A DNA stretch of 64,000 bases from contig NZ_FNTA01000004.1 in the NCBI RefSeq assembly GCF_900105055.1, positions 1,178,001 to 1,242,000 on the forward strand, in the 5' to 3' direction. Origin of the DNA: Amycolatopsis lurida. GTDB taxonomy: Bacteria > Actinomycetota > Actinomycetes > Mycobacteriales > Pseudonocardiaceae. Numbering within the stretch: position 1 is the stretch's first letter; each line of letters begins with the position of its first letter. The notes beneath the pieces are model-generated. The model searched no databases. It saw nothing but the letters and a program-made list of their open reading frames with translations, and was not told where the DNA came from. A program made the translations under genes and the position numbers. Shown here in pieces: positions 1 through 64,000 of this stretch.

Positions 1-35
1 AGGCGCGGCCCGCTCGTCCCGTAGGGTCTTCACCT

Positions 36-1301
36 ATGGAAGGCGACCGACCCGGAGAACCGCAGACGGACCCGAAGACCGGCACCGATGACACCGGTGG
101 ACCGGTCCTCCTGCGTGAGCCCGCCGAGGGCACTCCACCGGTGATCGCCGACGCGACCGCCCTCGCCGAAGCCTGCGCGAAGATCGCCGGCGGCAGCGGG
201 GCCATCGCCGTGGACACCGAACGCGCGTCCGGCTACCGATACTGGCCGAAGGCCTATCTCGTGCAGCTGCGCCGCGAAGGCGCCGGCTCCTTCCTCATCG
301 ACCCCATTCCGCTCGAAGGGCAGCTCGAACCCCTCGCGGAAGTGCTCAACGACGCCGAATGGGTGCTGCACGCGGCCTCGCAGGACCTGCCGTGTCTCGC
401 CGAACTCGACCTGCACCCGAAGAGCCTCTTCGACACCGAACTCGCCGGACGGCTCGCCGGATACGAACGGGTCGCCCTCGGCACCCTCGTCGAACTCCTC
501 CTCGGCTACCAGCTGGAGAAGGGCCACAGCGCCGCCGACTGGTCGAAGCGCCCGCTTCCCGTCGACTGGCTGAACTACGCCGCCCTCGACGTCGAGCTGC
601 TCATCGAGCTGCGGGAGAAGCTCGAAGCCGACTTGGCCGCCCAGGGCAAGCTCGAATGGGCCCAGCAGGAATTCGAGGCCGTCCGCACCGCGCCGCCGCC
701 CGCCCCTCGGGCCGAGCCATGGCGCCGGACGTCCGGCGTGCACAAGATCCGCAGCGCCCGCGGCCTCGCCGCCGTGCGCGAACTGTGGCAGGCGCGTGAC
801 GAGCTCGCCCGCAAACGCGACCGCGCGCCGAGCCGGATCCTGCCCGACAGCGCGATCATCAACGCCGTCACCGCGGACCCGAAGACCGTCGACCAGTTGC
901 AGGCGCTGCCGGTGTTCAGCGGCCGGGTCCAGCGCAAGTACACCGCGAGCTGGCTGCGGCATCTGCAGGCCGCCCGGGCTCTCCCCGCCGACGAACTGCC
1001 GACCCCCGCGCAGCAGACCGACGGACCGCCGCCGGTGAACCGGTGGTCGGACAAGGATCCCGACGCCGCCGCCCGGCTTTCGGCGGCCCGCGCGGCGCTG
1101 TCCGCGATCGCGGAGGACCGGCGGCTCCCGGTGGAGAATCTGCTGCTGCCGGAGCTGGTGCGCCGCACCTGCTGGCGTCCGCCCGCGGATCTGAGCGAGG
1201 ACTCGGTCGCCCAGGTCCTCCGTGACGGCGGTGCCCGCCCGTGGCAGGTCGAGCTGACGGTGGCGGCGCTGAGCAAGGCGCTTCAGGCCACCGCCGCCTG
1301 A
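36..1301 (+). CDS. rnd: Ribonuclease D (HRDC-domain 3'-5' exonuclease)
   Basis: This 421-residue protein is an RNase D-type 3'-5' exoribonuclease, a family that trims structured RNAs and tRNA 3' ends. The DEDDy catalytic set is visible: D60 and E62 in VDTE, D117 in ASQD, and Y181 with D185 in NYAALD. An HRDC nucleic-acid-binding domain follows at about residues 235-315. The ATG is chosen because a TAGGGT -10-like element at 22-27 ends 8 bases upstream and no Shine-Dalgarno is present, so the mRNA is probably leaderless. In mycobacteria rnd lies beside dxs; here about 30 kb of other genes separate them. Identification is secure, the exact start slightly less so. Confidence 0.93.
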   Translation: MEGDRPGEPQTDPKTGTDDTGGPVLLREPAEGTPPVIADATALAEACAKIAGGSGAIAVDTERASGYRYWPKAYLVQLRREGAGSFLIDPIPLEGQLEPLAEVLNDAEWVLHAASQDLPCLAELDLHPKSLFDTELAGRLAGYERVALGTLVELLLGYQLEKGHSAADWSKRPLPVDWLNYAALDVELLIELREKLEADLAAQGKLEWAQQEFEAVRTAPPPAPRAEPWRRTSGVHKIRSARGLAAVRELWQARDELARKRDRAPSRILPDSAIINAVTADPKTVDQLQALPVFSGRVQRKYTASWLRHLQAARALPADELPTPAQQTDGPPPVNRWSDKDPDAAARLSAARAALSAIAEDRRLPVENLLLPELVRRTCWRPPADLSEDSVAQVLRDGGARPWQVELTVAALSKALQATAA

Positions 1302-1308
1302 CCCGGCT

Positions 1309-1965
1309 TCAGCCCTCCAACAGGTCCCGCGCGGCTTCGCGCAGCGCGGTGTCCGGTTCCCCGAGACCAGTGAGCCTCAGCACGCCGTCGGCCCCTTCGA
1401 CGGCGTGCGCCTCGACGTCCAGATCCGGCTGGTCACGCCGGACGATCGCGATGCTCTCGACGAGCCCGAACACGAGATCGGTCCGGATGCCGCGAAGGTC
1501 ACCGGGGACGCCGGCCGCCGCGACGAGCGAGCCGTAGACGCGTTTGAGTTCCGCCCGCTCCGCCCGGAAGCGGGCCAGCCGCGGCGACGAGATCTCGGGC
1601 AGCAGGTACAGGGCGCCGAGGTTGTGCCGCGCGCTGCCGAGCAGATGGATGTCCGCGTAGGCCAGCGCCCACAGCCGCGTGCCGACCGGCGCGAGCTTGG
1701 CCGAAAGCCCGCCCGCGACGTCCAGTGACGGCCGGACGGTGTCCTCCAGCAGCGCCGCGAGAATGTCCTCTTTGGACGGAAAGTGGTAGTAGAGCGACGC
1801 CTGGCGCAGTCCGGCGCGTTCGGCGATGGCCCGCGTGGTCGTCGCCGCGTACCCGGCGCCGGTGAACAGCTCCCCCGCCGCGTCCAGGACGGCGAGCCTC
1901 GCCTCCCGCTTGCTCGCGGCCGCGCCGCTGGCTCTCGGCCTGCCCACCCCGGTCGTTTTCGTCAT
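1309..1965 (-). CDS. TetR-family transcriptional regulator
   Basis: This 218-residue protein has an N-terminal TetR helix-turn-helix at about residues 20-70 (AGYAATTTRAIAERAG, then ASLYYHFPSKEDIL) and a variable ligand-binding helical domain. It is divergent from the permease and urea/guanidine carboxylase operon that starts at 2144. The 178-base gap between them contains a near-palindrome at 2024-2041 that would suit a TetR dimer. Regulation of the operon and of itself is inferred from this arrangement; the ligand is unknown. The stop lies 7 bases from the rnd stop, so the two genes are convergent. Confidence 0.88.
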   Translation of the reverse strand: MTKTTGVGRPRASGAAASKREARLAVLDAAGELFTGAGYAATTTRAIAERAGLRQASLYYHFPSKEDILAALLEDTVRPSLDVAGGLSAKLAPVGTRLWALAYADIHLLGSARHNLGALYLLPEISSPRLARFRAERAELKRVYGSLVAAAGVPGDLRGIRTDLVFGLVESIAIVRRDQPDLDVEAHAVEGADGVLRLTGLGEPDTALREAARDLLEG

Positions 1966-2023
1966 CTATCCGATCCTGCCATTTCTCCGCGAAGATCTTT
2001 GTTACGTCCGGCGGTCGGCCCAG

Positions 2024-2041
2024 GTTACCGAATCCGGTATC
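2024..2041. promoter_or_regulatory. Candidate TetR operator
   Basis: The 18-base sequence GTTACCGAATCCGGTATC matches its own reverse complement at 14 of 18 positions, with a TACCG/CGGTA core. It lies between the divergent TetR gene and the permease operon. The size and place fit a TetR dimer site; binding is inferred. Confidence 0.5.
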
Positions 2042-2143
2042 TGTTAACACCGCGCTTACCCGGCGGAGATCGGAAGGATCCCGCACGCGCTTAATTTCGG
2101 TCAGCCGATCGAAATCCGGCCCTTGAGACAGGAGCCTCCGCAA

Positions 2144-3610
2144 ATGCCTTCCGAAGACCTTTCCGCCTTCGGGTACCGCCAAGAACTCCGCCGGACACTG
2201 GGCGGTTTCTCCGCCTTCGCCGCCGGTTTCTCCTTCGTTTCCATCCTGACCACGGTGTTCCAGCTGTTCGCCTTCGGCTATTCCTTCGGCGACACGCTCT
2301 TCTTCTGGACCTGGCCGCTGGTGATCGCCGGGCAATTGCTCGTCGCGCTCAACTTCGCCGAACTCGCCGCCCGATTCCCGCTGGCCGGCTCGGTTTACCA
2401 GTGGGCGAAACACCTCTCCCCCGGATTCGCGGGGTGGCTCGCCGGCTGGATGATGCTGGTGGGCTGCGTGGTGGCGCTCGCCGGTGCCGCGATCGCGCTC
2501 CAGGTCGTCCTCCCGTCGGTCTGGAGCGGGTTCCAGCTCGTCGGCGGGGATCCGGCGATCACCTCCCCGACCGGCGCCAGCAACGCGGTCCTGCTCGGCA
2601 CCCTGCTGATCGTCCTCACCACCGCGATCAACGCGGGCGGCGTGCGGCTGATGGCGCGGATCAACGACATCGGAGTCGGGGCCGAACTCGTCGGCGTGCT
2701 CGTGCTGATCATCGGTCTCGCGCTGTTCGCCGTCCGCGGCCCGCAGGTCGTGCTCCAGCCCGCCGGCGAAAGCCCGGGAGCCGGTGGTGTCCTCGCTTCG
2801 GCACTGATGGCGGCTTACGTTCTGTACGGCTTCGATACCGCCGCCTCCGTCGCCGAGGAGACCAAGGACGCCCGCCGCATCGCGCCGCGCGCCGTCCTAC
2901 GCGCGCTGTTGATCTCCGGGGTCGGCGGGCTCGCCGTCGTCATCACCGCGCTGATGGCGGCACCGAGCCTGACCGACGGGCAACTCGCGGGGAAAGGCCT
3001 GCCGTACGTGATCACGGCCGTCTTCGGCGACACGCTCGGCCGGATCTTCCTCGCCGACGTCGCGATCGCGGTCGTCGTCTGCACCCTGACCATCCAGACC
3101 GGCACCGTCCGGCTGATCTACTCGATGGCCCGCGACGGCGCGCTCCCCGGCGCCAGGAGGCTTTCGGCGGTCAACGCCCGCACCGGCACGCCGATCGCGC
3201 CCGCGGTGCTTTCCGGGATGCTCGCCATCGGGCTCCTGCTGCTGAATCTGGGAAATCCGACGATCTTCAGCACCATCACCGGCACTTCGGTGGTCGTGGT
3301 CTACCTCGCCTATCTCCTGGTGACCGGGCCACTGCTGATCCGGCGCCGCCAAGGCCGGTTCAGCGCCGAACCCGGCCATTTCTCCCTGGGACGATGGGCT
3401 ATTCCGGTCAACATCGCGGCAGTAGGGTACGGCGCGATGATGATCGTCAACATCGCTTGGCCACGAGCCGAGATCTACGACCTGGCGGGCACCGGTTCCG
3501 TCTGGGTCCTGTTGTTCCCGATCGAGTTCGTCGGCGCCGCGCTGCTCACCGGCTACCTCTGCTGGCGCCGCCGCTCCGCGCTCACCACGGTTCCCGTCCC
3601 CGCGACCTGA
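2144..3610 (+). CDS. APC-superfamily permease of the urea/guanidine carboxylase operon
   Basis: This 488-residue protein is an amino acid/polyamine/organocation permease with about 12 hydrophobic segments. It begins with a short cytoplasmic stretch containing GYRQELRRTLGGFSAF, typical of the subfamily, which also occurs in the paralogue at 35032. The ATG at 2144 is preferred over a TTG at 2123 because ACAGGAG sits just upstream of it. It is the first gene of an operon with two DUF1989 proteins, a biotin carboxylase and allophanate hydrolase, so it probably imports their substrate or a related nitrogen compound. The substrate cannot be read from the sequence; guanidine, urea or an amine are all possible. 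Confidence 0.85.
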   Translation: MPSEDLSAFGYRQELRRTLGGFSAFAAGFSFVSILTTVFQLFAFGYSFGDTLFFWTWPLVIAGQLLVALNFAELAARFPLAGSVYQWAKHLSPGFAGWLAGWMMLVGCVVALAGAAIALQVVLPSVWSGFQLVGGDPAITSPTGASNAVLLGTLLIVLTTAINAGGVRLMARINDIGVGAELVGVLVLIIGLALFAVRGPQVVLQPAGESPGAGGVLASALMAAYVLYGFDTAASVAEETKDARRIAPRAVLRALLISGVGGLAVVITALMAAPSLTDGQLAGKGLPYVITAVFGDTLGRIFLADVAIAVVVCTLTIQTGTVRLIYSMARDGALPGARRLSAVNARTGTPIAPAVLSGMLAIGLLLLNLGNPTIFSTITGTSVVVVYLAYLLVTGPLLIRRRQGRFSAEPGHFSLGRWAIPVNIAAVGYGAMMIVNIAWPRAEIYDLAGTGSVWVLLFPIEFVGAALLTGYLCWRRRSALTTVPVPAT

Positions 3611-3621
3611 AGGAAGGTTCC

Positions 3622-4455
3622 ATGAGCACGACATCGACCACGTACGGCGCTCGCGACCACGCCCGCGCCCAAGCGGGCACGGTGGCCGAAGCGATGCCCG
3701 CCATCCCCGCGGCCGGCTGGCCGGATCCGCCGCCCGGGATCGACCCGGCGAAGCTGGTCTGGGCCGAGACCGTCGCCGGTGGTGGCTATACCCACAAGGT
3801 CCTCGCCCGCGGCACCGAGTTGCGGCTGACCGACGTCGAGGGCGACGCCTGCGCGCATCTGCTGCTGTTCAACGCCGACCAGCCCTGGGAGCGGCTGAAC
3901 GTCGCCGACACGGTGAAGGTCCAGTGGAACGCCTATCTCGGCGAGGCGATCGCGCTGCTTTCGGACCAGGCGCGGGTGCTCGCGACCGTCGTCACCGACG
4001 AGAGCGGCAAGCACGACGCCCTCTGCGGAACGTCCACTGTGGACGGAAACGCCGAGCGCTACGGGGACGGGAGCCCGCAGGGCGATTCGCCGTCGGGGAA
4101 CGCGCTGTTCACCCTCGCCGCCGCCAAACACGGCCTCACCCCGCGCGATCTGCCGCCGAGCCTGTCCTTCTTCCAGGGCGTGCACGTGGAGGCCGACGGC
4201 GGGCTGACCTTCACCGGCTCGGCGGGCGCCGGCAGATCCGTGGTGCTGCGCACGGAACTCCCGGTGGTCGTCCTCATCGCCAACGTGGCGCATCCGCTCG
4301 ACCCCCGTCCGGACTACACGGTCACCCCGTTGCGCGTCCTCGCCCAGCGCTCCGCGCCGTCCACTCCGGACAGTCCTGAATGGACGGCTTCGCCCGAGGC
4401 GCAGCGCGCCTTCGAGAACACCGCCGATTACCTCACCGCAAGGGGCCTGGCATGA
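3622..4455 (+). CDS. cgdA: DUF1989 protein, urea carboxylase-associated protein 1 (CgdA-like)
   Basis: This 277-residue protein belongs to DUF1989, known as urea amidolyase-associated protein 1. In characterised guanidine-degrading bacteria the two DUF1989 proteins form carboxyguanidine deiminase (CgdAB), which turns carboxyguanidine into allophanate and ammonia. The family segment EGDACAHLLLFN and a conserved HDALCGTSTVDG region with Cys and His are visible. The ATG follows AAGGAAGG at 3610-3617, 11 bases after the permease stop. Its stop overlaps the start of the next gene (ATGA), consistent with a two-subunit enzyme. The symbol rests on family and context, not on a test of activity. Confidence 0.8.
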   Translation: MSTTSTTYGARDHARAQAGTVAEAMPAIPAAGWPDPPPGIDPAKLVWAETVAGGGYTHKVLARGTELRLTDVEGDACAHLLLFNADQPWERLNVADTVKVQWNAYLGEAIALLSDQARVLATVVTDESGKHDALCGTSTVDGNAERYGDGSPQGDSPSGNALFTLAAAKHGLTPRDLPPSLSFFQGVHVEADGGLTFTGSAGAGRSVVLRTELPVVVLIANVAHPLDPRPDYTVTPLRVLAQRSAPSTPDSPEWTASPEAQRAFENTADYLTARGLA

Positions 4456-5063
4456 CGATCATCTCCGACACCGAGGTCGCCGCGCGGGCGCCGTACTCCA
4501 CCGTGCTCCGCGAGGGCGAGACGCTCGCGATCATCGATCTCGGCGGCAACCAGGCCGTCGACTTCCTCTGCTACGACGCCGCCGACACGGCGAAGAGATA
4601 CAGCGCGGCCGCCACGATCACCGCGCAGCGCAACATCTTCCTCACCACCGGCAGCGTCCTGCGCACCGGCGAGGGCGCGCCGCTGCTGACCGTCGTCGAA
4701 GACACCTGCGGACGGCACGACACGATCGGCGGCGCCTGCAGCAAGGAGTCGAACAGCCTCCGCTACGGCCAGCACACGCGGTACCAGCACGCCTGCGTCG
4801 AGAATTTCCTGACCGAAGGCGCCAAATGGGGCCTCGGCAAACGGGATCTGGTCAGCAACGTCAACTGGTACATGAACGTGCCGGTGGAACAGGACGGCAC
4901 ACTCGGCATCGTCGACGGCATCTCGGCACCCGGCCTGGAGGTCAAGCTGCGCGCCGAAACCGACGTGCTCGTGCTGGTGTCGAACTGCCCGCAGATCAAC
5001 AACCCGTGCAACGGCTTCGACCCGACGCCGGTCCGGATGATCGTCACCGGCGGTGACGCGTGA
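4452..5063 (+). CDS. cgdB: DUF1989 protein, urea carboxylase-associated protein 2 (CgdB-like)
   Basis: This 203-residue protein is the second DUF1989 member and probable partner of the preceding one in a carboxyguanidine deiminase. It shows the family segments LGGNQAVDFLCYDA and EDTCGRHDTIGGACSKE, the latter rich in potential metal ligands (Cys, His, Asp). The start at 4452 overlaps the upstream stop as ATGA, and the stop overlaps the next start as GTGA, so the three proteins are likely made in balanced amounts. The two DUF1989 genes share the fold but differ in length (277 against 203), as usual for this pair. Confidence 0.82.
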   Translation: MTIISDTEVAARAPYSTVLREGETLAIIDLGGNQAVDFLCYDAADTAKRYSAAATITAQRNIFLTTGSVLRTGEGAPLLTVVEDTCGRHDTIGGACSKESNSLRYGQHTRYQHACVENFLTEGAKWGLGKRDLVSNVNWYMNVPVEQDGTLGIVDGISAPGLEVKLRAETDVLVLVSNCPQINNPCNGFDPTPVRMIVTGGDA

Positions 5064-8000
5064 AGCTGCTCGTCGCCAACCGGGGGGAAATCGCGGTCCG
5101 CGTCATCCGGACCGCAAGGGAGATGGGCATTCCGACGGTCGCCGTCTACTCCGACGCCGACCGTACGGCCGCGCACGTACGGCTTGCCGACGAAGCCGTC
5201 CGGCTCGGCCCGGCACCGGCGAGGGAGAGCTACCTCCTCGCCGACGCCATCATCGAAGCCGCGTTGAAGACCGGGGCGGACACCATCCACCCGGGTTACG
5301 GCTTCCTGTCCGAGGACGCCGCTTTCGCCAGGGCGGTGGAAGCGGCCGGAATCCGGTTCGCCGGACCGGCGGCGGACCATCTCGAAGTCTTCGGCAGCAA
5401 GCACACCGCGCGGACGAAGGCCACCGAGGCCGGTGTCCCGATGCTGCCCGGCACCGGGTTGCTGGACACCCTGGCCGACGCCGAAGCGGCGGCCGCCGAG
5501 GTCGGCTATCCGGTGATGCTCAAGGCCACCGGCGGTGGCGGCGGGATCGGCATGCGTGCCTGCGCGTCCGCCGTCGAACTGCGCGACGCCTGGGAAGCGG
5601 TGCAGAGCATCGCGGCCAAGAACTTCTCGACCCCGGGCGTGTTCCTGGAACGGCTCGTGACCCGCGCGCGGCACGTCGAGGTCCAGGTGTTCGGTGACGG
5701 CGCGGGCAAGGTACTGGCGCTCGGCACGCGGGACTGCACCTTGCAGCGGCGTAACCAGAAGGTGCTCGAAGAGTGCCCCGCACCGGGCCTGCCCGAAGCG
5801 GTGCGGGAGAAGCTGGTCTCGTCGGCCGTCGACCTCTGCGCATCCGTGCATTACCGGTCGGCCGGGACGGTCGAGTTCATCTACGACCCGGACCGTGAAG
5901 AGGCCGCGTTCCTCGAAGTGAACACGCGGCTGCAGGTCGAGCATCCGGTCACCGAAGCGGTGTACGGGATCGACCTCGTCGCGTGGATGCTCCGGCTCGC
6001 CGACGGCGACACCGGGATGTTCACGACCACGCCGTCGCCGCGGGGGCACGCCGTCGAGGCCCGGGTCTACGCCGAGGACCCGGCCGCCGGGCACCGGCCG
6101 AGCGCGGGCCTGCTGACCCGCGCGGACTTCCCCGAAGGCGTCCGAGTCGACACCTGGGTCGAGGCCGGGGCGACCGTGACGACGCATTACGACCCGTTGC
6201 TCGCCAAGGTGATCACCGTCGGCGCCGACCGGGACGAGGCACTGGCCGCACTGCGCGCCGCACTCGGCGAAAGCCGGGTCGACGGCGTCCGGACGAACCT
6301 CGGCCAGCTGCGCGCGGTCGCCGCCGATCAGCGGCTGCGCGACGTCGGCCACGACACCGCGACGCTGGACACGATCGCCGATCCCGAGCCGCGGATCGAG
6401 GTCCTGCGGGGCGGCACGATGACCACCGTCCAGGACTGGCCGGGGCGGCTGGGCTTCTGGCACGTGGGGGTGCCGCCGAACGGGCCGATGGACGATCTGT
6501 CCCTGCGGCTGGGCAACCGCGCGCTGGGCAATCCCGAAGGCGCGGCCGGCCTGGAGTGCACTGTGGACGGTGTCTCCCTGCGATTCACCGAAGACGCAAT
6601 CGTTTGCGTCACCGGATCGCCGTCACCGGTGACCGTCGACGGTTCACCCGTCCCCCAATGGGCGCCGATCGAGGTCCCCGCCGGTGGCGTGCTCGACGTC
6701 GGCACCGGGACCGCCGGGCTCCGCGCGTACGTGCTCGTCCGCGGCGGGATCGACGTGCCGGACTTCCTGGGCAGCGCGGCGACGTTCACCCTCGGCGGCT
6801 TCGGCGGGCATGGCGGCCGCGCGCTGGCGACCGGTGATGTCCTCTCCCCCGGTCCGGAACCGGGGCACGCCACCGGTCCGGTCCCCGAAGCCGAACGCCC
6901 GGTTTTCGCGGCACACTGGGAGATCGGCGCGGCCGAGGGACCGCACGCCGCGCCGGAGTTCTTCACCCGGGAGGACGTCGAGACGTTCTACGCCACGGAC
7001 TGGGAAGTGCACTTCAACTCCGCGCGGACCGGCGTCCGGCTCGTCGGGCCCCGGCCACGCTGGGCGAGGGAGGACGGCGGCGAGGCGGGTTTGCATCCGT
7101 CGAACATCCACGACACGCCGTACGCGATCGGCGCCGTCGACTACACCGGCGACCTGCCGATCCTGCTGGGCCCGGACGGGCCGAGCCTCGGCGGTTTCGT
7201 CTGCCCGGCGACCGTCGTGACCGGGCAGCGCTGGAAACTCGGCCAGCTGCGGCCGGGCGACACCGTGCGGTTCGTGCCGATCACCCTCGAGCACGCCGGC
7301 GCGTTGCATGACGAACCGGCCAAGGCGGTCAAGGCGAGCCGGACACCGATCGACGACGGTGGCATCCTCGGCCGCCTGTCCACATCGGACGAAAACCCCG
7401 AGGTCACCTACCGGCGCAGCGGCGACGACAACCTGCTGATCGAGTACGGGCCGATGAAACTCGACCTGGCCCTGCGGATGCGGGTCCATGCCCTGGCCGA
7501 CAGGCTGGCCACGGAAGGGCACGACGGCGTCGTCGACTTGACGCCGGGCATCCGCTCGCTGCAGGTGCACGTCGACCCGGACGTGCTGCCGGTGCCGAAA
7601 CTGCTCGGCCTCGTGCAGGAGGTGGAGCACGATCTGCCGCGCACCGCCGAGCTCGTGGTGCCGAGCCGGACCGTGCGGCTGCCGTTGTCGTGGGACGACC
7701 CGGCGACGCGCGAGGCGATCGAGCGGTACATGGCGGGCGTACGCGACGACGCGCCGTGGTGCCCGTGGAACATCGAGTTCATCCGGCGGGTCAACGGTCT
7801 GTCCAGTGTGGACGACGTCTACCGCACGGTCTTCGACGCGGAGTACCTGGTGCTCGGCCTCGGCGACGTCTACCTCGGCGCGCCGGTGGCCACTCCCCTG
7901 GACCCGCGGCACCGGCTGGTCACCACGAAGTACAACCCGGCGCGGACCTGGACCGCGGAGAACTCGGTCGGCATCGGCGGCTCGTATCTGTGCATCTACG

Positions 8001-8623
8001 GGATGGAAGGCCCCGGCGGGTATCAGTTCGTCGGGCGGACCGTCCAGGTGTGGAGCGGCTGGCGGCAACGCGGGTCGTTCGAACCGGGTTCGCCGTGGCT
8101 GCTGCGCTTCTTCGACCGGATCTCGTGGTACCCGGTGACCGCGGAGGAGTTGCTCGACCTTCGGGCTCGGAGTTCGGCGGGAGAACTGGACCTCGACATC
8201 ACCGACGGCGAGTTCGCGCTGGCCGACCACGAGCGGTTCCTGGCCGACAACGCCGCCGACATCGCCGCGTTCCGGGCGAAGCAGAGCGCGGCGTTCGAGG
8301 CGGAACGGCAGGCCTGGGCGGCGGCGGGCGAATTCGACCCGCGACCGGAACCCGTCGGGGCGAAAGTCCCGACCACGAAGGTCGAGGCGCCGCCCGGTGG
8401 GCACGTCGTCGAGGCACCGTTCGCCGCGACCGTGTGGCGAGTGGACGTCGAGCCCGGCAAGAAGGTCGGCGCGGCGGAGACGCTGGTGATCCTCGAAGCG
8501 ATGAAGACCGAGGCGCGGATCCCCGCGCCCGCCGCCGGGGAGGTCGTCGAGGTGCTCGTCTCCCCCGGTGATCAGGTCGCCCCCGGCACGCCGCTGGTGG
8601 TACTGGGAAGGAGCGCGGGATGA
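5060..8623 (+). CDS. Biotin-dependent urea/guanidine carboxylase
   Basis: This 1187-residue enzyme performs ATP- and bicarbonate-dependent carboxylation of urea or guanidine. Domains in order are biotin carboxylase N-terminal (about 1-115, starting KLLVANRGEIAVRV), ATP-grasp (about 115-325), biotin carboxylase C-terminal (about 335-440), an AHS2/KipA-like domain (about 475-760), an AHS1/KipI-like domain (about 780-990), a carboxyltransferase region with CIYGMEGPGGYQFVGRT, and a C-terminal biotinyl domain whose EAMKTE places biotin on K1149. The GTG start overlaps the upstream stop and the 3' end overlaps the next start, so it is embedded in the operon. The presence of both DUF1989 partners favours guanidine as substrate; the sequence alone does not settle urea against guanidine. 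Confidence 0.92.
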   Translation: MKLLVANRGEIAVRVIRTAREMGIPTVAVYSDADRTAAHVRLADEAVRLGPAPARESYLLADAIIEAALKTGADTIHPGYGFLSEDAAFARAVEAAGIRFAGPAADHLEVFGSKHTARTKATEAGVPMLPGTGLLDTLADAEAAAAEVGYPVMLKATGGGGGIGMRACASAVELRDAWEAVQSIAAKNFSTPGVFLERLVTRARHVEVQVFGDGAGKVLALGTRDCTLQRRNQKVLEECPAPGLPEAVREKLVSSAVDLCASVHYRSAGTVEFIYDPDREEAAFLEVNTRLQVEHPVTEAVYGIDLVAWMLRLADGDTGMFTTTPSPRGHAVEARVYAEDPAAGHRPSAGLLTRADFPEGVRVDTWVEAGATVTTHYDPLLAKVITVGADRDEALAALRAALGESRVDGVRTNLGQLRAVAADQRLRDVGHDTATLDTIADPEPRIEVLRGGTMTTVQDWPGRLGFWHVGVPPNGPMDDLSLRLGNRALGNPEGAAGLECTVDGVSLRFTEDAIVCVTGSPSPVTVDGSPVPQWAPIEVPAGGVLDVGTGTAGLRAYVLVRGGIDVPDFLGSAATFTLGGFGGHGGRALATGDVLSPGPEPGHATGPVPEAERPVFAAHWEIGAAEGPHAAPEFFTREDVETFYATDWEVHFNSARTGVRLVGPRPRWAREDGGEAGLHPSNIHDTPYAIGAVDYTGDLPILLGPDGPSLGGFVCPATVVTGQRWKLGQLRPGDTVRFVPITLEHAGALHDEPAKAVKASRTPIDDGGILGRLSTSDENPEVTYRRSGDDNLLIEYGPMKLDLALRMRVHALADRLATEGHDGVVDLTPGIRSLQVHVDPDVLPVPKLLGLVQEVEHDLPRTAELVVPSRTVRLPLSWDDPATREAIERYMAGVRDDAPWCPWNIEFIRRVNGLSSVDDVYRTVFDAEYLVLGLGDVYLGAPVATPLDPRHRLVTTKYNPARTWTAENSVGIGGSYLCIYGMEGPGGYQFVGRTVQVWSGWRQRGSFEPGSPWLLRFFDRISWYPVTAEELLDLRARSSAGELDLDITDGEFALADHERFLADNAADIAAFRAKQSAAFEAERQAWAAAGEFDPRPEPVGAKVPTTKVEAPPGGHVVEAPFAATVWRVDVEPGKKVGAAETLVILEAMKTEARIPAPAAGEVVEVLVSPGDQVAPGTPLVVLGRSAG

Positions 8624-10233
8624 GCGTGCTGGAACGGGTGCGCGCCGCGTACCACCGGATCGTGCGGGTCGACCGGCCCGAGATCTGGATCGACCTGCAC
8701 CCGGAGGAAGCCGTCCTCGCCGACGCGGAGAAGCTGGAAGCCCGTCGCGCGGCGGGGGAATCCTTGCCGCTGTACGGGAAACTGGCCGCGGTGAAGGGCA
8801 ACATCGATGTCGCCGGGCTGCCGACGACGGCGGCCTGTCCCGGGTACGCCTACTCGCCCGCCGAGGACGCGCCGGTGGTGGCGCGGCTGCGCGCGGCCGG
8901 GGCGCTGATCCTGGGCACGACCAATCTGGACCAGTTCGCGACCGGGCTGGTCGGCACGCGCAGCCCGCACGGCGCGGTCCGGAACGCGATCGATCCGGCG
9001 TACGTCGCGGGTGGGTCGAGTTCGGGGTCGGCGGTCGCGGTGGCACTCGGGATCGCGGATCTCGCGCTGGGCACGGACACCGCCGGATCCGGCCGGGTCC
9101 CGGCGGCGTTCAACGGGATCGTCGGGCTGAAGCCGACGCGGGGGCTGCTGCCGACGGCCGGTGTCGTGCCCGCGTGCGCGAGCATCGACTGCGTGACCGT
9201 GTTCGCGCGGACGGTCGACGAGGCTTCGGCGGCGTTCGCCTGTCTGAGCGAGCCGCGGGATCTTCCCGTGCTGAACCGTCCTTTCCGCATCGGCGTGCCG
9301 TCCGAGGTGGGGCCGCTCCAGGAGGGGTGGGCCGAGGCGTTCTCCACGGCGGCCCGGGAGTTCCGTGACGAGGGCGCGGAACTGGTCCCTGTCGACATAT
9401 CGCCGTTCCTGGACGCGGCGCGCCTGCTGTACGAAGGCGCCTTCGTCGCCGAGCGGTACTCGGCGGTCGGTGAGTTCATCGACACTCACCCGGATGCCGT
9501 CGATCCGGCCGTGCGGCGGATCATCGGCGCGGCGAAGGACATCCCGGCACACCGGTTGTTCAGCGACCTCGCGACGCTCGGGGATCTTTCTCGTGAAGCG
9601 TCGGCAGTGTTGTCCACTGTGGACTGCCTCTTGCTTCCCACGACGACGGAACACCCGACGATCGCCGACGTCGAGGCCGATCCGCTGGGCGTGAACGCGC
9701 GGCTGGGCCGGTTCACGAACTCGACGAACCTGCTGGGCCTGTCGTCGCTGGCCGTGCCCGCCGGCACCGTCGGCGGGTTGCCGTTCGGGGTGATGCTGGT
9801 CGGCGCCGCGTACGCCGACCGGATCCTGGCCGACGTCGCCCGCTCGGTGCCGCGGCGGACACGGATCGCCGTCGTCGGCGCCCATCTGCGCGGTCAGCCG
9901 CTGAACCACGAGCTGACCTCGCGGGGCGGCAGGTTCGTTTTCGCCGGGCCGACCGCGGCCGAATACCGGCTCCACGCACTGGACACCGTGCCGCCCAAAC
10001 CCGGTCTCGTCCGGGTCGCTTCGGGCGGCGCGGCGATCGAGGCCGAGGTGTGGGACCTGCCGTTGGGCGGCTTCGGCGAGTTCGTGGCGGGCGTTCCCGC
10101 GCCGCTGGCGATCGGCAAGGTGCGGCTGGCCGACGGGAGCGAGGTGTCCGGGTTCGTCTGCGAGCCCGGCGCGGTGGAGGGCGCCGAGGACATCACGAGG
10201 TACGGCGGGTGGCTCGGATACCTGAGCCGCTGA
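8620..10233 (+). CDS. atzF: Allophanate hydrolase (AtzF-type)
   Basis: This 537-residue amidase-signature enzyme hydrolyses allophanate to ammonia and carbon dioxide. The Ser-cisSer-Lys triad can be placed at K59 (VKGNID), S133 (GGSSSGS) and S157 (GTDTAGSGR); the 74 and 24 residue spacings equal those of Pseudomonas AtzF. After the amidase domain (to about residue 415) comes the C-terminal domain typical of allophanate hydrolases. The ATG overlaps the carboxylase stop (ATGA). It is the last gene of the operon and completes the conversion of carboxylated urea or guanidine to free ammonia. Confidence 0.93.
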   Translation: MSVLERVRAAYHRIVRVDRPEIWIDLHPEEAVLADAEKLEARRAAGESLPLYGKLAAVKGNIDVAGLPTTAACPGYAYSPAEDAPVVARLRAAGALILGTTNLDQFATGLVGTRSPHGAVRNAIDPAYVAGGSSSGSAVAVALGIADLALGTDTAGSGRVPAAFNGIVGLKPTRGLLPTAGVVPACASIDCVTVFARTVDEASAAFACLSEPRDLPVLNRPFRIGVPSEVGPLQEGWAEAFSTAAREFRDEGAELVPVDISPFLDAARLLYEGAFVAERYSAVGEFIDTHPDAVDPAVRRIIGAAKDIPAHRLFSDLATLGDLSREASAVLSTVDCLLLPTTTEHPTIADVEADPLGVNARLGRFTNSTNLLGLSSLAVPAGTVGGLPFGVMLVGAAYADRILADVARSVPRRTRIAVVGAHLRGQPLNHELTSRGGRFVFAGPTAAEYRLHALDTVPPKPGLVRVASGGAAIEAEVWDLPLGGFGEFVAGVPAPLAIGKVRLADGSEVSGFVCEPGAVEGAEDITRYGGWLGYLSR

Positions 10234-10280
10234 GCGTCTCGTAGGGCCCGTCGCCACGTCGACTCGGCGCCGGGCCGGAT

Positions 10281-10333
10281 GTTCCCGATGTCGCATCAGG
10301 GACGCTGAGCGTCTCCAATGCGGCATTGGGGAC
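10281..10333. repeat. Imperfect 53-base palindrome after atzF
   Basis: Two 25-base arms (10281-10305 and 10309-10333) match at about 19 of 25 positions around a 3-base centre. The core of each arm reads like GATGTCGCATC or AATGCGGCATT. It lies 48 bases after the atzF stop and could terminate the operon, although no T-run follows. The rest of the 10234-10465 gap shows no gene. Confidence 0.6.
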
Positions 10334-10465
10334 CCGGCTCGTGTCGCCCAAGGACCCGGGCACACACCCTCCACCTGGCCTTTTCCGATTCGGTTGGCTT
10401 CCCGTAGCGTTCTGGGAACAACCTCACAAACCCTGGCGCACCGCCGGACACTGGGTAGCTTCGGG

Positions 10466-11053
10466 GTGGTGCCGACCACATCCACCCCCAGCCGCCGGAC
10501 CGCGATCAGTGTGCTCGTGGCGCTGGGCCTCGTCGGGGCCGCGATGGTGACACTGGGCGCCACCGGAGTGGCCGTCAAGCCGGTGAACGGGCAGGCGCTC
10601 GCCGTCCTCGAAGAGGTTCCCGGACCCGAGAGCGGCCCGACGTGCGCCGTCGACAAGCGTTATGTCGACGAAGACACCTTCGGTATGCGCCCGGACGTGA
10701 TCGAAGCGTGGAACGCCCTGCGCGCCCAGGCCAAAGCACAGAACGTCACGCTCTGCGTGAACGACGGCAAGCGCAGCCGGAGCCAGCAGCAGCGCGAGTT
10801 CGACAAGGCGGTCGAGCGGTTCGGCTCCGTGGAGCAGGCCAAGAAGTGGGCGTTGCAGCCGGAGACGTCCATGCACGTCAAGGGAATCGCCGTCGACATC
10901 CAGCCGCTGAACTCGGCCGCGTGGGTGGACAAGAAGGGTGGCGCGCTCGGCTGGTGCCGCCGCTACGACAACGAGAAGTGGCACTTCGAGTACGACCCGG
11001 CCTACAAGACCAGCGGTTGCCCCGCCCTGCTTCCCAGCGCCACCGGCAACTAG
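10466..11053 (+). CDS. Exported D,D-carboxypeptidase, VanY-like (peptidase M15B)
   Basis: This roughly 195-residue protein is a zinc D-alanyl-D-alanine carboxypeptidase-like enzyme acting on peptidoglycan stem peptides outside the membrane. An N-terminal hydrophobic segment (about residues 12-37) serves as signal anchor. The zinc triad is visible: H137 and D144 in SMHVKGIAVDI, and H173 in KWHFEYDP. Two adjacent GTG codons (10466 and 10469) are candidate starts; an in-frame TTG at 10394 is less likely. It faces a beta-lactamase gene 21 bases beyond its stop, so two cell-wall or beta-lactam-related genes converge here. A role in glycopeptide resistance is not shown. Confidence 0.85.
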   Translation: MVPTTSTPSRRTAISVLVALGLVGAAMVTLGATGVAVKPVNGQALAVLEEVPGPESGPTCAVDKRYVDEDTFGMRPDVIEAWNALRAQAKAQNVTLCVNDGKRSRSQQQREFDKAVERFGSVEQAKKWALQPETSMHVKGIAVDIQPLNSAAWVDKKGGALGWCRRYDNEKWHFEYDPAYKTSGCPALLPSATGN

Positions 11054-11074
11054 CGCGTCACTCGCGAGTTCGGT

Positions 11075-11992
11075 CTAGGCCAGCGTTTCGGCCACGTACT
11101 TCGCGGCTTCGGCGAGCAGGGCCTGGTCGTACGGGGCGTCCTTGGCCGCCTTGCTGGACATGATCGCGACGACGAGCGGCGGCTTGTCCGGCGGCCAGAC
11201 GACGGCGATGTCGTTCAGCGTGCCGTACTCGCCGGTCCCCGTCTTGTCGGCGACGGTCCAGCCGGACGGCAGGCCGGCCCGGATCCGCTGGGCGCCGGTG
11301 GTGTTGCGCTGGAAGAGGTCGCGCAGGAAGTCCCGCTTGTCGGCAGGCAGCGTGTCGCCCAGCACGATCTTCCGGTAATCGGCGGCGAAGGCCCGCGGTG
11401 TCGTGGTGTCGCGCAGGTCGCCCGGGGTGGCCTCGGTGATGGCCGGTTCGATCCGGTCCATCCGTGTGACGGTGTCGCCGAGGCTGCGCGTGAACGCCGT
11501 CAGTTCGGCGGGGCCGCCGAGGTCCCGCAGCAGCAGGTTGCCCGCGGTACCGTCGCTGAACCGGATGGCGGCGTCGCACAGCTGGCGGATCGTCATGCCG
11601 GTGGCCACGTGCCGCCCGGTGACCGGAGCGTGTTTCACCAGGTCGTCCCGCGAGTAGTCGACCCGGGTTTCCAGATGTGACAACGGATTGCGCTGCAGAA
11701 CCGCGGCGGCGGCCACCCCTTTGAACGTCGAGCAGAACGCGAAGCGCTCGTCGGCGCGGTGCTCGACCGTGGCGCCGCCTCCGGTGTCGACCGCGTACAC
11801 GCCGAGCCTGGCGTCGAACTTCTTCTCCAGCTCCATCAACCGGTCGTGGAACTGGCGCGTGGTGGACGGCGGAGGCGGTGGAGGGGTCGAAGTGCCCGGC
11901 GGCGGAGTCCCGCGGGTACAGGCGGCCAGCGACGCGAGGACCGCCATCCCCAGTAGCGCACGACGGGCGACGGCCGGCCCCGGCGAGTTCAT
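11075..11992 (-). CDS. Class A beta-lactamase, lipoprotein
   Basis: This 305-residue protein is a serine beta-lactamase. It has a lipoprotein signal with lipobox LAAC (C25), then a proline-rich linker. Catalytic motifs are S88-T-F-K91, S146-D-G148 (the SDN position), E182 in the omega loop and K250-T-G. Glycine in place of Asn in SDN is also found in mycobacterial BlaC. The omega loop reads EPAIT, so the usual Asn170 is Thr. The start at 11992 is chosen because GGGGAGGG precedes it; an in-frame ATG 30 bases upstream lacks this. It converges with the VanY-like gene. Confidence 0.93.
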   Translation of the reverse strand: MNSPGPAVARRALLGMAVLASLAACTRGTPPPGTSTPPPPPPSTTRQFHDRLMELEKKFDARLGVYAVDTGGGATVEHRADERFAFCSTFKGVAAAAVLQRNPLSHLETRVDYSRDDLVKHAPVTGRHVATGMTIRQLCDAAIRFSDGTAGNLLLRDLGGPAELTAFTRSLGDTVTRMDRIEPAITEATPGDLRDTTTPRAFAADYRKIVLGDTLPADKRDFLRDLFQRNTTGAQRIRAGLPSGWTVADKTGTGEYGTLNDIAVVWPPDKPPLVVAIMSSKAAKDAPYDQALLAEAAKYVAETLA

Positions 11993-12114
11993 CGTGATCC
12001 CTCCCCTGATCACTTCGAACATAGCAACTTCCCCACCGCCCCCGGATCGGCCAAGCGGCCGAGGCGGGTGACCCCGGGAGTGTGCCTTCCCCCACTCGAC
12101 CGGGCCACCATCCT

Positions 12115-12132
12115 GGTTACCGACCGGTAACC
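12115..12132. promoter_or_regulatory. Perfect palindromic operator upstream of fadA
   Basis: GGTTACCGACCGGTAACC has two perfect 8-base arms around AC. It lies 45 bases before the fadA start, and a TAGGGT -10-like element follows at about 12138-12143, so a bound repressor would cover the -35 region. The TTACCG half-site is shared with the candidate operator at 2024-2041. A TetR-type fatty-acid regulator is the likely reader, by inference. Confidence 0.6.
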
Positions 12133-12176
12133 GGGGCTAGGGTGCGGTCAGGACTACCTCTACTTCAGGAGCATTC

Positions 12177-13409
12177 GTGGCCGCAGGAGCAACACCGCTC
12201 GCGCCGAACGCGCGGTCGGTACGCAATGTCGCCTTCGTCGAAGGGGTGCGAACGCCCTTCGGCAAGGCAGGCGAAAAGGGAATGTACGCCGGCACCCGTG
12301 CCGACGATCTCGTCGTCAACGCCATCCGTGAACTGCTGCGGCGGCATCCCGAGCTGCCGCCCGAGCGCGTCGACGAGGTGGCGATCGCCGCCACCACCCA
12401 GATCGGGGACCAGGGCCTGACCATCGGCCGCACCGCCGCGCTGCTGGCCGGCCTGCCGAAGTCGGTGCCCGGCTTCGCGCTGGACCGGATGTGCGCGGGC
12501 GCGATGACCGCGGTCACCACGACCGCGAGCGGGATCGGCATCGGCGCGTACGACATCGCCATCGCCGGCGGCGTCGAGCACATGGGCCGCCACCCGATGG
12601 GCGAGGGCGTCGACCCGAACCCGCGCATCATCGCCGACAAGCTCGTCGACCCGACGGCGCTCGTCATGGGCCAGACCGCGGAGAACCTGCACGACCGGTT
12701 CCCCGAGATCACCAAGCAGCGCACCGACGCCTTCGCCGCGCGCAGCCAGGAGAAGTACGCCGAGGCCGTGAAGACCGGCAAGATCGGCCCCGAGCTGGTC
12801 CCGGTCGCCACTCGCTCGAAGGACCTGGGCTGGGGACTCGCGACCGAGGACGAGCCGCCGCGCCCCGGCACCACCGTCGAGCAGCTCGCCGGGCTGAAGA
12901 CGCCGTTCCGCCCGCACGGCCGGATCACCGCGGGCAACGCGGCCGGTCTCAACGACGGCGCCACCGCGGCACTGCTCGCCGACGAGGACACCGCCCGCGA
13001 GCTCGGCCTGCCGATCGGCATGCGCCTGGTGGGCTACTCCTTCGCCGGTGTCGAGCCGGAGGTCATGGGCATCGGCCCGGTGCCCGCCACCGAGAAGCTG
13101 TTCAAGCGCACCGGTCTGTCGATCGACGACATCGGCCTGTTCGAGATCAACGAGGCGTTCGCGGTCCAGGTGCTCGCGTTCCTCGACCACTTCGGCATCG
13201 CCGACGACGACCCCCGCGTCAACCAGTGGGGTGGCGCGATCGCCTGCGGTCACCCGCTCGCGTCCTCCGGTGTCCGGCTGATGACGCAGCTTTCCCGTCA
13301 GTTCGCCGAGCGCCCCGACGTGCGTTACGGCCTGACCACCATGTGCATCGGTATCGGCATGGGCGGCACCGTGATCTGGGAGAACCCGGCGTTCGAGGGG
13401 GCGAAGTAA
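12177..13409 (+). CDS. fadA: Acetyl-CoA acyltransferase (thiolase) of beta-oxidation
   Basis: This 410-residue thiolase performs the final thiolytic step of fatty-acid beta-oxidation. The nucleophile is C106 (LDRMCAGAM), and the catalytic H359 (CGHPLASSG) and C390 (TMCIGIGMGG) are present. The GTG start follows CAGGAG with normal spacing. The next gene, fadB, begins one base after its stop, so the two subunits of the trifunctional complex are co-expressed, as in mycobacterial FadA/FadB. A perfect palindrome at 12115-12132 upstream suggests repressor control. Confidence 0.94.
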   Translation: MAAGATPLAPNARSVRNVAFVEGVRTPFGKAGEKGMYAGTRADDLVVNAIRELLRRHPELPPERVDEVAIAATTQIGDQGLTIGRTAALLAGLPKSVPGFALDRMCAGAMTAVTTTASGIGIGAYDIAIAGGVEHMGRHPMGEGVDPNPRIIADKLVDPTALVMGQTAENLHDRFPEITKQRTDAFAARSQEKYAEAVKTGKIGPELVPVATRSKDLGWGLATEDEPPRPGTTVEQLAGLKTPFRPHGRITAGNAAGLNDGATAALLADEDTARELGLPIGMRLVGYSFAGVEPEVMGIGPVPATEKLFKRTGLSIDDIGLFEINEAFAVQVLAFLDHFGIADDDPRVNQWGGAIACGHPLASSGVRLMTQLSRQFAERPDVRYGLTTMCIGIGMGGTVIWENPAFEGAK

Positions 13410-13410
13410 C

Positions 13411-15522
13411 ATGACTTTCACCGCTGAGCAGGCGAAGGCCGCCTTCCCCGACGAGGTCGTCACGAACGCGGTCACGCGTCTGGTGAAGGTGCCCGGCCTC
13501 GACAAGCCGGTCGCGCTGATCACCTTGGACAACGGCCACGACCACACCCGGCCGAACACCTTCGGCCCGCAGGGCCTGGTGAGCCTCAACGCCGCGATCG
13601 ACACCGCCTTCGCCGCGGAACCCGCCGCGATCGCGGTCACCGGCAAGCCGTTCATCTTCGCCGTCGGCGCCGACCTGTCCGGTGTCGAAGCGGTCGCGGA
13701 TCCGGCGCTGGCGCGGGAGATCGCGCAGACGGGGCACGACGTGTTCCGGCGTCTCACCGAATCCGAGATCCCGACCTTCGGCTTCGTCAACGGCGCGGTG
13801 ATGGGCGGCGGACTCGAACTCGCGCTCTCCTGCCACTACCGCACACTGTCGGAGAACACCGCCGCGATCGCGTTCCCCGAGGTCTTCCTCGGCCTGTTCC
13901 CGGGCTGGGGCGGCACGCAGCTGCTGCCGAACCTGATCGGGCCGGACGCCGCGGTCACCGTGATCATCGAGAACGCGCTGGCCCAGAACAAGATGCTCAA
14001 GGTCGCGCAGGCGGCCGAGCTCGGCATCGTCGACGAGGTCTTCGGCTCGGCCGACTACCTGGAGCAGTCCCTGCTGTGGCTGGCGAAGGTCGTCAACGGC
14101 GAGATCACCCCCGCCCGCCGCGAGATCGACCGCGGCGCGGGCTGGGACGCCGCGATCGCCCGCGCCAGGGCCATTGTGGACGGACGTACCAAGGGCGCGT
14201 CCCCCGGCGCGACCAAGGCCGTCGAGCTGCTGGAGCTGGCCCGCGAGAACGATCTCGACCGCGGTTACGCGGCCGAGACCGACGGGCTCGCCGAACTGCT
14301 GATGGACGACACCCTGCGCGCCGGGCTGTACTCGTTCAACCTGGTCAACAAGCGGGCCAAGCGGCCGGCGGGCGCGCCCGACAAGTCGCTGGCGCGCAAG
14401 GTGAACAAGGTCGGCATCGTCGGCGCGGGCCTGATGGCCAGCCAGATGGCGCTGCTGTTCGTCCGTCGCCTCAAGGTGCCCGTGGTGCTCACCGACGTCG
14501 ACCAGGAACGCGTCGACAAGGGTGTGTCCTATGTGCACGGTGAGATCGACAAGCTGCTGGCCAAGAAGCGGGTTTCGCCGGACGGCGCGAACCGGCTGAA
14601 GGCACTGGTCACCGGCTCGCTCGACAAGTCCGCCTTCGCCGACGCCGACTTCGTGATCGAGGCGGTGTTCGAAGAGCTGGGTGTCAAGCAGAAGGTCTTC
14701 GCCGACCTGGAGCAGTACGTCTCGCCCGAGGCGATCCTGGCGACGAACACCTCGTCGCTGTCGATCACCGCGATGGCGTCGCAGCTGAAGCACCCGGAGC
14801 GCGTGGTCGGGTTCCACTTCTTCAACCCGGTCGCGGTGATGCCGCTGCTGGAGATCGTCCGCGCGGAGAAGACCGACGACGCCGCACTGGCGACGGCGTT
14901 CGCGCTCGGCAAGCAGCTCAAGAAGTCGAGCGTGCTGGTCAAGGACGCGTCCGCGTTCGTGGTCAACCGGCTGCTGCTGCGCTTCCTCGGTGAGGTGCTG
15001 GTGACCGTCGACGAAGGCACGCCGTTCGAGGTCGCCGACAAGGCACTCGAGCCGCTGGGCCTGCCGATGACGCCGCTGACGCTGATGCAGCTCGTCGGCC
15101 CGGCGATCGCCCTGCACGTCGGGGAAACCCTGCACGGGGCGTTCCCGGACCGGTTCACCGTCAGCGAGAACCTGGACCGCTTCGTCAAGGCGGGCAAGAA
15201 GGGCGTCTGGCAGTGGGACGACAAGGGCAACGCCACCGTCGACCCCGAGGTCGCCGAACTCTGGCAGCAAGGCGACGCGCCGTCGACGTCCGAGCAGGTG
15301 CGTGACCGCGCGCTGGCCGCGATCGCCGAAGAGATCCGGATCATGCTCGACGAGGGCGTGGTCGCGGAGGCGCAGGACATCGACCTGTGCCTGATCCTCG
15401 GCGCGGGCTGGCCGTTCTGGCTCGGCGGCATCACGCCGTACCTGGACCGGGCGGGCGTGTCCGAGAAGGTCAACGGCAAGCCGTTCCTGGCCCCGGGTGT
15501 GGCGAGCGTGCCGCTCTCCTGA
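13411..15522 (+). CDS. fadB: Enoyl-CoA hydratase / 3-hydroxyacyl-CoA dehydrogenase
   Basis: This 703-residue bifunctional enzyme is the alpha chain of the fatty-acid oxidation complex. Residues 1 to about 320 form the crotonase-fold enoyl-CoA hydratase (VGADLSGVE and NGAVMGGGLELAL oxyanion segments). The NAD-binding 3-hydroxyacyl-CoA dehydrogenase domain starts near 331 with GIVGAGLMA, and its C-terminal domain contains the family segment GFHFFNPVAVMPLLE. It is one base after fadA and ends 8 bases before a strong hairpin terminator. Confidence 0.95.
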   Translation: MTFTAEQAKAAFPDEVVTNAVTRLVKVPGLDKPVALITLDNGHDHTRPNTFGPQGLVSLNAAIDTAFAAEPAAIAVTGKPFIFAVGADLSGVEAVADPALAREIAQTGHDVFRRLTESEIPTFGFVNGAVMGGGLELALSCHYRTLSENTAAIAFPEVFLGLFPGWGGTQLLPNLIGPDAAVTVIIENALAQNKMLKVAQAAELGIVDEVFGSADYLEQSLLWLAKVVNGEITPARREIDRGAGWDAAIARARAIVDGRTKGASPGATKAVELLELARENDLDRGYAAETDGLAELLMDDTLRAGLYSFNLVNKRAKRPAGAPDKSLARKVNKVGIVGAGLMASQMALLFVRRLKVPVVLTDVDQERVDKGVSYVHGEIDKLLAKKRVSPDGANRLKALVTGSLDKSAFADADFVIEAVFEELGVKQKVFADLEQYVSPEAILATNTSSLSITAMASQLKHPERVVGFHFFNPVAVMPLLEIVRAEKTDDAALATAFALGKQLKKSSVLVKDASAFVVNRLLLRFLGEVLVTVDEGTPFEVADKALEPLGLPMTPLTLMQLVGPAIALHVGETLHGAFPDRFTVSENLDRFVKAGKKGVWQWDDKGNATVDPEVAELWQQGDAPSTSEQVRDRALAAIAEEIRIMLDEGVVAEAQDIDLCLILGAGWPFWLGGITPYLDRAGVSEKVNGKPFLAPGVASVPLS

Positions 15523-15530
15523 GCCTCGAC

Positions 15531-15576
15531 GAAAGGCCACCGTCGGCGATCCCCTGATCGCAGGCGGTGGCCTTTC
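15531..15576 (+). terminator. Rho-independent-like terminator after fadAB
   Basis: Perfect 12-base arms GAAAGGCCACCG (15531-15542) and CGGTGGCCTTTC (15565-15576) enclose a 22-base loop just after the fadB stop. It can serve both fadB and the gene arriving from the other strand. Confidence 0.8.
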
Positions 15577-15679
15577 ACGTTTTCCGCGGATTTGATGGCG
15601 AGCCGCTACGTTTTCGTGAAAGCCTTGGGCCTGTACGGGAAAGTTCGTCTCCCCGGCCATCCCCCGGGGAGACGGGCCG

Positions 15680-16240
15680 TCAGCGTTCCCCCGAAGGCGG
15701 GCAGGGCGGCGGCGTGGTCGTCAGCTGAGCGGCGATCCGCGCCGGATCGAGCACGTCGACCTTCTCCGCCTTCGGGAACCGCTGCCGCAGCTCGTTCGCC
15801 CACGCTTCGACGTCGATTCCGGCAACGGGCACCAGATGGACGGCCGCGGGGAGCAGGTCCGGGGTCACCGACCTCAGCAGTTCCGGCCGGTCCGCGAAGA
15901 GCTGCTTGAAGCGCTCGTACGCCCGCGCCTTGGTTTCGGTGAACACCCGGCGGGCCTTCGGATCATCCCGGAGCGCCTCGGCGGCGACGGCCATGTCCGC
16001 GTCGGCACCGACGGCCACGAGCAACCGGAGCCCGCACAGTTCCCGCTCCCCCAGCGGAACGGGCACGGTGTCCCGTGGCAGCGCCGCCGGGGCGGGCGGA
16101 TCGGTGGCCCGGTTCAGAACGACGGCGCCCGTCGTCACGGCAGCGGCGACGACCAGGACCGCGACGACTCCGACCACCCAGAGCAACCGCCGCGGTGCCT
16201 TGGGTGTCCGTTCCGGTTGTTCCACAGGGACGATCATCAC
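15680..16240 (-). CDS. Single-pass membrane protein with orphan FtsX-like extracellular domain
   Basis: This 186-residue protein has a short basic cytoplasmic N-terminus, one transmembrane helix (about residues 19-40) and an extracytoplasmic domain. Residues about 80-170 read like the ectodomain of cell-division protein FtsX: an aspartate-rich start (VGADADMAVAAEAL), then ARAYERFKQLFADRPELL, then LLPAAVHLVPV, then a helix and VDVLDP. Full FtsX has four transmembrane helices and pairs with FtsE; here neither the permease part nor ftsE is present. The domain is known to activate peptidoglycan hydrolases, so a wall-related role is possible. The start may be the ATG at 16240, the ATG just after it, or a nearby GTG. 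Confidence 0.65.
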   Translation of the reverse strand: MMIVPVEQPERTPKAPRRLLWVVGVVAVLVVAAAVTTGAVVLNRATDPPAPAALPRDTVPVPLGERELCGLRLLVAVGADADMAVAAEALRDDPKARRVFTETKARAYERFKQLFADRPELLRSVTPDLLPAAVHLVPVAGIDVEAWANELRQRFPKAEKVDVLDPARIAAQLTTTPPPCPPSGER

Positions 16241-16303
16241 ACGGCGCGGTTCATTCGCCGTCCGGACATCACCCGTTCAGCCGCGCTCTTTACCGTGCCG
16301 CCG

Positions 16304-17911
16304 GTGAACAGCGAAAAGCCCGGCGTCGACCGCCGCGGATTCCTCAAGCGCGCGGGCCTCGTGTCCGCGGCGGCCGCGGGAGCCCCGCTCGCCGCCACCG
16401 CCCCGGCGGACGCCCTCGACCTGAACTTCGATCTCGACATCGATGTAGACCTGCTCTTCGGCCGGGACCGCTACCGGTGGCTGGTGGGCGATCACCACAT
16501 CCACACGCAGTACTCCTACGACGCGATGTACACAGTGGACGGAATCGCCGTCGACGCGCGCCGCCACGGGGCGGACTGGGCGGTGATCACCGATCACGGC
16601 CACGCCGCGCACGAGAAGTCGTCGGTGGAGCGCACGGACGCCGCGATCCGGGCGGCGCAGCGCGAGCACCCCGATCTCCTGCTGTGGCAGGGCATGGAGT
16701 GGAACGTGCCGGGCGCCGAGCACGCCACGCTGTTCTTCCAGGCGGGTGCGAACCAGGCCGGGAAACTGCGCGAGTTCGAGCGTGCCTTCGACTGGCGGCT
16801 GACCGGGACCGAACCGGGCACCCCGGACAACGAGGCGCTGGCCGTCGCGGCGATCCGCTGGCTCGCCGCCGAAGAGCGGGCCCGCCGGATCCACGCGCCG
16901 GTGGTGGTCGTCAACCATCCGCTGCGCAACGGCCGGATCGCCCCGCACGAGATCCGCGCGCTGCGCGACGCCGCACCCGGGATCGTCATCGGCATGGAAG
17001 GCGCGCCGGGTGCCCAGGCCGACGGCTTCCCGAAGCCGCTCGGGAGCGGCGGCGGCGCGCGTGGCGGATACGGCAACTCCCCCGGTTCGAACTCGTGGCC
17101 GGGTTTCCCCGCGTCGGCTTACCGCACCTACGGAGGCTTCGACTGGAGCACCGCGACCGTCGGCGGGCTCTGGGATTCGCTGCTGGCCGAAGGAAAGCCG
17201 TGGTGGATCACCAGCAACTCCGACTCGCACTACAACCGCGGCGACACCCACGTCCGGCCCGGCGTCCCGGACGGCTACTACGACGAGCACGGCGCCTACC
17301 CGGACCCGATCGACACCGGCGTCCCGCAGACTCTGCCCCCGTACGCGGACTTCGCCCCCGCCGAGTTCAGCCGGACCGTCGTCGGTGTGTCGCGCCGAAG
17401 CCACGAAGGTGTGTTGGAGGGCCTGCGCGCGGGACGCGTCTGGGTGGTCCACGGCGGGCTCGCGCAGGAACTGGAGTTCGGCGCGTACAGCGGGTGGAGC
17501 TCGGCGACGATGGGCGGCAGGCTGCGGGTGCGGCGCGGATCCGACGTCACGGTCGTCGTCTCGGCGAAGCTGGCCGCCCGGCCGAACGGCGGCGGCACGA
17601 TCCCCCGGCTCGCGCGGCTCGACCTCGTTTCGGGACCGGTGACCGGCCCGGCCGCAGACCGGGACGCGCAGACCGCCCCGGGCACGCGGGTCGTGCGGTC
17701 CTTCGAACCGCGGTGGGCGCCGGGACGGCGGGTGGCCTTCCGGCACACGTTCCGCAACGTGCGCGAGCCGTTCTTCGTGCGCACGCGCGGCACGGACGGC
17801 AAGAAGCACGTGGCAGGCGGGATCGAACCGAGCGCCGACGTGGTCGGGCAGTCGAACCCGTTCGAAGACCTGTGGCTCTACGGGAACCCGATCTTCGTGG
17901 ACGTGCGGTAG
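16304..17911 (+). CDS. Tat-exported PHP-domain metal-dependent phosphoesterase
   Basis: This protein of about 535 residues begins with a twin-arginine signal (R10-R11 in DRRGFLKRAG, then an Ala-rich hydrophobic stretch), so it is probably exported folded. The PHP-domain metal motifs follow: H65-I-H67 in VGDHHIHTQYS, D97-H98-H100 in ITDHGH, later a glutamate in GMEW, and NSDSHY. The family includes phosphoesterases and exported metallohydrolases; the substrate is unknown. The GTG at 16304 is chosen because it directly precedes the Tat motif; a GTG at 16295 is an alternative. The gene ends 10 bases before a palindrome shared with the convergent aldo/keto reductase gene. Confidence 0.82.
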   Translation: MNSEKPGVDRRGFLKRAGLVSAAAAGAPLAATAPADALDLNFDLDIDVDLLFGRDRYRWLVGDHHIHTQYSYDAMYTVDGIAVDARRHGADWAVITDHGHAAHEKSSVERTDAAIRAAQREHPDLLLWQGMEWNVPGAEHATLFFQAGANQAGKLREFERAFDWRLTGTEPGTPDNEALAVAAIRWLAAEERARRIHAPVVVVNHPLRNGRIAPHEIRALRDAAPGIVIGMEGAPGAQADGFPKPLGSGGGARGGYGNSPGSNSWPGFPASAYRTYGGFDWSTATVGGLWDSLLAEGKPWWITSNSDSHYNRGDTHVRPGVPDGYYDEHGAYPDPIDTGVPQTLPPYADFAPAEFSRTVVGVSRRSHEGVLEGLRAGRVWVVHGGLAQELEFGAYSGWSSATMGGRLRVRRGSDVTVVVSAKLAARPNGGGTIPRLARLDLVSGPVTGPAADRDAQTAPGTRVVRSFEPRWAPGRRVAFRHTFRNVREPFFVRTRGTDGKKHVAGGIEPSADVVGQSNPFEDLWLYGNPIFVDVR

Positions 17912-17920
17912 TCCTTGGGC

Positions 17921-17966
17921 CTCGTGAGTGGTAAAGACGGTTAGAACCGTCCTTACCACTCACGAG
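17921..17966. repeat. 46-base palindrome, copy A
   Basis: Two 22-base arms starting CTCGTGAGTGGT flank AG, with a single mismatch between arms. It lies between the convergent PHP and aldo/keto reductase genes and contains the reductase stop codon. The same element recurs at 20812-20859 and 38878-38923, so it is a dispersed family, probably acting as a bidirectional terminator. Confidence 0.85.
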
Positions 17967-18784
17967 CCGAGGGTGTCCGGGTCCGGCCCCAGCCGCTTCC
18001 CTTGCTCCAGCGTCGCGATCGCGGCGCCATCGTGCGCGTCGAGGGCGAAGTCGAAGACGTCCATGTTCTCCTTGATCCGTTCCGGCGTGACGGATTTCGG
18101 GATCACCAGGTGGTTCATCTCGATATGCCAGCGCAGCACGACCTGCGCCGGCGTCTTGCCGTGCTTCTCCGCGATCGTGGTGATCTTCTCGTCGGCGAGC
18201 AGGTCCCCGCCGCGCGCCAGCGGACCCCAGGCCTCGGTGACGATCTCGTGCTTCTCGTGGAAGTTCCGCAGCAGCGGCTGCTGCAGCCACGGGTGACATT
18301 CGATCTGGTTCACCGCCGGGACGATCCCGGTCTCCTCGATCAGCCGCTCCAGATGCGGGATCTGGAAGTTCGAGACGCCGATCGCCTTCGCCCGGCCGTC
18401 GGAGGCGATCTTTTCCAGCGCCCGCCACGTTTCCACGTACTTGTCCTGCGACGGCAGCGGCCAGTGGATCAGGTACAGGTCGACATACTCGAGACCGAGT
18501 TCACCCAGGCTCGTGTCGAAGGCACGCAACGCCGAGTCGTAGCCGTGCTCGGTGTTCCACAGTTTCGTGGTGACGAACAGTTCCTCGCGGGGCAGCCCGC
18601 TGGTGCGGACGGCCTCGCCGACTCCGCGTTCGTTGGCGTACAGGGTCGCGGTGTCGATGGCCCGGTAACCCGCCTCGATGGCGGTGCGGACCGCGCCCAC
18701 GACCTCGTCGTCGCCGATCTTGTACACCCCGAACCCGAGTTGCGGGAGGGACGTTCCGTTGTTCAGCCGAATGCTGGGGACCAT
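17960..18784 (-). CDS. Aldo/keto reductase
   Basis: This 274-residue protein is an NADPH-dependent aldo/keto reductase with the (beta/alpha)8 fold, similar to 2,5-diketo-D-gluconate reductases (AKR5). The catalytic tetrad is D44, Y49, K74 and H107 (AIDTATLYANE, VTTKLWN, LIHWP). The cofactor segment VIPKSVTPERIKENMDVF is near the C-terminus. The start ATG at 18784 is 26 bases downstream of the sensor kinase stop. The TGA lies inside palindrome copy A, so the last codons abut a repeated element. Confidence 0.93.
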   Translation of the reverse strand: MVPSIRLNNGTSLPQLGFGVYKIGDDEVVGAVRTAIEAGYRAIDTATLYANERGVGEAVRTSGLPREELFVTTKLWNTEHGYDSALRAFDTSLGELGLEYVDLYLIHWPLPSQDKYVETWRALEKIASDGRAKAIGVSNFQIPHLERLIEETGIVPAVNQIECHPWLQQPLLRNFHEKHEIVTEAWGPLARGGDLLADEKITTIAEKHGKTPAQVVLRWHIEMNHLVIPKSVTPERIKENMDVFDFALDAHDGAAIATLEQGKRLGPDPDTLGS

Positions 18785-18810
18785 ACTTGAACCGTAACCC
18801 CGGCCGCGGG

Positions 18811-19938
18811 TCAAGGCAGCGCGGGCAGGTGCACGGTCACCGAAAGACCGCCGCCCACAACGGGTTCCGCGGACACCGTGCCACCGTGCGCCTGGACCGC
18901 GGCCCGCACGATCGAAAGTCCCAGCCCGGCGCCGGTGCGGGCGGTCCTGGCGACGCCGGCGCGGCGGAACGGTTCGAACAGTTCGGGGACCGCGGCCGGG
19001 TCGAGCAGACCGCCGGACGACCGCACCCGCAGCACCGACCACTGTGGACCCGCTTGCGTGACGACGTCCAGCCAGCCACCGTCGACGTTGTGCCGCACGG
19101 CGTTCTCCAGCAGATTTCCCGCGATTCGTTCCAGCAGCGCCGGATCGCCGAACGTCGGCGCTCCCTGGGTGGCGAATTCGACACGGAGGCCGCGTTTCTC
19201 CGCGTCCGGCCGCGCCGCGCGCCACGCGATCGCGACGATCACCGCGAGATCGACCGGTTCCCTCGCCACCAGTCCCGCGCCGTCCGTGCGCGCGAGCAGC
19301 AGCAGCGAACCGACCAGCCGCTCGGCCCGCTCGGTCGCGTCGCGGACCACACCCGCCATCCGGCGTAATTCGGCTTCGTCCGCGTGCTCGTCGGCCAGGG
19401 TGACGTCGAGTTCGGTGCGGATGACCGCGAGCGGCGTCCGCAGTTCGTGGCTGGCGTTCGCGACGAAATGCCGTTGCGCGTCGAACGCGGCCTGCAACCG
19501 GTCGAGCATGTCGTCGAAGGTCTCGGCCAGTTCGGCGAGTTCGTCCTTCGTGCGGACCTCGCCGATCCGCTCCCCCATCGATTCGATCGACAGGCGCCGC
19601 GCGGTACCGGTGATCTCGCGCAGCGGTTGCAGGACCCGCGCGGTGAACGTCCACGCGAGGATCCCCGCCGCCAGCACGACGAAACAGAACGCGACCGCGC
19701 CGAACAGCAGCACCCGGTTCGTGGCGTACACCCGCAGGTGTTCGGTGACCGCGGAAGCGTCGACGTCGACGCCGTCGACCCGCACCGTGGTGCCCGGCGG
19801 CAGCTGCGGGACGGCGGAAACCGCGTCGCCGACCAGGTTCCAGGTCAGCCAGAGCAACAGGAGGCTGACCAGCGCCACCAGCCCGGTCGCGAGCAGCGTG
19901 ACCCGCGCGCGCAGGCTGCGGGCACCGGACAGGTTCAC
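18811..19938 (-). CDS. Two-component sensor histidine kinase (OmpR-system type)
   Basis: This 375-residue membrane kinase has two transmembrane helices (about 11-34 and 76-98) around a short extracytoplasmic loop, then HAMP (about 100-152), a HisKA domain with phospho-acceptor H164 (NASHELRTPL), and a HATPase_c domain with an N box (NLLENAVRHN) and a G box (GAGLGLSIV). The GTG start overlaps the response-regulator stop as GTGA, so the pair is translationally coupled. The signal is unknown; the extracytoplasmic loop is only about 40 residues. Confidence 0.92.
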   Translation of the reverse strand: MNLSGARSLRARVTLLATGLVALVSLLLLWLTWNLVGDAVSAVPQLPPGTTVRVDGVDVDASAVTEHLRVYATNRVLLFGAVAFCFVVLAAGILAWTFTARVLQPLREITGTARRLSIESMGERIGEVRTKDELAELAETFDDMLDRLQAAFDAQRHFVANASHELRTPLAVIRTELDVTLADEHADEAELRRMAGVVRDATERAERLVGSLLLLARTDGAGLVAREPVDLAVIVAIAWRAARPDAEKRGLRVEFATQGAPTFGDPALLERIAGNLLENAVRHNVDGGWLDVVTQAGPQWSVLRVRSSGGLLDPAAVPELFEPFRRAGVARTARTGAGLGLSIVRAAVQAHGGTVSAEPVVGGGLSVTVHLPALP

Positions 19939-20612
19939 CCGCGTGCGGTCCCCTGCTCCGGCACCCGGTAGCCGGAGCCGACGACGGTCTCGATGATGCC
20001 CGGCTCGCCGAGCTTCTTGCGCAGCGTCATCACGGTGACCCGGACGGTGGTGGTGAACGGGTCGGCGTTCTCGTCCCACACGCGTTCGAGCAGTTCCTCG
20101 CTGCTGACCACCGAACCGGCGGCCGACAGCAGCACCTCCAGGACACCGAACTCCTTGCGGGTCAGCTCGACCGGACCGCTCGCGCGGCGGACGGTCCGCC
20201 TCGCCGGATCCAGTTCGACGTCGCCCGAAGTCAGCAGCGGCGGTGCGGCCGGGGTCGCGCGGCGCCCGAGCGCCCGCACGCGCGCGACGAGTTCGGGAAA
20301 GGCGAACGGCTTGGCGAGATAGTCGTCGGCGCCGAGGGAAAGTCCGTCGACGCGGTCCGAGACGGAACTGCTCGCGGTCAGCATCAGGACACGGGTCAGC
20401 TCGCCGGACGCGACGATCTCGCGGCACAGGTCGTCACCGGACATCCCGGGCAGGTCGCGGTCGAGCAGCACGACGTCGTACCGGGTGACGGCGGCCTTCT
20501 CGTGCCCGTCGTCACCGGTGAGCGCGATGTCCACCGCCATACCCTCGCGCCGCAGGCCGCGTGCGATCGCGTCGGCGAGGGGTTCTTCGTCTTCGACTAC
20601 CAGAATTCGCAC
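19935..20612 (-). CDS. OmpR-family response regulator
   Basis: This 225-residue protein has a receiver domain (acidic VVEDE near the start, phospho-acceptor D51 in VVLLDRDLPG, conserved KPF) and a C-terminal winged-helix DNA-binding domain ending in VRVTVMTLRKKLG and SGYRV. The GTG at 20612 gives the usual MRILVVEDE start; a GTG at 20630 is an alternative. It is coupled to the histidine kinase through a four-base overlap. The gap upstream (20613-20851) holds no gene, only a 21-base-period array and palindrome copy B. Confidence 0.93.
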   Translation of the reverse strand: MRILVVEDEEPLADAIARGLRREGMAVDIALTGDDGHEKAAVTRYDVVLLDRDLPGMSGDDLCREIVASGELTRVLMLTASSSVSDRVDGLSLGADDYLAKPFAFPELVARVRALGRRATPAAPPLLTSGDVELDPARRTVRRASGPVELTRKEFGVLEVLLSAAGSVVSSEELLERVWDENADPFTTTVRVTVMTLRKKLGEPGIIETVVGSGYRVPEQGTARG

Positions 20613-20688
20613 GACCCTACGTTGCCACACATTCCTGAGAGTGACCTTATTGGACTTGTCCCTACCGCCGGTGCGCGAGCGGCGGGTT

Positions 20689-20796
20689 CGCGTGACTGAA
20701 CGGACGACACGCGGCGGACCCCGGCCGCGGTCGTGTCGTCCATCCAGTCACGCGTGTCGTCCCCCGGATCACGCGTGTCGTCCGGTCGATCACGTG
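20689..20796. repeat. 21-base-period inverted array 1
   Basis: One direct unit (20689-20709, starting CGCGTGACTGAACGG) is followed by three units in opposite orientation at 20734-20754, 20755-20775 and 20776-20796, each exactly 21 bases and containing TGTCGTCC and TCACG. A GC-rich spacer and a preceding small hairpin are nearly identical to those of the array at 54916. It lies between the response-regulator start and palindrome copy B. Confidence 0.8.
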
Positions 20797-20811
20797 ACAT
20801 CGCCGGTCCAG

Positions 20812-20859
20812 CCTCGTGAGTGGTAGGGACGGTTCTAACCGTCCCTACCACTCACGAGG
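20812..20859. repeat. 48-base perfect palindrome, copy B
   Basis: Two perfect 23-base arms starting CCTCGTGAGTGGTAGGG flank CT. It follows the PucR-type regulator gene and supplies its stop codon (20852-20854). It is a close relative of copies A and C and probably a terminator. Confidence 0.88.
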
Positions 20860-22336
20860 ACCAACGCAGGGCGAACCACAGCCGCATCCGGATCTCCGGA
20901 TCCGCCAGGTCCACCCCCAGCGCCCGTTCGATCTGCCCGATCCGGTGCCGGACGCTGTTGCGGTGCACGCCGAGTTCGGCGGCCGTCCGGTCCCAGCCGC
21001 CGTGGTGCGCGAGCCAGGTCCGCAGCGTGCCGACCAGTTCGCGGTCGCCCTTCCGGTCGAGTTCCCGCAGCGGCGCCAGCGCCTGGGCGGCGAACCCGGC
21101 CGCGGCGCCCGGATCGATCAGCGCGTCCAGCCCCGAACCGCCTTCCGCCACCACCGGCCGTTCCAGCGCGGCGGCCCGCGTCAGCAGCAACTCGATTTCG
21201 CCCGCCGCCTCGGGCAGCCGTCCGGGCGGGACGGGCGAACCCACGACCGCGAGCCAGCCGTCGGCGCGGAGCCGGTCGAGGTCGCCGATGTCCGGCGCCT
21301 CGCGGACGATCGCGGTGAACCGCGGCCCCGGCCGCAACCGGACGAGCGGCGTGTCGAGCCGGGCGCGCAGCCAGTCGTAGCGGGCGGCGACCTCGTTCGG
21401 CCCGCGGCGGTACGCGATCCCCGCGACCAGGCGGCGTTCGTCCCCGCCGAGCACGTCGGTCTCGCCCAGCAGCAACGCCGTGGCGGTGGCGCCCAGCCCG
21501 GCCGCGTCCGAACCCGCCCGGCCCACCAGCCCGAGCAGCGCCGCCCCGACCGACAGGATCGAGCGGTCCGCGCCGTCGAACCGCGCGACGCGGCCGACCA
21601 CGACCAGATGCGACGCCGTCGCCTGCGGGTACACCGGCTGGGCGACGACGTGCGTGCCGTCGGCCAGTTCCGTCGTGGCGCTGCGGATCCCCCGGCCCGT
21701 CCGGAGCGTGGCGACGAGCTCCCGGACTTCCGGCGGCAGCGGCGTCGGCGCCCCGTGGTCCGCGGCCAGGGCGTCGTCGACGCCGACCAGCGCCACCCAG
21801 GCCCCGAGCCGCCCGGCCAGCGCGCTCGCGAGTTCGCCGAGCCCGTCGCCGGCCGCCCTGGTCAGCGCCTCGCGCGCGACCGCGATCCGCCGCTGTTCGC
21901 GCTGCCCCGCCTCGGCCAGCGCGACCGACACCGCCCGGCTGATCGCGAGGAACGGCGTCCGCGGCTGGACGACCAGCAGCGGAAGCCCGTGCCGGGCACA
22001 CGCCGTCCGCAGTGGCGGCGGCAGCGTCTCGTAGGCACCCGGCGTGAGCCCGAACCCCAGCGCGGAGATCCCGCTTTCGGCCAGCCGCCGGACGTAGCGG
22101 TCGATCTCGGCCGCTTCCACCGGCAGGTTCACCCCGGCGGTGAGCAGCAGTTCCGCCCCGAGCAGGTACGGCGCGGGATCCAGCAGCTCGCTGACGTGCG
22201 CCCAGCGCACCGGGGCGTCGAGCGAGCCCGGCCGCAGGGTCTCCACGACCGGGTCGACCGCCAGTTCCGGGTTGCCGACCACGGCCCGTAACGGGACATT
22301 CACATCCGAGCCGAACGGATCATGGGTTTGGGTCAT
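20852..22336 (-). CDS. PucR-family transcriptional regulator
   Basis: This 494-residue protein has an N-terminal PucR ligand-sensing domain (about residues 10-130), a central GGDEF-like CdaR region and a C-terminal helix-turn-helix (AHHGGWDRTAAELGVHRNSVRHRIGQIERALG). PucR/CdaR regulators often control purine, allantoin, proline or polyamine catabolism. The ATG at 22336 follows GCGAGGA; an ATG at 22372 lacks such a site. It diverges from the symporter/ureohydrolase operon and is its likely regulator. Its stop codon is provided by palindrome copy B. Confidence 0.88.
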   Translation of the reverse strand: MTQTHDPFGSDVNVPLRAVVGNPELAVDPVVETLRPGSLDAPVRWAHVSELLDPAPYLLGAELLLTAGVNLPVEAAEIDRYVRRLAESGISALGFGLTPGAYETLPPPLRTACARHGLPLLVVQPRTPFLAISRAVSVALAEAGQREQRRIAVAREALTRAAGDGLGELASALAGRLGAWVALVGVDDALAADHGAPTPLPPEVRELVATLRTGRGIRSATTELADGTHVVAQPVYPQATASHLVVVGRVARFDGADRSILSVGAALLGLVGRAGSDAAGLGATATALLLGETDVLGGDERRLVAGIAYRRGPNEVAARYDWLRARLDTPLVRLRPGPRFTAIVREAPDIGDLDRLRADGWLAVVGSPVPPGRLPEAAGEIELLLTRAAALERPVVAEGGSGLDALIDPGAAAGFAAQALAPLRELDRKGDRELVGTLRTWLAHHGGWDRTAAELGVHRNSVRHRIGQIERALGVDLADPEIRMRLWFALRWSS

Positions 22337-22379
22337 TTCATCCTCGCTCGCGCCGGAGTTCGGATGGATCATCCCATGT

Positions 22380-22396
22380 CGTTCAAGCTGCGAACG
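22380..22396. promoter_or_regulatory. Possible operator between pucR-type gene and symporter operon
   Basis: Inverted arms CGTTC and GAACG are separated by seven bases that include AGCT. A TACGGT -10-like element follows at 22401-22406 before the symporter gene. The short arms make this a weak prediction. Confidence 0.3.
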
Positions 22397-22446
22397 AACC
22401 TACGGTGACCCGAACGAAGCGAACAGCCCAAGTCAAGGAGGACACC

Positions 22447-23898
22447 GTGGCCGGTGACTACGCGGTGATCGCGCTCTACATAGCGGGCATGATCGGGGTG
22501 GGCTGGTTCGGGCTGCGGCTCGCCAAGACCAAATCCGACTACCTCGTCGCGGGCCGCCGTCTCGGCTGGTTCATGTACTCCGGCACGATGTCCGCGGTCG
22601 TCCTCGGCGGCGCTTCGACGGTCGGCGGGGTGAAACTCGGCTACACCTACGGCATCTCCGGCGCCTGGCTCGTGATCGCGATCGGCGTCGGCATCCTGGT
22701 CCTCCACACATTGTTCGCGCGGCGGCTGGTGAAGCTGCGCGTCTACACCGTCGGCGAGATGCTCGACCTGCGCTACGGCGGCTCCACCAGCACCATCTCC
22801 GGTGTGGTCATGTGGGGCTACACGCTGATGCTGACCGTCACCTCGACGCTGGCGTTCGCCACCATCTTCAAGGTCCTGTTCAACGTCCCGAGCTGGGCGG
22901 GCATCGCCATCGGCGGATCGATCGTGGTGCTCTACTCGGTGCTGGGCGGCATGTGGTCGATCACGCTGACCGACATCGTCCAGTTCGTCATCAAGACCAT
23001 CGGCATCCTGCTGATCCTGCTGCCGGTCTCGATCGTCTCGGCCGGCGGTTTCGACGGGATGGCCGCGCGGCTGGACGAGAGCTACTTCGAACTGACCGCC
23101 ATCGGCGGCGACACGATCTTCACCTACTTCCTCGTCTACAGCTTCGGCCTGCTGATCGGACAGGACATCTGGCAGCGCGTGTTCACCGCGAGGACGCCGG
23201 GCATCGCCACCGGCGGCGGCGTCATCTCCGGCGTCTACTGCCTGGTCTACGGTCTCGCCGGCGCGCTGATCGGCACCGCGGCCAAGACGCTGTACCCGAA
23301 CCTCGCCAGCGCGCAGGACGCGTTCGCGACCATCGTCGAGGATCAGCTGCCCGCCGGAGTCCGCGGCCTGGTGCTCGCCGCGGCGCTCTCGGCGATGATG
23401 TCGACCGCGAGCGGCGCCCTGATCGCCTGCTCGACGGTCAGCACCTCGGATCTGCTTTCCAAGCTGGGCCTCAAGAAGGCAGCGGACGAGGTCGCGAGGA
23501 ACCGGGTCACCACGCTGGTCCTCGGCATCGTCGCGATCGGGATCGCGATGGTCGTGGACGACGTCGTCAACGCGCTGACCATCGCCTACGACATCCTCGT
23601 CGGCGGCCTGCTGGTCGCGATCATCGGCGGGCTGGCCTGGAAACGCGGCACCCGCCAGGGCGCGCTCGCGTCGATGGTCGTCGGCACCGTCGTGGTCATC
23701 ACGTTCATGGTCGTCGACGGCGTCGAGGCCAACAGCCCGATCTACTGGGGCCTCGGGTCCAGCCTCGCGGTGTACCTGCTGGTCAGCTTCCTCACCCCGC
23801 GTACCTCGGACGAGATCCTCACCGTGTGGACCCGCCGCCTGAACGGCAGCGCGGCCGACGAAGAAGAAGAGGCGAAACTCGCCGCTTCGCAGTCCTGA
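22447..23898 (+). CDS. Sodium:solute symporter (SSS family)
   Basis: This 483-residue integral membrane protein has the SSS layout of about 13 hydrophobic helices, with family stretches such as SDYLVAGRRLGWFMYSGTMSA and LAAALSAMMSTASGAL. It imports a small solute with Na+. The GTG start at 22447 has AAGGAGG at 22435-22441. It is the first gene of the operon with the ureohydrolase, ThDP enzyme, aldehyde dehydrogenase and NCS1 permease, so a guanidino compound, amino acid or amine is a likely substrate. The exact solute is not evident. Confidence 0.88.
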   Translation: MAGDYAVIALYIAGMIGVGWFGLRLAKTKSDYLVAGRRLGWFMYSGTMSAVVLGGASTVGGVKLGYTYGISGAWLVIAIGVGILVLHTLFARRLVKLRVYTVGEMLDLRYGGSTSTISGVVMWGYTLMLTVTSTLAFATIFKVLFNVPSWAGIAIGGSIVVLYSVLGGMWSITLTDIVQFVIKTIGILLILLPVSIVSAGGFDGMAARLDESYFELTAIGGDTIFTYFLVYSFGLLIGQDIWQRVFTARTPGIATGGGVISGVYCLVYGLAGALIGTAAKTLYPNLASAQDAFATIVEDQLPAGVRGLVLAAALSAMMSTASGALIACSTVSTSDLLSKLGLKKAADEVARNRVTTLVLGIVAIGIAMVVDDVVNALTIAYDILVGGLLVAIIGGLAWKRGTRQGALASMVVGTVVVITFMVVDGVEANSPIYWGLGSSLAVYLLVSFLTPRTSDEILTVWTRRLNGSAADEEEEAKLAASQS

Positions 23899-23919
23899 CA
23901 ACCATTCGAAGGAGACACA

Positions 23920-24873
23920 GTGCCTGAGCAGACCCCGATCGGACCCGTCGACTCTTCGAGGGTGCCCCGGTTCGCCGGTTTCGCGACCTTCGCGAGGCTG
24001 CCGCGGATCGATCAGGTCGAGCATGCCGACGTCGCCGTCGTCGGGGTGCCGTTCGACGCCGGAGTGTCCTACCGCCCCGGCGCGCGGTTCGGCCCCGCGG
24101 CGCTGCGTGAGGCCAGCCGCCTCCTTCGCCCGTACCACCCGGAACTCGACGTTTCCCCGTTCGCCGAAACGCAGGTGGTCGACGCCGGCGACATCGCGCT
24201 CAACCCGTTCAACATCGGCGAGGCGATCGAGACCCTGCAAAGCGAGGCCGAAGCGCTGACCGCGAACGGGACGCGCCTGGTGACCGTCGGCGGCGACCAC
24301 ACGATCGCGCTGCCGCTGCTGCGTGCGGCGGCGAAGAAGCACGGACCGGTGGCACTGCTGCACTTCGACGCGCACCTCGACACCTGGGACACCTACTTCG
24401 GCGAGCCGTACACCCACGGCACCCCGTTCCGGCGGGCGTCCGAGGAAGGCCTCCTCGACACCGAAGCGCTGTCCCACGTCGGCACGCGCGGCCCGCTGTA
24501 CGGCAAGCGGGATCTCGAAGAGGACCGCCGCCTCGGATTCGGCATCGTCACCTCCGGCGACGTCATGCGCCGCGGGGTCGCCGAGACCGTCGACGCGTTG
24601 CGCCAGCGCATCGGCGGCCGCCCGCTCTACATCTCGGTCGACATCGACGTGCTCGACCCGGCGCACGCGCCGGGTACCGGGACCCCCGAAGCGGGCGGGA
24701 TGACCAGCCGCGAACTGCTGGAGATCCTGCGCGGGCTGCGCGACTGCAACCTCGTCGGAGCCGATGTGGTGGAGCTGGCCCCGGCTTACGATCATGCCGA
24801 GATCACCGCCATCGCGGCTTCCCACGTCGCCTACGACCTGGTGAGCCTGCTCAGTTTGGGGAAGGGCGCATGA
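23920..24873 (+). CDS. Agmatinase-family ureohydrolase (possible guanidinobutyrase)
   Basis: This 317-residue protein belongs to the arginase/agmatinase family, which hydrolyses guanidino groups to urea. The binuclear Mn ligands are all present: H127 (GGDHT), D150-H152-D154 (DAHLD) and D241/D243 (SVDIDVLDP). The family includes agmatinase, guanidinobutyrase and guanidine hydrolases; the substrate loop cannot be read reliably. The neighbours, a ThDP decarboxylase-like enzyme and an aldehyde dehydrogenase, favour 4-guanidinobutyrate. The GTG start follows AAGGAGA, and the stop overlaps the next start (ATGA). Confidence 0.88.
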
Positions 24874-26525
24874 CCGGCACTGAACGGATAGGCGGCGACG
24901 TAGTCGTCGAAACCCTGCACGCGCTCGGGGCGGACACCGTGTTCGGCCTGCCCGGCCAGCACGCGCTCGGCCTGTTCGAAGCGCTGCGGCGCACGGACGA
25001 CCTGCGCGTCATCAGCTCGCGGGTCGAGAACAACCTGGCTTTCGCGGCCGACGGGCACGCCCGCGCCCGGCTCGCGGCGGATCCCGGAGGCCCGGTCCCG
25101 GTGACGCCGATGATCGTGTCGACCGGCCCCGGCGCGTTGCTGACTTTGGCTTCGTTGCAGGAATCCCGGGCCGCGTCGGTGCCGGTGCTCGGGATCTCCA
25201 GCCAGATCCCGGTGGCCGGGCTCGGCGGTGGACGGCACGGCTATCTCCACGAACTGCCCGACCAGCAGGCCAGTTTCCGCGACGTGGTGAAGTCGGTGCA
25301 CGTGGTGCGCACCGTCAGCCAGATCCCGACGGCGCTGCGCGAAGCCTGGGAATCGGCGGCGACCGCGCCGTACGGCCCGGTGTGGGTCGAGATCCCGCAG
25401 GACATCTTGCTTGCACCGGTGGAGCTGCCCCGGATCACGTCGGTGACGGCGCGGCCCGCACCGCTCGAACCGTTGCCGGAGCTCGTCACCGAAGCCGCGA
25501 ATCTCCTTGGCGCGGCGAAGAATCCGGTGATCCTCGCCGGTGGCGGCGCCCTGCGCGCGGGCGCGCAGGCGGAACTGAAGGCGCTCGCGGAGGCACTGCG
25601 CGCGCCGGTGCTCTCGACGTTCGGCGGCAAGGGCGTCTTCGGCTGGGACCACGCACTGTCCGGGCAGTCGTGGCTCGAAGACTGGCACAGCACCGAGTTC
25701 CTGTCGGCCGCGGACGTGCTGCTGGTGCTGGGTTCCGGGCTCGGTGAGCTGTCCAGCAACTATCGCGAATTCGCCCCGCGCGGCCGGGTGATCCAGATCG
25801 AGGCCGATCTCGGAAAGCTGGAGTCGAACTATCCGGCGCTGGGCATCCACGCCGACGTCCGCCTTGCCCTGCAAGGACTTCTGGAGCAGGTTCCGTTCCG
25901 TCAGAGCGACGGCGTCGCCGAGAAGGCGGTCGCGGATCTGCTGGCCAAGGTGCGCGAACGTCTCGACGGCCAGGCACTCGAAACCGAGCGCAAGCTGATC
26001 GAGGACATCCGCGCCGCGGTCCCCGAAGGCGCCCAGACGTTCTGGGACATGACGATCGCGGCCTACTGGGCCTGGTCGGCGTGGAACCCCGAGGGCGCGC
26101 CGATCCACACCGCGCAGGGCGCGGGCGGCCTCGGATACGGCCTGCCCGGCGCGCTCGGCGGCGCGGCGGCGACCGGCGGCCCGGCGCTCGCGGTGTCCGG
26201 TGACGGCGGCGCGATGTACGGCATCGCGGAGCTGGCCACGGCGGTCCAGCACGGGCTGGACGTCACGTGGCTCGTCATCGACGACGGCGGCTACGGCATC
26301 CTGCGCGAGTATCTGACCGGCGCGTTCGGCCAGTCCACGGCCACCGAACTCGCGCGGCCCGATTTCGCCGCGCTGGCACAGTCCTTCGGCGTCGACGCCA
26401 TCGTGTCCTCTTTGGACACGGTCGGGAAGGACCTTGCCGAAGCCCTCGGCACCCCCGGTCCGTCGCTGGTCGTCCTCCCCGCCCTGTTGAAGATGTTCGA
26501 GCCGACCCACCTGGAGAAGAAATGA
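24870..26525 (+). CDS. Thiamine diphosphate-dependent enzyme (2-ketoarginine decarboxylase-like)
   Basis: This 551-residue protein has the acetolactate-synthase-like layout: Pyr domain with the activating glutamate E53 ([10 protein letters not shown]), a central domain, and a PP domain with GDGG (D445). The downstream Mg-binding position, usually Asn-Asn, reads D471-D472 ([10 protein letters not shown]). In Pseudomonas the related AruI decarboxylates 2-ketoarginine to 4-guanidinobutyraldehyde. The flanking ureohydrolase and aldehyde dehydrogenase fit that route, but no aminotransferase is present here. Both ends overlap the neighbouring genes by ATGA. The family is certain; the substrate is inference. 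Confidence 0.85.
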
Positions 26526-27928
26526 CTCAGGTCCTGAATTTCGTCGACGGCGCCGAGGTACCGGCGTCGGGCTCGCGGACGCTCGACCTGGTGGATCCCG
26601 CCACCGGTGAGGTCTTCGGCACCAGCGTCCTGTCCGAGCAGTCCGATGTGGACAAGGCGCTGACTGCCGCCGAACGGGCGTTCGAGGTGTGGCGCAAGAG
26701 CACTCCCGCCCAGCGTCAGCTCGCGCTGCTGAAGATCGCCGACGTGGTGGAATCGCGCGCGGAGGAGTTCGCCGAGCTCGAAATCCGCGAGACCGGCAAG
26801 ATCCGGTCCGTCGTGCTGGACGAGGAGATCCCGGAGTGCGTCAGCGCGCTGCGGTTCTTCGCCGGTGCGGCGCGGCAGCTCGAAGGCACGGCGTCAGGTG
26901 AGTACCTGCCCGGGCACACGTCCGCGATCCGCCGCGAGCCGGTCGGCGTCTGCGCGCAGATCGCGCCGTGGAACTACCCGCTGATGATGGGTGTCTGGAA
27001 GATCGCCCCCGCGCTGGCCGCGGGTAACACCGTGGTGCTGAAGCCCGCGGAGACCACGCCGTCGACGGCCGTGCTGCTGGCGAAGGTGGCGGCGGAGTTC
27101 CTGCCGCAGGGCGCGTTCAACGTGCTGTGCGGCGACCGCGACACCGGCCGCGCGCTGGTGAAGCACCCGATCACCGAGCTGGTGTCGATCACCGGGTCGA
27201 CCCGCGCCGGGATCGACGTCGCCACCGTCGCGGCGGCCGACCTCAAGCGCACGCACCTCGAACTCGGCGGCAACGCGCCGTTGCTGGTCTTCGGCGACGT
27301 GAACCTCGCCGAGGCGGCCGAGGGCATCGTCGGGGCGGCGTTCTACAACGCCGGGCAGGACTGCACCGCGGGCAGCCGCGTGCTGGTGGACGCGGCGATC
27401 CACGACGAGTTCGTCGCGGAGCTGACCAAGGCCGCCGCCGCGCAGAAGCCCGGCACGGATTTCGGCCCGCTCAACAGCGAAGCGCAGTTCGACCGGGTCC
27501 GCGGGCTCGTCGAGCGGCTGCCGTCGCACGCCCGCCTGGAAACCGGCGGCGTGCCCGCCGGTGACCGCGGTTTCTTCTTCTCCCCCACCGTCATCTCGGG
27601 CCTGAAGCAGGACGACGAGATCGTGCAGGAGGAGATCTTCGGCCCGATGATCACCGTCCAGTCCTTTGTGGACGAGGGTGAAGCGGTGCGTCTGGCCAAC
27701 GGCGTCCCGTACGGGCTCGCCTCGTCGATCTGGACCAACGACCTGTCACGCGCGACCCGCGTTTCGGGCGAACTCGACTTCGGCTGCGTCTGGGTCAACA
27801 CCCACGGGCCGCTGGTCTCGGAAATGCCCCATGGCGGCTTCGGGCACTCGGGCCACGGGAAGGACCTCTCGTCCTACTCCTTCGCCGAGTACACCCGCGT
27901 CAAGCACGTCATGACCCGCTTCGCCTGA
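26522..27928 (+). CDS. Aldehyde dehydrogenase (aminobutyraldehyde/guanidinobutyraldehyde type)
   Basis: This 468-residue NAD(P)-dependent aldehyde dehydrogenase has N151 (PWNYP), general base E247 (LELGGNAP) and nucleophile C281 (GQDCTAGS). It resembles gamma-aminobutyraldehyde and betaine aldehyde dehydrogenases. In this operon the likely substrate is the aldehyde made by the upstream ThDP enzyme, analogous to KauB acting on 4-guanidinobutyraldehyde. The ATG overlaps the upstream stop. The assignment to a particular aldehyde rests on gene context only. Confidence 0.88.
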   Translation: MTQVLNFVDGAEVPASGSRTLDLVDPATGEVFGTSVLSEQSDVDKALTAAERAFEVWRKSTPAQRQLALLKIADVVESRAEEFAELEIRETGKIRSVVLDEEIPECVSALRFFAGAARQLEGTASGEYLPGHTSAIRREPVGVCAQIAPWNYPLMMGVWKIAPALAAGNTVVLKPAETTPSTAVLLAKVAAEFLPQGAFNVLCGDRDTGRALVKHPITELVSITGSTRAGIDVATVAAADLKRTHLELGGNAPLLVFGDVNLAEAAEGIVGAAFYNAGQDCTAGSRVLVDAAIHDEFVAELTKAAAAQKPGTDFGPLNSEAQFDRVRGLVERLPSHARLETGGVPAGDRGFFFSPTVISGLKQDDEIVQEEIFGPMITVQSFVDEGEAVRLANGVPYGLASSIWTNDLSRATRVSGELDFGCVWVNTHGPLVSEMPHGGFGHSGHGKDLSSYSFAEYTRVKHVMTRFA

Positions 27929-27948
27929 AGCTGTACCCGGAGGTCCCC

Positions 27949-29391
27949 ATGGGTGACAAGGTCACCGAAGTCGAGCAGCACGGCATCGCGCCGATCCCGC
28001 CGGAGGAACAGACGTCGCGCCCGCGCGACCTGTTCCGGATGGCGTTCGGCGGCGCGAACACCTTCGCCACCATCATCCTCGGGACACTCCCGATCGCCTT
28101 CGGCCTGAGCTTCTGGGCGGCGGTCGCGGCCACCGTCGCGGGCGTGGTCGTCGGGGCGCTGGTGCTCTCGCCGATGTCGTTGTTCGGCCCGCTCACCCGG
28201 ACCAACAACGCCGTGTCCTCCGGCGCGCACTTCGGCGTCGTCGGCCGTTGTGTCGGCTCCTTCCTCTCCCTGCTGACGGCGATCACGTTCTTCGCCATCT
28301 CGGTCTGGGTGAGCGGAGACGCCGTCGCCGGTGCGGCACAACGGCTTTTCGGCTTCGACGGCGGCGAGGTGCTCCGCGGCGTCGCGTACGGCGTCATCGC
28401 GATCGCCACGCTGGTGGTGTGCATCTACGGCTACCGGTTCATGCTGCTGGTGAACCGGGTCGCCGTGGTGCTGGGCACGGCGATCATGCTGCTCGGGATC
28501 GTCGCCTACGGTGGCACGTTCGATCCCGGGTTCGCCGGCACCGGCACCTACGCGCTCGGGGACTTCTGGCCGACCTGGATCCTCGCCGCGCTCACCACGA
28601 TGGCGAACCCGATCTCGTTCGGCGCCTTCCTCGGCGACTGGACGCGCTACATTCCCGCGCGCCACAGCCGCCGTTCCCTGCTGACCGCGCCGTTCCTGGC
28701 ACAGGTGGCGACGCTGCTGCCGTTCGGGTTCGGCATCGCCACCGCGACCCTGGTCGCGGATCCGGCCGACTACATCACCGGCCTGACCGCGATCTCGCCG
28801 CTCTGGTACGCGATCCCGCTGATCGTGGTCGCGCTGATCGGCGGACTGTCCACCGGGACGACGTCGCTCTACGGGACCGGACTGGACTTCAGCTCGATCT
28901 TCGTGAAGCTGAGCCGGGTGCAGGCGACCCTGCTGATCGGTTCGCTCAGTGTCGTGTTCATCTTCGTCGGCAATTTCGTGCTGGACATGGTCTCCAGCAT
29001 CAACGCCTTCGCGACGCTGATCGTGCTGTGCACCTCGCCGTGGATGGTGATCATGATGATCGGTTTCGTGCTGCGGCGCGGGTTCTACGACCCGGACGAC
29101 CTCCAGGTGTTCAACCAGGGCCGCAACGGCGGCCGCTACTGGTTCACCCGCGGGGTGAACTGGCGCGCGATGGCCGCGTGGATCCCGGCGACGACACTGG
29201 GTCTCCTGACCGCCAACACCCCGATGATCGCCGGGCCGTTCAAGGACATCGCGGGCGGCGTCGACATCAGCATGGTGGTGACGCTGTGCACGGCGGCGAT
29301 CGCGTACCCCGTGCTGGTGAAGCTCTTCCCCGAACCGCGGGAGGTCTACTCGTACGCGGAGCCTGTCGCGGAACCGGCAGTCGCCGTCTAG
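27949..29391 (+). CDS. NCS1-family cytosine/purine permease-like transporter
   Basis: This 480-residue protein has about 12 hydrophobic segments and NCS1 features, including an N-terminal GGANTFATIILGTLP and FLGDWTRYIP. NCS1 proteins import purines, cytosine, allantoin, hydantoins or vitamins with a cation. The ATG at 27949 has CGGAGG upstream, and the gene follows the aldehyde dehydrogenase by 20 bases. It ends in a four-base CTAG overlap with the convergent SDR gene. It is the second transporter of the operon; its substrate is unknown. Confidence 0.87.
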   Translation: MGDKVTEVEQHGIAPIPPEEQTSRPRDLFRMAFGGANTFATIILGTLPIAFGLSFWAAVAATVAGVVVGALVLSPMSLFGPLTRTNNAVSSGAHFGVVGRCVGSFLSLLTAITFFAISVWVSGDAVAGAAQRLFGFDGGEVLRGVAYGVIAIATLVVCIYGYRFMLLVNRVAVVLGTAIMLLGIVAYGGTFDPGFAGTGTYALGDFWPTWILAALTTMANPISFGAFLGDWTRYIPARHSRRSLLTAPFLAQVATLLPFGFGIATATLVADPADYITGLTAISPLWYAIPLIVVALIGGLSTGTTSLYGTGLDFSSIFVKLSRVQATLLIGSLSVVFIFVGNFVLDMVSSINAFATLIVLCTSPWMVIMMIGFVLRRGFYDPDDLQVFNQGRNGGRYWFTRGVNWRAMAAWIPATTLGLLTANTPMIAGPFKDIAGGVDISMVVTLCTAAIAYPVLVKLFPEPREVYSYAEPVAEPAVAV

Positions 29392-30203
29392 GCGAAGCGG
29401 CGCAGCGCCCCGAGGAACAGCGCGTCGAAGGCGCGATCCGGGAGCACCCGGCGCACGAACAGGATCGGCTTCGCCCCGAAACCTGCGGCGTAGCGGGTCT
29501 TCGGGCGCCGGGCCCGGACGGCCTTCAGAATGACGTCGGCGATCACCTTCGGACGGGAACCGCGCGCGGCCTGGTCGAAGAACTTCGCGAGCGCCTTGGC
29601 CTGCGGCGCGTAGGCGGTGTCACCCGAGGTCTTCATCAGGTTCTCGATGGCGATGCCGCCCCATTCCGTCCTGATGGCACCGGGTTCGACCACCACGACG
29701 TCGATGCCGAACGGTTTGAGCTCCAGCCGCAGTGAGTCGCTCAGGCCTTCGACCGCGAATTTGGTCGAGTGGTACCAGCCGCCGAGCGGTTCGTAGATCT
29801 TGCCGCCGATCGACGAGATGTTCACGATCTTGCCCGAGCCCTGGGCGCGCATATGCGGCGTGGCCAGCTGGAGGAGCCGCGCGAGCCCGAACACATTGAC
29901 CTCGAACTGGTACTTCCCTTCCGAGAGCGGCACGTCCTCGAAGGCGCCGTATGAACCGTAGCCCGCGTTGTTGACCAGGACGTCGATCCGGCCGGACTCC
30001 TCGATGATCCGCTCGACCCCCGCGACCATCGACGCGTCGTCGGTGACGTCCATCTCGAGGATCGTGATGCCGCGTTCGGCCAGCCCCGCCATCCGCTCGA
30101 CGCGCCTCGCCGCGCCGTAGACCGTGTAGCCCGCTTCGTGCAGCGCGAGCGCCGTGGCTTCGCCGATGCCCGCGGAAGCTCCCGTGACCAGTGCGACCTT
30201 CAT
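29388..30203 (-). CDS. Short-chain dehydrogenase/reductase
   Basis: This 271-residue SDR has the cofactor motif TGASAGIG (residues 7-14), NNAG at 78-81, and catalytic S130/S131, Y144 and K148 (NISS, YHSTK). The substrate is unknown; the sequence resembles classical SDRs annotated as oxidoreductases. It is on the opposite strand to the NCS1 operon, and their stop codons share CTAG. Upstream lies the IS30 element, which has separated it from dxs. Confidence 0.9.
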   Translation of the reverse strand: MKVALVTGASAGIGEATALALHEAGYTVYGAARRVERMAGLAERGITILEMDVTDDASMVAGVERIIEESGRIDVLVNNAGYGSYGAFEDVPLSEGKYQFEVNVFGLARLLQLATPHMRAQGSGKIVNISSIGGKIYEPLGGWYHSTKFAVEGLSDSLRLELKPFGIDVVVVEPGAIRTEWGGIAIENLMKTSGDTAYAPQAKALAKFFDQAARGSRPKVIADVILKAVRARRPKTRYAAGFGAKPILFVRRVLPDRAFDALFLGALRRFA

Positions 30204-30256
30204 ATCCCCGCGACCTCGTCGTCCGCGCGGTCGGCCGGATCGTGGGCTGAAGGGGA

Positions 30257-30283
30257 CTTTCCCCGCATGCCATGCGAGGAAAG
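30257..30283. repeat. Hairpin flanking the IS element, left side
   Basis: Arms CTTTCCCCGCAT and ATGCGAGGAAAG pair at 11 of 12 positions around GCC. The sequence resembles the hairpin on the other side of the IS (31374-31406), including a TGAAGGG lead-in, so both belong to one repeat family. Confidence 0.7.
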
Positions 30284-30285
30284 CT

Positions 30286-31374
30286 CGGCGGTCTCAACTG
30301 GTTGTTGCAAGTAGTGCTTTGTCGAGTGCTTGTGCTGGTGTGAGGAGGCCGAGTGTAGGGCGTGGTCGGGTGTTGAGGCGTAGGGCGATCGCGTCGCAGT
30401 GGGTTTGGGTGAGGTGGCGCAGGTCTGAGCTTTTGGGCCAGTACTGGCGTAGCAGGCCGTTGGTGTTCTCGTTGCTGCCGCGTTCCCAGGGGCTGTGTGG
30501 GTTGCAGAAGTAGACCTGCAGGCCGGTGTCCAGGGTGAACTGGGCGTGCTGGGCCATTTCGTTGCCCTGGTCCCAGGTCAGCGACCGTTTCAGTTCGGTG
30601 GGCAGGGTAGTGATCATGCTGGTGAGCAGTTCCCGGACTTCGACGGCCTTGTGTGTGTCGGGCAGGGGGGCCAGCAACACGAATCGGGAGTGGCGTTCGA
30701 CCAGGGTGATGACCGCGCCCTGGCCGACTGCCCCGAGGATCAGATCGCCTTCCCAGTGCCCGGGCACTGCCCGGTCGGCGGCCTCGGCGGGGCGTTCACT
30801 GATCGGGGTCATCCCGGTTATCCGGCCCTGGCGGCGGCTGGAGGTGCTGGTGCGTGACCGGCGCTGGTCACGGCCTGACCGCAGGTGCTCGGTGAGTTCG
30901 TTGCGCAGTTCACCACGAGTCTGGATGAACAGTGACAGGTAGATCGTCTCGTGACTCACCCGCATAGCCTGATCGTCGGGGAACAGCGTCGGCAACATCA
31001 GGGAGATCAGCCGGGGTGACCAGTCTGCTTCCAGCAGACCGGTCACCACCGCCGCCAACTCACCGGCCAGCAGATGGGCTTTCGGGCGCCGGCCGCGTTC
31101 GACGGCCAGGCGCTGGGCTCGGTCGGCCCGATAACGGCGAGGCCGGCCATTGACCTTGCTTCCGGGCCTGGAACACCGCGGCCCACCACCGCGGCGTACT
31201 TCTCGTGAAATCGTCGAGGGTGACTTACCCAGAACCTTCGCCACCGCGTCCTGGGTAAGACCTTGATCCAGACCATTCTGGATCTTCTCCCGCTCCTCGC
31301 GCGTCAACGGGGCTCCTGGCATGACGACCTCCCTATCAGCCGCCACTACTTGCAACAACCGATTGAGACCGCCG
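30286..31374 (-). mobile_element. IS30-family insertion sequence
   Basis: The element carries one IS30-type transposase and terminal inverted repeats. The outer ends share CGGCGGTCTCAA, then two mismatches, then GGTTGTTGCAAGTAGTG on the left (from 30286) and its inverse on the right (to 31374). Length is about 1.09 kb, within the usual IS30 range. The exact ends and the target duplication cannot be fixed because the flanks are themselves similar. It appears intact. Confidence 0.85.
30294..31322 (-). CDS. IS30-family transposase
   Basis: This 342-residue DDE transposase has an N-terminal helix-turn-helix (LTQDAVAKVLGKSPSTISREV) and the IS30 integrase core, with GHWEGDLI (first Asp), TWDQGNEMA (second Asp) and NPHSPWERGSNENTNGLLRQY (catalytic Glu region). 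The ATG at 31322 follows GGAGG; a start at 31388 would run through the terminal repeat and is less likely. The stop codon lies within the left inverted repeat. No frameshift or internal stop is seen, so it may be active. Confidence 0.92.
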   Translation of the reverse strand: MPGAPLTREEREKIQNGLDQGLTQDAVAKVLGKSPSTISREVRRGGGPRCSRPGSKVNGRPRRYRADRAQRLAVERGRRPKAHLLAGELAAVVTGLLEADWSPRLISLMLPTLFPDDQAMRVSHETIYLSLFIQTRGELRNELTEHLRSGRDQRRSRTSTSSRRQGRITGMTPISERPAEAADRAVPGHWEGDLILGAVGQGAVITLVERHSRFVLLAPLPDTHKAVEVRELLTSMITTLPTELKRSLTWDQGNEMAQHAQFTLDTGLQVYFCNPHSPWERGSNENTNGLLRQYWPKSSDLRHLTQTHCDAIALRLNTRPRPTLGLLTPAQALDKALLATTS

Positions 31375-31406
31375 CGCTTTCCCCCCATGGCATGCGGGGA
31401 AAGCGC
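31374..31406 (-). terminator. Hairpin terminator after dxs, flanking the IS
   Basis: Perfect 11-base arms GCGCTTTCCCC (31374-31384) and GGGGAAAGCGC (31396-31406) enclose an 11-base loop. It starts four bases after the dxs coding end; the dxs TGA begins the TGAAGGG lead-in seen again on the other side of the IS. Confidence 0.75.
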
Positions 31407-31409
31407 CCT

Positions 31410-33314
31410 TCAGCGCCGCGTGTCCTCCGGCGCCGGTGTCCGGCTCGCCAGCTTCGCCGACCACTCGGTCACCCGCCGCGCCACATCCTGCGCGGTGAGC
31501 CCGACGCGGGCCAGCACCTCCTCGCGCGAACCGTGGTCGTGGAACACCTGCGGCACCGCGAGATCGCGCAGTGGCACATCGCATTCGGCGTCGCGGAACA
31601 GCGCGGCCAGCGCGGAACCGAAGCCACCGTGCCGCCCGCTGTCCTCGACGGTCACGACGAGCTTGTGCTGCTCGGCCAGCGCCACCAGCTCGGCGGGCGC
31701 CGGGACGACCCAGCGCGGGTCCACCACGGTCACACCGATGCCCTGATCGGCCAACCGGTCCGCGGCGGCGAGCCCGAGCATCGCGAACGCGCCCACGGCG
31801 ACGAGCAGGACGTCGGCTTCACCGGCGGGTTTGCGCAGCACGTCCACCGTGCCGACGCGTTCCACGGCGGGCACCGAGTCGACCACCCCGCCCTTGGAGA
31901 ACCGCAGCGCCGTCGGCCCGTCCTCGACCGCGACGGCCTCCCGCAGTTCCTCGCGCAGCGTTCCGGCGTCTCGCGGAGCGGCGACCCGCATGCCCGGCAC
32001 CATGCCGAGCAGCGAGAGATCCCACATGCCGTGGTGACTCGGCCCGTCCGGGCCGGTGATACCCGCCCGGTCCAGCACCAGCGTCACCGGCTGGCGGTGC
32101 AGCGCGACGTCCATCAGGACCTGGTCGAAAGCGCGGTTCAGGAAGGTCGAGTACACGGCGACGACGGGGTGCTTGCCGCCCATCGCGAGACCCGCGGCCG
32201 AAGTCACCGCATGCTGCTCGGCGATCCCGACGTCGTACCAGCGGTCGGGGTACGCCTCGGCGAACTTGTGCAGCCCGGTCGAACGCAGCATCGCCGCGGT
32301 GATCGCGACGACGTCCTCGCGGTCGGCGCCGATCTTCACCAGCTCGTCGGCGAAGACCCCGGTCCAGCTCGGGCCCTTGACCGGCGGCAGGCCGGTTTCC
32401 GGGTCGATCGGGTCGGTCTGGTGCATCTGGTCGGCCTGGTTGGTCACCGCGGGCTCGTAGCCGTGGCCCTTCTCGGTGACCACGTGGACGATCACGGCGC
32501 CACCGAAGTCGCGAGCGCTCTGGAACGCCTTCTCCAGTGCGACGAGGTCGTGCCCGTCGACCGGGCCGAGGTACTTGAGGCCGAGGTCGGAGAACATCAT
32601 CTGCGGGCTCAGCGCGTCCTTGAGCCCCGCCTTCGCCGCGTGCAACGCCGCGTAGATCGGCTTGCCGACGACGGGCGTGTGCCGCAGTAGTTCCTTGCCG
32701 CGGTCCAGCACGCGCTCGTAGCCCGGCTTGAGGCGCAGCGACGCGAGGTGGTCCGCGACGCCGCCGATGGTCGGCGAGTACGAACGGCCGTTGTCGTTGA
32801 TGACGATGACGACCGGGCGGCGCGGGTTCGCGGCGATGTTGTTGAGCGCCTCCCAGCACATGCCGCCGGTCAGCGCGCCGTCGCCGACGACGGCGATCGC
32901 GTGCCTGCCGCCCCCGCCGAGCTCGAACGCCTTCGCCAGACCGTCCACATAGGACAACGCGGTCGACGCGTGGCTGTTCTCGACGAGGTCGTGCTCGCTC
33001 TCGCAACGCGCCGGGTAGCCGGTGAGGCCGCCGAGCTGGCGCAGCTTGCCGAAGCCGTCGTGACGGCCGGTGACGATCTTGTGCACATACGCCTGGTGAC
33101 CGACGTCCCACACGATGGCATCGCTCGGCGAATCGAAGACCCGGTGCAGCGCCATCGTCAGCTCGACCACACCCAGGTTCGGGCCAAGGTGACCACCGGC
33201 GAGCCGCACCTTTTCGACGAGGAAGTCCCGGATCTCCGCGGCCAGCTCGTCGAGCTGCTCCGGGTTCATCCGCTTCAAGTCGGCCGGTCCGTGCACGGAC
33301 TCGAGCAACGTCAC
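31410..33314 (-). CDS. dxs: 1-deoxy-D-xylulose-5-phosphate synthase
   Basis: This 634-residue ThDP enzyme condenses pyruvate and glyceraldehyde 3-phosphate in the first step of the MEP isoprenoid pathway. H42 (AGGHLGPN), the ThDP motif GDGALTGG from 144 and NDN at 173-175 are present, and the activating Glu lies in [12 protein letters not shown]. The GTG start follows AGGTGGGAGA, and a TAGACT -10-like element is visible upstream on the minus strand near 33355. It belongs to the conserved rnd-sigA block but is displaced from rnd by accessory genes and followed by an IS element. Confidence 0.96.
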
Positions 33315-33530
33315 TCTCCCACCTCGCCTGGTTCCTCTTCCGCCGTTCCGACCAGTCTACGGAGGCCGCCTGAGAGTCTTCCGTCCGCCGCGTCACGGGT
33401 CACATGTCAGAAAATCACCACTCAACGCCCGATGGTGTGAACATGGTCTCTTTTGCCAAGTAGCGGTCACGTCGGGTGGCCGCGATAATCGCTGATCGAC
33501 GGTTGAGCAGAAGCCGGTTCGGAGGGCTTG

Positions 33531-35015
33531 ATGGCGGACTTTTTCATCGGTGGCGAATGGGTCGACGCGGTCGGCGGTGGTCGCCGGGAGATCCGCTGCC
33601 CCGCGGACGGGTCGTTGGTCGCGGAAGTCGCCGAAGGCACCCGTGAAGACACTGAAGCGGCCATCGCCGCCGCGAGGAAGGCGTTCGACACCGGCCCGTG
33701 GCCGCAAACGCCCGCTCCGCAGCGCGGTGACCTGCTGCTGAAGGCCGCCGACCTGCTCGACCGCGACGCCGCGGCCTTCGCCCGCGCCGAGTCGCTCGAC
33801 ACCGGGAAACGGCTGGTCGAGAGCGAATATGACATGGCCGACATCGCCGCGTGCCTGCGTTACTTCGGCAAGCTCGCCGCGAACGACGCCGGCCGCGTCG
33901 TCGACACCGGCAACCCGGACGCGTTCAGCCGGATCGTGCACGAGCCCGTCGGCGTCTGCGGGCTGATCACGCCGTGGAACTACCCGCTCCTGCAGACCAT
34001 TTGGAAGGTCGCCCCCGCACTCGCGGCGGGCAACACGTTCGTCCTCAAGCCCAGCGAGCTGACCCCGCACACCTCGATCATGCTGATGAAGCTGCTGACC
34101 GAGGCAGGGCTCCCCGGCGGCGTCGCGAACCTGGTGCTCGGCGCCGGTGCGCAGGCCGGGGCACCGCTGTCCGAGCATCCGGACGTCGACCTCGTGTCGT
34201 TCACCGGCGGCCTCGCGACCGGCAAGATCATCGCCGCCTCCGCGGCCGCGACCATCAAGAAGGTCGCGCTGGAACTGGGCGGCAAGAACCCGAACGTCGT
34301 CTTCGCGGACGCGGATTTCGAGACCGCCGTCGACTACGCGCTGACCGCGGTGTTCCTGCATTCCGGCCAGGTCTGCTCGGCGGGCGCGCGGCTGATCGTC
34401 CAAGAGGAGTGGCATGACAGGTTCGTCGACGAACTCGTCCGCCGCGCCGAACTGATCCGACTGGGTGGACCTTTCGACCCGAAGGCTGAAACCGGTCCGC
34501 TGGTCTCGGCCGCCCATTTGGAAAAGATCGAACGCTACGTCGCCGCGGCGCTCGAAGAGGGCGCCGTCCTGCTCACCGGCGGCAAACGCCCCGACGATCG
34601 CGAACTCGCGAAGGGGCACTACTACCTGCCGACCATCCTCGACCACGTGAAGCAGGGCAGCAGCGCCGTCGTCGACGAATCGTTCGGCCCGGTGCTCACC
34701 GTCGAGACCTTCACCGACGAGGACGACGCCGTCCGCATCGCCAACGACACCCACTACGGCCTCGCCGGCGCGGTGTTCACCTCGGACGCCTCCCGCGCGC
34801 AGCGGGTGGCGAACCGGCTGCGGCACGGCACGATCTGGATCAACGACTTCCACCCGTACCTGCCGCAGGCGGAATGGGGTGGCTACAAGCAGTCCGGCTT
34901 CGGGCGCGAACTCGGCCCGACCGGGCTCGCCGAGTACACGGAGGCGAAGCACATCTACCAGAACCTCCGGCCCGCTCCACAGCGCTGGTTCTCCGGGGAG
35001 TCAGCGTCCAACTAA
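33531..35015 (+). CDS. Aldehyde dehydrogenase, betaine-aldehyde dehydrogenase-like
   Basis: This 494-residue NAD(P)-dependent aldehyde dehydrogenase has N150 (PWNYP), E248 (LELGGKNP) and C282 (GQVCSAG). It leads an operon with an APC permease and a GMC oxidoreductase, an order that recalls choline to betaine aldehyde to glycine betaine oxidation; ethanolamine or another amino alcohol is also possible. The ATG at 33531 has GGAGGG at 33521-33526. The 216-base gap to dxs carries both divergent promoters and no other gene. Confidence 0.85.
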   Translation: MADFFIGGEWVDAVGGGRREIRCPADGSLVAEVAEGTREDTEAAIAAARKAFDTGPWPQTPAPQRGDLLLKAADLLDRDAAAFARAESLDTGKRLVESEYDMADIAACLRYFGKLAANDAGRVVDTGNPDAFSRIVHEPVGVCGLITPWNYPLLQTIWKVAPALAAGNTFVLKPSELTPHTSIMLMKLLTEAGLPGGVANLVLGAGAQAGAPLSEHPDVDLVSFTGGLATGKIIAASAAATIKKVALELGGKNPNVVFADADFETAVDYALTAVFLHSGQVCSAGARLIVQEEWHDRFVDELVRRAELIRLGGPFDPKAETGPLVSAAHLEKIERYVAAALEEGAVLLTGGKRPDDRELAKGHYYLPTILDHVKQGSSAVVDESFGPVLTVETFTDEDDAVRIANDTHYGLAGAVFTSDASRAQRVANRLRHGTIWINDFHPYLPQAEWGGYKQSGFGRELGPTGLAEYTEAKHIYQNLRPAPQRWFSGESASN

Positions 35016-35031
35016 AGAGGGGAAATTGCCG

Positions 35032-36543
35032 ATGAGCAATCCTTCCGATGACGGCCTCGCCGGTTTCGGCTACAAACAGGAACTCGAAAGAACGCTCGGC
35101 AATTTCCACACCTTCGCCGCCGGGATCAGCTACATCTCGATCCTGACGGGGACCTTCCAGTTGTTCTACTTCGGCTTCAGCTTCGGCGGGCCGGCGTACT
35201 GGTGGTCGTGGCCGATGGTGTTCGTCGGCCAGCTGATGGTGGCGCTGTCGTTCGCCGAACTGGCCGCGCACTATCCGGTCGCCGGTTCGATCTACAACTG
35301 GTCGAAACGGCTCGGCAGCCCGCACGTCGCCTGGATGGCCGGGTGGATGATGCTGACCGCGTCGATCGTCAGCATCGCCGCGGTCGCGCTGGCGTACCAG
35401 ATCACGCTCCCGCAGATCTCGTCGTTCTTCTCCTTCTCCGGCGACAGCGCGGTGAACGCGGTCATCCTGGGCACGGCGCTGATCGTGTTCACGACGTTGG
35501 TGAACGCCTGGGGCGTCAAGCTGATGGCGCGGATCAACAGTGCCGGGGTGTTCATCGAACTGATCGCCGCGGTCCTGCTGATCGTCGCGCTCGCGGTGAA
35601 CATCACGCGGGGCCCCGAGGTCGTCATGCAGACCAACAACACCGGCGCCGACCAGCCGTGGGGCTATTTCGGGGCGTTCCTGGTCGCGTCGCTCGCGTCG
35701 ACCTACGTCATGTACGGCTTCGACACCGCCAGCTCGCTCGGCGAGGAGTCCCACGACCCGCGCAAGAACGCGCCCAAGGCGATCCTGCGCGCGCTGATCG
35801 CGTCGTTCGTCATCGGCGGGCTCATCCTCATCCTCGCGCTGATGGCCGTGGGCGACATCAACAACCCGCAGATCGCCACCGGCGGGCTCCAGTTCATCGT
35901 GCTGGACGTCCTGGGCAGCACGATCGGCACGATCTTCCTGCTCGCGGTGGTCATCGCGATCACCGTGTGCAACCTGGCCGTGCAGTCGGCGGCGATCCGG
36001 ATGATGTTCGCGATGGGCCGCGACAACAACCTGCCCGCCGGGAAGCATCTGGCACGGGTGTCGCCGAAGACGAAGACGCCCGTGATCCCCGCGATCGTCT
36101 CCGGCGTCATCGCGGTGCTGATCCTGGTGGTCAACGTCGGCCAGCCGCAGATCTTCACGGTCATCACCAGTATCGGCATCATCATGATCTACCTGGCCTA
36201 TCTACTGGTGACCGTTCCGATGCTCGTCAAGCGCCTGCGCGGGCAGTGGCCGCCGCCGAAGGTGGAGGGCACCAAGTACTTCTCGCTCGGCAAGCTGGGG
36301 CTGCCGGTCAACATCCTCGGCGTGCTGTGGGGCGGTGCGATCGTGGTGAACCTGGCCTGGCCGCGGCGTGAGGTCTACAACGCGACCGAGCCGTATCACT
36401 GGTACCTCGAATGGGGGGCCGTGCTGTTCGTCGGCGCGGTGGCGGTCGTCGGTTTCGCGTATTACTGGTTCGTCCTGCGGCACAAGAGCGGCGTCCTGGC
36501 CGATCACGCCGCGGAAGCACTTCCCGAGGAGGCAGCACAGTGA
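35032..36543 (+). CDS. APC-superfamily permease of the GMC/aldehyde dehydrogenase operon
   Basis: This 503-residue permease has about 12 transmembrane segments. Its N-terminus (GYKQELERTLGNFHTFAAG) and much of its length parallel the permease at 2144, marking a paralogous pair. The ATG follows AGAGGGGAAA and lies 17 bases after the aldehyde dehydrogenase stop. The stop overlaps the oxidoreductase start (GTGA). An amine or amino alcohol oxidised by the two enzymes is the likely cargo. Confidence 0.86.
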   Translation: MSNPSDDGLAGFGYKQELERTLGNFHTFAAGISYISILTGTFQLFYFGFSFGGPAYWWSWPMVFVGQLMVALSFAELAAHYPVAGSIYNWSKRLGSPHVAWMAGWMMLTASIVSIAAVALAYQITLPQISSFFSFSGDSAVNAVILGTALIVFTTLVNAWGVKLMARINSAGVFIELIAAVLLIVALAVNITRGPEVVMQTNNTGADQPWGYFGAFLVASLASTYVMYGFDTASSLGEESHDPRKNAPKAILRALIASFVIGGLILILALMAVGDINNPQIATGGLQFIVLDVLGSTIGTIFLLAVVIAITVCNLAVQSAAIRMMFAMGRDNNLPAGKHLARVSPKTKTPVIPAIVSGVIAVLILVVNVGQPQIFTVITSIGIIMIYLAYLLVTVPMLVKRLRGQWPPPKVEGTKYFSLGKLGLPVNILGVLWGGAIVVNLAWPRREVYNATEPYHWYLEWGAVLFVGAVAVVGFAYYWFVLRHKSGVLADHAAEALPEEAAQ

Positions 36544-38093
36544 CCGGAGAGTTCGACTACATCGTCGTCGGCGGCGGGACGGCGGGTTCGGTGGTCGCGG
36601 CGAGACTCTCGGAAGACCCGGACGTCACCGTGGCGCTCCTCGAAGCCGGACCGTCCGATGTGGACGACCCGGCGGTGCTGGAACTGACGAAGTGGATGGC
36701 GCTGCTGGAGTCCGGCTACGACTGGGATTACCTGGTCGAGCCGCAGGAGTCCGGCAACTCCTTCCTGCGCCACGCCCGCGCACGGGTGCTCGGCGGCTGC
36801 TCGTCACACAACTCGTGCATCGCGTTCTGGGCGCCGGCCGAAGACCTCGACGAATGGGCGTCGCTGGGCCTGCCCGGCTGGTCCTCGAAGGATATTTTCC
36901 CGCTGTACAAACGTCTTGAGACCAACGACGGCCCCGGTGACCACCACGGCCGCTCCGGCCCGGTGACGATCCGCTCGGTGCCGCCGAACGACCCGACCGG
37001 CGTCGCGCTGCTGCAGGCCTGTGAGCAGGCGGGCATCCCGAGGACGGAGTTCAACTCGGGCAAGACCGTGACGCACGGGGCGAACTGGTTCCAGATCAAC
37101 GCGCGCGAGGACGGCACCCGCTCGTCGGCGTCGGTGTCGTACCTGCACCCGATCATCGGCGAACGGCCGAACCTGGAGATCATCACCGGCGCGCGCGTCC
37201 GGCGGCTGCTGTTCGACGGCAAACGCTGCACCGGCGCGGAATACCTGGCCGACGACCTGATCCACGGCGTTCCGCTGCGGGCACGGCGCGAGGTCGTCCT
37301 GTCCTCTGGCGCGATCGACACGCCGAAACTCCTGATGCTGTCGGGAATCGGCCCCGCCGAGCATCTGCGCGAGGTCGGTGTCGACGTGCTGGTGGACTCC
37401 CCCGGCGTCGGCGAGAACCTGCAGGATCACCCCGAAGGCGTCATCCAATGGGACGCGCTGCAGCCGATGACGACCGAGTCCACGCAATGGTGGGAGATCG
37501 GCATCTTCACCACCACGGAGGAAGGTCTCGACCGGCCGGACCTGATGTTCCACTACGGCTCGGTGCCGTTCGACATGAACACCCTCCGGCAGGGGTATCC
37601 GACCACGGAGAACGGCTTCTGCCTGACCCCGAACGTCACCCGCGCCCGGTCGACCGGGACGGTGCGGCTGCGCAGCCGCGACTACCGGGACAAGCCGAAG
37701 GTGGACCCGCGATACTTCACCGACGAACACGACATGCGCGTGATGACCTACGGCATCAAACTGGCGCGCAAGATCGCCGAGCAGCCCGCGCTGGACGAAT
37801 GGGCGGGCACGGAACTGGCGCCCGGCAAGGACGTCAAAACCGACGACGAGATCGCCGACTACCTGCGCAAGACGCACAACACGGTCTATCACCCCTCATG
37901 CACGGCGAAGATGGGCGGCGACGACGACCCGATGGCCGTGCTGGACGCGCGTCTGCGAGTGCGAGGCGTCGAGGGACTGCGGGTCGCGGACGGTTCGGCG
38001 ATGCCGTTCCTGGTCGCGGTGAACCCGTGCATCACGACGATGGCGATCGGTGAGAAGTGTGCGGACATGCTGAAGGAGGACGCGCGCTCCTAA
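36540..38093 (+). CDS. GMC-family FAD oxidoreductase, choline dehydrogenase-like
   Basis: This 517-residue flavoenzyme has the N-terminal FAD motif GGGTAG (residues 11-16), the GMC signature around RVLGGCSSHN, and the C-terminal substrate region with YHPSCTAKMG and NPCITTMAIGEK, which hold the catalytic His and Asn. The family oxidises alcohols such as choline. The GTG at 36540 follows GAGGAGG and overlaps the permease stop. With the upstream aldehyde dehydrogenase it would carry out a two-step alcohol to acid oxidation. Confidence 0.88.
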   Translation: MTGEFDYIVVGGGTAGSVVAARLSEDPDVTVALLEAGPSDVDDPAVLELTKWMALLESGYDWDYLVEPQESGNSFLRHARARVLGGCSSHNSCIAFWAPAEDLDEWASLGLPGWSSKDIFPLYKRLETNDGPGDHHGRSGPVTIRSVPPNDPTGVALLQACEQAGIPRTEFNSGKTVTHGANWFQINAREDGTRSSASVSYLHPIIGERPNLEIITGARVRRLLFDGKRCTGAEYLADDLIHGVPLRARREVVLSSGAIDTPKLLMLSGIGPAEHLREVGVDVLVDSPGVGENLQDHPEGVIQWDALQPMTTESTQWWEIGIFTTTEEGLDRPDLMFHYGSVPFDMNTLRQGYPTTENGFCLTPNVTRARSTGTVRLRSRDYRDKPKVDPRYFTDEHDMRVMTYGIKLARKIAEQPALDEWAGTELAPGKDVKTDDEIADYLRKTHNTVYHPSCTAKMGGDDDPMAVLDARLRVRGVEGLRVADGSAMPFLVAVNPCITTMAIGEKCADMLKEDARS

Positions 38094-38106
38094 GGCTCGC
38101 TTGAGC

Positions 38107-38134
38107 GAGGCCCCTGGTTTCGGCCGGGGGCCTT
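38107..38134 (+). terminator. Hairpin terminator after the GMC oxidoreductase
   Basis: Arms GAGGCCCCTGG and CCGGGGGCCTT pair at 9 of 11 positions around a short loop and are followed by TCGCTTT. It starts 14 bases after the stop codon. Confidence 0.65.
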
Positions 38135-38325
38135 CGCTTTGCCCGGAAAAACCGGTGGAGCCGGCGGTGCCGGGCCATTACCGTGCTGCCGGACCACGCC
38201 GCCGAGCAGAGGGCCTGCCGTTGTACACCCTGTGAGACCTCCCGAGCGCTGATTTCGTCGCGCGTCGCGCTTTGGCGCCGCGCTTCCTTTTGCTGCGGAT
38301 TTCTCACTGGAACGGGTGTATTCCT

Positions 38326-38868
38326 GTGCTCGAAAACTGGGTCGTCGTACCGACCTGCCTGCCTGTCGTCCTCCGCCGTTGCCGCTCCTGCCCGTCCGGG
38401 CGTTTCCGGGCGAACGGCAAATTCCGGGTCAACGCCAACCACAAACTCCTCGACGTCTGGCTCCTCGTGCGCTGTGTCGTGTGCGAGGACACCGCGAAGC
38501 TCACGATCCTGGAGCGCGTGAACGTGCGCTCCGTCCGGCCCGAGTTGTTGGACCGGCTGCACGAGAACGACCTCGCCCTGGCGGCCGAACTGCTCCAGGA
38601 TCCCGCCGTGCGGCGCCGGAACCGCGTCGCCCTCGATTGGGAGGGCGCCTGGCGGCTCCATACCGGCTCTTTGGGTCACTGGGACTTTCTCGAAGTCTCG
38701 GTGCGCTTCGCGGCCCCGATTCCCGTCCGGCCGGCTCGGTTGATCGCCGAAGGGTGTGGTCTTTCGCGGGGCGAGGTCGAGCGGCTTGTCGAGGAGGGAA
38801 AGGTGGTCTCAGCGGTGCGGTTGACCGGGAAAGTGTCCGGCGACTTCACCTTCACGCTGAAGCGCTGA
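38326..38868 (+). CDS. DUF1062 protein
   Basis: This 180-residue protein is a DUF1062 member of unknown function. It has two CxxC pairs, C19/C22 (RRCRSCPSG) and C50/C53 (VRCVVCEDT), that probably bind zinc. Between and after them lie the conserved GKFRVNANHKLLDVWLLV and the helical ERVNVRSVRPELLDRLHEND. The GTG at 38326 gives the N-terminus LENWVV, which fits the family. The gene stands alone, ends 9 bases before palindrome copy C, and the 232 bases before it contain only the previous terminator and no gene. Confidence 0.8.
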   Translation: MLENWVVVPTCLPVVLRRCRSCPSGRFRANGKFRVNANHKLLDVWLLVRCVVCEDTAKLTILERVNVRSVRPELLDRLHENDLALAAELLQDPAVRRRNRVALDWEGAWRLHTGSLGHWDFLEVSVRFAAPIPVRPARLIAEGCGLSRGEVERLVEEGKVVSAVRLTGKVSGDFTFTLKR

Positions 38869-38877
38869 CCTTTGGGA

Positions 38878-38923
38878 CTCGTGAGTGGTGAGGACGGTTA
38901 GAACCGTCCTCACCACTCACGAG
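38878..38923. repeat. 46-base perfect palindrome, copy C
   Basis: Perfect 22-base arms starting CTCGTGAGTGGTGAGG flank AG. It lies 9 bases after the DUF1062 stop and directly before the 21-base-period array 3. It is the third copy of the family seen at 17921 and 20812. Confidence 0.88.
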
Positions 38924-38936
38924 GACGCGGCACCGC

Positions 38937-39048
38937 ACTCGCGTGATCGAAGGCGGAACTCGCGTGATCAGCAGCGGAACACCCCGAGTGCGGCCTCCAA
39001 TCACGCGAGTCACGTCCCTGATCACGCGAGTCACGCCTCGGATCACGC
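38937..39048. repeat. 21-base-period inverted array 3
   Basis: Two direct 21-base units start at 38937 and 38958 (ACTCGCGTGATC, then a variable part and GGCGGA or AGCGGA). Three units in opposite orientation follow at 39001, 39022 and 39043, each beginning with TCACGC. The 2+3 arrangement matches the array at 54916, although the unit sequence outside CGCGTGA differs. Confidence 0.78.
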
Positions 39049-39049
39049 C

Positions 39050-39267
39050 GCGCCCTGTGCGCCCGGTCCGTGAAGAATGGAGGCCTTAGCACCTTCAGCG
39101 TCGCGAAGAGGCTTTCGCAACACGCTGACCTGCCGTCCGCCACCTTCACGAATCGCGAGAGTCACGACGCACAGCACTCAAATCACTCATCAGTGGCAAA
39201 CGCACAATTACCATTGTTGCTTAAAATTACGAATGATTCCTGGAGTATTTTTCGGTAATATGGAGAA
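39050..39267. other. AT-rich leader of the HNH gene
   Basis: The gap between DUF1062 and the HNH gene is about 400 bases. Its first part is palindrome C and array 3. The last 100 bases are unusually AT-rich for this window (for example TTGCTTAAAATTACG). No gene is seen. The composition suggests the leader arrived with the HNH gene or contains its promoter. Confidence 0.5.
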
Positions 39268-40497
39268 GTGCCCGAGACGACCATTCCCGAACTGCCGCAG
39301 GAGTTGTGGCGCGCCGGCAAGCTGGAGCTTGCCCACGGCGTGACGCACCTGCTGCAGGTCATGAGAGTGGCCTCCGCCGGACTGGGGAAATACCTGGCGG
39401 AGGTAGAGTCTCGGGGCGCGGAAGACTTGTTCGGCTATGGGAGCGCGGCATCGTGGCTCGCCGAGGTTGCCCGGATCTCCAAGGGCGACGCGCAAGACAT
39501 GGTGAACCGTGCCCTGGCCCTGAACTCCACACCAGGCGTCGGTGACGAAGGTGCCGTGTTCGCGCCCGCGACCGCCGCCGCGGCCGACGACGGCGCGGTC
39601 GGGGAGCAGCATATCGACCTGATCCTGGAGATCCTGCGCAAAATCCCTTCCGATGTTCCTGTGGAGGAACGAGACGGGGCGGAGCAGATCCTCGCCACTC
39701 TCGCCCGCCACGCCGGACCGAAAGAGATCGCCGAGGTCGGAGCCGGCCTGCTCGCACACCTCGACCCCGACGGGAACGAGCCGAAAGACCCCGAGCCCGC
39801 CCCGCCGCGCCGCGAGTTGTTCGTCGAGCGCCGCAAGGACGGCTTCTGGAAACTGTCGGGGCTCCTTGACCCCGAGACCGGCGCCCGCACCGCGGCCGCG
39901 CTGGACGCCTACGCGGCGAAGCGGCCGATCGACGAGTTCGGCCAGGCCGACCACCGCACCCAGCCTCAGCGCCGGGGCGACGCTTGGGCCGAACTCCTCG
40001 ATCTCGCCATCGCCTGCCCCGACCAGCCGGGCACCTCCGGCTACCGCACGCTGGTGCACGTGACCGTCGGGCTCGATGCGCTGAAGACCGGACTGGGGAC
40101 CGCGTGCCTCGACTTCGTCGGCCGGATCACCGCCCGCGAAGCCCGGCTCGCCGCTTGCGACTGCCTGATGATCCCGGTGGTGCTCGGCGCCGCCGGAGAG
40201 CCTCTAGATGTCGGACGGATGAAACGCTTCGTCACTCCCGGCCAACGCCGGGCCCTGAACATCCGCGACGGCGGCTGCGCTTTCCCTGGCTGCCATCGAG
40301 CGCCGAAGCACTGTCACGCCCACCATATCCGGCACTGGGCCGACGGCGGCCCGACCGACCTGCGGAACCTGGTCCTGCTTTGTTCCTTCCACCACCGGCT
40401 CATCCACCACGGTGACGTCGACGAGCAGGGAGGATTTCGGACGTTCAGTGTCCGAAATCCTCCCTGCTCGACCTCGCGTCCGGCCACAGGTAGGTAA
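39268..40497 (+). CDS. DUF222/HNH endonuclease domain protein (13E12-repeat type)
   Basis: This 409-residue protein has a DUF222 helical region (about 15-270) and a C-terminal HNH nuclease motif with CAFPGC, HCHAHHIRHWADGG and NLVLLCSFHH. It belongs to the actinobacterial family that includes the mycobacterial 13E12 repeats, usually multicopy and of unknown function. After the HNH motif only about 30 residues remain, and they are coded by a perfect 21-base-arm hairpin (40422-40470), so the usual C-terminal tail seems replaced. The GTG start follows TGGAGAA. Confidence 0.85.
   Translation: MPETTIPELPQELWRAGKLELAHGVTHLLQVMRVASAGLGKYLAEVESRGAEDLFGYGSAASWLAEVARISKGDAQDMVNRALALNSTPGVGDEGAVFAPATAAAADDGAVGEQHIDLILEILRKIPSDVPVEERDGAEQILATLARHAGPKEIAEVGAGLLAHLDPDGNEPKDPEPAPPRRELFVERRKDGFWKLSGLLDPETGARTAAALDAYAAKRPIDEFGQADHRTQPQRRGDAWAELLDLAIACPDQPGTSGYRTLVHVTVGLDALKTGLGTACLDFVGRITAREARLAACDCLMIPVVLGAAGEPLDVGRMKRFVTPGQRRALNIRDGGCAFPGCHRAPKHCHAHHIRHWADGGPTDLRNLVLLCSFHHRLIHHGDVDEQGGFRTFSVRNPPCSTSRPATGR
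40422..40470. terminator. Perfect 21-base-arm hairpin in the 3' end of the HNH gene
   Basis: Arms 40422-40442 (starting CGAGCAGGGAGGATTT) and 40450-40470 pair perfectly around GTTCAGT. It lies inside the last codons of the HNH gene, before the convergent 119-residue gene, and is probably a bidirectional terminator. Confidence 0.75.
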
Positions 40498-40552
40498 ATT
40501 CCAGTCCGACCCGGAATTTCGCATTCCATTCCTGAACCGACCGCCCTCCCCC

Positions 40553-40912
40553 TCAAAGGTAAATGGCCGCCGGAGTTCCCCGATCGCCCGTCATCTGGTC
40601 CAGCGCCCACGCCCGTCCGAAATCGGCCAGCGCGGGACCCGACCAGTACGCGGGAATACTGATCCCCTTCCACAGCGGCATCTTCGGTCCATTCAGGGTT
40701 CCGTGACTGACCTGCACCTGGACCGCGCCTTCCACCCAGGTGAAGACGAAATGCGCGTACATGAACATCCACGCCTGCCTGCCCAGCAGATCGCGCGCGA
40801 GCACCGGCCCCTCGGAGGGGTACGGCGCCGTGTAGATGACTTGTTTCCGACCACTGCGGTAACTGATCTCCTGTGCCGTGACACCGGGAGGAAGCATTGA
40901 CGGCTCTGCCAC
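40553..40912 (-). CDS. Orphan 119-residue protein of unknown function
   Basis: I do not recognise this protein. It has an N-terminal stretch with MLPPGVTAQEISYRSGRKQ, a central hydrophobic region rich in aromatic residues (WMFMYAHFVFTWVEG) and no clear signal peptide. The GTG at 40912 has GGAGGA seven bases upstream, inside the end of a tiny upstream gene (40916-41008), so the two are probably coupled. It converges with the HNH gene. No catalytic motif is visible. Confidence 0.6.
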   Translation of the reverse strand: MAEPSMLPPGVTAQEISYRSGRKQVIYTAPYPSEGPVLARDLLGRQAWMFMYAHFVFTWVEGAVQVQVSHGTLNGPKMPLWKGISIPAYWSGPALADFGRAWALDQMTGDRGTPAAIYL

Positions 40913-40915
40913 TCG

Positions 40916-41008
40916 TCAGTCCTCCACAATGGTGATCGTGCCGTGCCCGTCGCAGCCGGGACAACCTTTTCCATCACAGTCGCCACAGACCGAAGTAAGA
41001 TAGTTCAT
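40916..41008 (-). CDS. 30-residue DnaJ-zinc-finger-like peptide
   Basis: A 30-residue reading frame begins with ATG at 41008 and ends three bases before the GTG of the 119-residue gene. Its centre reads CGDCDGKGCPGCDGHG, that is two consecutive CxxCxGxG repeats as in the DnaJ cysteine-rich domain, enough for one zinc site. No strong Shine-Dalgarno precedes it, which lowers confidence. Its own 3' end contains the ribosome site of the next gene. Function is unknown; a small metal-binding partner is a guess. Confidence 0.5.
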   Translation of the reverse strand: MNYLTSVCGDCDGKGCPGCDGHGTITIVED

Positions 41009-41016
41009 GATGCGAG

Positions 41017-41055
41017 CTTGAGTTCCCTGCCGTTTCCGGAGATGGTGAACTCAAG
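41017..41055. repeat. Inverted repeat in the leader of the small zinc-peptide gene
   Basis: Perfect 9-base arms CTTGAGTTC (41017-41025) and GAACTCAAG (41047-41055) are 21 bases apart, just upstream of the ATG at 41008. It could be an operator or an RNA leader hairpin. Confidence 0.4.
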
Positions 41056-41125
41056 TTAGCGAGCACGAAGACACCGGGACAAGCAAAAAGAAGCCAGTCC
41101 ATTCCGACGGATTACAAATCCCGAA

Positions 41126-42331
41126 TTATTGCAGCAACGCAACGCATTCGACGTGGTGCGTCATCGGGAAAGCGTCGAAGGCGCGCAGGTCCACCAGGCC
41201 GTATCCGTGGCCGGCGAACAGCGCGATGTCCCGAGCCAGCGCCGCGGGGTCGCACGCCACGTAGACGATCCGGTCGGGCGAACCCTCCACGATGGAATCG
41301 ACGACGGCCTTGCCCGCGCCCTTGCGCGGCGGGTCGAGGACGACGACGTCGACCGGCTTCGGGGCATCGGCCAGCAGGTGCTCGACGCGACCGGAGCGCC
41401 AGCGGACCTGCGGAAGGTCGGCCAGGTTCTCCTCTCCATCGACGACGGCACGGCGGCCGGATTCGATGGCCAGCACACGCCCGCGCGGGCCGACCTGCTC
41501 GGCGAGCACCGACGCGAAGAGGCCGACACCGGCGTACAGATCCCATGCCACGCCGTCACGCGGCGCCTCCGCCCATTCCGCGACGACGGCGGCCAGCGTG
41601 TCCGCGGCGGCCGGGTGGACCTGCCAGAAGCCGTGGGCGTCCAGGCGCCAGTCGCGGCCGGCGGCGTGCTGCACGGCGATACCACCGGCCAGCTGCCGCG
41701 AGCGGGTCTTCCCGTGGACCGTCGACAGGTCGCGAAGGTGCACCTGCCCCTCGCCGTCCTTGGTGACCTCGATTTCGCTGCCGGGGCGCCACTTCCGCGA
41801 CACGACGTCGTCGAGCGCGCCGGGGACGGTGATCGGGCAGTCGTCGATCGCGATCACGCGGTGACTGTGGTGCGCCCGGAAACCGGCCCTGCCGTCCTTG
41901 CCCGCGACGAGCCGGACGCGACTGCGCCAGTCCAGCGGGCCACCGTCGAGCGCCTCGACGACGACGTCGCGCTCGATCCCGGCCAGCCGCTTGAGCTGCT
42001 CCGTGACCACCGCCGCCTTGAGTTCACGCTGATATCCGGGTGTGGCGTGCTGCCAGTCGCAGCCGCCGCACTCCCCCGGCGCCGCGAGCGGGCACGGCGG
42101 CTCGACGCGTTCGGGCGACGCCTCCAGGACCTCGACCGCGTCGGCGCGGCAGAACGACCCGCCCTTGTCCTCGGTGACGGAGGCCAAGACCCGCTCGCCG
42201 GGCAGCGCGTGCCGCACGAACACGACCCGCCCCTCCGCCCGCGCGACGCAGTGCCCGCCGTGCGCGACCGCGCCGACCTCCAACTCGATCGTTCGTCCGA
42301 GCCAGGTGCCGGTCGACGCGTCCACACTCAT
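41126..42331 (-). CDS. TrmA/RumA-type SAM-dependent RNA methyltransferase with TRAM domain
   Basis: This 401-residue protein corresponds to mycobacterial Rv2689c. It has an N-terminal TRAM RNA-binding domain, a four-Cys cluster region (PPCPLAAPGECGGCDWQH) that in RumA holds an iron-sulfur cluster, a SAM-binding domain (WDLYAGVGLFASVLAE), and the catalytic segment VVLDPPRKGAG with nucleophile Cys in VYVACDP. It probably forms 5-methyluridine in tRNA or rRNA; the target is unknown. The ATG overlaps the permease stop (ATGA), so the two are co-transcribed. Confidence 0.9.
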   Translation of the reverse strand: MSVDASTGTWLGRTIELEVGAVAHGGHCVARAEGRVVFVRHALPGERVLASVTEDKGGSFCRADAVEVLEASPERVEPPCPLAAPGECGGCDWQHATPGYQRELKAAVVTEQLKRLAGIERDVVVEALDGGPLDWRSRVRLVAGKDGRAGFRAHHSHRVIAIDDCPITVPGALDDVVSRKWRPGSEIEVTKDGEGQVHLRDLSTVHGKTRSRQLAGGIAVQHAAGRDWRLDAHGFWQVHPAAADTLAAVVAEWAEAPRDGVAWDLYAGVGLFASVLAEQVGPRGRVLAIESGRRAVVDGEENLADLPQVRWRSGRVEHLLADAPKPVDVVVLDPPRKGAGKAVVDSIVEGSPDRIVYVACDPAALARDIALFAGHGYGLVDLRAFDAFPMTHHVECVALLQ

Positions 42332-44355
42332 TCTGCTTTGTCCTTCTTCGTTTCGGGTTGCTTGACGATCGGGGAGAATCCACGCCGCACGTCGCCCGCC
42401 GCCGGACGTGCCTTCCGGTCGCGTTTGATCGCCTTTTCCGACGATTCGAGCTGCCACGGCACGCTGGTCACCATGACGCCGGGCTGGAACAGGAGCCTGC
42501 CCTTGAGCCGCAGGGCGCTCTGGTTGTGCAGGACCTGCTCCCACCAGTGCCCGACCACGTACTCGGGAATGAACACGGTCACCACGTTGCGCGGGTTGTC
42601 ACCGCGGACGCGCTTCACGTAGTCGAGCACCGGTTTCGTGATCTCGCGATACGGCGATTCGATCACCTTCAGCGGCACCTTGAAATTGTGGTCGTCCCAG
42701 TCCTGGACGAGTTTGCGGGTCTCGGCGTCGTCGACGTTCACCGTGACGGCTTCGAGGACGTCCGGGCGGACGGCCTTGGCGTAGGAGAGCGCGCGCAGGG
42801 TCGGCAGGTGCAGTTTCGAAATCAGCACGATCGCGTGGTTGCGCGAAGGCAATACGGTCGGCTTGCGGTCCATCTCGCGCAATTCCTCCGCGACCCGGTC
42901 GTAATGCTTCCGGATCGCGGTCATCAGGATGTAGATCGCCACCATCGCCGCGATCGCGATCCATGCGCCGAGCAGGAACTTCGTGACCAGCACGATGATC
43001 AGCACGGTGCCGGTCATGGTGAGGCCGATCGCGTTGACCGTCTGCGAACGCCGCATCCGCCGCCGCACCACCGGATCGGTCTCCCTGGCCAGCAGCCGGT
43101 TCCAGTGCCGGATCATGCCCGCCTGGCTGATCGTGAAGGAGACGAACACGCCCACGATGTAGAGCTGGATGAGCTTCGTGACCTCGGCGTCGAACGCGAT
43201 GATCAGCACCAGGGCGAACGCCGAGAGGAACAGGATGCCGTTGGAGAAGGCCAGCCTGTCACCCCGGGTGTGCAGCTGACGCGGCAGGTAGCGGTCCTGC
43301 GCGAGGATCGAGCCGAGCACCGGGAAGCCGTTGAACGCGGTGTTCGCGGCCAGCAGCAGGATGATGCCGGTGGCGAAGGAGATGTAGTAGAACGCGGGGG
43401 TGAAGTCGGCGAACACCGCCTGCGCGATCTGCGCGACGATCGTCTTCTGCTCGTAGCCCGCCGGAGTGCCGGTGAGCTGTGTCTCCGGGTGCTCGGCGAA
43501 TTTGACGTCGGTGATGATCGCCAGCGTGATGATGCCGATCAGCATCGTCACCGCGAGCACGCCCATCATCAGCAGGGTGGTCGCCGCGTTCTTCGATTTC
43601 GGCTTCTGGAACGCCGGGACACCGTTGCTGATCGCCTCGACGCCGGTCAGCGCCGCCGCGCCGGAGGAGAAGGTACGCAGCAAAAGGAAAAAGAAGGCGA
43701 AACCGGTCAAAGAGGCTTCTTCGTGCAGTTGGAAGTCCGCGCTCTCGGCCCGCATGTCGGCGCCGGAGGCCGCCTCGATCAGCCCCCAGATCACCATGCC
43801 GAGGATGCCGATGATGAACCCGTAGGTCGGGATCGCGAACGCTTTGCCCGATTCGCGCACTCCGCGCAGATTCAACGCGGTCAGCACGACCACGATGACG
43901 ACCGCGGCGATCACCTTGTGCTGTGCCACCCAGGGAATCGCGGAACCGATGTTCGCCACCCCGGACGACGTCGACACCGCCACGGTGAGCACGTAATCGA
44001 CCAGCAGCGCACTGGCCACGGTGAGCCCGAATTTGCCGCCGAGATTGGTGTTGGCGACTTCGTAGTCACCGCCGCCGCTGGGATAGGCGTGCACGTTCTG
44101 CCGATAGGACGCGACCACGACCAGCATCACGAGCGCCACGGCGACACCGATCCACGGCGCGAACGCGTACGCGGACAATCCGGCGACACTGAGGGTCAGA
44201 AAGATCTCCTCAGGCGCGTAGGCGACGCTCGACAACGCGTCGGACGCGAAAATCGGCAGCGCGATGCGCTTCGGCAGCAGCGTATGCGAGAGGCGGTCAC
44301 TCCGGAATGGACGTCCGAGGACGAGCCGCTTCACTACGGTCGGGAACTTCGACAC
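42328..44355 (-). CDS. Large APC-family permease (Rv2690c-like)
   Basis: This 675-residue protein has a 12-helix permease domain, beginning with the conserved cytoplasmic KRLVLGRPFRSDRLSHTLLPKRIALPIFASDALSSVAYAPEEI split over residues 9-50, and a soluble C-terminal domain of about 200 residues. It matches the conserved APC permease that lies beside trkA genes in Actinobacteria. Some homologues are linked to K+ or amino-acid transport; the substrate is unknown. It is divergent from the two TrkA regulators (44509, 45174) and shares a four-base overlap with the RNA methyltransferase gene. Confidence 0.88.
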   Translation of the reverse strand: MSKFPTVVKRLVLGRPFRSDRLSHTLLPKRIALPIFASDALSSVAYAPEEIFLTLSVAGLSAYAFAPWIGVAVALVMLVVVASYRQNVHAYPSGGGDYEVANTNLGGKFGLTVASALLVDYVLTVAVSTSSGVANIGSAIPWVAQHKVIAAVVIVVVLTALNLRGVRESGKAFAIPTYGFIIGILGMVIWGLIEAASGADMRAESADFQLHEEASLTGFAFFFLLLRTFSSGAAALTGVEAISNGVPAFQKPKSKNAATTLLMMGVLAVTMLIGIITLAIITDVKFAEHPETQLTGTPAGYEQKTIVAQIAQAVFADFTPAFYYISFATGIILLLAANTAFNGFPVLGSILAQDRYLPRQLHTRGDRLAFSNGILFLSAFALVLIIAFDAEVTKLIQLYIVGVFVSFTISQAGMIRHWNRLLARETDPVVRRRMRRSQTVNAIGLTMTGTVLIIVLVTKFLLGAWIAIAAMVAIYILMTAIRKHYDRVAEELREMDRKPTVLPSRNHAIVLISKLHLPTLRALSYAKAVRPDVLEAVTVNVDDAETRKLVQDWDDHNFKVPLKVIESPYREITKPVLDYVKRVRGDNPRNVVTVFIPEYVVGHWWEQVLHNQSALRLKGRLLFQPGVMVTSVPWQLESSEKAIKRDRKARPAAGDVRRGFSPIVKQPETKKDKAE

Positions 44356-44469
44356 CTGGGAAGAGTAACGGCGGCGCGCAGCGTCTCCGTTGAGGGTGGC
44401 GGAGGGGAGGATGGTGGAGGTAACGGGCGGCCCCCACGGTAGGTTCGGCGCTGGTGTGTCTGGGTACCT

Positions 44470-44490
44470 GCGGACGGGTGAAACGTCCGC
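44470..44490 (+). promoter_or_regulatory. Leader hairpin before the first TrkA gene
   Basis: Perfect 7-base arms GCGGACG and CGTCCGC enclose GGTGAAA and end 7 bases before AAGGAGG of the first trkA-type gene. A TAGGTT -10-like element lies near 44441. The hairpin could modulate translation. Confidence 0.35.
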
Positions 44491-44508
44491 TGACTAAGGA
44501 GGCAGTGC

Positions 44509-45174
44509 GTGCACGTGGTGATCATGGGATGCGGCCGGGTCGGCGCATCCCTTGCCGCGGCGCTGGAGCGGCTGGGGCACGACGTCGCCGTCATCGACAA
44601 GAGCAGGCAGGCGTTCCGGCGGCTCGGCAGTGATTTCCACGGTCAGCAGGTGGTCGGCGTCGGCTTCGACCGGCAGGTGCTGATCGAAGCCGGGATCGAA
44701 CGCGCGGGGGCCTTCGCGGCGGTGTCCAGCGGCGACAACTCCAACATCATCTCGGCGCGGGTGGCCAGGGAGAACTTCGGCGTCGACAAGGTCGTCGCCA
44801 GGATCTACGACCACAAGCGCGCGGCGGTCTACGAACGGCTCGGCATCCCGACCGTGGCGACCGTGCCGTGGACGACCGACCGGTTCCTGCGCACCCTGCT
44901 CCCCGACGGCGTCGCCTCGGTGTGGCGGGACCCGTCCGGCAGCGTGGCGCTCCTGCAGCTCCCGCTCCACGAAGGCTGGGTCGGGCGCAGCGTGCGCGAA
45001 CTGCAGGACACCACCGGCGCGCGGGTCGCGTTCATGATGCGGTTCGGCACCGCGGTGCTGCCCGACACCAAGGCCGTGATCCAGGCCGACGACGTCGTGT
45101 ACGTCGCCGCGAAATCGGGCACTGTCAGCGACGTGACCACCGTCGCCGCTCGCGAACCGGAAGAGGAGAACTGA
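44509..45174 (+). CDS. ceoB: TrkA-type K+ uptake regulatory protein (CeoB-like)
   Basis: This 221-residue protein has an RCK/TrkA N-terminal Rossmann domain (IMGCGRVGASLA) and a TrkA-C domain. It corresponds to mycobacterial CeoB (Rv2691). TrkA proteins bind NAD(H) or nucleotides and gate K+ channels or transporters. The GTG follows AAGGAGG. It overlaps the next TrkA gene by TGATG, so both are made together, and it is divergent from the APC permease, a possible transport partner. Confidence 0.92.
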   Translation: MHVVIMGCGRVGASLAAALERLGHDVAVIDKSRQAFRRLGSDFHGQQVVGVGFDRQVLIEAGIERAGAFAAVSSGDNSNIISARVARENFGVDKVVARIYDHKRAAVYERLGIPTVATVPWTTDRFLRTLLPDGVASVWRDPSGSVALLQLPLHEGWVGRSVRELQDTTGARVAFMMRFGTAVLPDTKAVIQADDVVYVAAKSGTVSDVTTVAAREPEEEN

Positions 45175-45830
45175 TGCGGGTCGCGATTGCGGGCGCCGGC
45201 GCGGTGGGCCGGTCGATCGCCGCCGAGCTGATCGACGGGCGCCACCAGGTGATGCTCATCGAACGTGAGGCCGACCAGTTCGAGCCGCACACCGTCGAGC
45301 AGGCGGATTGGGTGCTGGGCGACGCGTGCGAGGTGTCGATCCTGGAGGAGTCCGGGATCGAGGAGTGCGACGTCGTGATCGCCGCGACCGGCGACGACAA
45401 GGCGAACCTGGTGGTGTCCCTGCTGGCGAAGACCGAGTTCGCGGTGCGGCGGGTGGTGGCGCGGGTGAACAACCCGGCCAACGAGTGGCTGTTCAACGAC
45501 GCCTGGGGGGTCGACGTCGCCGTGTCGACCCCGCGGATGCTCGCGGCGATGGTCGAGGAGGCGGTGAGCGTCGGCGATCTGGTGCGGCTGATGACGTTCC
45601 GGCAGAGCCAGGCGAACCTCGTCGAACTCACCCTGCCGGAGGAGACCCCGCTGGCGGGCAAGGCGGTCAGCGAGATCAACCTGCCGCGTGACGCGGCGCT
45701 GGTGACGATCCTGCGCGGGGATCGCGTGATCGTGCCGCAGCCCGAGGATCCGCTGGAGCCGGGTGACGAGCTGCTGTTCGTGGCGACTTCGGACGTGGAA
45801 CCGGAGATCCGGACCGCGCTGGGGTATTAA
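45174..45830 (+). CDS. ceoC: TrkA-type K+ uptake regulatory protein (CeoC-like)
   Basis: This 218-residue second TrkA protein has the nucleotide-binding GAGAVGRSIA at its N-terminus, an acidic E at the end of beta-2 (VMLIER) and a TrkA-C domain. It corresponds to CeoC (Rv2692). It is coupled to ceoB through TGATG, so a heteromeric ring is plausible. Its TAA overlaps the TTA of the convergent DUF3159 gene. Confidence 0.92.
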   Translation: MRVAIAGAGAVGRSIAAELIDGRHQVMLIEREADQFEPHTVEQADWVLGDACEVSILEESGIEECDVVIAATGDDKANLVVSLLAKTEFAVRRVVARVNNPANEWLFNDAWGVDVAVSTPRMLAAMVEEAVSVGDLVRLMTFRQSQANLVELTLPEETPLAGKAVSEINLPRDAALVTILRGDRVIVPQPEDPLEPGDELLFVATSDVEPEIRTALGY

Positions 45831-46555
45831 TTCTCGACGGCGGGCGCCTGCGCGTACTTCGCGCGCAGGCGTGCTTCGACCTCTTCGTCGGTCTCTTCGC
45901 GCGGGGCCTCTTCGGCCTGCGCCTTGAGGTGCTTGTCCGACCGCCGCACCGCCCAGACGACCGTGAGCAGGCCGAGCGCGTACAGCGGGTACCCCATCGC
46001 GATCTTCGCGAAGGCCAGCCAGCCGGTGTAGTCCTCGTCGTACAGCCAGCGCTGCACGACGAACCGGGCGCCGAAGATCAGCGCCATCGCGCCGGTCGCG
46101 ATCGAATACGCGATCAGTGACTTCTTGTCCTTGCGCCAGGCGTGACCGCTGCCGTTGAGCGCGTTCCACACCACACCGGCGAGCGGCCAGCGGACGACGA
46201 TCGAGAGCACGAAGACGCCGCAGTAGACCAGGCTCGTCCAGATGCCGAACAGGAAGAAACCCTTGGCCGAACCGGTCCGGTAGGCGATGAACGCCGCGAT
46301 CGCGACCCCGAAGAAGCCGGAGATCGCGGGCTGCAGCGGCTCCTTGCGCACGATCCGCAGCACGGTGATCGCCACCGCGCTGCCCACCGCGGCCCAGATC
46401 CCCACGGTGAGCCCGAAGATCGCGTTCGCGATCACGAACACGATGACCGGCAGCGAGGAATAGAACAGTCCGGACAGCCCGCCCATCTGTTCCAACAGGG
46501 TGGGCTGGGGCTTCTTGTCTTCGGTCTTCTCTTCGCCGCCGACGGGTTCAGTCAC
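45827..46555 (-). CDS. DUF3159 integral membrane protein
   Basis: This 242-residue membrane protein matches DUF3159 (Rv2693c), with about five or six hydrophobic helices between acidic termini. Function is unknown; its constant place in the dut-sigA block suggests a housekeeping role. The GTG start lies 9 bases downstream of the OB-fold gene stop, so the two are probably one transcript. Its stop shares TTAA with ceoC. Confidence 0.88.
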   Translation of the reverse strand: MTEPVGGEEKTEDKKPQPTLLEQMGGLSGLFYSSLPVIVFVIANAIFGLTVGIWAAVGSAVAITVLRIVRKEPLQPAISGFFGVAIAAFIAYRTGSAKGFFLFGIWTSLVYCGVFVLSIVVRWPLAGVVWNALNGSGHAWRKDKKSLIAYSIATGAMALIFGARFVVQRWLYDEDYTGWLAFAKIAMGYPLYALGLLTVVWAVRRSDKHLKAQAEEAPREETDEEVEARLRAKYAQAPAVEN

Positions 46556-46564
46556 GATGCGGGA

Positions 46565-46945
46565 TCAACTCACAGGGCTCTGAAGTTCGTAATAGGGGTT
46601 GTACAGCACCTTCTGACCATCACGTTCGGCCATCCGGCCGCGCACCTTGATGGTTCGCCCGGGTTCGATCCCGGGGATCCGGCGGCGTCCGAGCCAGATT
46701 AGCGTCACACCCTGTGTGCCGTCGAACAGCTCGGCCTGCAGCGTCGCCGCCTCGTTGGTCGGGCAGAGCTCCACGCTGCGGAGTCTTCCGAGCACCGTCA
46801 CTTCTTGACCCGACCGGCAGTCGCAGGCTCGCTGCGCTCCGCCTGCCTCGGATTTTTCGGACAGATCGTCGGCGTCGAGATCCTCGACGTCGCTGGTCAG
46901 CTTGCGGACCAGCCGGCTGAAGTAGCCGCCGTCTTTGGCGGACAT
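46565..46945 (-). CDS. OB-fold nucleic-acid-binding protein (Rv2694c-like)
   Basis: This 126-residue protein has an OB-fold-like beta pattern from about residue 50 (VTVLGRLRSVEL, then VTLIWLGRRRIPGIEPGRTIKVRGRM) after an acidic N-terminus. It corresponds to Rv2694c. DNA or RNA binding is inferred from the fold. The ATG at 46945 follows AGGAGCACC. It is upstream of the DUF3159 gene on the same strand. Confidence 0.87.
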   Translation of the reverse strand: MSAKDGGYFSRLVRKLTSDVEDLDADDLSEKSEAGGAQRACDCRSGQEVTVLGRLRSVELCPTNEAATLQAELFDGTQGVTLIWLGRRRIPGIEPGRTIKVRGRMAERDGQKVLYNPYYELQSPVS

Positions 46946-47048
46946 AACGGTGCTCCTGTGCTCCGGGGCCCCCGACTTGAACGGCCCGTGCGTAATCCAG
47001 CGTAACTGTGCTCGGACCAGGAGAACGGGTTTAGGGGAATATCGCAAC

Positions 47049-47756
47049 GTGACCTCCGCTATTCCGCCTACGACGGCAGTAGTACTCCCCGGCACCGGGT
47101 CCGACGAAGTGTTCGTGCGCGCCGTGTTCGCCGGTCCCCTGCGTGCGCTCGGCATCCGGTTGATCGCCCCGCCGCCGCCTCCCGGAGACCGGCTGGCGGA
47201 CGGTTATCTCGAGGAGCTGGACAGGCTGGCCCTCGAGCACGGTCCGCTGCTCGTCGGCGGCATCTCGTTCGGCGCGCACCTGTCGGCGGAGTGGGCGGCG
47301 CGCGAACCGGCCCGCTGCACCGGTCTGCTGGCCGCGCTCCCGGCCTGGAACGGCCCGGCCGGGCGAGCACCCGCGTCGCTCGCCGCGCGGCTCTCAGCGG
47401 ATCTGGTGGCCGAAAACGGGGTCGACGGCGCGCTGGCGAAATCCTCCGACGGCGTCCCGGAATGGCTTTCGGCGGAACTCGGCCGCGCGTGGCGGCGGCA
47501 TGGCGGCGGGCTGGCGGCGAGCCTGCGGACGGCGGCGGGGCATCCCGCCCCGTCGCTGGAGGACCTGAAGGGTCTCGACGTGCCCGCGGGGATCGGCGCC
47601 TGCGTGGACGACCCGATCCATCCGGTGGAGGTCGCCCGCGCCTGGGCGAACGCCCTGCCGCGCGCCGAGGTCGGCGAGTCAACGCTCACCGCCCTCGGCG
47701 CGGACCGGGAATCCCTGGGCAGGGCGACCGTCCTGGCCTGGCTGAAAGCTCGCTAG
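47049..47756 (+). CDS. Alpha/beta-hydrolase-like protein (Rv2695-like)
   Basis: This 235-residue protein has a GISFGAH nucleophile elbow (G-x-S-x-G) after an N-terminal VVLPGTGSDE, and a late DDPIHPVEVA segment that could carry the acid and His. It matches the conserved Rv2695 position. Substrate and activity are unknown. The GTG start is 103 bases from the divergent OB-fold gene. Its TAG shares CTAG with the convergent DUF3710 gene. Confidence 0.8.
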   Translation: MTSAIPPTTAVVLPGTGSDEVFVRAVFAGPLRALGIRLIAPPPPPGDRLADGYLEELDRLALEHGPLLVGGISFGAHLSAEWAAREPARCTGLLAALPAWNGPAGRAPASLAARLSADLVAENGVDGALAKSSDGVPEWLSAELGRAWRRHGGGLAASLRTAAGHPAPSLEDLKGLDVPAGIGACVDDPIHPVEVARAWANALPRAEVGESTLTALGADRESLGRATVLAWLKAR

Positions 47757-48406
47757 CCCTGCTGCTCGGCGATGTGCTGCGCGACGGCGTCGGGCAACGT
47801 GATGGTCAGCGGGGTGCGGACCGGCATCGGCGCGTCACCGCGGTCGACGATGGTGTGCCGCACGATCTCCCGCAGCACGGCGGGCGCCTGCGACGCCTGC
47901 GACTGCGGCCCGGCGATGACACCGCGGAGCATCCAGCGCGGACCGTCGACCCCGACGAACCGCAGCGCGACGTCACCGACGATCGCGGACAGCTCCAGGC
48001 CCCACTCCCCCATGCCGACCGAGACCTTGGCGCCGTCGGCGCGCAGCTGCTCGGTGAGCTCGGTGCTGACGTCCTTCCACAGCCCGCCGGAGCGCGGCGC
48101 CGCGTAACCGCTGACGGTGATCTGGCCCTGTTCGGTGACGACGTGCACCGCGCGGACACCGCCGCTCTCCGGGTCCATCTCGACCTGGACCTGGGAACCG
48201 TCGGGCACCGGCACCTTCACCGAACCGAGGTCGATCCGCGGGATGCCGTCCTCGGGCGCGTCGGCGAGGTCGAAGGGGCCGTCGGAGGTCTCCGACAGCT
48301 GCGCCTCGATCTCGTCGTCGGCGTCCTCGGCACCTGGACGCTCCACGACCTCGGGCGCGGCGTGCCGTCCGGTCGGCTTCGCGCGCTTGCGTCCGAAAAT
48401 CCCCAC
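47753..48406 (-). CDS. DUF3710 protein
   Basis: This 217-residue soluble protein is a DUF3710 member (Rv2696c). It begins MGIFGRKRAKP, has an acidic linker and then a conserved beta-rich domain (DGPRWMLRGVIAG near the C-terminal half). Function is unknown. The GTG start shares one base with the dut stop (TAGTG), so it is translated after dut from the same mRNA. Confidence 0.88.
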   Translation of the reverse strand: MGIFGRKRAKPTGRHAAPEVVERPGAEDADDEIEAQLSETSDGPFDLADAPEDGIPRIDLGSVKVPVPDGSQVQVEMDPESGGVRAVHVVTEQGQITVSGYAAPRSGGLWKDVSTELTEQLRADGAKVSVGMGEWGLELSAIVGDVALRFVGVDGPRWMLRGVIAGPQSQASQAPAVLREIVRHTIVDRGDAPMPVRTPLTITLPDAVAQHIAEQQG

Positions 48407-48888
48407 TAGTTCTCCGTTCCTTCCCTGGCTCCGGCTCCCAGTGTGGCGTGTCCGCCCGTGGAGCCATACCCTCCCTCGCCGCGCTCGGACGGCTCGAGCT
48501 CGGCGACCTCGACGAACTCGGCCTGTTCGACCCGTTGCACGACCAGTTGCGCGATCCGGTCGCCGCGGGTGAGCACGACCTTCTCGGAGAGATCATGGTT
48601 GATCAGGCAGACGCGGATCTCACCGCGGTACCCGGAGTCGATCGTGCCCGGGGTGTTGACGACCGAGAGGCCCACGCGGGCGGCGAGACCCGAGCGCGGG
48701 TGGACGAAGCCCGCGTACCCGGGCGGCAGCGCGATCGCGACGCCCGTTCCGACGACGCCGCGCTCACCGGGCGCGAGCACGAGATCCGAGGTCGTGACGA
48801 GGTCGGCGCCGGCGTCGCCGGGGCGCGCGTAGGCGGGAAGGGGGACCGAAGGATCGATCCGGGAAAGCAGTACCTGAACGGTGGACAC
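48406..48888 (-). CDS. dut: Deoxyuridine 5'-triphosphate nucleotidohydrolase
   Basis: This 160-residue dUTPase hydrolyses dUTP to dUMP and keeps uracil out of DNA. The five trimeric dUTPase motifs are visible: GDAGADL (24-30), PRSGLA (64-69), [10 protein letters not shown] (81-90, catalytic D84), [11 protein letters not shown], and the C-terminal GYGSTGGH. The GTG at 48888 gives the expected length; an upstream ATG at 48957 would run into the divergent gene. A TAGTCT -10 element ends 8 bases before it, so the mRNA is likely leaderless. Confidence 0.95.
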
Positions 48889-48896
48889 GGGCGGCG

Positions 48897-48906
48897 AGAC
48901 TACCCT
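48897..48906. promoter_or_regulatory. Symmetrical bidirectional -10 element between dut and DUF3093
   Basis: The sequence AGACTACCCT reads TACCCT on the plus strand (48901-48906) and TAGTCT on the minus strand (48902-48897), sharing the central TA. The GTG starts of the two genes lie 6 and 8 bases beyond, so both transcripts would be leaderless and start from one melted site. Confidence 0.6.
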
Positions 48907-48912
48907 GAACGC

Positions 48913-49407
48913 GTGGGTGAAAGCGTGAACACGGCCGAAGGCGGCGCCGTCAAGCATTCAGAGCGGCTCTACGTCCCGTGGTGGGGCTGGCCGTTGCCGC
49001 TGCTGGGCGGCGGGCTGCTGGCGGCGGAGATCGACATGGGCTATCCCGGGCTGCGCGGGTGGCTGCCGTACGTGGTCCTGATCCCCGCGGTGATCGCGCT
49101 GATGATCTCGCTCGGCCGGTCCCGCGTGAAGGTGACCGGCGGCGCCGAGCCGGAGCTGTGGCTGCGCGACGCGCACCTGCCGCTCAAGTTCGTCGGCGAC
49201 GTCGACGTCATCGACAAGGAAGCGAAACGCAAGGCGCTCGGCCGTGACGCCGATCCGGCGGCCTTCGTACTGCACCGGGGCTGGGTCGGCCCGGTCGTGC
49301 GGGTCTGGCTCACCGACCCCGACGACCCGACGCCGTACTGGCTGTTCAGCACCCGGCATCCCGAGAAGGTGGCCGCGCTGCTCCGCCACCCCGCCGAGAA
49401 GGCCTGA
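48913..49407 (+). CDS. DUF3093 membrane protein
   Basis: This 164-residue protein has two adjacent transmembrane helices (about residues 27-67) followed by a cytoplasmic beta-rich domain ending in [15 protein letters not shown]. It is a DUF3093 member (Rv2698), function unknown. The GTG at 48913 is favoured because TACCCT lies 6 bases upstream; a GTG at 48925 is the alternative. It is only 24 bases from the divergent dut start. Confidence 0.86.
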
Positions 49408-49418
49408 GAGGACATGGG

Positions 49419-49450
49419 AAAGGGGGCCGGCCATCTGGCCGGCCCCCTTT
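49419..49450. terminator. Bidirectional terminator between DUF3093 and DUF4193 genes
   Basis: Perfect 14-base arms AAAGGGGGCCGGCC and GGCCGGCCCCCTTT enclose ATCT. It lies between convergent genes and would give a T-ended hairpin on each strand. Confidence 0.85.
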
Positions 49451-49504
49451 ATTCCTGTTCAGATCCCGAAACCCCCTGTCGCGCCGTCCCCTGTGCCCGT
49501 AGGC

Positions 49505-49813
49505 TCAGGCGCAGTCGCGGCAGATGAGCCGTCCGCCACTCTCCTCGGCCAGCCTGCTGCGGTGGTGCACCAGGAAGCAGACGGAGCAGGTGAACTCGTC
49601 GGCCTGCTTGGGCACGACCTTGACGGTCAGGTCCTCGCCGGAAAGTCCGGAGAGGTCCGCGCCCGGCAGCTCGAAGTTCTCGGCGGTCGCGTCCTCGTCG
49701 ACGTCCACGACGCCGGACTGGTTTTCGTTACGCCTTGCCTTCAGCTCTTCCAACGAGTCTTCGGCCAGCTCGTCGGCTTCGCTGCGGCGCGGAGCGTCGT
49801 AGTCGGTCGCCAT
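49505..49813 (-). CDS. DUF4193 protein
   Basis: This 102-residue acidic protein (Rv2699c family, DUF4193) ends in a four-Cys module, CSVC and CRDC, that probably binds one zinc. The N-terminal half is acidic and likely disordered (VVDVDEDATAENFELPG). Its RNA-polymerase-block conservation suggests a core role, but function is unassigned. The ATG has GAGGGA upstream. Confidence 0.88.
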   Translation of the reverse strand: MATDYDAPRRSEADELAEDSLEELKARRNENQSGVVDVDEDATAENFELPGADLSGLSGEDLTVKVVPKQADEFTCSVCFLVHHRSRLAEESGGRLICRDCA

Positions 49814-50267
49814 TAGTCCCTCACCCCTGCGATGCTTTCGATGTCAGATGGCCCGGACCCGCGAGCGCGCGGCTCGTGAGTCCTTCGTGCCGCTGGTTAA
49901 CGTCCCAGCGCCCCTGTTTGTGCCCGGCTGGGCAGTGAGCGAGGTCTCTCTTTTGCGCCTCTTACTACCGCCTGAGCCCGCGAAGGGTAGCTCACGCTGA
50001 TACCGGCTCTGCAACGAGTCAGACATTGCCGCGATTACGTCACCCAACAGGGGGAACCCTGCTGTCAAGACGCCTGTCGTCCGAATGGGTTGCCCCCGCG
50101 TCGGGTACCTCACCGCTTGGGCTCGGCTGCTTGCCCGGAGTGGCCATCGCGTGGTGCTATCCGGAGGCCCGCGCCGATCACCTTCGCCGCAACGCATAGG
50201 CTGATCGGACACGATGGTGAGATGAAGCACCGTCCGAGGATCCGGGCTTTGGGGAAGGGACTGTCAG
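49814..50267. other. 454-base gene-free region between DUF4193 and cei
   Basis: No convincing gene is seen. It carries divergent promoters: a TAGGCT -10-like element at 50197-50202 for cei and a TACCCT-like element on the minus strand (49984-49989) for DUF4193. The cei leader is about 60 bases. The remaining 200 bases show no strong hairpin. Confidence 0.5.
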
Positions 50268-50951
50268 GTGGCGTCGGGGAACGGCATCGGGGACCGCGGG
50301 GCGAGGCCGTATCGCAAGCGCAAGCCGCTGCCCGCGCTCATCGTCATCGGGGTGATGGCGCTGGGCGCGGTCATCGTCTGGGTGAACGTCGTCGCGAGCA
50401 AATCCGACATCGACGCCAGGGTCCGCTGCGATCCGCCGCCCGTCCCGCAGGAAGGTGTCACCTACACGCCGCTGGCGCACAACGGGCTCGACGACCGAGC
50501 GCCGGTGCCGCCGGACAAGGTCGCCGTCCAGGTGCTCAACGGGTCCCAGGTCCGCGGCCAGGGCGGCATCGTCACCAGCACGCTCCGGGAACTGGGCTTC
50601 TCCCAGATCGTCGAGCCGGACGTCGACCCGGCCTACAAGAACACCGAAGCCAAGTGCCGCGGCCAGATCCGCTTCGGCGAGAACGGCGCCGCCGCGGCCC
50701 GCACGCTGAGCCTGGTGGTCCCGTGCGCCGAACTGGTCAAGGACAACCGCAAGGACGCTTCGGTCACGCTCACCACCGGCACCCTGCTCGGCGACGTCCG
50801 TCCGAAGGCGGAGGCCCGCCAGGTTCTCGACCAGCTCACGAAATGGTCGAAGGCGCAGCAGGGCAGCGGTGGCGGTGAGCAGTCGGCGGGCGGCGGTGCC
50901 CCGGTGATCGACCAGGCGCTGCTGAAGGCCGCCCGCGAAGCCCCCTGCTGA
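50268..50951 (+). CDS. cei: Envelope integrity protein Cei (LytR C-terminal domain)
   Basis: This 227-residue protein has a basic N-terminus, one transmembrane helix (about 23-45) and an exported LytR_C-type domain with VQVLNGSQVRGQGGIV. It corresponds to Rv2700, named Cei for cell-envelope integrity in mycobacteria. The GTG at 50268 has GGGAAGGGA upstream. It converges with the inositol monophosphatase gene 3 bases away. Confidence 0.88.
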   Translation: MASGNGIGDRGARPYRKRKPLPALIVIGVMALGAVIVWVNVVASKSDIDARVRCDPPPVPQEGVTYTPLAHNGLDDRAPVPPDKVAVQVLNGSQVRGQGGIVTSTLRELGFSQIVEPDVDPAYKNTEAKCRGQIRFGENGAAAARTLSLVVPCAELVKDNRKDASVTLTTGTLLGDVRPKAEARQVLDQLTKWSKAQQGSGGGEQSAGGGAPVIDQALLKAAREAPC

Positions 50952-50954
50952 CGC

Positions 50955-51773
50955 TCAGATAGCGCCCGCACCCGACTCGATCAGCGCCTGACGCAACGGC
51001 GCCTGGATCGACGGCGCCACCGCGAAGGTCGCGTCCGGCCCCAGCTCCATGTCCTCCCCCGGCAAGGACACCCGTGCTCCCGCCTCGGCGGCGATGAGCG
51101 CCCCGGCGGCCCAGTCCCAGTGCCCGAGGCCGTGCTCGACGTAGGCGTCCAGCCAGCCCGCCGCGACCGCGCACAGGTCGAGTGACGCGGCCCCGTTGCG
51201 CCGGACGTCCCGCACCCGGGTCGCCAGTTCCGCGACGAACCGGGCCTGCTTCGTCCGCCGTTCGACCTTGTAGGCGAACCCGGTGCCGACGAGCGTCAGG
51301 TCGAGCCGCTCCGGGGCGTTGACCGTCAGCGGCCGCCCGTCGAGGAACGCGCCCTGCCCCCGTGCGGCGGTCCAGCGGCGCCCGCTGACCGGTTCGACGA
51401 CGGCGCCCGCCACCGACACCCCGCCGACCTGCGCGGCCACCGACACGGCGAACCAGGGCAGCCCGTAGAGGAAGTTCACCGTCCCGTCGATCGGGTCGAC
51501 CACCCACGTCACCCCGTCCCCGGCGATCCCGCCGCCCTCCTCGCCGAGCACGGCGTCGCCGGGGCGCAGTTCGGCGAGCCGGGCGCGCACCAGCCGTTCC
51601 GACTCGTGGTCCACCGCGGTCACCACGTCGGTGTCCGCGGATTTGGTGTCCACGCGCACCACGCGGCCCGCGTTCATCCCGGTCCAGGCCTCGTGGACCA
51701 GTTCGGCGGCCTCGCCCGCGACACGCTCGGCGACACTCTTCAGCAACGTCTCGTCAACTCCCACGTCCGCCAT
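50955..51773 (-). CDS. suhB: Inositol-1-monophosphatase
   Basis: This 272-residue enzyme dephosphorylates inositol 1-phosphate for phosphatidylinositol and mycothiol synthesis. Mg ligands are E78 (LGEEGG), D93 and D96 with the lithium-sensitive motif DPIDGT, and a late Asp in HWDWAAG. It corresponds to Rv2701c. The ATG at 51773 is chosen; an in-frame extension far upstream runs antisense through ppgK and sigA and is an artefact. It is divergent from ppgK. Confidence 0.93.
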
Positions 51774-51837
51774 GTCACCACATCCGGTTAAAGTCTCCGA
51801 GGCAGGCTTCTGAATCGTGCGAGAAGGGACCACGTCC

Positions 51838-52602
<765 letters not shown>

Positions 52603-52709
52603 CGCGCCCACGCTGACATCCGCGCCGCGGATGTCACTTCGGCGGGTCGCACGGCGTGTCGCGCCCGCCGGGTGGTGGTCCGCGCCGCGACGCTGTCACG
52701 TATCGTCGT

Positions 52710-52715
52710 TACAAT
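52710..52715 (+). promoter_or_regulatory. Candidate sigA promoter -10
   Basis: TACAAT is close to the actinobacterial TANNNT consensus and lies about 130 bases before the sigA GTG. The 245-base gap holds no other gene; the long leader is non-coding. Confidence 0.45.
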
Positions 52716-52847
52716 GGAACACGGCCCACGGCGGCGGCACCCGAGAGAACGAGGGAAACCGCAGGCCGAGGGTGTTCCCCGAAGTTTGAGGCAGCCGAGA
52801 CCATCACGCCTCGGCTCGTCATGATCGACCGCTGCGAAAGGGCGTAA

Positions 52848-54248
52848 GTGGCAGCCGCAAGAACCGCAACCCGAAGCGGGACGAAGACAGCGACCGCAGC
52901 CGGCGAGCCGGCCGACGAGGCAGCCACCGACGCGGCGAAGCCCGCGGCGCGCAAGACCGCCGCCAAGGCGGCCGGCGCGAAGAAGGCCCCGGCGAAGAAG
53001 GCTCCGGCCAAGAAACCCACCACCAAGGGCGTCAAGACCGAAGACGGCGATCCGGAAGACGGTCCGGTCGAGCTCGACGAAGCCGACCTCGAAACCCCGG
53101 ACCTCTCGGACCTCGAAGAGGTCGAGGTGGACGTCGTCGACGCTACCGTCACCGAAGAGACGGAAGAGGACGCGGAGTCCGACGAGGACGTCGAAGAGAC
53201 GCCCGCCCGCGGGCGCCGCACCTCGACCGACAAGAACGCCGGAAAGACCTCCGACAACCCGGACTTCGTCTGGGACGAGGAAGAGTCCGAGGCGCTGCGC
53301 CAGGCCCGCAAGGACGCCGAGCTCACCGCTTCGGCCGACTCGGTCCGCGCGTACCTCAAGCAGATCGGCAAGGTCGCCCTGCTGAACGCCGAGGAGGAGG
53401 TGGAGCTCGCCAAGCGCATCGAGGCCGGGCTCTACGCCGCCGAGCGCGTCCGCAACGCCGAGGAGGAGGGCGAGAAGCTCGTCACCCAGATGCGGCGCGA
53501 CCTCAAGTGGATCGTGCGCGACGGTGAGCGGGCGAAGAACCACCTGCTGGAGGCGAACCTCCGGCTCGTGGTCTCGCTGGCCAAGCGCTACACCGGCCGC
53601 GGCATGGCGTTCCTGGACCTGATCCAGGAGGGCAACCTCGGCCTGATCCGCGCGGTCGAGAAGTTCGACTACACCAAGGGCTACAAGTTCTCCACGTACG
53701 CCACCTGGTGGATCCGTCAGGCGATCACCCGCGCGATGGCCGACCAGGCCCGCACCATCCGTATCCCGGTGCACATGGTCGAGGTCATCAACAAGCTCGG
53801 CCGTATACAGCGTGAACTCCTGCAGGACCTCGGCCGCGAGCCCACCCCCGAAGAGCTCGCGAAGGAAATGGACATCTCCCCGGAGAAGGTCCTCGAGATC
53901 CAGCAGTACGCCCGCGAGCCGATCTCGCTCGACCAGACCATCGGCGACGAGGGCGACTCGCAGCTCGGTGACTTCATCGAAGACTCCGAGGCCGTCGTCG
54001 CGGTCGACGCGGTGTCGTTCACGCTGCTGCAGGACCAGCTCCAGTCGGTGCTGCAGACGCTGTCCGAACGTGAAGCGGGGGTGGTGCGGCTGCGGTTCGG
54101 CCTCACCGACGGCCAGCCGCGCACGCTCGACGAGATCGGCCAGGTGTACGGGGTGACCCGTGAGCGCATCCGGCAGATCGAGTCGAAGACGATGTCGAAG
54201 CTGCGTCACCCGTCGCGTTCGCAGGTGCTGCGCGACTACCTGGACTGA
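52848..54248 (+). CDS. sigA: Principal RNA polymerase sigma factor (SigA/HrdB)
   Basis: This 466-residue sigma-70 group 1 factor has a Lys/Ala-rich N-terminus with [12 protein letters not shown], an acidic linker, region 1.2 ([10 protein letters not shown]), regions 2.1-2.4 ([24 protein letters not shown] and [10 protein letters not shown], which bind core and the -10), region 3, and region 4.2 ([20 protein letters not shown], -35 recognition). The GTG start follows AAAGGGCG. It ends the conserved block and is followed by a strong terminator. Confidence 0.96.
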
Positions 54249-54267
54249 TCCCAGGGTTCACGGAAGG

Positions 54268-54298
54268 CCCCGTCACCGGTTTCGGTGGCGGGGTTTTT
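54268..54298 (+). terminator. Terminator after sigA
   Basis: Arms CCCCGTCACCG and CGGTGGCGGGG (one G-T pair) enclose GTTT and are followed by TTTTT. It starts 20 bases after the stop. Confidence 0.88.
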
Positions 54299-54342
54299 CG
54301 CGTCCGGTGTCGAATCGCGGCCCGCTCGTTCGACGCGTGGAT

Positions 54343-54861
54343 ATGACGAAACCTCACGCCACCAAGAACCTCGACCGATACGGAGCCGCGGAACTGCCGT
54401 GGAGCCGCCCGCGCGAAATCCTCGCCGAGGACACGCCCACCGCCGACCTGACCTTCTTCGTGACGACAGTCCGTCCCGACGGGCGGCCCCACTCGGCAGG
54501 CGTCGGCGCCGTCTGGGTGGACGACGCCCTGTACTTCAAGGGCGGGCCGGACACGCGCCGGTCCCGCAACCTGGCCGTGCACCCGGCGTGCGCCGTTTCG
54601 GTGCGGCTGCGGGGAATCGACCTCACGATGGAGGGCGAGGCGCACCGCGTCACCGACCCGGCGACCCTGGAGCGCGTGGCGGCGGTCTACCGGACGGGCG
54701 GCTGGCCCGCGTCGGTCGAGGGCGACGCGCTCACGGCCCCCTTCAGCGCGCCCAGCGCGGGACCGCCGCCCTGGTATCTGTACCGCTTCACCCTGCGCCG
54801 CGCGATCGGCGTGGCGGGTGCGGAGCCCCACGGCGCGACGCGCTGGGACTTCGCCCCGTGA
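54343..54861 (+). CDS. Pyridoxamine 5'-phosphate oxidase-family (split beta-barrel) protein
   Basis: This 172-residue protein has the flavin or F420-binding split-barrel pattern: FFVTTVRPDGRPHSAGVGAVWVDDALYF and RRSRNLAVHPACAVSV. The family includes FMN- and F420-dependent oxidoreductases; the cofactor here is uncertain. The ATG at 54343 is 45 bases after the sigA terminator. No clear partner; it converges with the secreted protein at 55126, with array 2 between them. Confidence 0.82.
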   Translation: MTKPHATKNLDRYGAAELPWSRPREILAEDTPTADLTFFVTTVRPDGRPHSAGVGAVWVDDALYFKGGPDTRRSRNLAVHPACAVSVRLRGIDLTMEGEAHRVTDPATLERVAAVYRTGGWPASVEGDALTAPFSAPSAGPPPWYLYRFTLRRAIGVAGAEPHGATRWDFAP

Positions 54862-54915
54862 CCTCGGACGGCCAGAGCCAAAGAGTTCCCGCCGCCGGTG
54901 CGCGGGCGGCGGTTT

Positions 54916-55050
54916 CGCGTGACTGAACGGACGACACGCGTGATTGGACGGACGACACGACTCGCGGCGGCACCTCGGCCGCGGTCGTGTCGTCCGTCCA
55001 GTCACGCGTGTCGTCCGCCGGATCACGCGTGTCGTCCGGTCAGTCACGAG
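54916..55050. repeat. 21-base-period inverted array 2
   Basis: Two direct 21-base units (54916-54936 and 54937-54957, starting CGCGTGACTGAACGG and CGCGTGATTGGACGG) face three units in the other orientation (54988-55008, 55009-55029, 55030-55050, each starting TGTCGTCC). The region, with its upstream small GC hairpin, is nearly the same as the array at 20689. It sits between convergent genes and contains no gene. Confidence 0.82.
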
Positions 55051-55125
55051 ACTTGACCACTTCCGTACCGGTGCCCCCTTGCCCGCCTGAAGCAGGCGCG
55101 TCCTCGGCTGAGCCGAGTGAAGCCG

Positions 55126-56325
55126 TCAGGGTCGGCCGGTCAAGGTCGTCCACGGAACGTGCACGGTCACCCGCTCCCGCAGTTGCTCGTTCATCAGCCA
55201 CAGTTCCCCGGTCGCCGGCCAGTACGACAGGTTCTGCGAATTCACCGGCGCGCGGCCGCTCAGCCGCGACGTCGAAGTGCCGCCGACCCCGCCGTGCAGG
55301 CACGACGGATGGTCGCCCGCCACCCCGGCGTACTCCGGGCACACGCCGGTCATCACGAAGTACCCGTTGCGCGCCACCGCTCCCTGCATGCCCCACACCG
55401 GCGACACGAAGCCTTCCTTCGCGTGCACGGTGCCATCGGCGGACACCTTCGGCAGGCCGGTCGCGCGGTCGAACGGCCACCGCAGCACCCGGCCGCCCGC
55501 CGCGTTCGGGATGTGCTCCGAGGTCACGATCGAGCCGTCACTGTGGTCGAACGACATCGTCGCGAGACACGGCCGCGTCCCGGGGGCGTTGGTGCAGCCG
55601 CCTCCGCCGGGGTACCAGTAGGCGCCGATCTGCGGCATCGCGTAGTCGTAGAACGCCGCGTGGTACTTGCCGTCCGGGCCCTTGCCGACGACGCCGGAGC
55701 TGTCGTCGACCTTCCAGAAGTGCGTGGTGTCGAAGACCCGCACCACTCCCCCGGTGGTCGCGACGAACAGCCGGTTCCCGATCCACGTCATGCCGTGGCC
55801 GTGTCCTTGCACGACGGCGAAGTTGTCGGTGGACGTCGGTTCGACGAGCAGCACGTGCCGGTATCCCAGCCCGGTAGCGTCCACAAAGGACAGACGAACC
55901 ATGGTGTCGCCCGGAGTGTGCCAGGACGCCGCCACGACCCGTTTGCCGCCGACCTTCCCGGTCGCCGCGTCCGCGTCACCGGAACCGGTCAGGCCCTGGG
56001 GGATCCAGTCGTTGGTCTTGTCGTCGTTCGCGTCTTCCCAGCAGAATCCGGCCGGTTTCAGCGCCGTCGCCAGATACGTGGCGTGGCACAACGGCCGCGC
56101 CTTCCGGTTGGCCGACGCCAGGACGTCCGGCAGGCCCTTCGGCGGGAGGTGTTTCTCCAGCGCGGCGATCCGGGCGCCGTAGGTGTCGAAGGTCGAACCG
56201 GACGTCCAGCGGAAGCCGTCGACCGTGGCCGCGTCCATCTTCGGGAAGGCGGCCGCGGCCGACGCGACCCCCGGGACGAGCGCGAACACCAGCAGGAGCG
56301 CGGCGAGAAATCCCAGCCTCTTCAT
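55126..56325 (-). CDS. Secreted protein of unknown function
   Basis: This 399-residue protein has an N-terminal signal peptide (KRLGFLAALLLVFALVP then ASA) and no later transmembrane helix, so it is exported. The mature part is rich in Gly, Trp and Tyr with repeated beta-strand-like stretches (for example GHGHGMTWIGNRLFVATTGG and VRVFDTTHFW), which could be a beta-propeller. Paired Cys residues suggest disulfides. I do not recognise a characterised family. The ATG follows GGAGG. It is downstream of a small membrane protein gene on the same strand. Confidence 0.75.
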   Translation of the reverse strand: MKRLGFLAALLLVFALVPGVASAAAAFPKMDAATVDGFRWTSGSTFDTYGARIAALEKHLPPKGLPDVLASANRKARPLCHATYLATALKPAGFCWEDANDDKTNDWIPQGLTGSGDADAATGKVGGKRVVAASWHTPGDTMVRLSFVDATGLGYRHVLLVEPTSTDNFAVVQGHGHGMTWIGNRLFVATTGGVVRVFDTTHFWKVDDSSGVVGKGPDGKYHAAFYDYAMPQIGAYWYPGGGGCTNAPGTRPCLATMSFDHSDGSIVTSEHIPNAAGGRVLRWPFDRATGLPKVSADGTVHAKEGFVSPVWGMQGAVARNGYFVMTGVCPEYAGVAGDHPSCLHGGVGGTSTSRLSGRAPVNSQNLSYWPATGELWLMNEQLRERVTVHVPWTTLTGRP

Positions 56326-56371
56326 GCCCGCGAGCCTCCCGGGCGCGCGCATACTTTCGATACAAACCGGG

Positions 56372-56749
56372 TCAGGGCACTGAAAATCCGTGCTCGGCCA
56401 GGGATTCCGCGACCCGCAGCCGTTCGATCTCCCGGTCGAAACCCTCCGGGAGCCTGTCCAGCCGGTGGTCGATCTCGACCTCCCGGCAGGCTTGGACGAG
56501 CAGCGCGTCGTACGCCTGCCTGGTGCCGTACCGGCGGACGGCGGAGGCGCCGGGCGGGAGTTCCGCCAGCAGGCGGTGCACGCGGCGGAGATCGGCGGCG
56601 AGTTTCTCGATGGGCGGGCCGATCGGGGTCTCCGGTTCACGGCGGCGACGCCACCGGCGCACCACAGCGGGGACCTTCAGCGCGCACCAGAAAAGCACCG
56701 AAGGCGCCACGGCGACAACGGCGTACAGCGTGACAGGCCCGATGGCCAT
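56372..56749 (-). CDS. Small single-pass membrane protein
   Basis: This 125-residue protein has one N-terminal transmembrane helix (about residues 5-27), a basic stop-transfer run RRWRRRRE and a cytoplasmic helical domain. No motif identifies a function. It precedes the secreted protein gene by 47 bases on the same strand, so they may be co-transcribed. Its start is 62 bases from the divergent methyltransferase gene. Confidence 0.65.
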   Translation of the reverse strand: MAIGPVTLYAVVAVAPSVLFWCALKVPAVVRRWRRRREPETPIGPPIEKLAADLRRVHRLLAELPPGASAVRRYGTRQAYDALLVQACREVEIDHRLDRLPEGFDREIERLRVAESLAEHGFSVP

Positions 56750-56811
56750 GACTCATGGTAATCCGCCGCGGGGCACCGGAGAATCCGCGAATCCGGGCTA
56801 TATTCGCGACT

Positions 56812-57603
56812 GTGCTGACCGAGAGCTACCGCTACCCGGACGCCGGCGACCACGTCACCGGCGCGTTCATCCGACGGCACGAACCCTACGACGGCTACTG
56901 GACGGCCAGTGAGGACCGCGCGCTCGGCAAGGTCGCCGACGAGCTGGCCGCGATCCTCGGCCCTCGCGAAGAGGTCACGGCGCTCGACGCCGGCTGCGGC
57001 GAAGGCCGCCTTCTCCCCTGGCTCGCGCGGTTCTCCGCCGACGTCACCGCCGCGGATCCCGACCCGGACAGGCTGGCCAAGGCGCGGGAAACCACCGCCG
57101 AGGACACCGAGTTCTCGTTCACCGTCTCCCCGATCACCGAACTGGACGGCGGCCCGTACGACCTCGTGCTGTGCAGCCACGTCATCCAGCACGTGCCGAC
57201 GCCGGACGTCGGGCCGATCCTGCGGCGGCTGGCCGGGATCACCGCGCCCGGCGGCGCGCTGGTGCTGGCCTACAGCCGGTCGCCGATCGGCCGGGGCGCG
57301 TTCAGCCTCGACAGCGTCGAAGCGGGCACCGAAGTCCGCTCTCGCCGCGTTTCGCGCGAAGAGTTCGACAAAGCGCTCCTCGACGGCGGCCCGGCGCTCC
57401 CGGTGCGCTACCTCGATCCCGAAGAAGTCGCCGCCGACGCGGCCGAGGCGGGCTGGCGCACCGCGTGGGAGTGGACGTACCACGTCCTCGACGATCTCGG
57501 CCCGGCCGACGAGCACATCGACCGCGACGAACTGGTCAACGCCTCCGGCCCGCTGCGCCGTCACCTCGGCCGGGACCTGATCACTCTCCTGCGCCGCGGA
57601 TGA
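56812..57603 (+). CDS. Class I SAM-dependent methyltransferase
   Basis: This 263-residue protein has the SAM motif I ALDAGCGEGRLLPWLA, motif II VTAADPD, and LVLCSHVIQHV before the substrate part. The acceptor is unknown. A TATATT -10 at 56799-56804 ends exactly 7 bases before the GTG and there is no Shine-Dalgarno, so the mRNA is probably leaderless. The stop overlaps the start of the membrane protein (ATGA), suggesting the two work together. Confidence 0.85.
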   Translation: MLTESYRYPDAGDHVTGAFIRRHEPYDGYWTASEDRALGKVADELAAILGPREEVTALDAGCGEGRLLPWLARFSADVTAADPDPDRLAKARETTAEDTEFSFTVSPITELDGGPYDLVLCSHVIQHVPTPDVGPILRRLAGITAPGGALVLAYSRSPIGRGAFSLDSVEAGTEVRSRRVSREEFDKALLDGGPALPVRYLDPEEVAADAAEAGWRTAWEWTYHVLDDLGPADEHIDRDELVNASGPLRRHLGRDLITLLRRG

Positions 57604-58790
57604 CCACGCTGCTCCTCACCTTCGCCTGGGCGGTCCCGCTGTCGGAGCGGGAGGCCGAGAAGGTGCTGGACGGCGGCCGGGACCGTGGGCTGCTGGTCCA
57701 TCTCGACGGGAAACTCGGCGAGGAGTGGACGGCGGCGGAGAACTTCCTGGCCAGTTACACGAAGCCGCCGCGAAGACGAGTGCTGCGCAAACGCAGGCTG
57801 TCGATCCGCGTCGGCGCGGCCGGGCTGCCGTGCGAACTCGTGGTCACCTGGCATCCCGCCTATCACGCGATGACGCTGGTCCTCGCCACCACGATCACCG
57901 GCGCGGCGGCGGACGGTCCCGCCGCGGAATTCGACCTGGCCATCGCCGTGCTGCAGAGCCTTCAGGGCCGTGAAACGGCGAACGGTGAGAAAGGGCTGCA
58001 CGGCGGCTACGGCGAGAAGACGTTTCCCTCGCTCCTCAAGACCATCACCCATATCTTCGAGGACCTGACCAGGGGCTGCGGCCTCACCGAGGGCCTGAGC
58101 CGCAAGGGCTGGTGCGTCGAGCTGCGGTCCCACGACGGGCATCCGCCCGCCCAGCGGGTCGCCGCCGACCCCCGGCCGTACTACGGGCTGGCGACCAGCG
58201 ACGAAGGCTGGCGGTTCGTGCCCCGCGAGGTCGCGAGGGACGCGCTCGGCCCGTCGTGGGGCACGCGCTCGTTCGTCGCCGCCTACACGATGGCGGGCGG
58301 GATCGTCTGCCTCAACAGCAAGGACTCCGAGTACGTCGAGCACCAGGACGAGCTGATGCGCGGCCCGTTCGGCGCCGCCGAACCGTACTTCGGCATCGAC
58401 AGCGAGATCGGCGGGCTCGACCACGGGATGCTCTTCATCCTCGAACGCGTCCTGATCCGGATGGCACTGGCCGACCAGTGGCTGGCGTCGATGAAGAAAT
58501 CCGGGAGCCGCACCCGGCTGTTGCGCGGCTCGCTCGACGACATCCTCGAGATGCTGCATTCGGTGCTGCCGCCCGAGGTCGATTCGCTGGAGCGCCGCCT
58601 GGTCACCAGCATGGGCGTGGAGCGGATCATCGCCCAGCTCGACCGCCAGGCCGAGGCGATGGACGAGGAGACCCGGTACGCCTACGAGAACACGGTGAGC
58701 GCGCGGGTCACGCGGCTCACCGTGGTCACCGTCGTCCTGACGGTCGTCACCATCGTCCTCGGCGTCCTTCAGGTGCTGGTCTCACTCTGA
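57600..58790 (+). CDS. C-terminally anchored membrane protein of unknown function
   Basis: This 396-residue protein is largely soluble and ends in a hydrophobic helix (about residues 370-393) after a coiled-coil-like stretch (LERRLVTSMGVERIIAQLD). This layout suggests a tail-anchored cytoplasmic domain. I do not recognise its family. Its start overlaps the methyltransferase stop, so co-function is likely. It overlaps the convergent small membrane gene by 9 bases at its end. Confidence 0.75.
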   Translation: MTTLLLTFAWAVPLSEREAEKVLDGGRDRGLLVHLDGKLGEEWTAAENFLASYTKPPRRRVLRKRRLSIRVGAAGLPCELVVTWHPAYHAMTLVLATTITGAAADGPAAEFDLAIAVLQSLQGRETANGEKGLHGGYGEKTFPSLLKTITHIFEDLTRGCGLTEGLSRKGWCVELRSHDGHPPAQRVAADPRPYYGLATSDEGWRFVPREVARDALGPSWGTRSFVAAYTMAGGIVCLNSKDSEYVEHQDELMRGPFGAAEPYFGIDSEIGGLDHGMLFILERVLIRMALADQWLASMKKSGSRTRLLRGSLDDILEMLHSVLPPEVDSLERRLVTSMGVERIIAQLDRQAEAMDEETRYAYENTVSARVTRLTVVTVVLTVVTIVLGVLQVLVSL

Positions 58791-58991
58791 CCGGCCGCGC
58801 TGCTTGCGGGCCCGTTCGGCGAACAGCAGTCCCACGCCCCCGGCCACCATCAGCGCGCTCACCACCACGTGCATCCCGGACGGAAGCAGGTGGAGCTGCA
58901 CGAACCAGCTCGGGTTCGTGCTGCCCAGCAACCGGTTGATCAGCCCGCCCCCGCCCTGCACCAGCAGGAGGATTCCCAGTAGTTCGATCAT
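58782..58991 (-). CDS. Small two-helix membrane protein
   Basis: This 69-residue protein has two hydrophobic segments (about residues 3-20 and 38-57) and a basic C-terminus (ERARKQRGRSE). Function is unknown. The ATG has AAGGAAGGGG upstream and overlaps the stop of the preceding membrane gene (ATGA). Its 3' end overlaps the convergent gene by 9 bases. Confidence 0.6.
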   Translation of the reverse strand: MIELLGILLLVQGGGGLINRLLGSTNPSWFVQLHLLPSGMHVVVSALMVAGGVGLLFAERARKQRGRSE

Positions 58992-59575
58992 CGTCGAGCC
59001 CCTTCCTTGACCCTCTCGTGTCTGGGGGACAGTTCCTGCCACAGCGGCCCGGTGGCGAACCAGATGGCCGTCACGACCCCCAGCCTCGGCAGCCAGCCCC
59101 ACAACGGCTCGACCTGCTCGGTGTCGCCGACCATGAAGATCAGCAGGAGCAGCACCCCCGCGGCCAGCCCGCAGGCCAGCACGCATTTGAACCAGTCACG
59201 CCATTCGGCGCGCAGCTTCTCCCGGCCCGTCGGCTTGGGCGGCGGTGGCGGCCCGCCCGCGAACCGGTGGGCGAACCGGACGTCGGCCCACTTGATCATC
59301 GAATGCCCGAACACGACGCTGAAGCCCAGGTACACCGCGGCCAGGCCGTGCACGAAATTCGCCGTGGCGCCGTTGCGCAGGTCGATGACCGTCGCGACCA
59401 GCACGACGAGATCGATCACCGGGGTCAGGAGCAGCAGCACGACACTGGTCCGCTTCAGCTTGAGCAGATAGCGGGCCACGAGGCCGGCGACGATGGCGAC
59501 CCAGAAACCGATCTCCCCGCCGGCGATCACGGCCGCCATCGGGTTTTCCGCGATGAAGTCCCAGATCTTGTTCAC
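58988..59575 (-). CDS. Four-helix membrane protein of unknown function
   Basis: This 195-residue protein has about five hydrophobic segments and a cytoplasmic Pro-rich loop (GGPPPPPKPTGREKL). The GTG at 59575 is chosen because it gives VNKIWDFIAENP just ahead of the first helix with GCGAGG upstream; a start at 59638 is possible. It is coupled to the small membrane gene downstream. It is divergent from the sensor kinase at 59686. No function can be assigned. Confidence 0.65.
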   Translation of the reverse strand: MNKIWDFIAENPMAAVIAGGEIGFWVAIVAGLVARYLLKLKRTSVVLLLLTPVIDLVVLVATVIDLRNGATANFVHGLAAVYLGFSVVFGHSMIKWADVRFAHRFAGGPPPPPKPTGREKLRAEWRDWFKCVLACGLAAGVLLLLIFMVGDTEQVEPLWGWLPRLGVVTAIWFATGPLWQELSPRHERVKEGARR

Positions 59576-59685
59576 GCCGTAAGCCTCGCCGACCGCACCG
59601 GTCCTCCGCGTCGGCGTACGGCACGAGATCACCGTCATCAGTTAGTAGGACCCCGCGGCCCGTCCCGGTGTGCTGGGATGGGACG

Positions 59686-60885
59686 GTGCCCACGCTCGTC
59701 CCGCGCCTGAACCACCTCGCCGAATGGAAACAGGACCTCGCCATCGCCTTCGGCACCTGGGTCCTCGGCGTGCTGGTCTATCTCAGCGGGATGCACGTGC
59801 TGCTCAACGGCAAGGACGACACGCCGCTGTGGATCCGGCTGACCGAACTGACCGTGTTGTGCCTCCTGCAAGTGCTGCGCCGCAAAGTCCCCTGGGGACT
59901 GCTGTGCGGGCTCGTCGTCCTCGGCGTGGACATCGCGTTCGGTCCCTCGCTTCCGATCTTCGTCATCTTCACCGACTTCCTCTACGCGACCACGCTGTAC
60001 GGCTCACGACGCGTCAGCAGGGTGATGATCGGCGTCGCCGCGGTCGGGACGCTCGGGGCGGTCTGCCTGGCGCTCCTCTTCTCCGCGCAGTGGCGAACGG
60101 CGATCCTTGTCGCGTTCGCCTTCCTACCGTTCCTGGTCACCCCGGTGTGGTGGGCGGCCAACGTCCGTCAGCAACGGGACATCGCCCACAACGAGCGGGC
60201 GAACGCGGTCCAGCTGGCCACGATCGGCGAACTGGACCGGAAGGCCGCCGTCGCGGGGGAACGCTCGAAGATGGCGCGGGATCTGCACGACGTCATCGCC
60301 GGGCATCTCTCGGCGATCGCGATCCAGTCCGAGGCCGCGCTGTCGATGGCCACCGCCGACCCGGCACTGTCCAGGAAGGTCCTGGAATCGGTACGGGAGA
60401 ACAGTGTGAGCGCGCTGGACGAGATGCGCGCGATGATCGGGCTGTTGCGCGCGGATCCGTCCACCGGGGACAGCGAGATCGAACCGACCGCGCCCGCCCG
60501 GCTGGCCGAACTGTCCAAACTGGTCGAGTCCGCGCGGGCGAGCGGGCTGGAGGTCGAGATCGGTTCCACCCCCGGCCAGTCCTCCCACCTGCCCGCCGCG
60601 GTCGACCTGACCGCGTACCGGATCGCGCAGGAGGCGCTCACCAACGCGGCCAAGCACGCCGCGGGTGGCCGGGCCGTGCTCGACATCCGCGCCGACGGAG
60701 GCATACTCACCGTCGAGGTGCGCAACGATCTTCGTCCCGGCTCCGGCTCGGGTGACGACGGCGGGACCGGACTCGGCCTGCTGAACATGCGGGAACGCGC
60801 CGCCGCGGTGGGCGGCACTCTCGCCGCCGGGCCGTCCGGCGGTGGCTGGCTGGTCCGTGCCGAACTGCCTCTGGAGGGGTCTTGA
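59686..60885 (+). CDS. Sensor histidine kinase (NarL-system, HisKA_3 type)
   Basis: This 399-residue protein has about four transmembrane helices in residues 20-160, then a HisKA_3 domain with H201 (MARDLHDVIAGHLSAIAIQ) and a HATPase domain with ALTNAAKHA and GTGLGLLNMRERA. It phosphorylates the response regulator encoded next. The GTG at 59686 has GGGATGGGA upstream; a GTG at 59668 is an alternative. The stop overlaps the regulator start (TTGA). The signal is unknown. Confidence 0.92.
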   Translation: MPTLVPRLNHLAEWKQDLAIAFGTWVLGVLVYLSGMHVLLNGKDDTPLWIRLTELTVLCLLQVLRRKVPWGLLCGLVVLGVDIAFGPSLPIFVIFTDFLYATTLYGSRRVSRVMIGVAAVGTLGAVCLALLFSAQWRTAILVAFAFLPFLVTPVWWAANVRQQRDIAHNERANAVQLATIGELDRKAAVAGERSKMARDLHDVIAGHLSAIAIQSEAALSMATADPALSRKVLESVRENSVSALDEMRAMIGLLRADPSTGDSEIEPTAPARLAELSKLVESARASGLEVEIGSTPGQSSHLPAAVDLTAYRIAQEALTNAAKHAAGGRAVLDIRADGGILTVEVRNDLRPGSGSGDDGGTGLGLLNMRERAAAVGGTLAAGPSGGGWLVRAELPLEGS

Positions 60886-61544
60886 GCGACGGGAACATCA
60901 AGGTGCTGGTCGCCGACGACCACGGCGCCATCCGTGCCGGGTTGATGATGATCCTCGGCAACGCCGAGGGCATCGAGGTGGTCGGCGAAGCGGCGGACGG
61001 CGCCACCGCCGTCCGGCAGGCGAAGGCGCTGAAACCGGACGTCGTGCTGATGGACGTGCGCATGCCCGGCGTCGACGGCATCGCGGCCACGCGGGAGCTG
61101 ACCGCGGAGGGACTGTGCGAAGTCCTCGTGCTGACGACGTTCGATCTCGACGAGTACGTCCACGCCGCGCTGCGGGCGGGCGCGGCCGGGTTCCTGCTGA
61201 AGTCGGTCGAAGCGTCGCGGCTGATCGAGGCGGTGAAACTGGTCGCGGCGGGTGAAGGAGTGCTCGCCCCGCAGGTCACGCGGAAGCTGATCGCCGCCTT
61301 CGCCGCGGGGACCCGCGAGCCTTCCCTGGCCCCCGACGGGCTCGAAGACCTGACCGAACGCGAGCGCGAAGTGCTGGCGTGCCTGGGCGGCGGCCTGTCC
61401 AACGCGCAGATCGGGACCCGCCTGCACATCGGCGAGACCACGGTGAAAACGCATGTTTCCCGCGTGCTGACGAAGCTGGAACTACGGTCGCGGGTGCAGG
61501 CGGCGATCCTCGCCCAGGAGAACGGCGTCGTCCTGGAGGGGTGA
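60882..61544 (+). CDS. NarL/FixJ-family response regulator
   Basis: This 220-residue protein has a receiver domain (DD at 12-13, phospho-acceptor D58 in VVLMDVRMPG, K in FLLKS) and a LuxR-type helix-turn-helix (LTEREREVLACLGGGLSNAQIG split over residues 153-174, then TTVKTHVSRVLTKL). The start is a TTG with GGAGGGG upstream, overlapping the kinase stop. Targets are unknown; the permease at 61594 is adjacent but may have its own leaderless promoter. Confidence 0.93.
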   Translation: MSDGNIKVLVADDHGAIRAGLMMILGNAEGIEVVGEAADGATAVRQAKALKPDVVLMDVRMPGVDGIAATRELTAEGLCEVLVLTTFDLDEYVHAALRAGAAGFLLKSVEASRLIEAVKLVAAGEGVLAPQVTRKLIAAFAAGTREPSLAPDGLEDLTEREREVLACLGGGLSNAQIGTRLHIGETTVKTHVSRVLTKLELRSRVQAAILAQENGVVLEG

Positions 61545-61593
61545 ACTCCCACCGATCTGCGAGGCAGCCGGTGATCTTCTAGCGTGACCCTTC

Positions 61594-63051
61594 ATGCGGC
61601 GAACTCTGGACGTGGACGAGGTCCTGAAACGGCAGGACTCGGGTGAGCTGAAACGCCGGCTGCACGGGCGCGACCTGATCGGGTTCGGCGTCGGCATCAT
61701 CATCGGCACCGGGATCTTCACGCTCGCCGGGGTCGAGGCGAAATCCCACGCGGGCCCGTCGGTCACGTTGTCGTTCGTGCTCGGCGCCGTCGTCGCCGGG
61801 ATGGCCGCCCTCTGTTACGCCGAACTCGCCTCCAGCGTGCCGACGGCGGGAAGCGCCTACACCTACGCCTTCGCCACCCTCGGCGAGACTTTCGCCTGGA
61901 TCATCGGCTGGGATCTGCTGCTCGAGTTCGCCCTCGGCGCGGCCGTCGTGTCGCGCGGCTGGTCCGGCTATCTCGCGAATCTGATGGGGCTCTCCCCCGA
62001 GTGGTTCGGCGAAGACGCGAAGGTGAACATAGGGGCGGTGGCGATCATCGCCGTGCTGACCGTGATCGCCGTCCTCGGGATCAAGGAGTCGGCGCGGGTG
62101 ACGAATCTGCTCGTGCTGGTCAAGGTCGCGGTCTGTGTGCTGATCCTCGCGGTCGGCGTGTTCTACATCCGCGGCGAGAACCTCACCCCGTTCATCCCGC
62201 CCGCCCAGGCGCCGACGGAGACGGCCGGGACCCTGCATCAGCCGATCGTGCAAGCCGCGCTCGGGCTCGAACAGTCCGTCTACGGGATCGCCGGGATGGT
62301 GACGGCCGCGGCCGTCGTCTTCTTCGCCTACACCGGTTTCGAGGCGCTCGCCAACCTCGGCGAGGAGACCGTGAACCCGAAACGCGATCTGCGCGTCGGC
62401 ATCCTCGGCGCGCTCGGTGTCTGCGCGCTGCTGTACATCGGGGTCTCGCTGGTGCTGACCGGGATGGTGCCGTTCACCGAGATCGACGCGGGCGCCCCGC
62501 TCGCCGACGCCTTCGACCGCGTCGGGCAGCACTGGGTGGGCGCGCTGATCTCGCTCGGCGCGGTCACCGGGCTGACGTCGGTGATGATGGTGGAACTGGT
62601 GACGATCGGCCGGATCGGGTTCGCGATGGGCCGCGACGGCCTGCTGCCGAAGAAGTTCGGCACGGCGCACCCGCGCTGGGGCACCCCGCACCGGATGACC
62701 ATCGCCGGCGCGGTGCTGATCGCGGCGCTGGCCGCGTTCGTACCGATCTCCGAACTCGCCGACATGGTCAGCATCGGCGCGCTGTCGGCGATGATCATCG
62801 TCGCGGTGGCCGTCCCGGTGCTGCGGAAACGGCGTCCGGACCTGGAACGCCCGTTCACCGTGCCGTTTTCGCCCTACCTGCCGATCCTGGCGGCGCTGGC
62901 GTGCTTCTACCTGATGCTGAACCTGGACGTGATGACGTGGCTGCGGTTCGCCGCATGGCTGCTGCTCGGCCTGCTGATCTACGTCTTCTACGGGCGCACG
63001 CATTCCCGGTTCGCGAAGGACGACGTCAGCTCCACAGACCGGCCGTCGTGA
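61594..63051 (+). CDS. APC-family amino acid permease, cationic amino-acid transporter-like
   Basis: This 485-residue protein has 12 predicted helices with the family N-terminus KRRLHGRDLIGFGVGIIIGTGIF and ALCYAELASSVPTAGSAYTYA, as in YfnA/CAT transporters. It imports amino acids, perhaps cationic ones. TAGCGT at 61580-61585 lies 8 bases before the ATG and no strong ribosome site is present, so translation may be leaderless. It overlaps the convergent gene by 26 bases at its 3' end. Confidence 0.88.
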   Translation: MRRTLDVDEVLKRQDSGELKRRLHGRDLIGFGVGIIIGTGIFTLAGVEAKSHAGPSVTLSFVLGAVVAGMAALCYAELASSVPTAGSAYTYAFATLGETFAWIIGWDLLLEFALGAAVVSRGWSGYLANLMGLSPEWFGEDAKVNIGAVAIIAVLTVIAVLGIKESARVTNLLVLVKVAVCVLILAVGVFYIRGENLTPFIPPAQAPTETAGTLHQPIVQAALGLEQSVYGIAGMVTAAAVVFFAYTGFEALANLGEETVNPKRDLRVGILGALGVCALLYIGVSLVLTGMVPFTEIDAGAPLADAFDRVGQHWVGALISLGAVTGLTSVMMVELVTIGRIGFAMGRDGLLPKKFGTAHPRWGTPHRMTIAGAVLIAALAAFVPISELADMVSIGALSAMIIVAVAVPVLRKRRPDLERPFTVPFSPYLPILAALACFYLMLNLDVMTWLRFAAWLLLGLLIYVFYGRTHSRFAKDDVSSTDRPS

Positions 63052-63694
63052 TGGCGGCGACGGCGGCCTCGGCGTCGCCGTCGCCGACCACGACCAGCAT
63101 CCGCTTGAGCGCCGCGGCCACCCATTCCACCGGCTGGTCGTGCAACCCGTTGTCCCCCAAGGACGGATAACCGTCCATGATGGACACCAAGGTTCCTTCG
63201 GTGCCGATCCGCAGCCCGGCGGCCAGCACGTGGTGCGCGGCGGGCGGGCGCCAGCGGGACGACCACAGCGGCGGGATCCCCGTGTCGAGGTAGTCGAGCA
63301 GCGCTCGCGCCGGGGTGTCGTGCGCGCCGAACTCGGCCGGGTCGACCTCCGCGATCACCGCGACCCACGGCAGCTGCCACAGCGCGGCCAGGAGCATGAA
63401 CAACGACTGGGGCGCCCAGTTCCCGCTGGCGGACACGGCGGCGAGCCGTCCGCCCGACAGCGTCCCGATCGCCCTGGCCAGTCCTTCGGTCGTGGTGCCG
63501 GACAGCGCCGCGACCTCGTCCTGGCCCGCGACGGCGAACCCCGCCGCGCGCAGGGCGGCCAGCGCCGTGAACGGCCCGGCGAGCCCGTCCTTCTGCGGGA
63601 GTTCGGCCCGCGCGACGGCGACGAGGTGCTCGCCGCCGGGCAGCCAGCGCCGCCCGGACAGGCCCGTCCGGTCGCCGTCGATTCCGGAGGACAT
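63026..63694 (-). CDS. Peptidase C39-like fold protein, possibly degenerate
   Basis: This 222-residue protein has an N-terminal segment RAELPQKDGLAGPFTALAALRAAGF that resembles the Gln...Cys-Gly-Pro active site of C39-like and related cysteine peptidases, but the Cys position is Ala. A later GYPSLGDNGLHDQP could contain the His region. Activity as a peptidase is therefore doubtful. Its ATG overlaps the stop of the acetyltransferase (TGATG), so the two are coupled. Function is unknown. Confidence 0.6.
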   Translation of the reverse strand: MSSGIDGDRTGLSGRRWLPGGEHLVAVARAELPQKDGLAGPFTALAALRAAGFAVAGQDEVAALSGTTTEGLARAIGTLSGGRLAAVSASGNWAPQSLFMLLAALWQLPWVAVIAEVDPAEFGAHDTPARALLDYLDTGIPPLWSSRWRPPAAHHVLAAGLRIGTEGTLVSIMDGYPSLGDNGLHDQPVEWVAAALKRMLVVVGDGDAEAAVAAITTAGLWS

Positions 63695-64000
63695 CAGTCG
63701 TCGAACGTCCACGACTGCATGATGAACGGCCCGTCGTTCGACGCCCCGGCCGAGGTGTAGGTCGCCAGCGCGGCCTCGTTGTCCGTCTCGACCCCGACCC
63801 ACATCCCCCGGCAGCCACGCTCCCGCGCGATCCCGGCCAGCGCGTCGACCAGGTCGCGGCCGATCCCGCGCCGCTGGTAGTCCGGGCTGACGTCGAGTTC
63901 GTTGAGGAACATCTCGGTGCCCTTGTCCGGATGCGTCACCTCGGTGCCGGTGATCATCCCCGCGGGTTCGCCGTCCTCGTAGGCGATCAGGAGATGGTTC
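63694..64000 (-). CDS. GNAT-family N-acetyltransferase (truncated by window end)
   Basis: The visible 101 codons are the C-terminal two thirds of a GNAT acetyltransferase. They include the acetyl-CoA loop QRRGIGRDLVDAL, the beta-4/beta-5 stretch MFLNELDVSPDY, and NEAALATYTSAGA. The frame is open to the window edge, so the start lies beyond 64000. The substrate is unknown. It overlaps the following C39-like gene by TGATG. Confidence 0.82.
   Translation of the reverse strand, partial: NHLLIAYEDGEPAGMITGTEVTHPDKGTEMFLNELDVSPDYQRRGIGRDLVDALAGIARERGCRGMWVGVETDNEAALATYTSAGASNDGPFIMQSWTFDD

What the first reader, a model, noticed from the sequence alone, without database searches (positions are those of the whole stretch)
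17921..38923. Family of long CTCGTGAGTGGT palindromes at gene ends
Three 46-48 base palindromes (17921, 20812, 38878) share arms but differ at compensating positions: AAAG/CTT, AGGG/CCCT, GAGG/CCTC. Compensation preserves pairing and implies selection for the hairpin. Copies B and C each touch a 21-base array, suggesting a composite element. The arms also resemble the array units (CGTGAnTGG...GGACG).
Basis: seen in the sequence. Interest (0 to 1): 0.62.

Follow-up and report, generated by a model that had tools for sequence, protein, structure and literature searches.

The report
Repeated gene-end hairpins, also docking sites
Some soil bacteria of the genus Amycolatopsis carry up to a few hundred near-identical 46-base mirror-image sequences just after gene stop codons, probably marking the ends of messages, and a family of mobile DNA elements has repeatedly inserted itself at their exact centre.

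Summary
The three palindromes are real and belong to a dispersed family: 139 copies at up to 3 mismatches in this 9.05 Mb Amycolatopsis genome, 0 to 293 in 79 congeners. They sit at gene 3' ends: of 61 sampled copies 59 lie within 30 nt of a stop codon, 42 are convergent, 2 divergent. Two-sided stem changes exist, but one-sided ones are as common at orthologous sites, copy A is itself mismatched, and stems are species-specific (A. orientalis AATG 55 of 61, here 1 of 61), which points to copying or conversion rather than pairing selection alone. The link with 21-base arrays fails (2 of 61 copies). The family is REP-like, but no RAYT domain was found in 80 genomes and there is no U-tract. Unexpectedly, six integrative elements with a large serine recombinase lie exactly at the centre of such palindromes; a relative keeps one site empty and intact. 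Best reading: REP-like bidirectional 3'-end hairpins, spread by unknown machinery, also used as multi-copy attB sites. Termination is inferred.

The parts
17921..17966 (.). Palindrome copy A, between convergent genes 15836-17911 (+) and 17960-18784 (-); its right arm supplies the TGA stop of the minus gene
20813..20858 (.). Palindrome copy B, at the 3' end of the minus-strand gene 20852-22372, whose TGA stop lies in the arm
38878..38923 (.). Palindrome copy C, 9 nt after the stop codon of gene 38326-38868 (+)
17943..17944. Central dinucleotide AG of copy A. AG or CT in 61 of 61 own and 137 of 137 named-relative copies; other centres occur in other congeners. It corresponds to the dinucleotide at which serine-recombinase elements split other copies
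20689..20794 (.). 21-base unit inverted/tandem array near copy B: a separate dispersed family, not part of the palindrome element
38941..39048 (.). 21-base unit inverted/tandem array near copy C: same separate family

Best explanation
The palindromes are members of a REP-like family of extragenic palindromes found, as far as searched, almost only in Amycolatopsis. Shown: high and patchy copy number; placement right after stop codons, mostly between convergent genes, with the arm sometimes supplying the stop codon; two-sided stem variation with species-specific stems; at two orthologous sites, occupation by other palindrome families or by none in relatives; and use of the exact centre as integration site by ICE-like elements with a large serine recombinase. 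Inferred: transcribed from either side, the copy folds into a 22-bp hairpin that marks the mRNA 3' end (a U-poor actinobacterial terminator, or a stop for 3' exonucleases after Rho-dependent termination), insulating convergent genes. Inferred: copies arise by duplication or conversion of existing palindromes through machinery not identified (no RAYT), and may be lost by slippage. The integrative elements use them as harmless multi-copy attB sites, because an insertion there lies between genes.
For: Copy number 139 here, 0-293 in 79 congeners, 42 of 150 genomes in all, reversed-pattern control 0. Context: 59 of 61 own and 117 of 134 placed relative copies within 30 nt of a stop; convergent 42 against 9.3 expected from intergenic length (P 6e-21), divergent 2 against 23.5; relatives 75 against 23.1 and 5 against 45.7 (own background counts only gaps of 50 nt or more). 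Stop codon inside the element at 25 gene ends of own copies, 17 of them the TGA of CTCGTGAG. Turnover at orthologous sites. Species-specific stems; two-sided changes and centre flips at orthologous sites. Serine-recombinase elements: both junctions in 6 of 6, intact empty site with the same flanks. REPs are likewise mainly at uni- and convergent gene ends (PMC3733652, passages); Streptomyces terminators have long stable hairpins and few Us (PMC12207403, passages).
Against: No transcript-end data. No U-tract: mean 1.77 T in the 10 nt downstream, 3 of 93 own gene ends with 5 or more; relatives 1.47, 5 of 182, below the 3-4 Us reported for Streptomyces. The G.U test did not show RNA-level selection. 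One-sided changes are as common as two-sided ones at orthologous sites. At site D a second hairpin further along the spacer is shared by the relatives, so the exchanged palindrome need not be the only terminator there. The copying machinery is unknown. Most copies analysed come from DNA chosen because it carries the repeat.
Confidence: 0.62

Rival explanations
1. DNA-level element first: the sequence is conserved because a site-specific recombinase recognises it (two symmetric half sites around a non-palindromic centre, the layout of a serine-integrase attB), and the RNA hairpin is a by-product.
For: Six integrations at the exact centre; AG/CT centre in 198 of 198 copies from own and named relatives; AG-CT flips at 3 of 16 orthologous pairs; own arms far more conserved than pairing requires.
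Against: Serine integrases do not copy attB sites (recalled). Copy number does not track this integrase: G017, G048 and G052 have 293, 282 and 224 copies and no match to it at E 1e-40. Other congeners have other centres, such as CC/GG, AA and AC. The 3'-end placement is not explained, and other palindrome families share it.
Confidence: 0.13
2. MITE: non-autonomous remnants of a DNA transposon whose terminal inverted repeats are the two arms, joined by internal deletion.
For: Arms are also found roughly 100-600 bp apart around nested inverted-repeat DNA, and in two cases seen (L350, L356) CT stands at both junctions.
Against: In the loci with a right arm within 600 bp no gene was called between the arm and its nearest right arm (one 44-codon call lies inside the nested locus L042); the interiors hold other palindromes, so nesting inside older palindromes is simpler. 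No autonomous copy or regular target duplication seen, but the scan was partial.
Confidence: 0.13
3. Ordinary intrinsic terminators kept only by selection for base pairing.
For: Position and stability; two-sided changes.
Against: Independent terminators would not share a 46-nt sequence at 139 places; stems are species-specific; no U-tract. In the zero-copy relative G004, 16 long palindromes in 400 kb formed no repeated family.
Confidence: 0.06
4. Binding sites of a chromosome-organising or regulatory protein dimer.
For: Near-perfect dyad symmetry and dispersed copies.
Against: 39 of 80 genus genomes have no match at 3 mismatches; the middle of the arms varies; no candidate protein was sought or found.
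Confidence: 0.06

Closest known systems
REP elements (GTAG/CGTC palindromes, BIMEs, REPINs)
   Same: Short high-copy extragenic palindromes at 3' ends between unidirectional or convergent genes; subfamilies with alternative complementary stem residues; targets of mobile elements (PMC3733652 and PMC1525189, passages).
   Different: 22-bp stem with 2-nt centre instead of 5-13 bp (GTAG) or 8-9 bp (CGTC) stems; no GTAG/CGTC foot seen at the three window copies; no RAYT (PF01797) in any of 80 genus genomes, though the CGTC type is also said to lack a dedicated transposase; actinobacterial.
Intrinsic terminators of Streptomyces found by Term-seq (U-poor, long hairpins)
   Same: Long stable hairpin after a stop codon, few Us, covariation (PMC12207403, passages).
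   Different: Here one 46-nt sequence is repeated over a hundred times, is nearly perfectly symmetric and often shared by convergent genes.
Multi-targeting large serine recombinases
   Same: One recombinase family integrating at several sites; the class includes enzymes whose target sequence occurs at many places, some with motifs more complex than AT-rich ones (PMC10083194, passages).
   Different: The target here is a dispersed 46-bp palindromic gene-end repeat; the words palindrom* and repetitive do not occur in that paper's main text.
IS elements that insert into REPs (IS621, ISPpu9/10, IS1397)
   Same: Mobile DNA that uses dispersed extragenic palindromes as targets (PMC1525189, passages).
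   Different: Here 10.9-12.6 kb integrative elements with a serine recombinase; the own one also has an FtsK/SpoIIIE-like ATPase.

Membership tests
REP (GTAG/CGTC superfamilies) | High-copy extragenic palindrome at gene 3' ends | tested here: met
REP (GTAG/CGTC superfamilies) | Unpaired GTAG or CGTC tetranucleotide at one end | tested here: inconclusive
   Not seen at the three window copies; flanks of the other copies were not scored
REP (GTAG superfamily) | Cognate RAYT / Y1 transposase | tested here: not met
   PF01797: 0 of 80 genus genomes; control rings in 5 of 14 known genomes
REP (GTAG/CGTC superfamilies) | Stem of 5-13 bp | tested here: not met
   22 pairs
Intrinsic terminator | Stable hairpin just after the stop codon | tested here: met
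   three window copies folded; positions of 61 and 134 copies
Intrinsic terminator | U-tract after the hairpin | tested here: not met
   mean 1.77 T in 10 nt, 93 own gene ends; 1.47, 182 ends in relatives
Intrinsic terminator | Transcript 3' ends at the hairpin | not testable with these tools
   needs Term-seq
attB of a large serine recombinase | Element with a serine recombinase near one end, flanked by the two halves of the site with the same central dinucleotide | tested here: met
   6 of 11 near full-length recombinase hits, both junctions; domain scan done for the own protein only
attB of a large serine recombinase | Intact site at the same place in a strain without the element | tested here: met
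For the G072 element no intact palindrome was seen in the 5 orthologous loci
attB of a large serine recombinase | Recombination in vitro or in vivo | not testable with these tools
   needs an assay
MITE | Autonomous partner with the same terminal repeats | tested here: inconclusive
   none seen in a partial half-arm scan of four genomes: 40 hits, 30 as loci, 26 printed

The most novel reading that the evidence does not exclude
Some Amycolatopsis keep hundreds of dispersed, symmetric serine-integrase docking sites: the repeat's sequence and its nearly constant AG/CT centre are maintained through recombinase activity (flips, nested insertions and conversions at the centre) as well as through service as bidirectional gene-end hairpins. 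Host and integrative elements would then share one repeat as terminator and landing pad.
Probability: 0.13. Interest if true: 0.85.

Novelty: new variant of a known kind. Interest (0 to 1): 0.6.

Why it matters
It gives Actinobacteria a REP-like repeat system without the known REP transposase, makes the question of how such palindromes spread and homogenise testable on named strains, and supplies a serine integrase with a 46-bp target present up to hundreds of times per genome, of possible use for multi-copy integration in antibiotic producers. It also warns that two-sided stem changes in near-perfect palindromes need not mean selection on an RNA.

Tried and rejected
Composite element with the 21-base arrays: rejected. 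RAYT spread: rejected for PF01797. Autonomous transposon with these arms as ends: not found in what was seen. Rfam at gathering threshold: 0 matches in window 17000-39500. U-tract terminator scan of 17000-22000: 1 site found against 2.1 in shuffles, not at copy A or B; copy C was not scanned. RNA-level selection by G.U versus A.C: inconclusive, 7 against 4. Target-site duplication: site B in G014 is empty and would fit at most a 2-nt repeat, too little to conclude. Loss: G021 and G015 at site B keep only CTCACGAG, which would fit slippage between short repeats, not tested further. Empty site of the G072 element: 5 orthologous loci looked at, no intact palindrome recognised. Papers: ten searches; among the rows listed (often 8-15 of several hundred) I saw no paper on such repeats in Amycolatopsis or on a serine integrase using REP-like sites. 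The library lacks most subscription journals, and of papers I saw listings and, for five, passages only.

Errors of mine: the column target_has_pal used a wrong spacing and is meaningless (replaced); the minus-strand rows were reversed without complementing because a variable was overwritten (redone; the species table covers part of the loci and is replaced); loci on the minus strand were missed (redone). One of 17 rows (L150 with itself, two nearby copies) was dropped before counting 16; three of the 16 are one site in three species.
Full report
OBSERVATION. The window holds three 46-nt palindromes, CTCGTGAGTGGTnnnnACGGTT-AG/CT-AACCGTnnnnACCACTCACGAG, at 17921, 20813 and 38878. B and C pair perfectly; A has one A.C mismatch. 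As RNA, with short flanks, they fold at -44.6 to -50.0 kcal/mol with z about -9. The window lies in a 9,047,228-base genome in four contigs. No call names the species of the window itself.

FAMILY. At up to 3 mismatches the own genome has 139 copies; 42 of 150 genomes searched have any, 41 of the 80 genus genomes and one of another genus in the family, with 0 to 293 copies and a reversed-pattern control of 0 throughout. The pattern was built on the window's form, so other subfamilies are undercounted: G074 and G047, for example, carry forms such as GTGGCGATCACGG.

CONTEXT. With a codon-usage gene caller written for the purpose I placed 61 own copies found in 1.244 Mb of fetched DNA. Most of that DNA was chosen because it carries a copy: the window, stretches around listed exact-arm copies of contigs C1-C3 and of C4 up to 2.2 Mb, ten stretches at arbitrary round coordinates, and four (L205-L208) in a part of C4 where no exact-arm copy was listed. 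42 copies are convergent, 17 tandem, 2 divergent, none inside a called gene; 59 lie within 30 nt of a stop; 34 have two gene ends within 60 nt; 16 of 17 tandem copies are closer to the upstream stop than to the downstream start. Expected from intergenic lengths (gaps of 50 nt or more): 9.3 convergent, 23.5 divergent. In 120 loci of named relatives 134 of 137 copies could be placed: 75 convergent, 54 tandem, 5 divergent, 117 within 30 nt of a stop, 44 of 54 tandem ones closer to the upstream stop (with another rule, counts one inside a gene). The element often carries the stop codon: 25 gene ends in own copies, 17 of them the TGA of CTCGTGAG.

NOT THE ONLY FAMILY. A scan of the same own DNA for any long palindrome found 175: 94 convergent, 63 tandem, 6 divergent, 10 inside genes, 2 at edges; 65 fall in this family and others in clusters of 19, 13, 9, 5, 5, 4, 3, 2 and 2 with other sequences (the 19 and 9 may be related) but the same placement. 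In the 14 own regions not fetched for a copy the density is 10.7 per 100 kb; in the zero-copy congener G004 it is 4.0 with no repeated family, and in G096 of the same order 2.0. So gene-end hairpins are general, but their multiplication into repeat families was seen only in the copy-bearing genomes among the few examined.

COMPENSATION. Among 23 distinct own sequences 97.2% of pair cells are standard pairs (shuffles 94.8%, 0 of 500 reach it), 5 of 22 pairs show two-sided changes (mean 1.6; 2 of 500) and there are 9 further pair types (mean 6.6; 21 of 500); such shuffles do not keep relatedness. The variable 4-mer matches between arms in 53 of 61 own copies (33.6 expected) and 125 of 137 relative copies (47.6 expected). 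At 16 orthologous pairs of occupied sites, 7 have two-sided changes (9 in all), 7 have one-sided changes (11 positions), 3 are identical and 3 have the centre flipped between AG and CT. Within a genome the stems are rather uniform and differ between species: AATG on both arms in 55 of 61 A. orientalis copies, 1 of 60 in A. decaplanina, 1 of 61 here. Pure compensatory drift under selection would not give most sites of one species the same stem; copying or conversion would. The G.U/A.C asymmetry that RNA selection should leave was 7 to 4 in 71 tandem copies, inconclusive.

TURNOVER. At window site A, 19 of the 30 fetched loci were examined: 5 carry the family with stems AAAG/AAGG, AAGG, GCTAGG, AATG and GCTAGG; 6 carry other long palindromes (G007, G014, G031, G002, G008, G006); G072, G052 and G015 have 23-39 nt without one by eye; G019, G021, G042, G045 and G018 have longer, complex or unresolved spacers. 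At site D (below), 18 relatives read by eye give 6 with the family, 6 with two other families, 5 with none at that position and 1 unresolved; a second, different hairpin further along the spacer is shared by most of them, so the exchanged palindrome is not the only candidate terminator there.

DOCKING SITE. A search for half palindromes led to C4:2583920-2595452 (L369). There an element lies between CTCGTGAGTGGTAAGGACGGTT-CT and CT-AACCGTCCTTACCACTCACGAG, 11,533 bases from arm to arm; its own ends, GCACCGACTGGGTCAACCAAC and CCACCGTCTAAGTCAACCAAC, are inverted repeats of each other. It encodes a 504-aa serine recombinase (PF00239, E 1.6e-29; Zn_ribbon_recom slightly below its cut-off; phrog_95 integrase, E 9.9e-69) starting about 140 nt from the left junction, and a 697-aa FtsK/SpoIIIE-like protein. 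Ten of 80 genus genomes have the recombinase at E 1e-40: 11 near full-length hits and two partial ones with stops. Six of the 11 (own, G079, G006, G072, and two in G077) are flanked on both sides by arms of this palindrome family, with different stems and CT or AG at both junctions. In G077's first element the two halves are only partly complementary, in G006 one base differs, and G079's left arm is cut by the contig end. Three others (G020, G027, G063) abut a different sequence (TCGTGGTC..CACCAAG), G023 another, and G016 was not resolved; since the G077 recombinases (69-73% identical to the own one) are no closer to it than those four (70-73%), site choice does not follow overall identity. 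At the own insertion site G017, which contig lengths identify as A. decaplanina DSM 44594, has the uninterrupted 46-mer in the same flanks. For the G072 element no intact empty site was recognised in the five orthologous loci. By the general rules of serine integrases (recalled), the palindrome is the attB of these elements.

NESTING. Other half arms enclose further palindromes and arrays over some 100-600 bp, with no gene called between arm and nearest right arm, so the centre is a repeated insertion point. How these nested pieces arrive is open.

MECHANISM. Shown: family, placement, turnover at two sites, species-specific stems, attB use by sequence evidence. Inferred: 3'-end or terminator function, spread by copying or conversion. 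U-poor terminators with long hairpins are documented in Streptomyces (PMC12207403, passages), so the missing U-tract does not exclude termination, but a mean of 1.77 T in 10 nt is low even for that group; an exonuclease barrier after Rho-dependent termination fits equally well.

COMPARISON. It works like a REP: REPs too favour convergent and unidirectional 3' ends and have alternative complementary stems (PMC3733652, passages). It is not filed as one: no RAYT domain in the genus genomes, a longer stem, and no foot motif at the three window copies; the CGTC type of REP is also said to lack a dedicated transposase, so that point separates it from the GTAG type only. The main texts of the two REP papers queried do not contain the word Amycolatopsis.

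Noticed in passing
L369 1921-13453 (G000:C4:2583920-2595452): 11.5-kb ICE-like element with a large serine recombinase and an FtsK/SpoIIIE-like protein inserted at the exact centre of a palindrome copy; five further elements in four other genomes.
   Followed up: yes
window 20689-20794, 38941-39048, 54915-55051: 21-base unit arrays facing each other as long inverted repeats: a separate dispersed family, with matches in other congeners including some without the palindrome (e.g. G026, G050).
   Followed up: partly
own loci L159-L218: Nine further clusters of long palindromes at gene 3' ends (e.g. GTACGTGAAGGCCCCCTTCAC, GCGAAAGCCACTTTCGC, CGCAATTCGTCACCTACTTGCG); some may be subfamilies of one another.
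   Followed up: partly
L111 4179-4704, L042 7374-7680, L172 9879-10175: Russian-doll nesting: palindromes and other inverted repeats lie inside or behind split copies of the CTCGTGAGTGG palindrome.
   Followed up: partly
window 40422-40470: Perfect 21-bp inverted repeat inside the called gene 39268-40497, near its 3' end.
   Followed up: no
window 15531-15576: Hairpin of another sequence (21 bp, 90% paired) directly after the stop of gene 13411-15522.
   Followed up: no
L371 / end of G079:C4: A contig of the A. roodepoortensis assembly ends inside a palindrome arm; such repeats may break assemblies.
   Followed up: no
L290 and L295 (site B in G021, G015): Only the last eight bases of the palindrome remain, as deletion by slippage might leave.
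   Followed up: no
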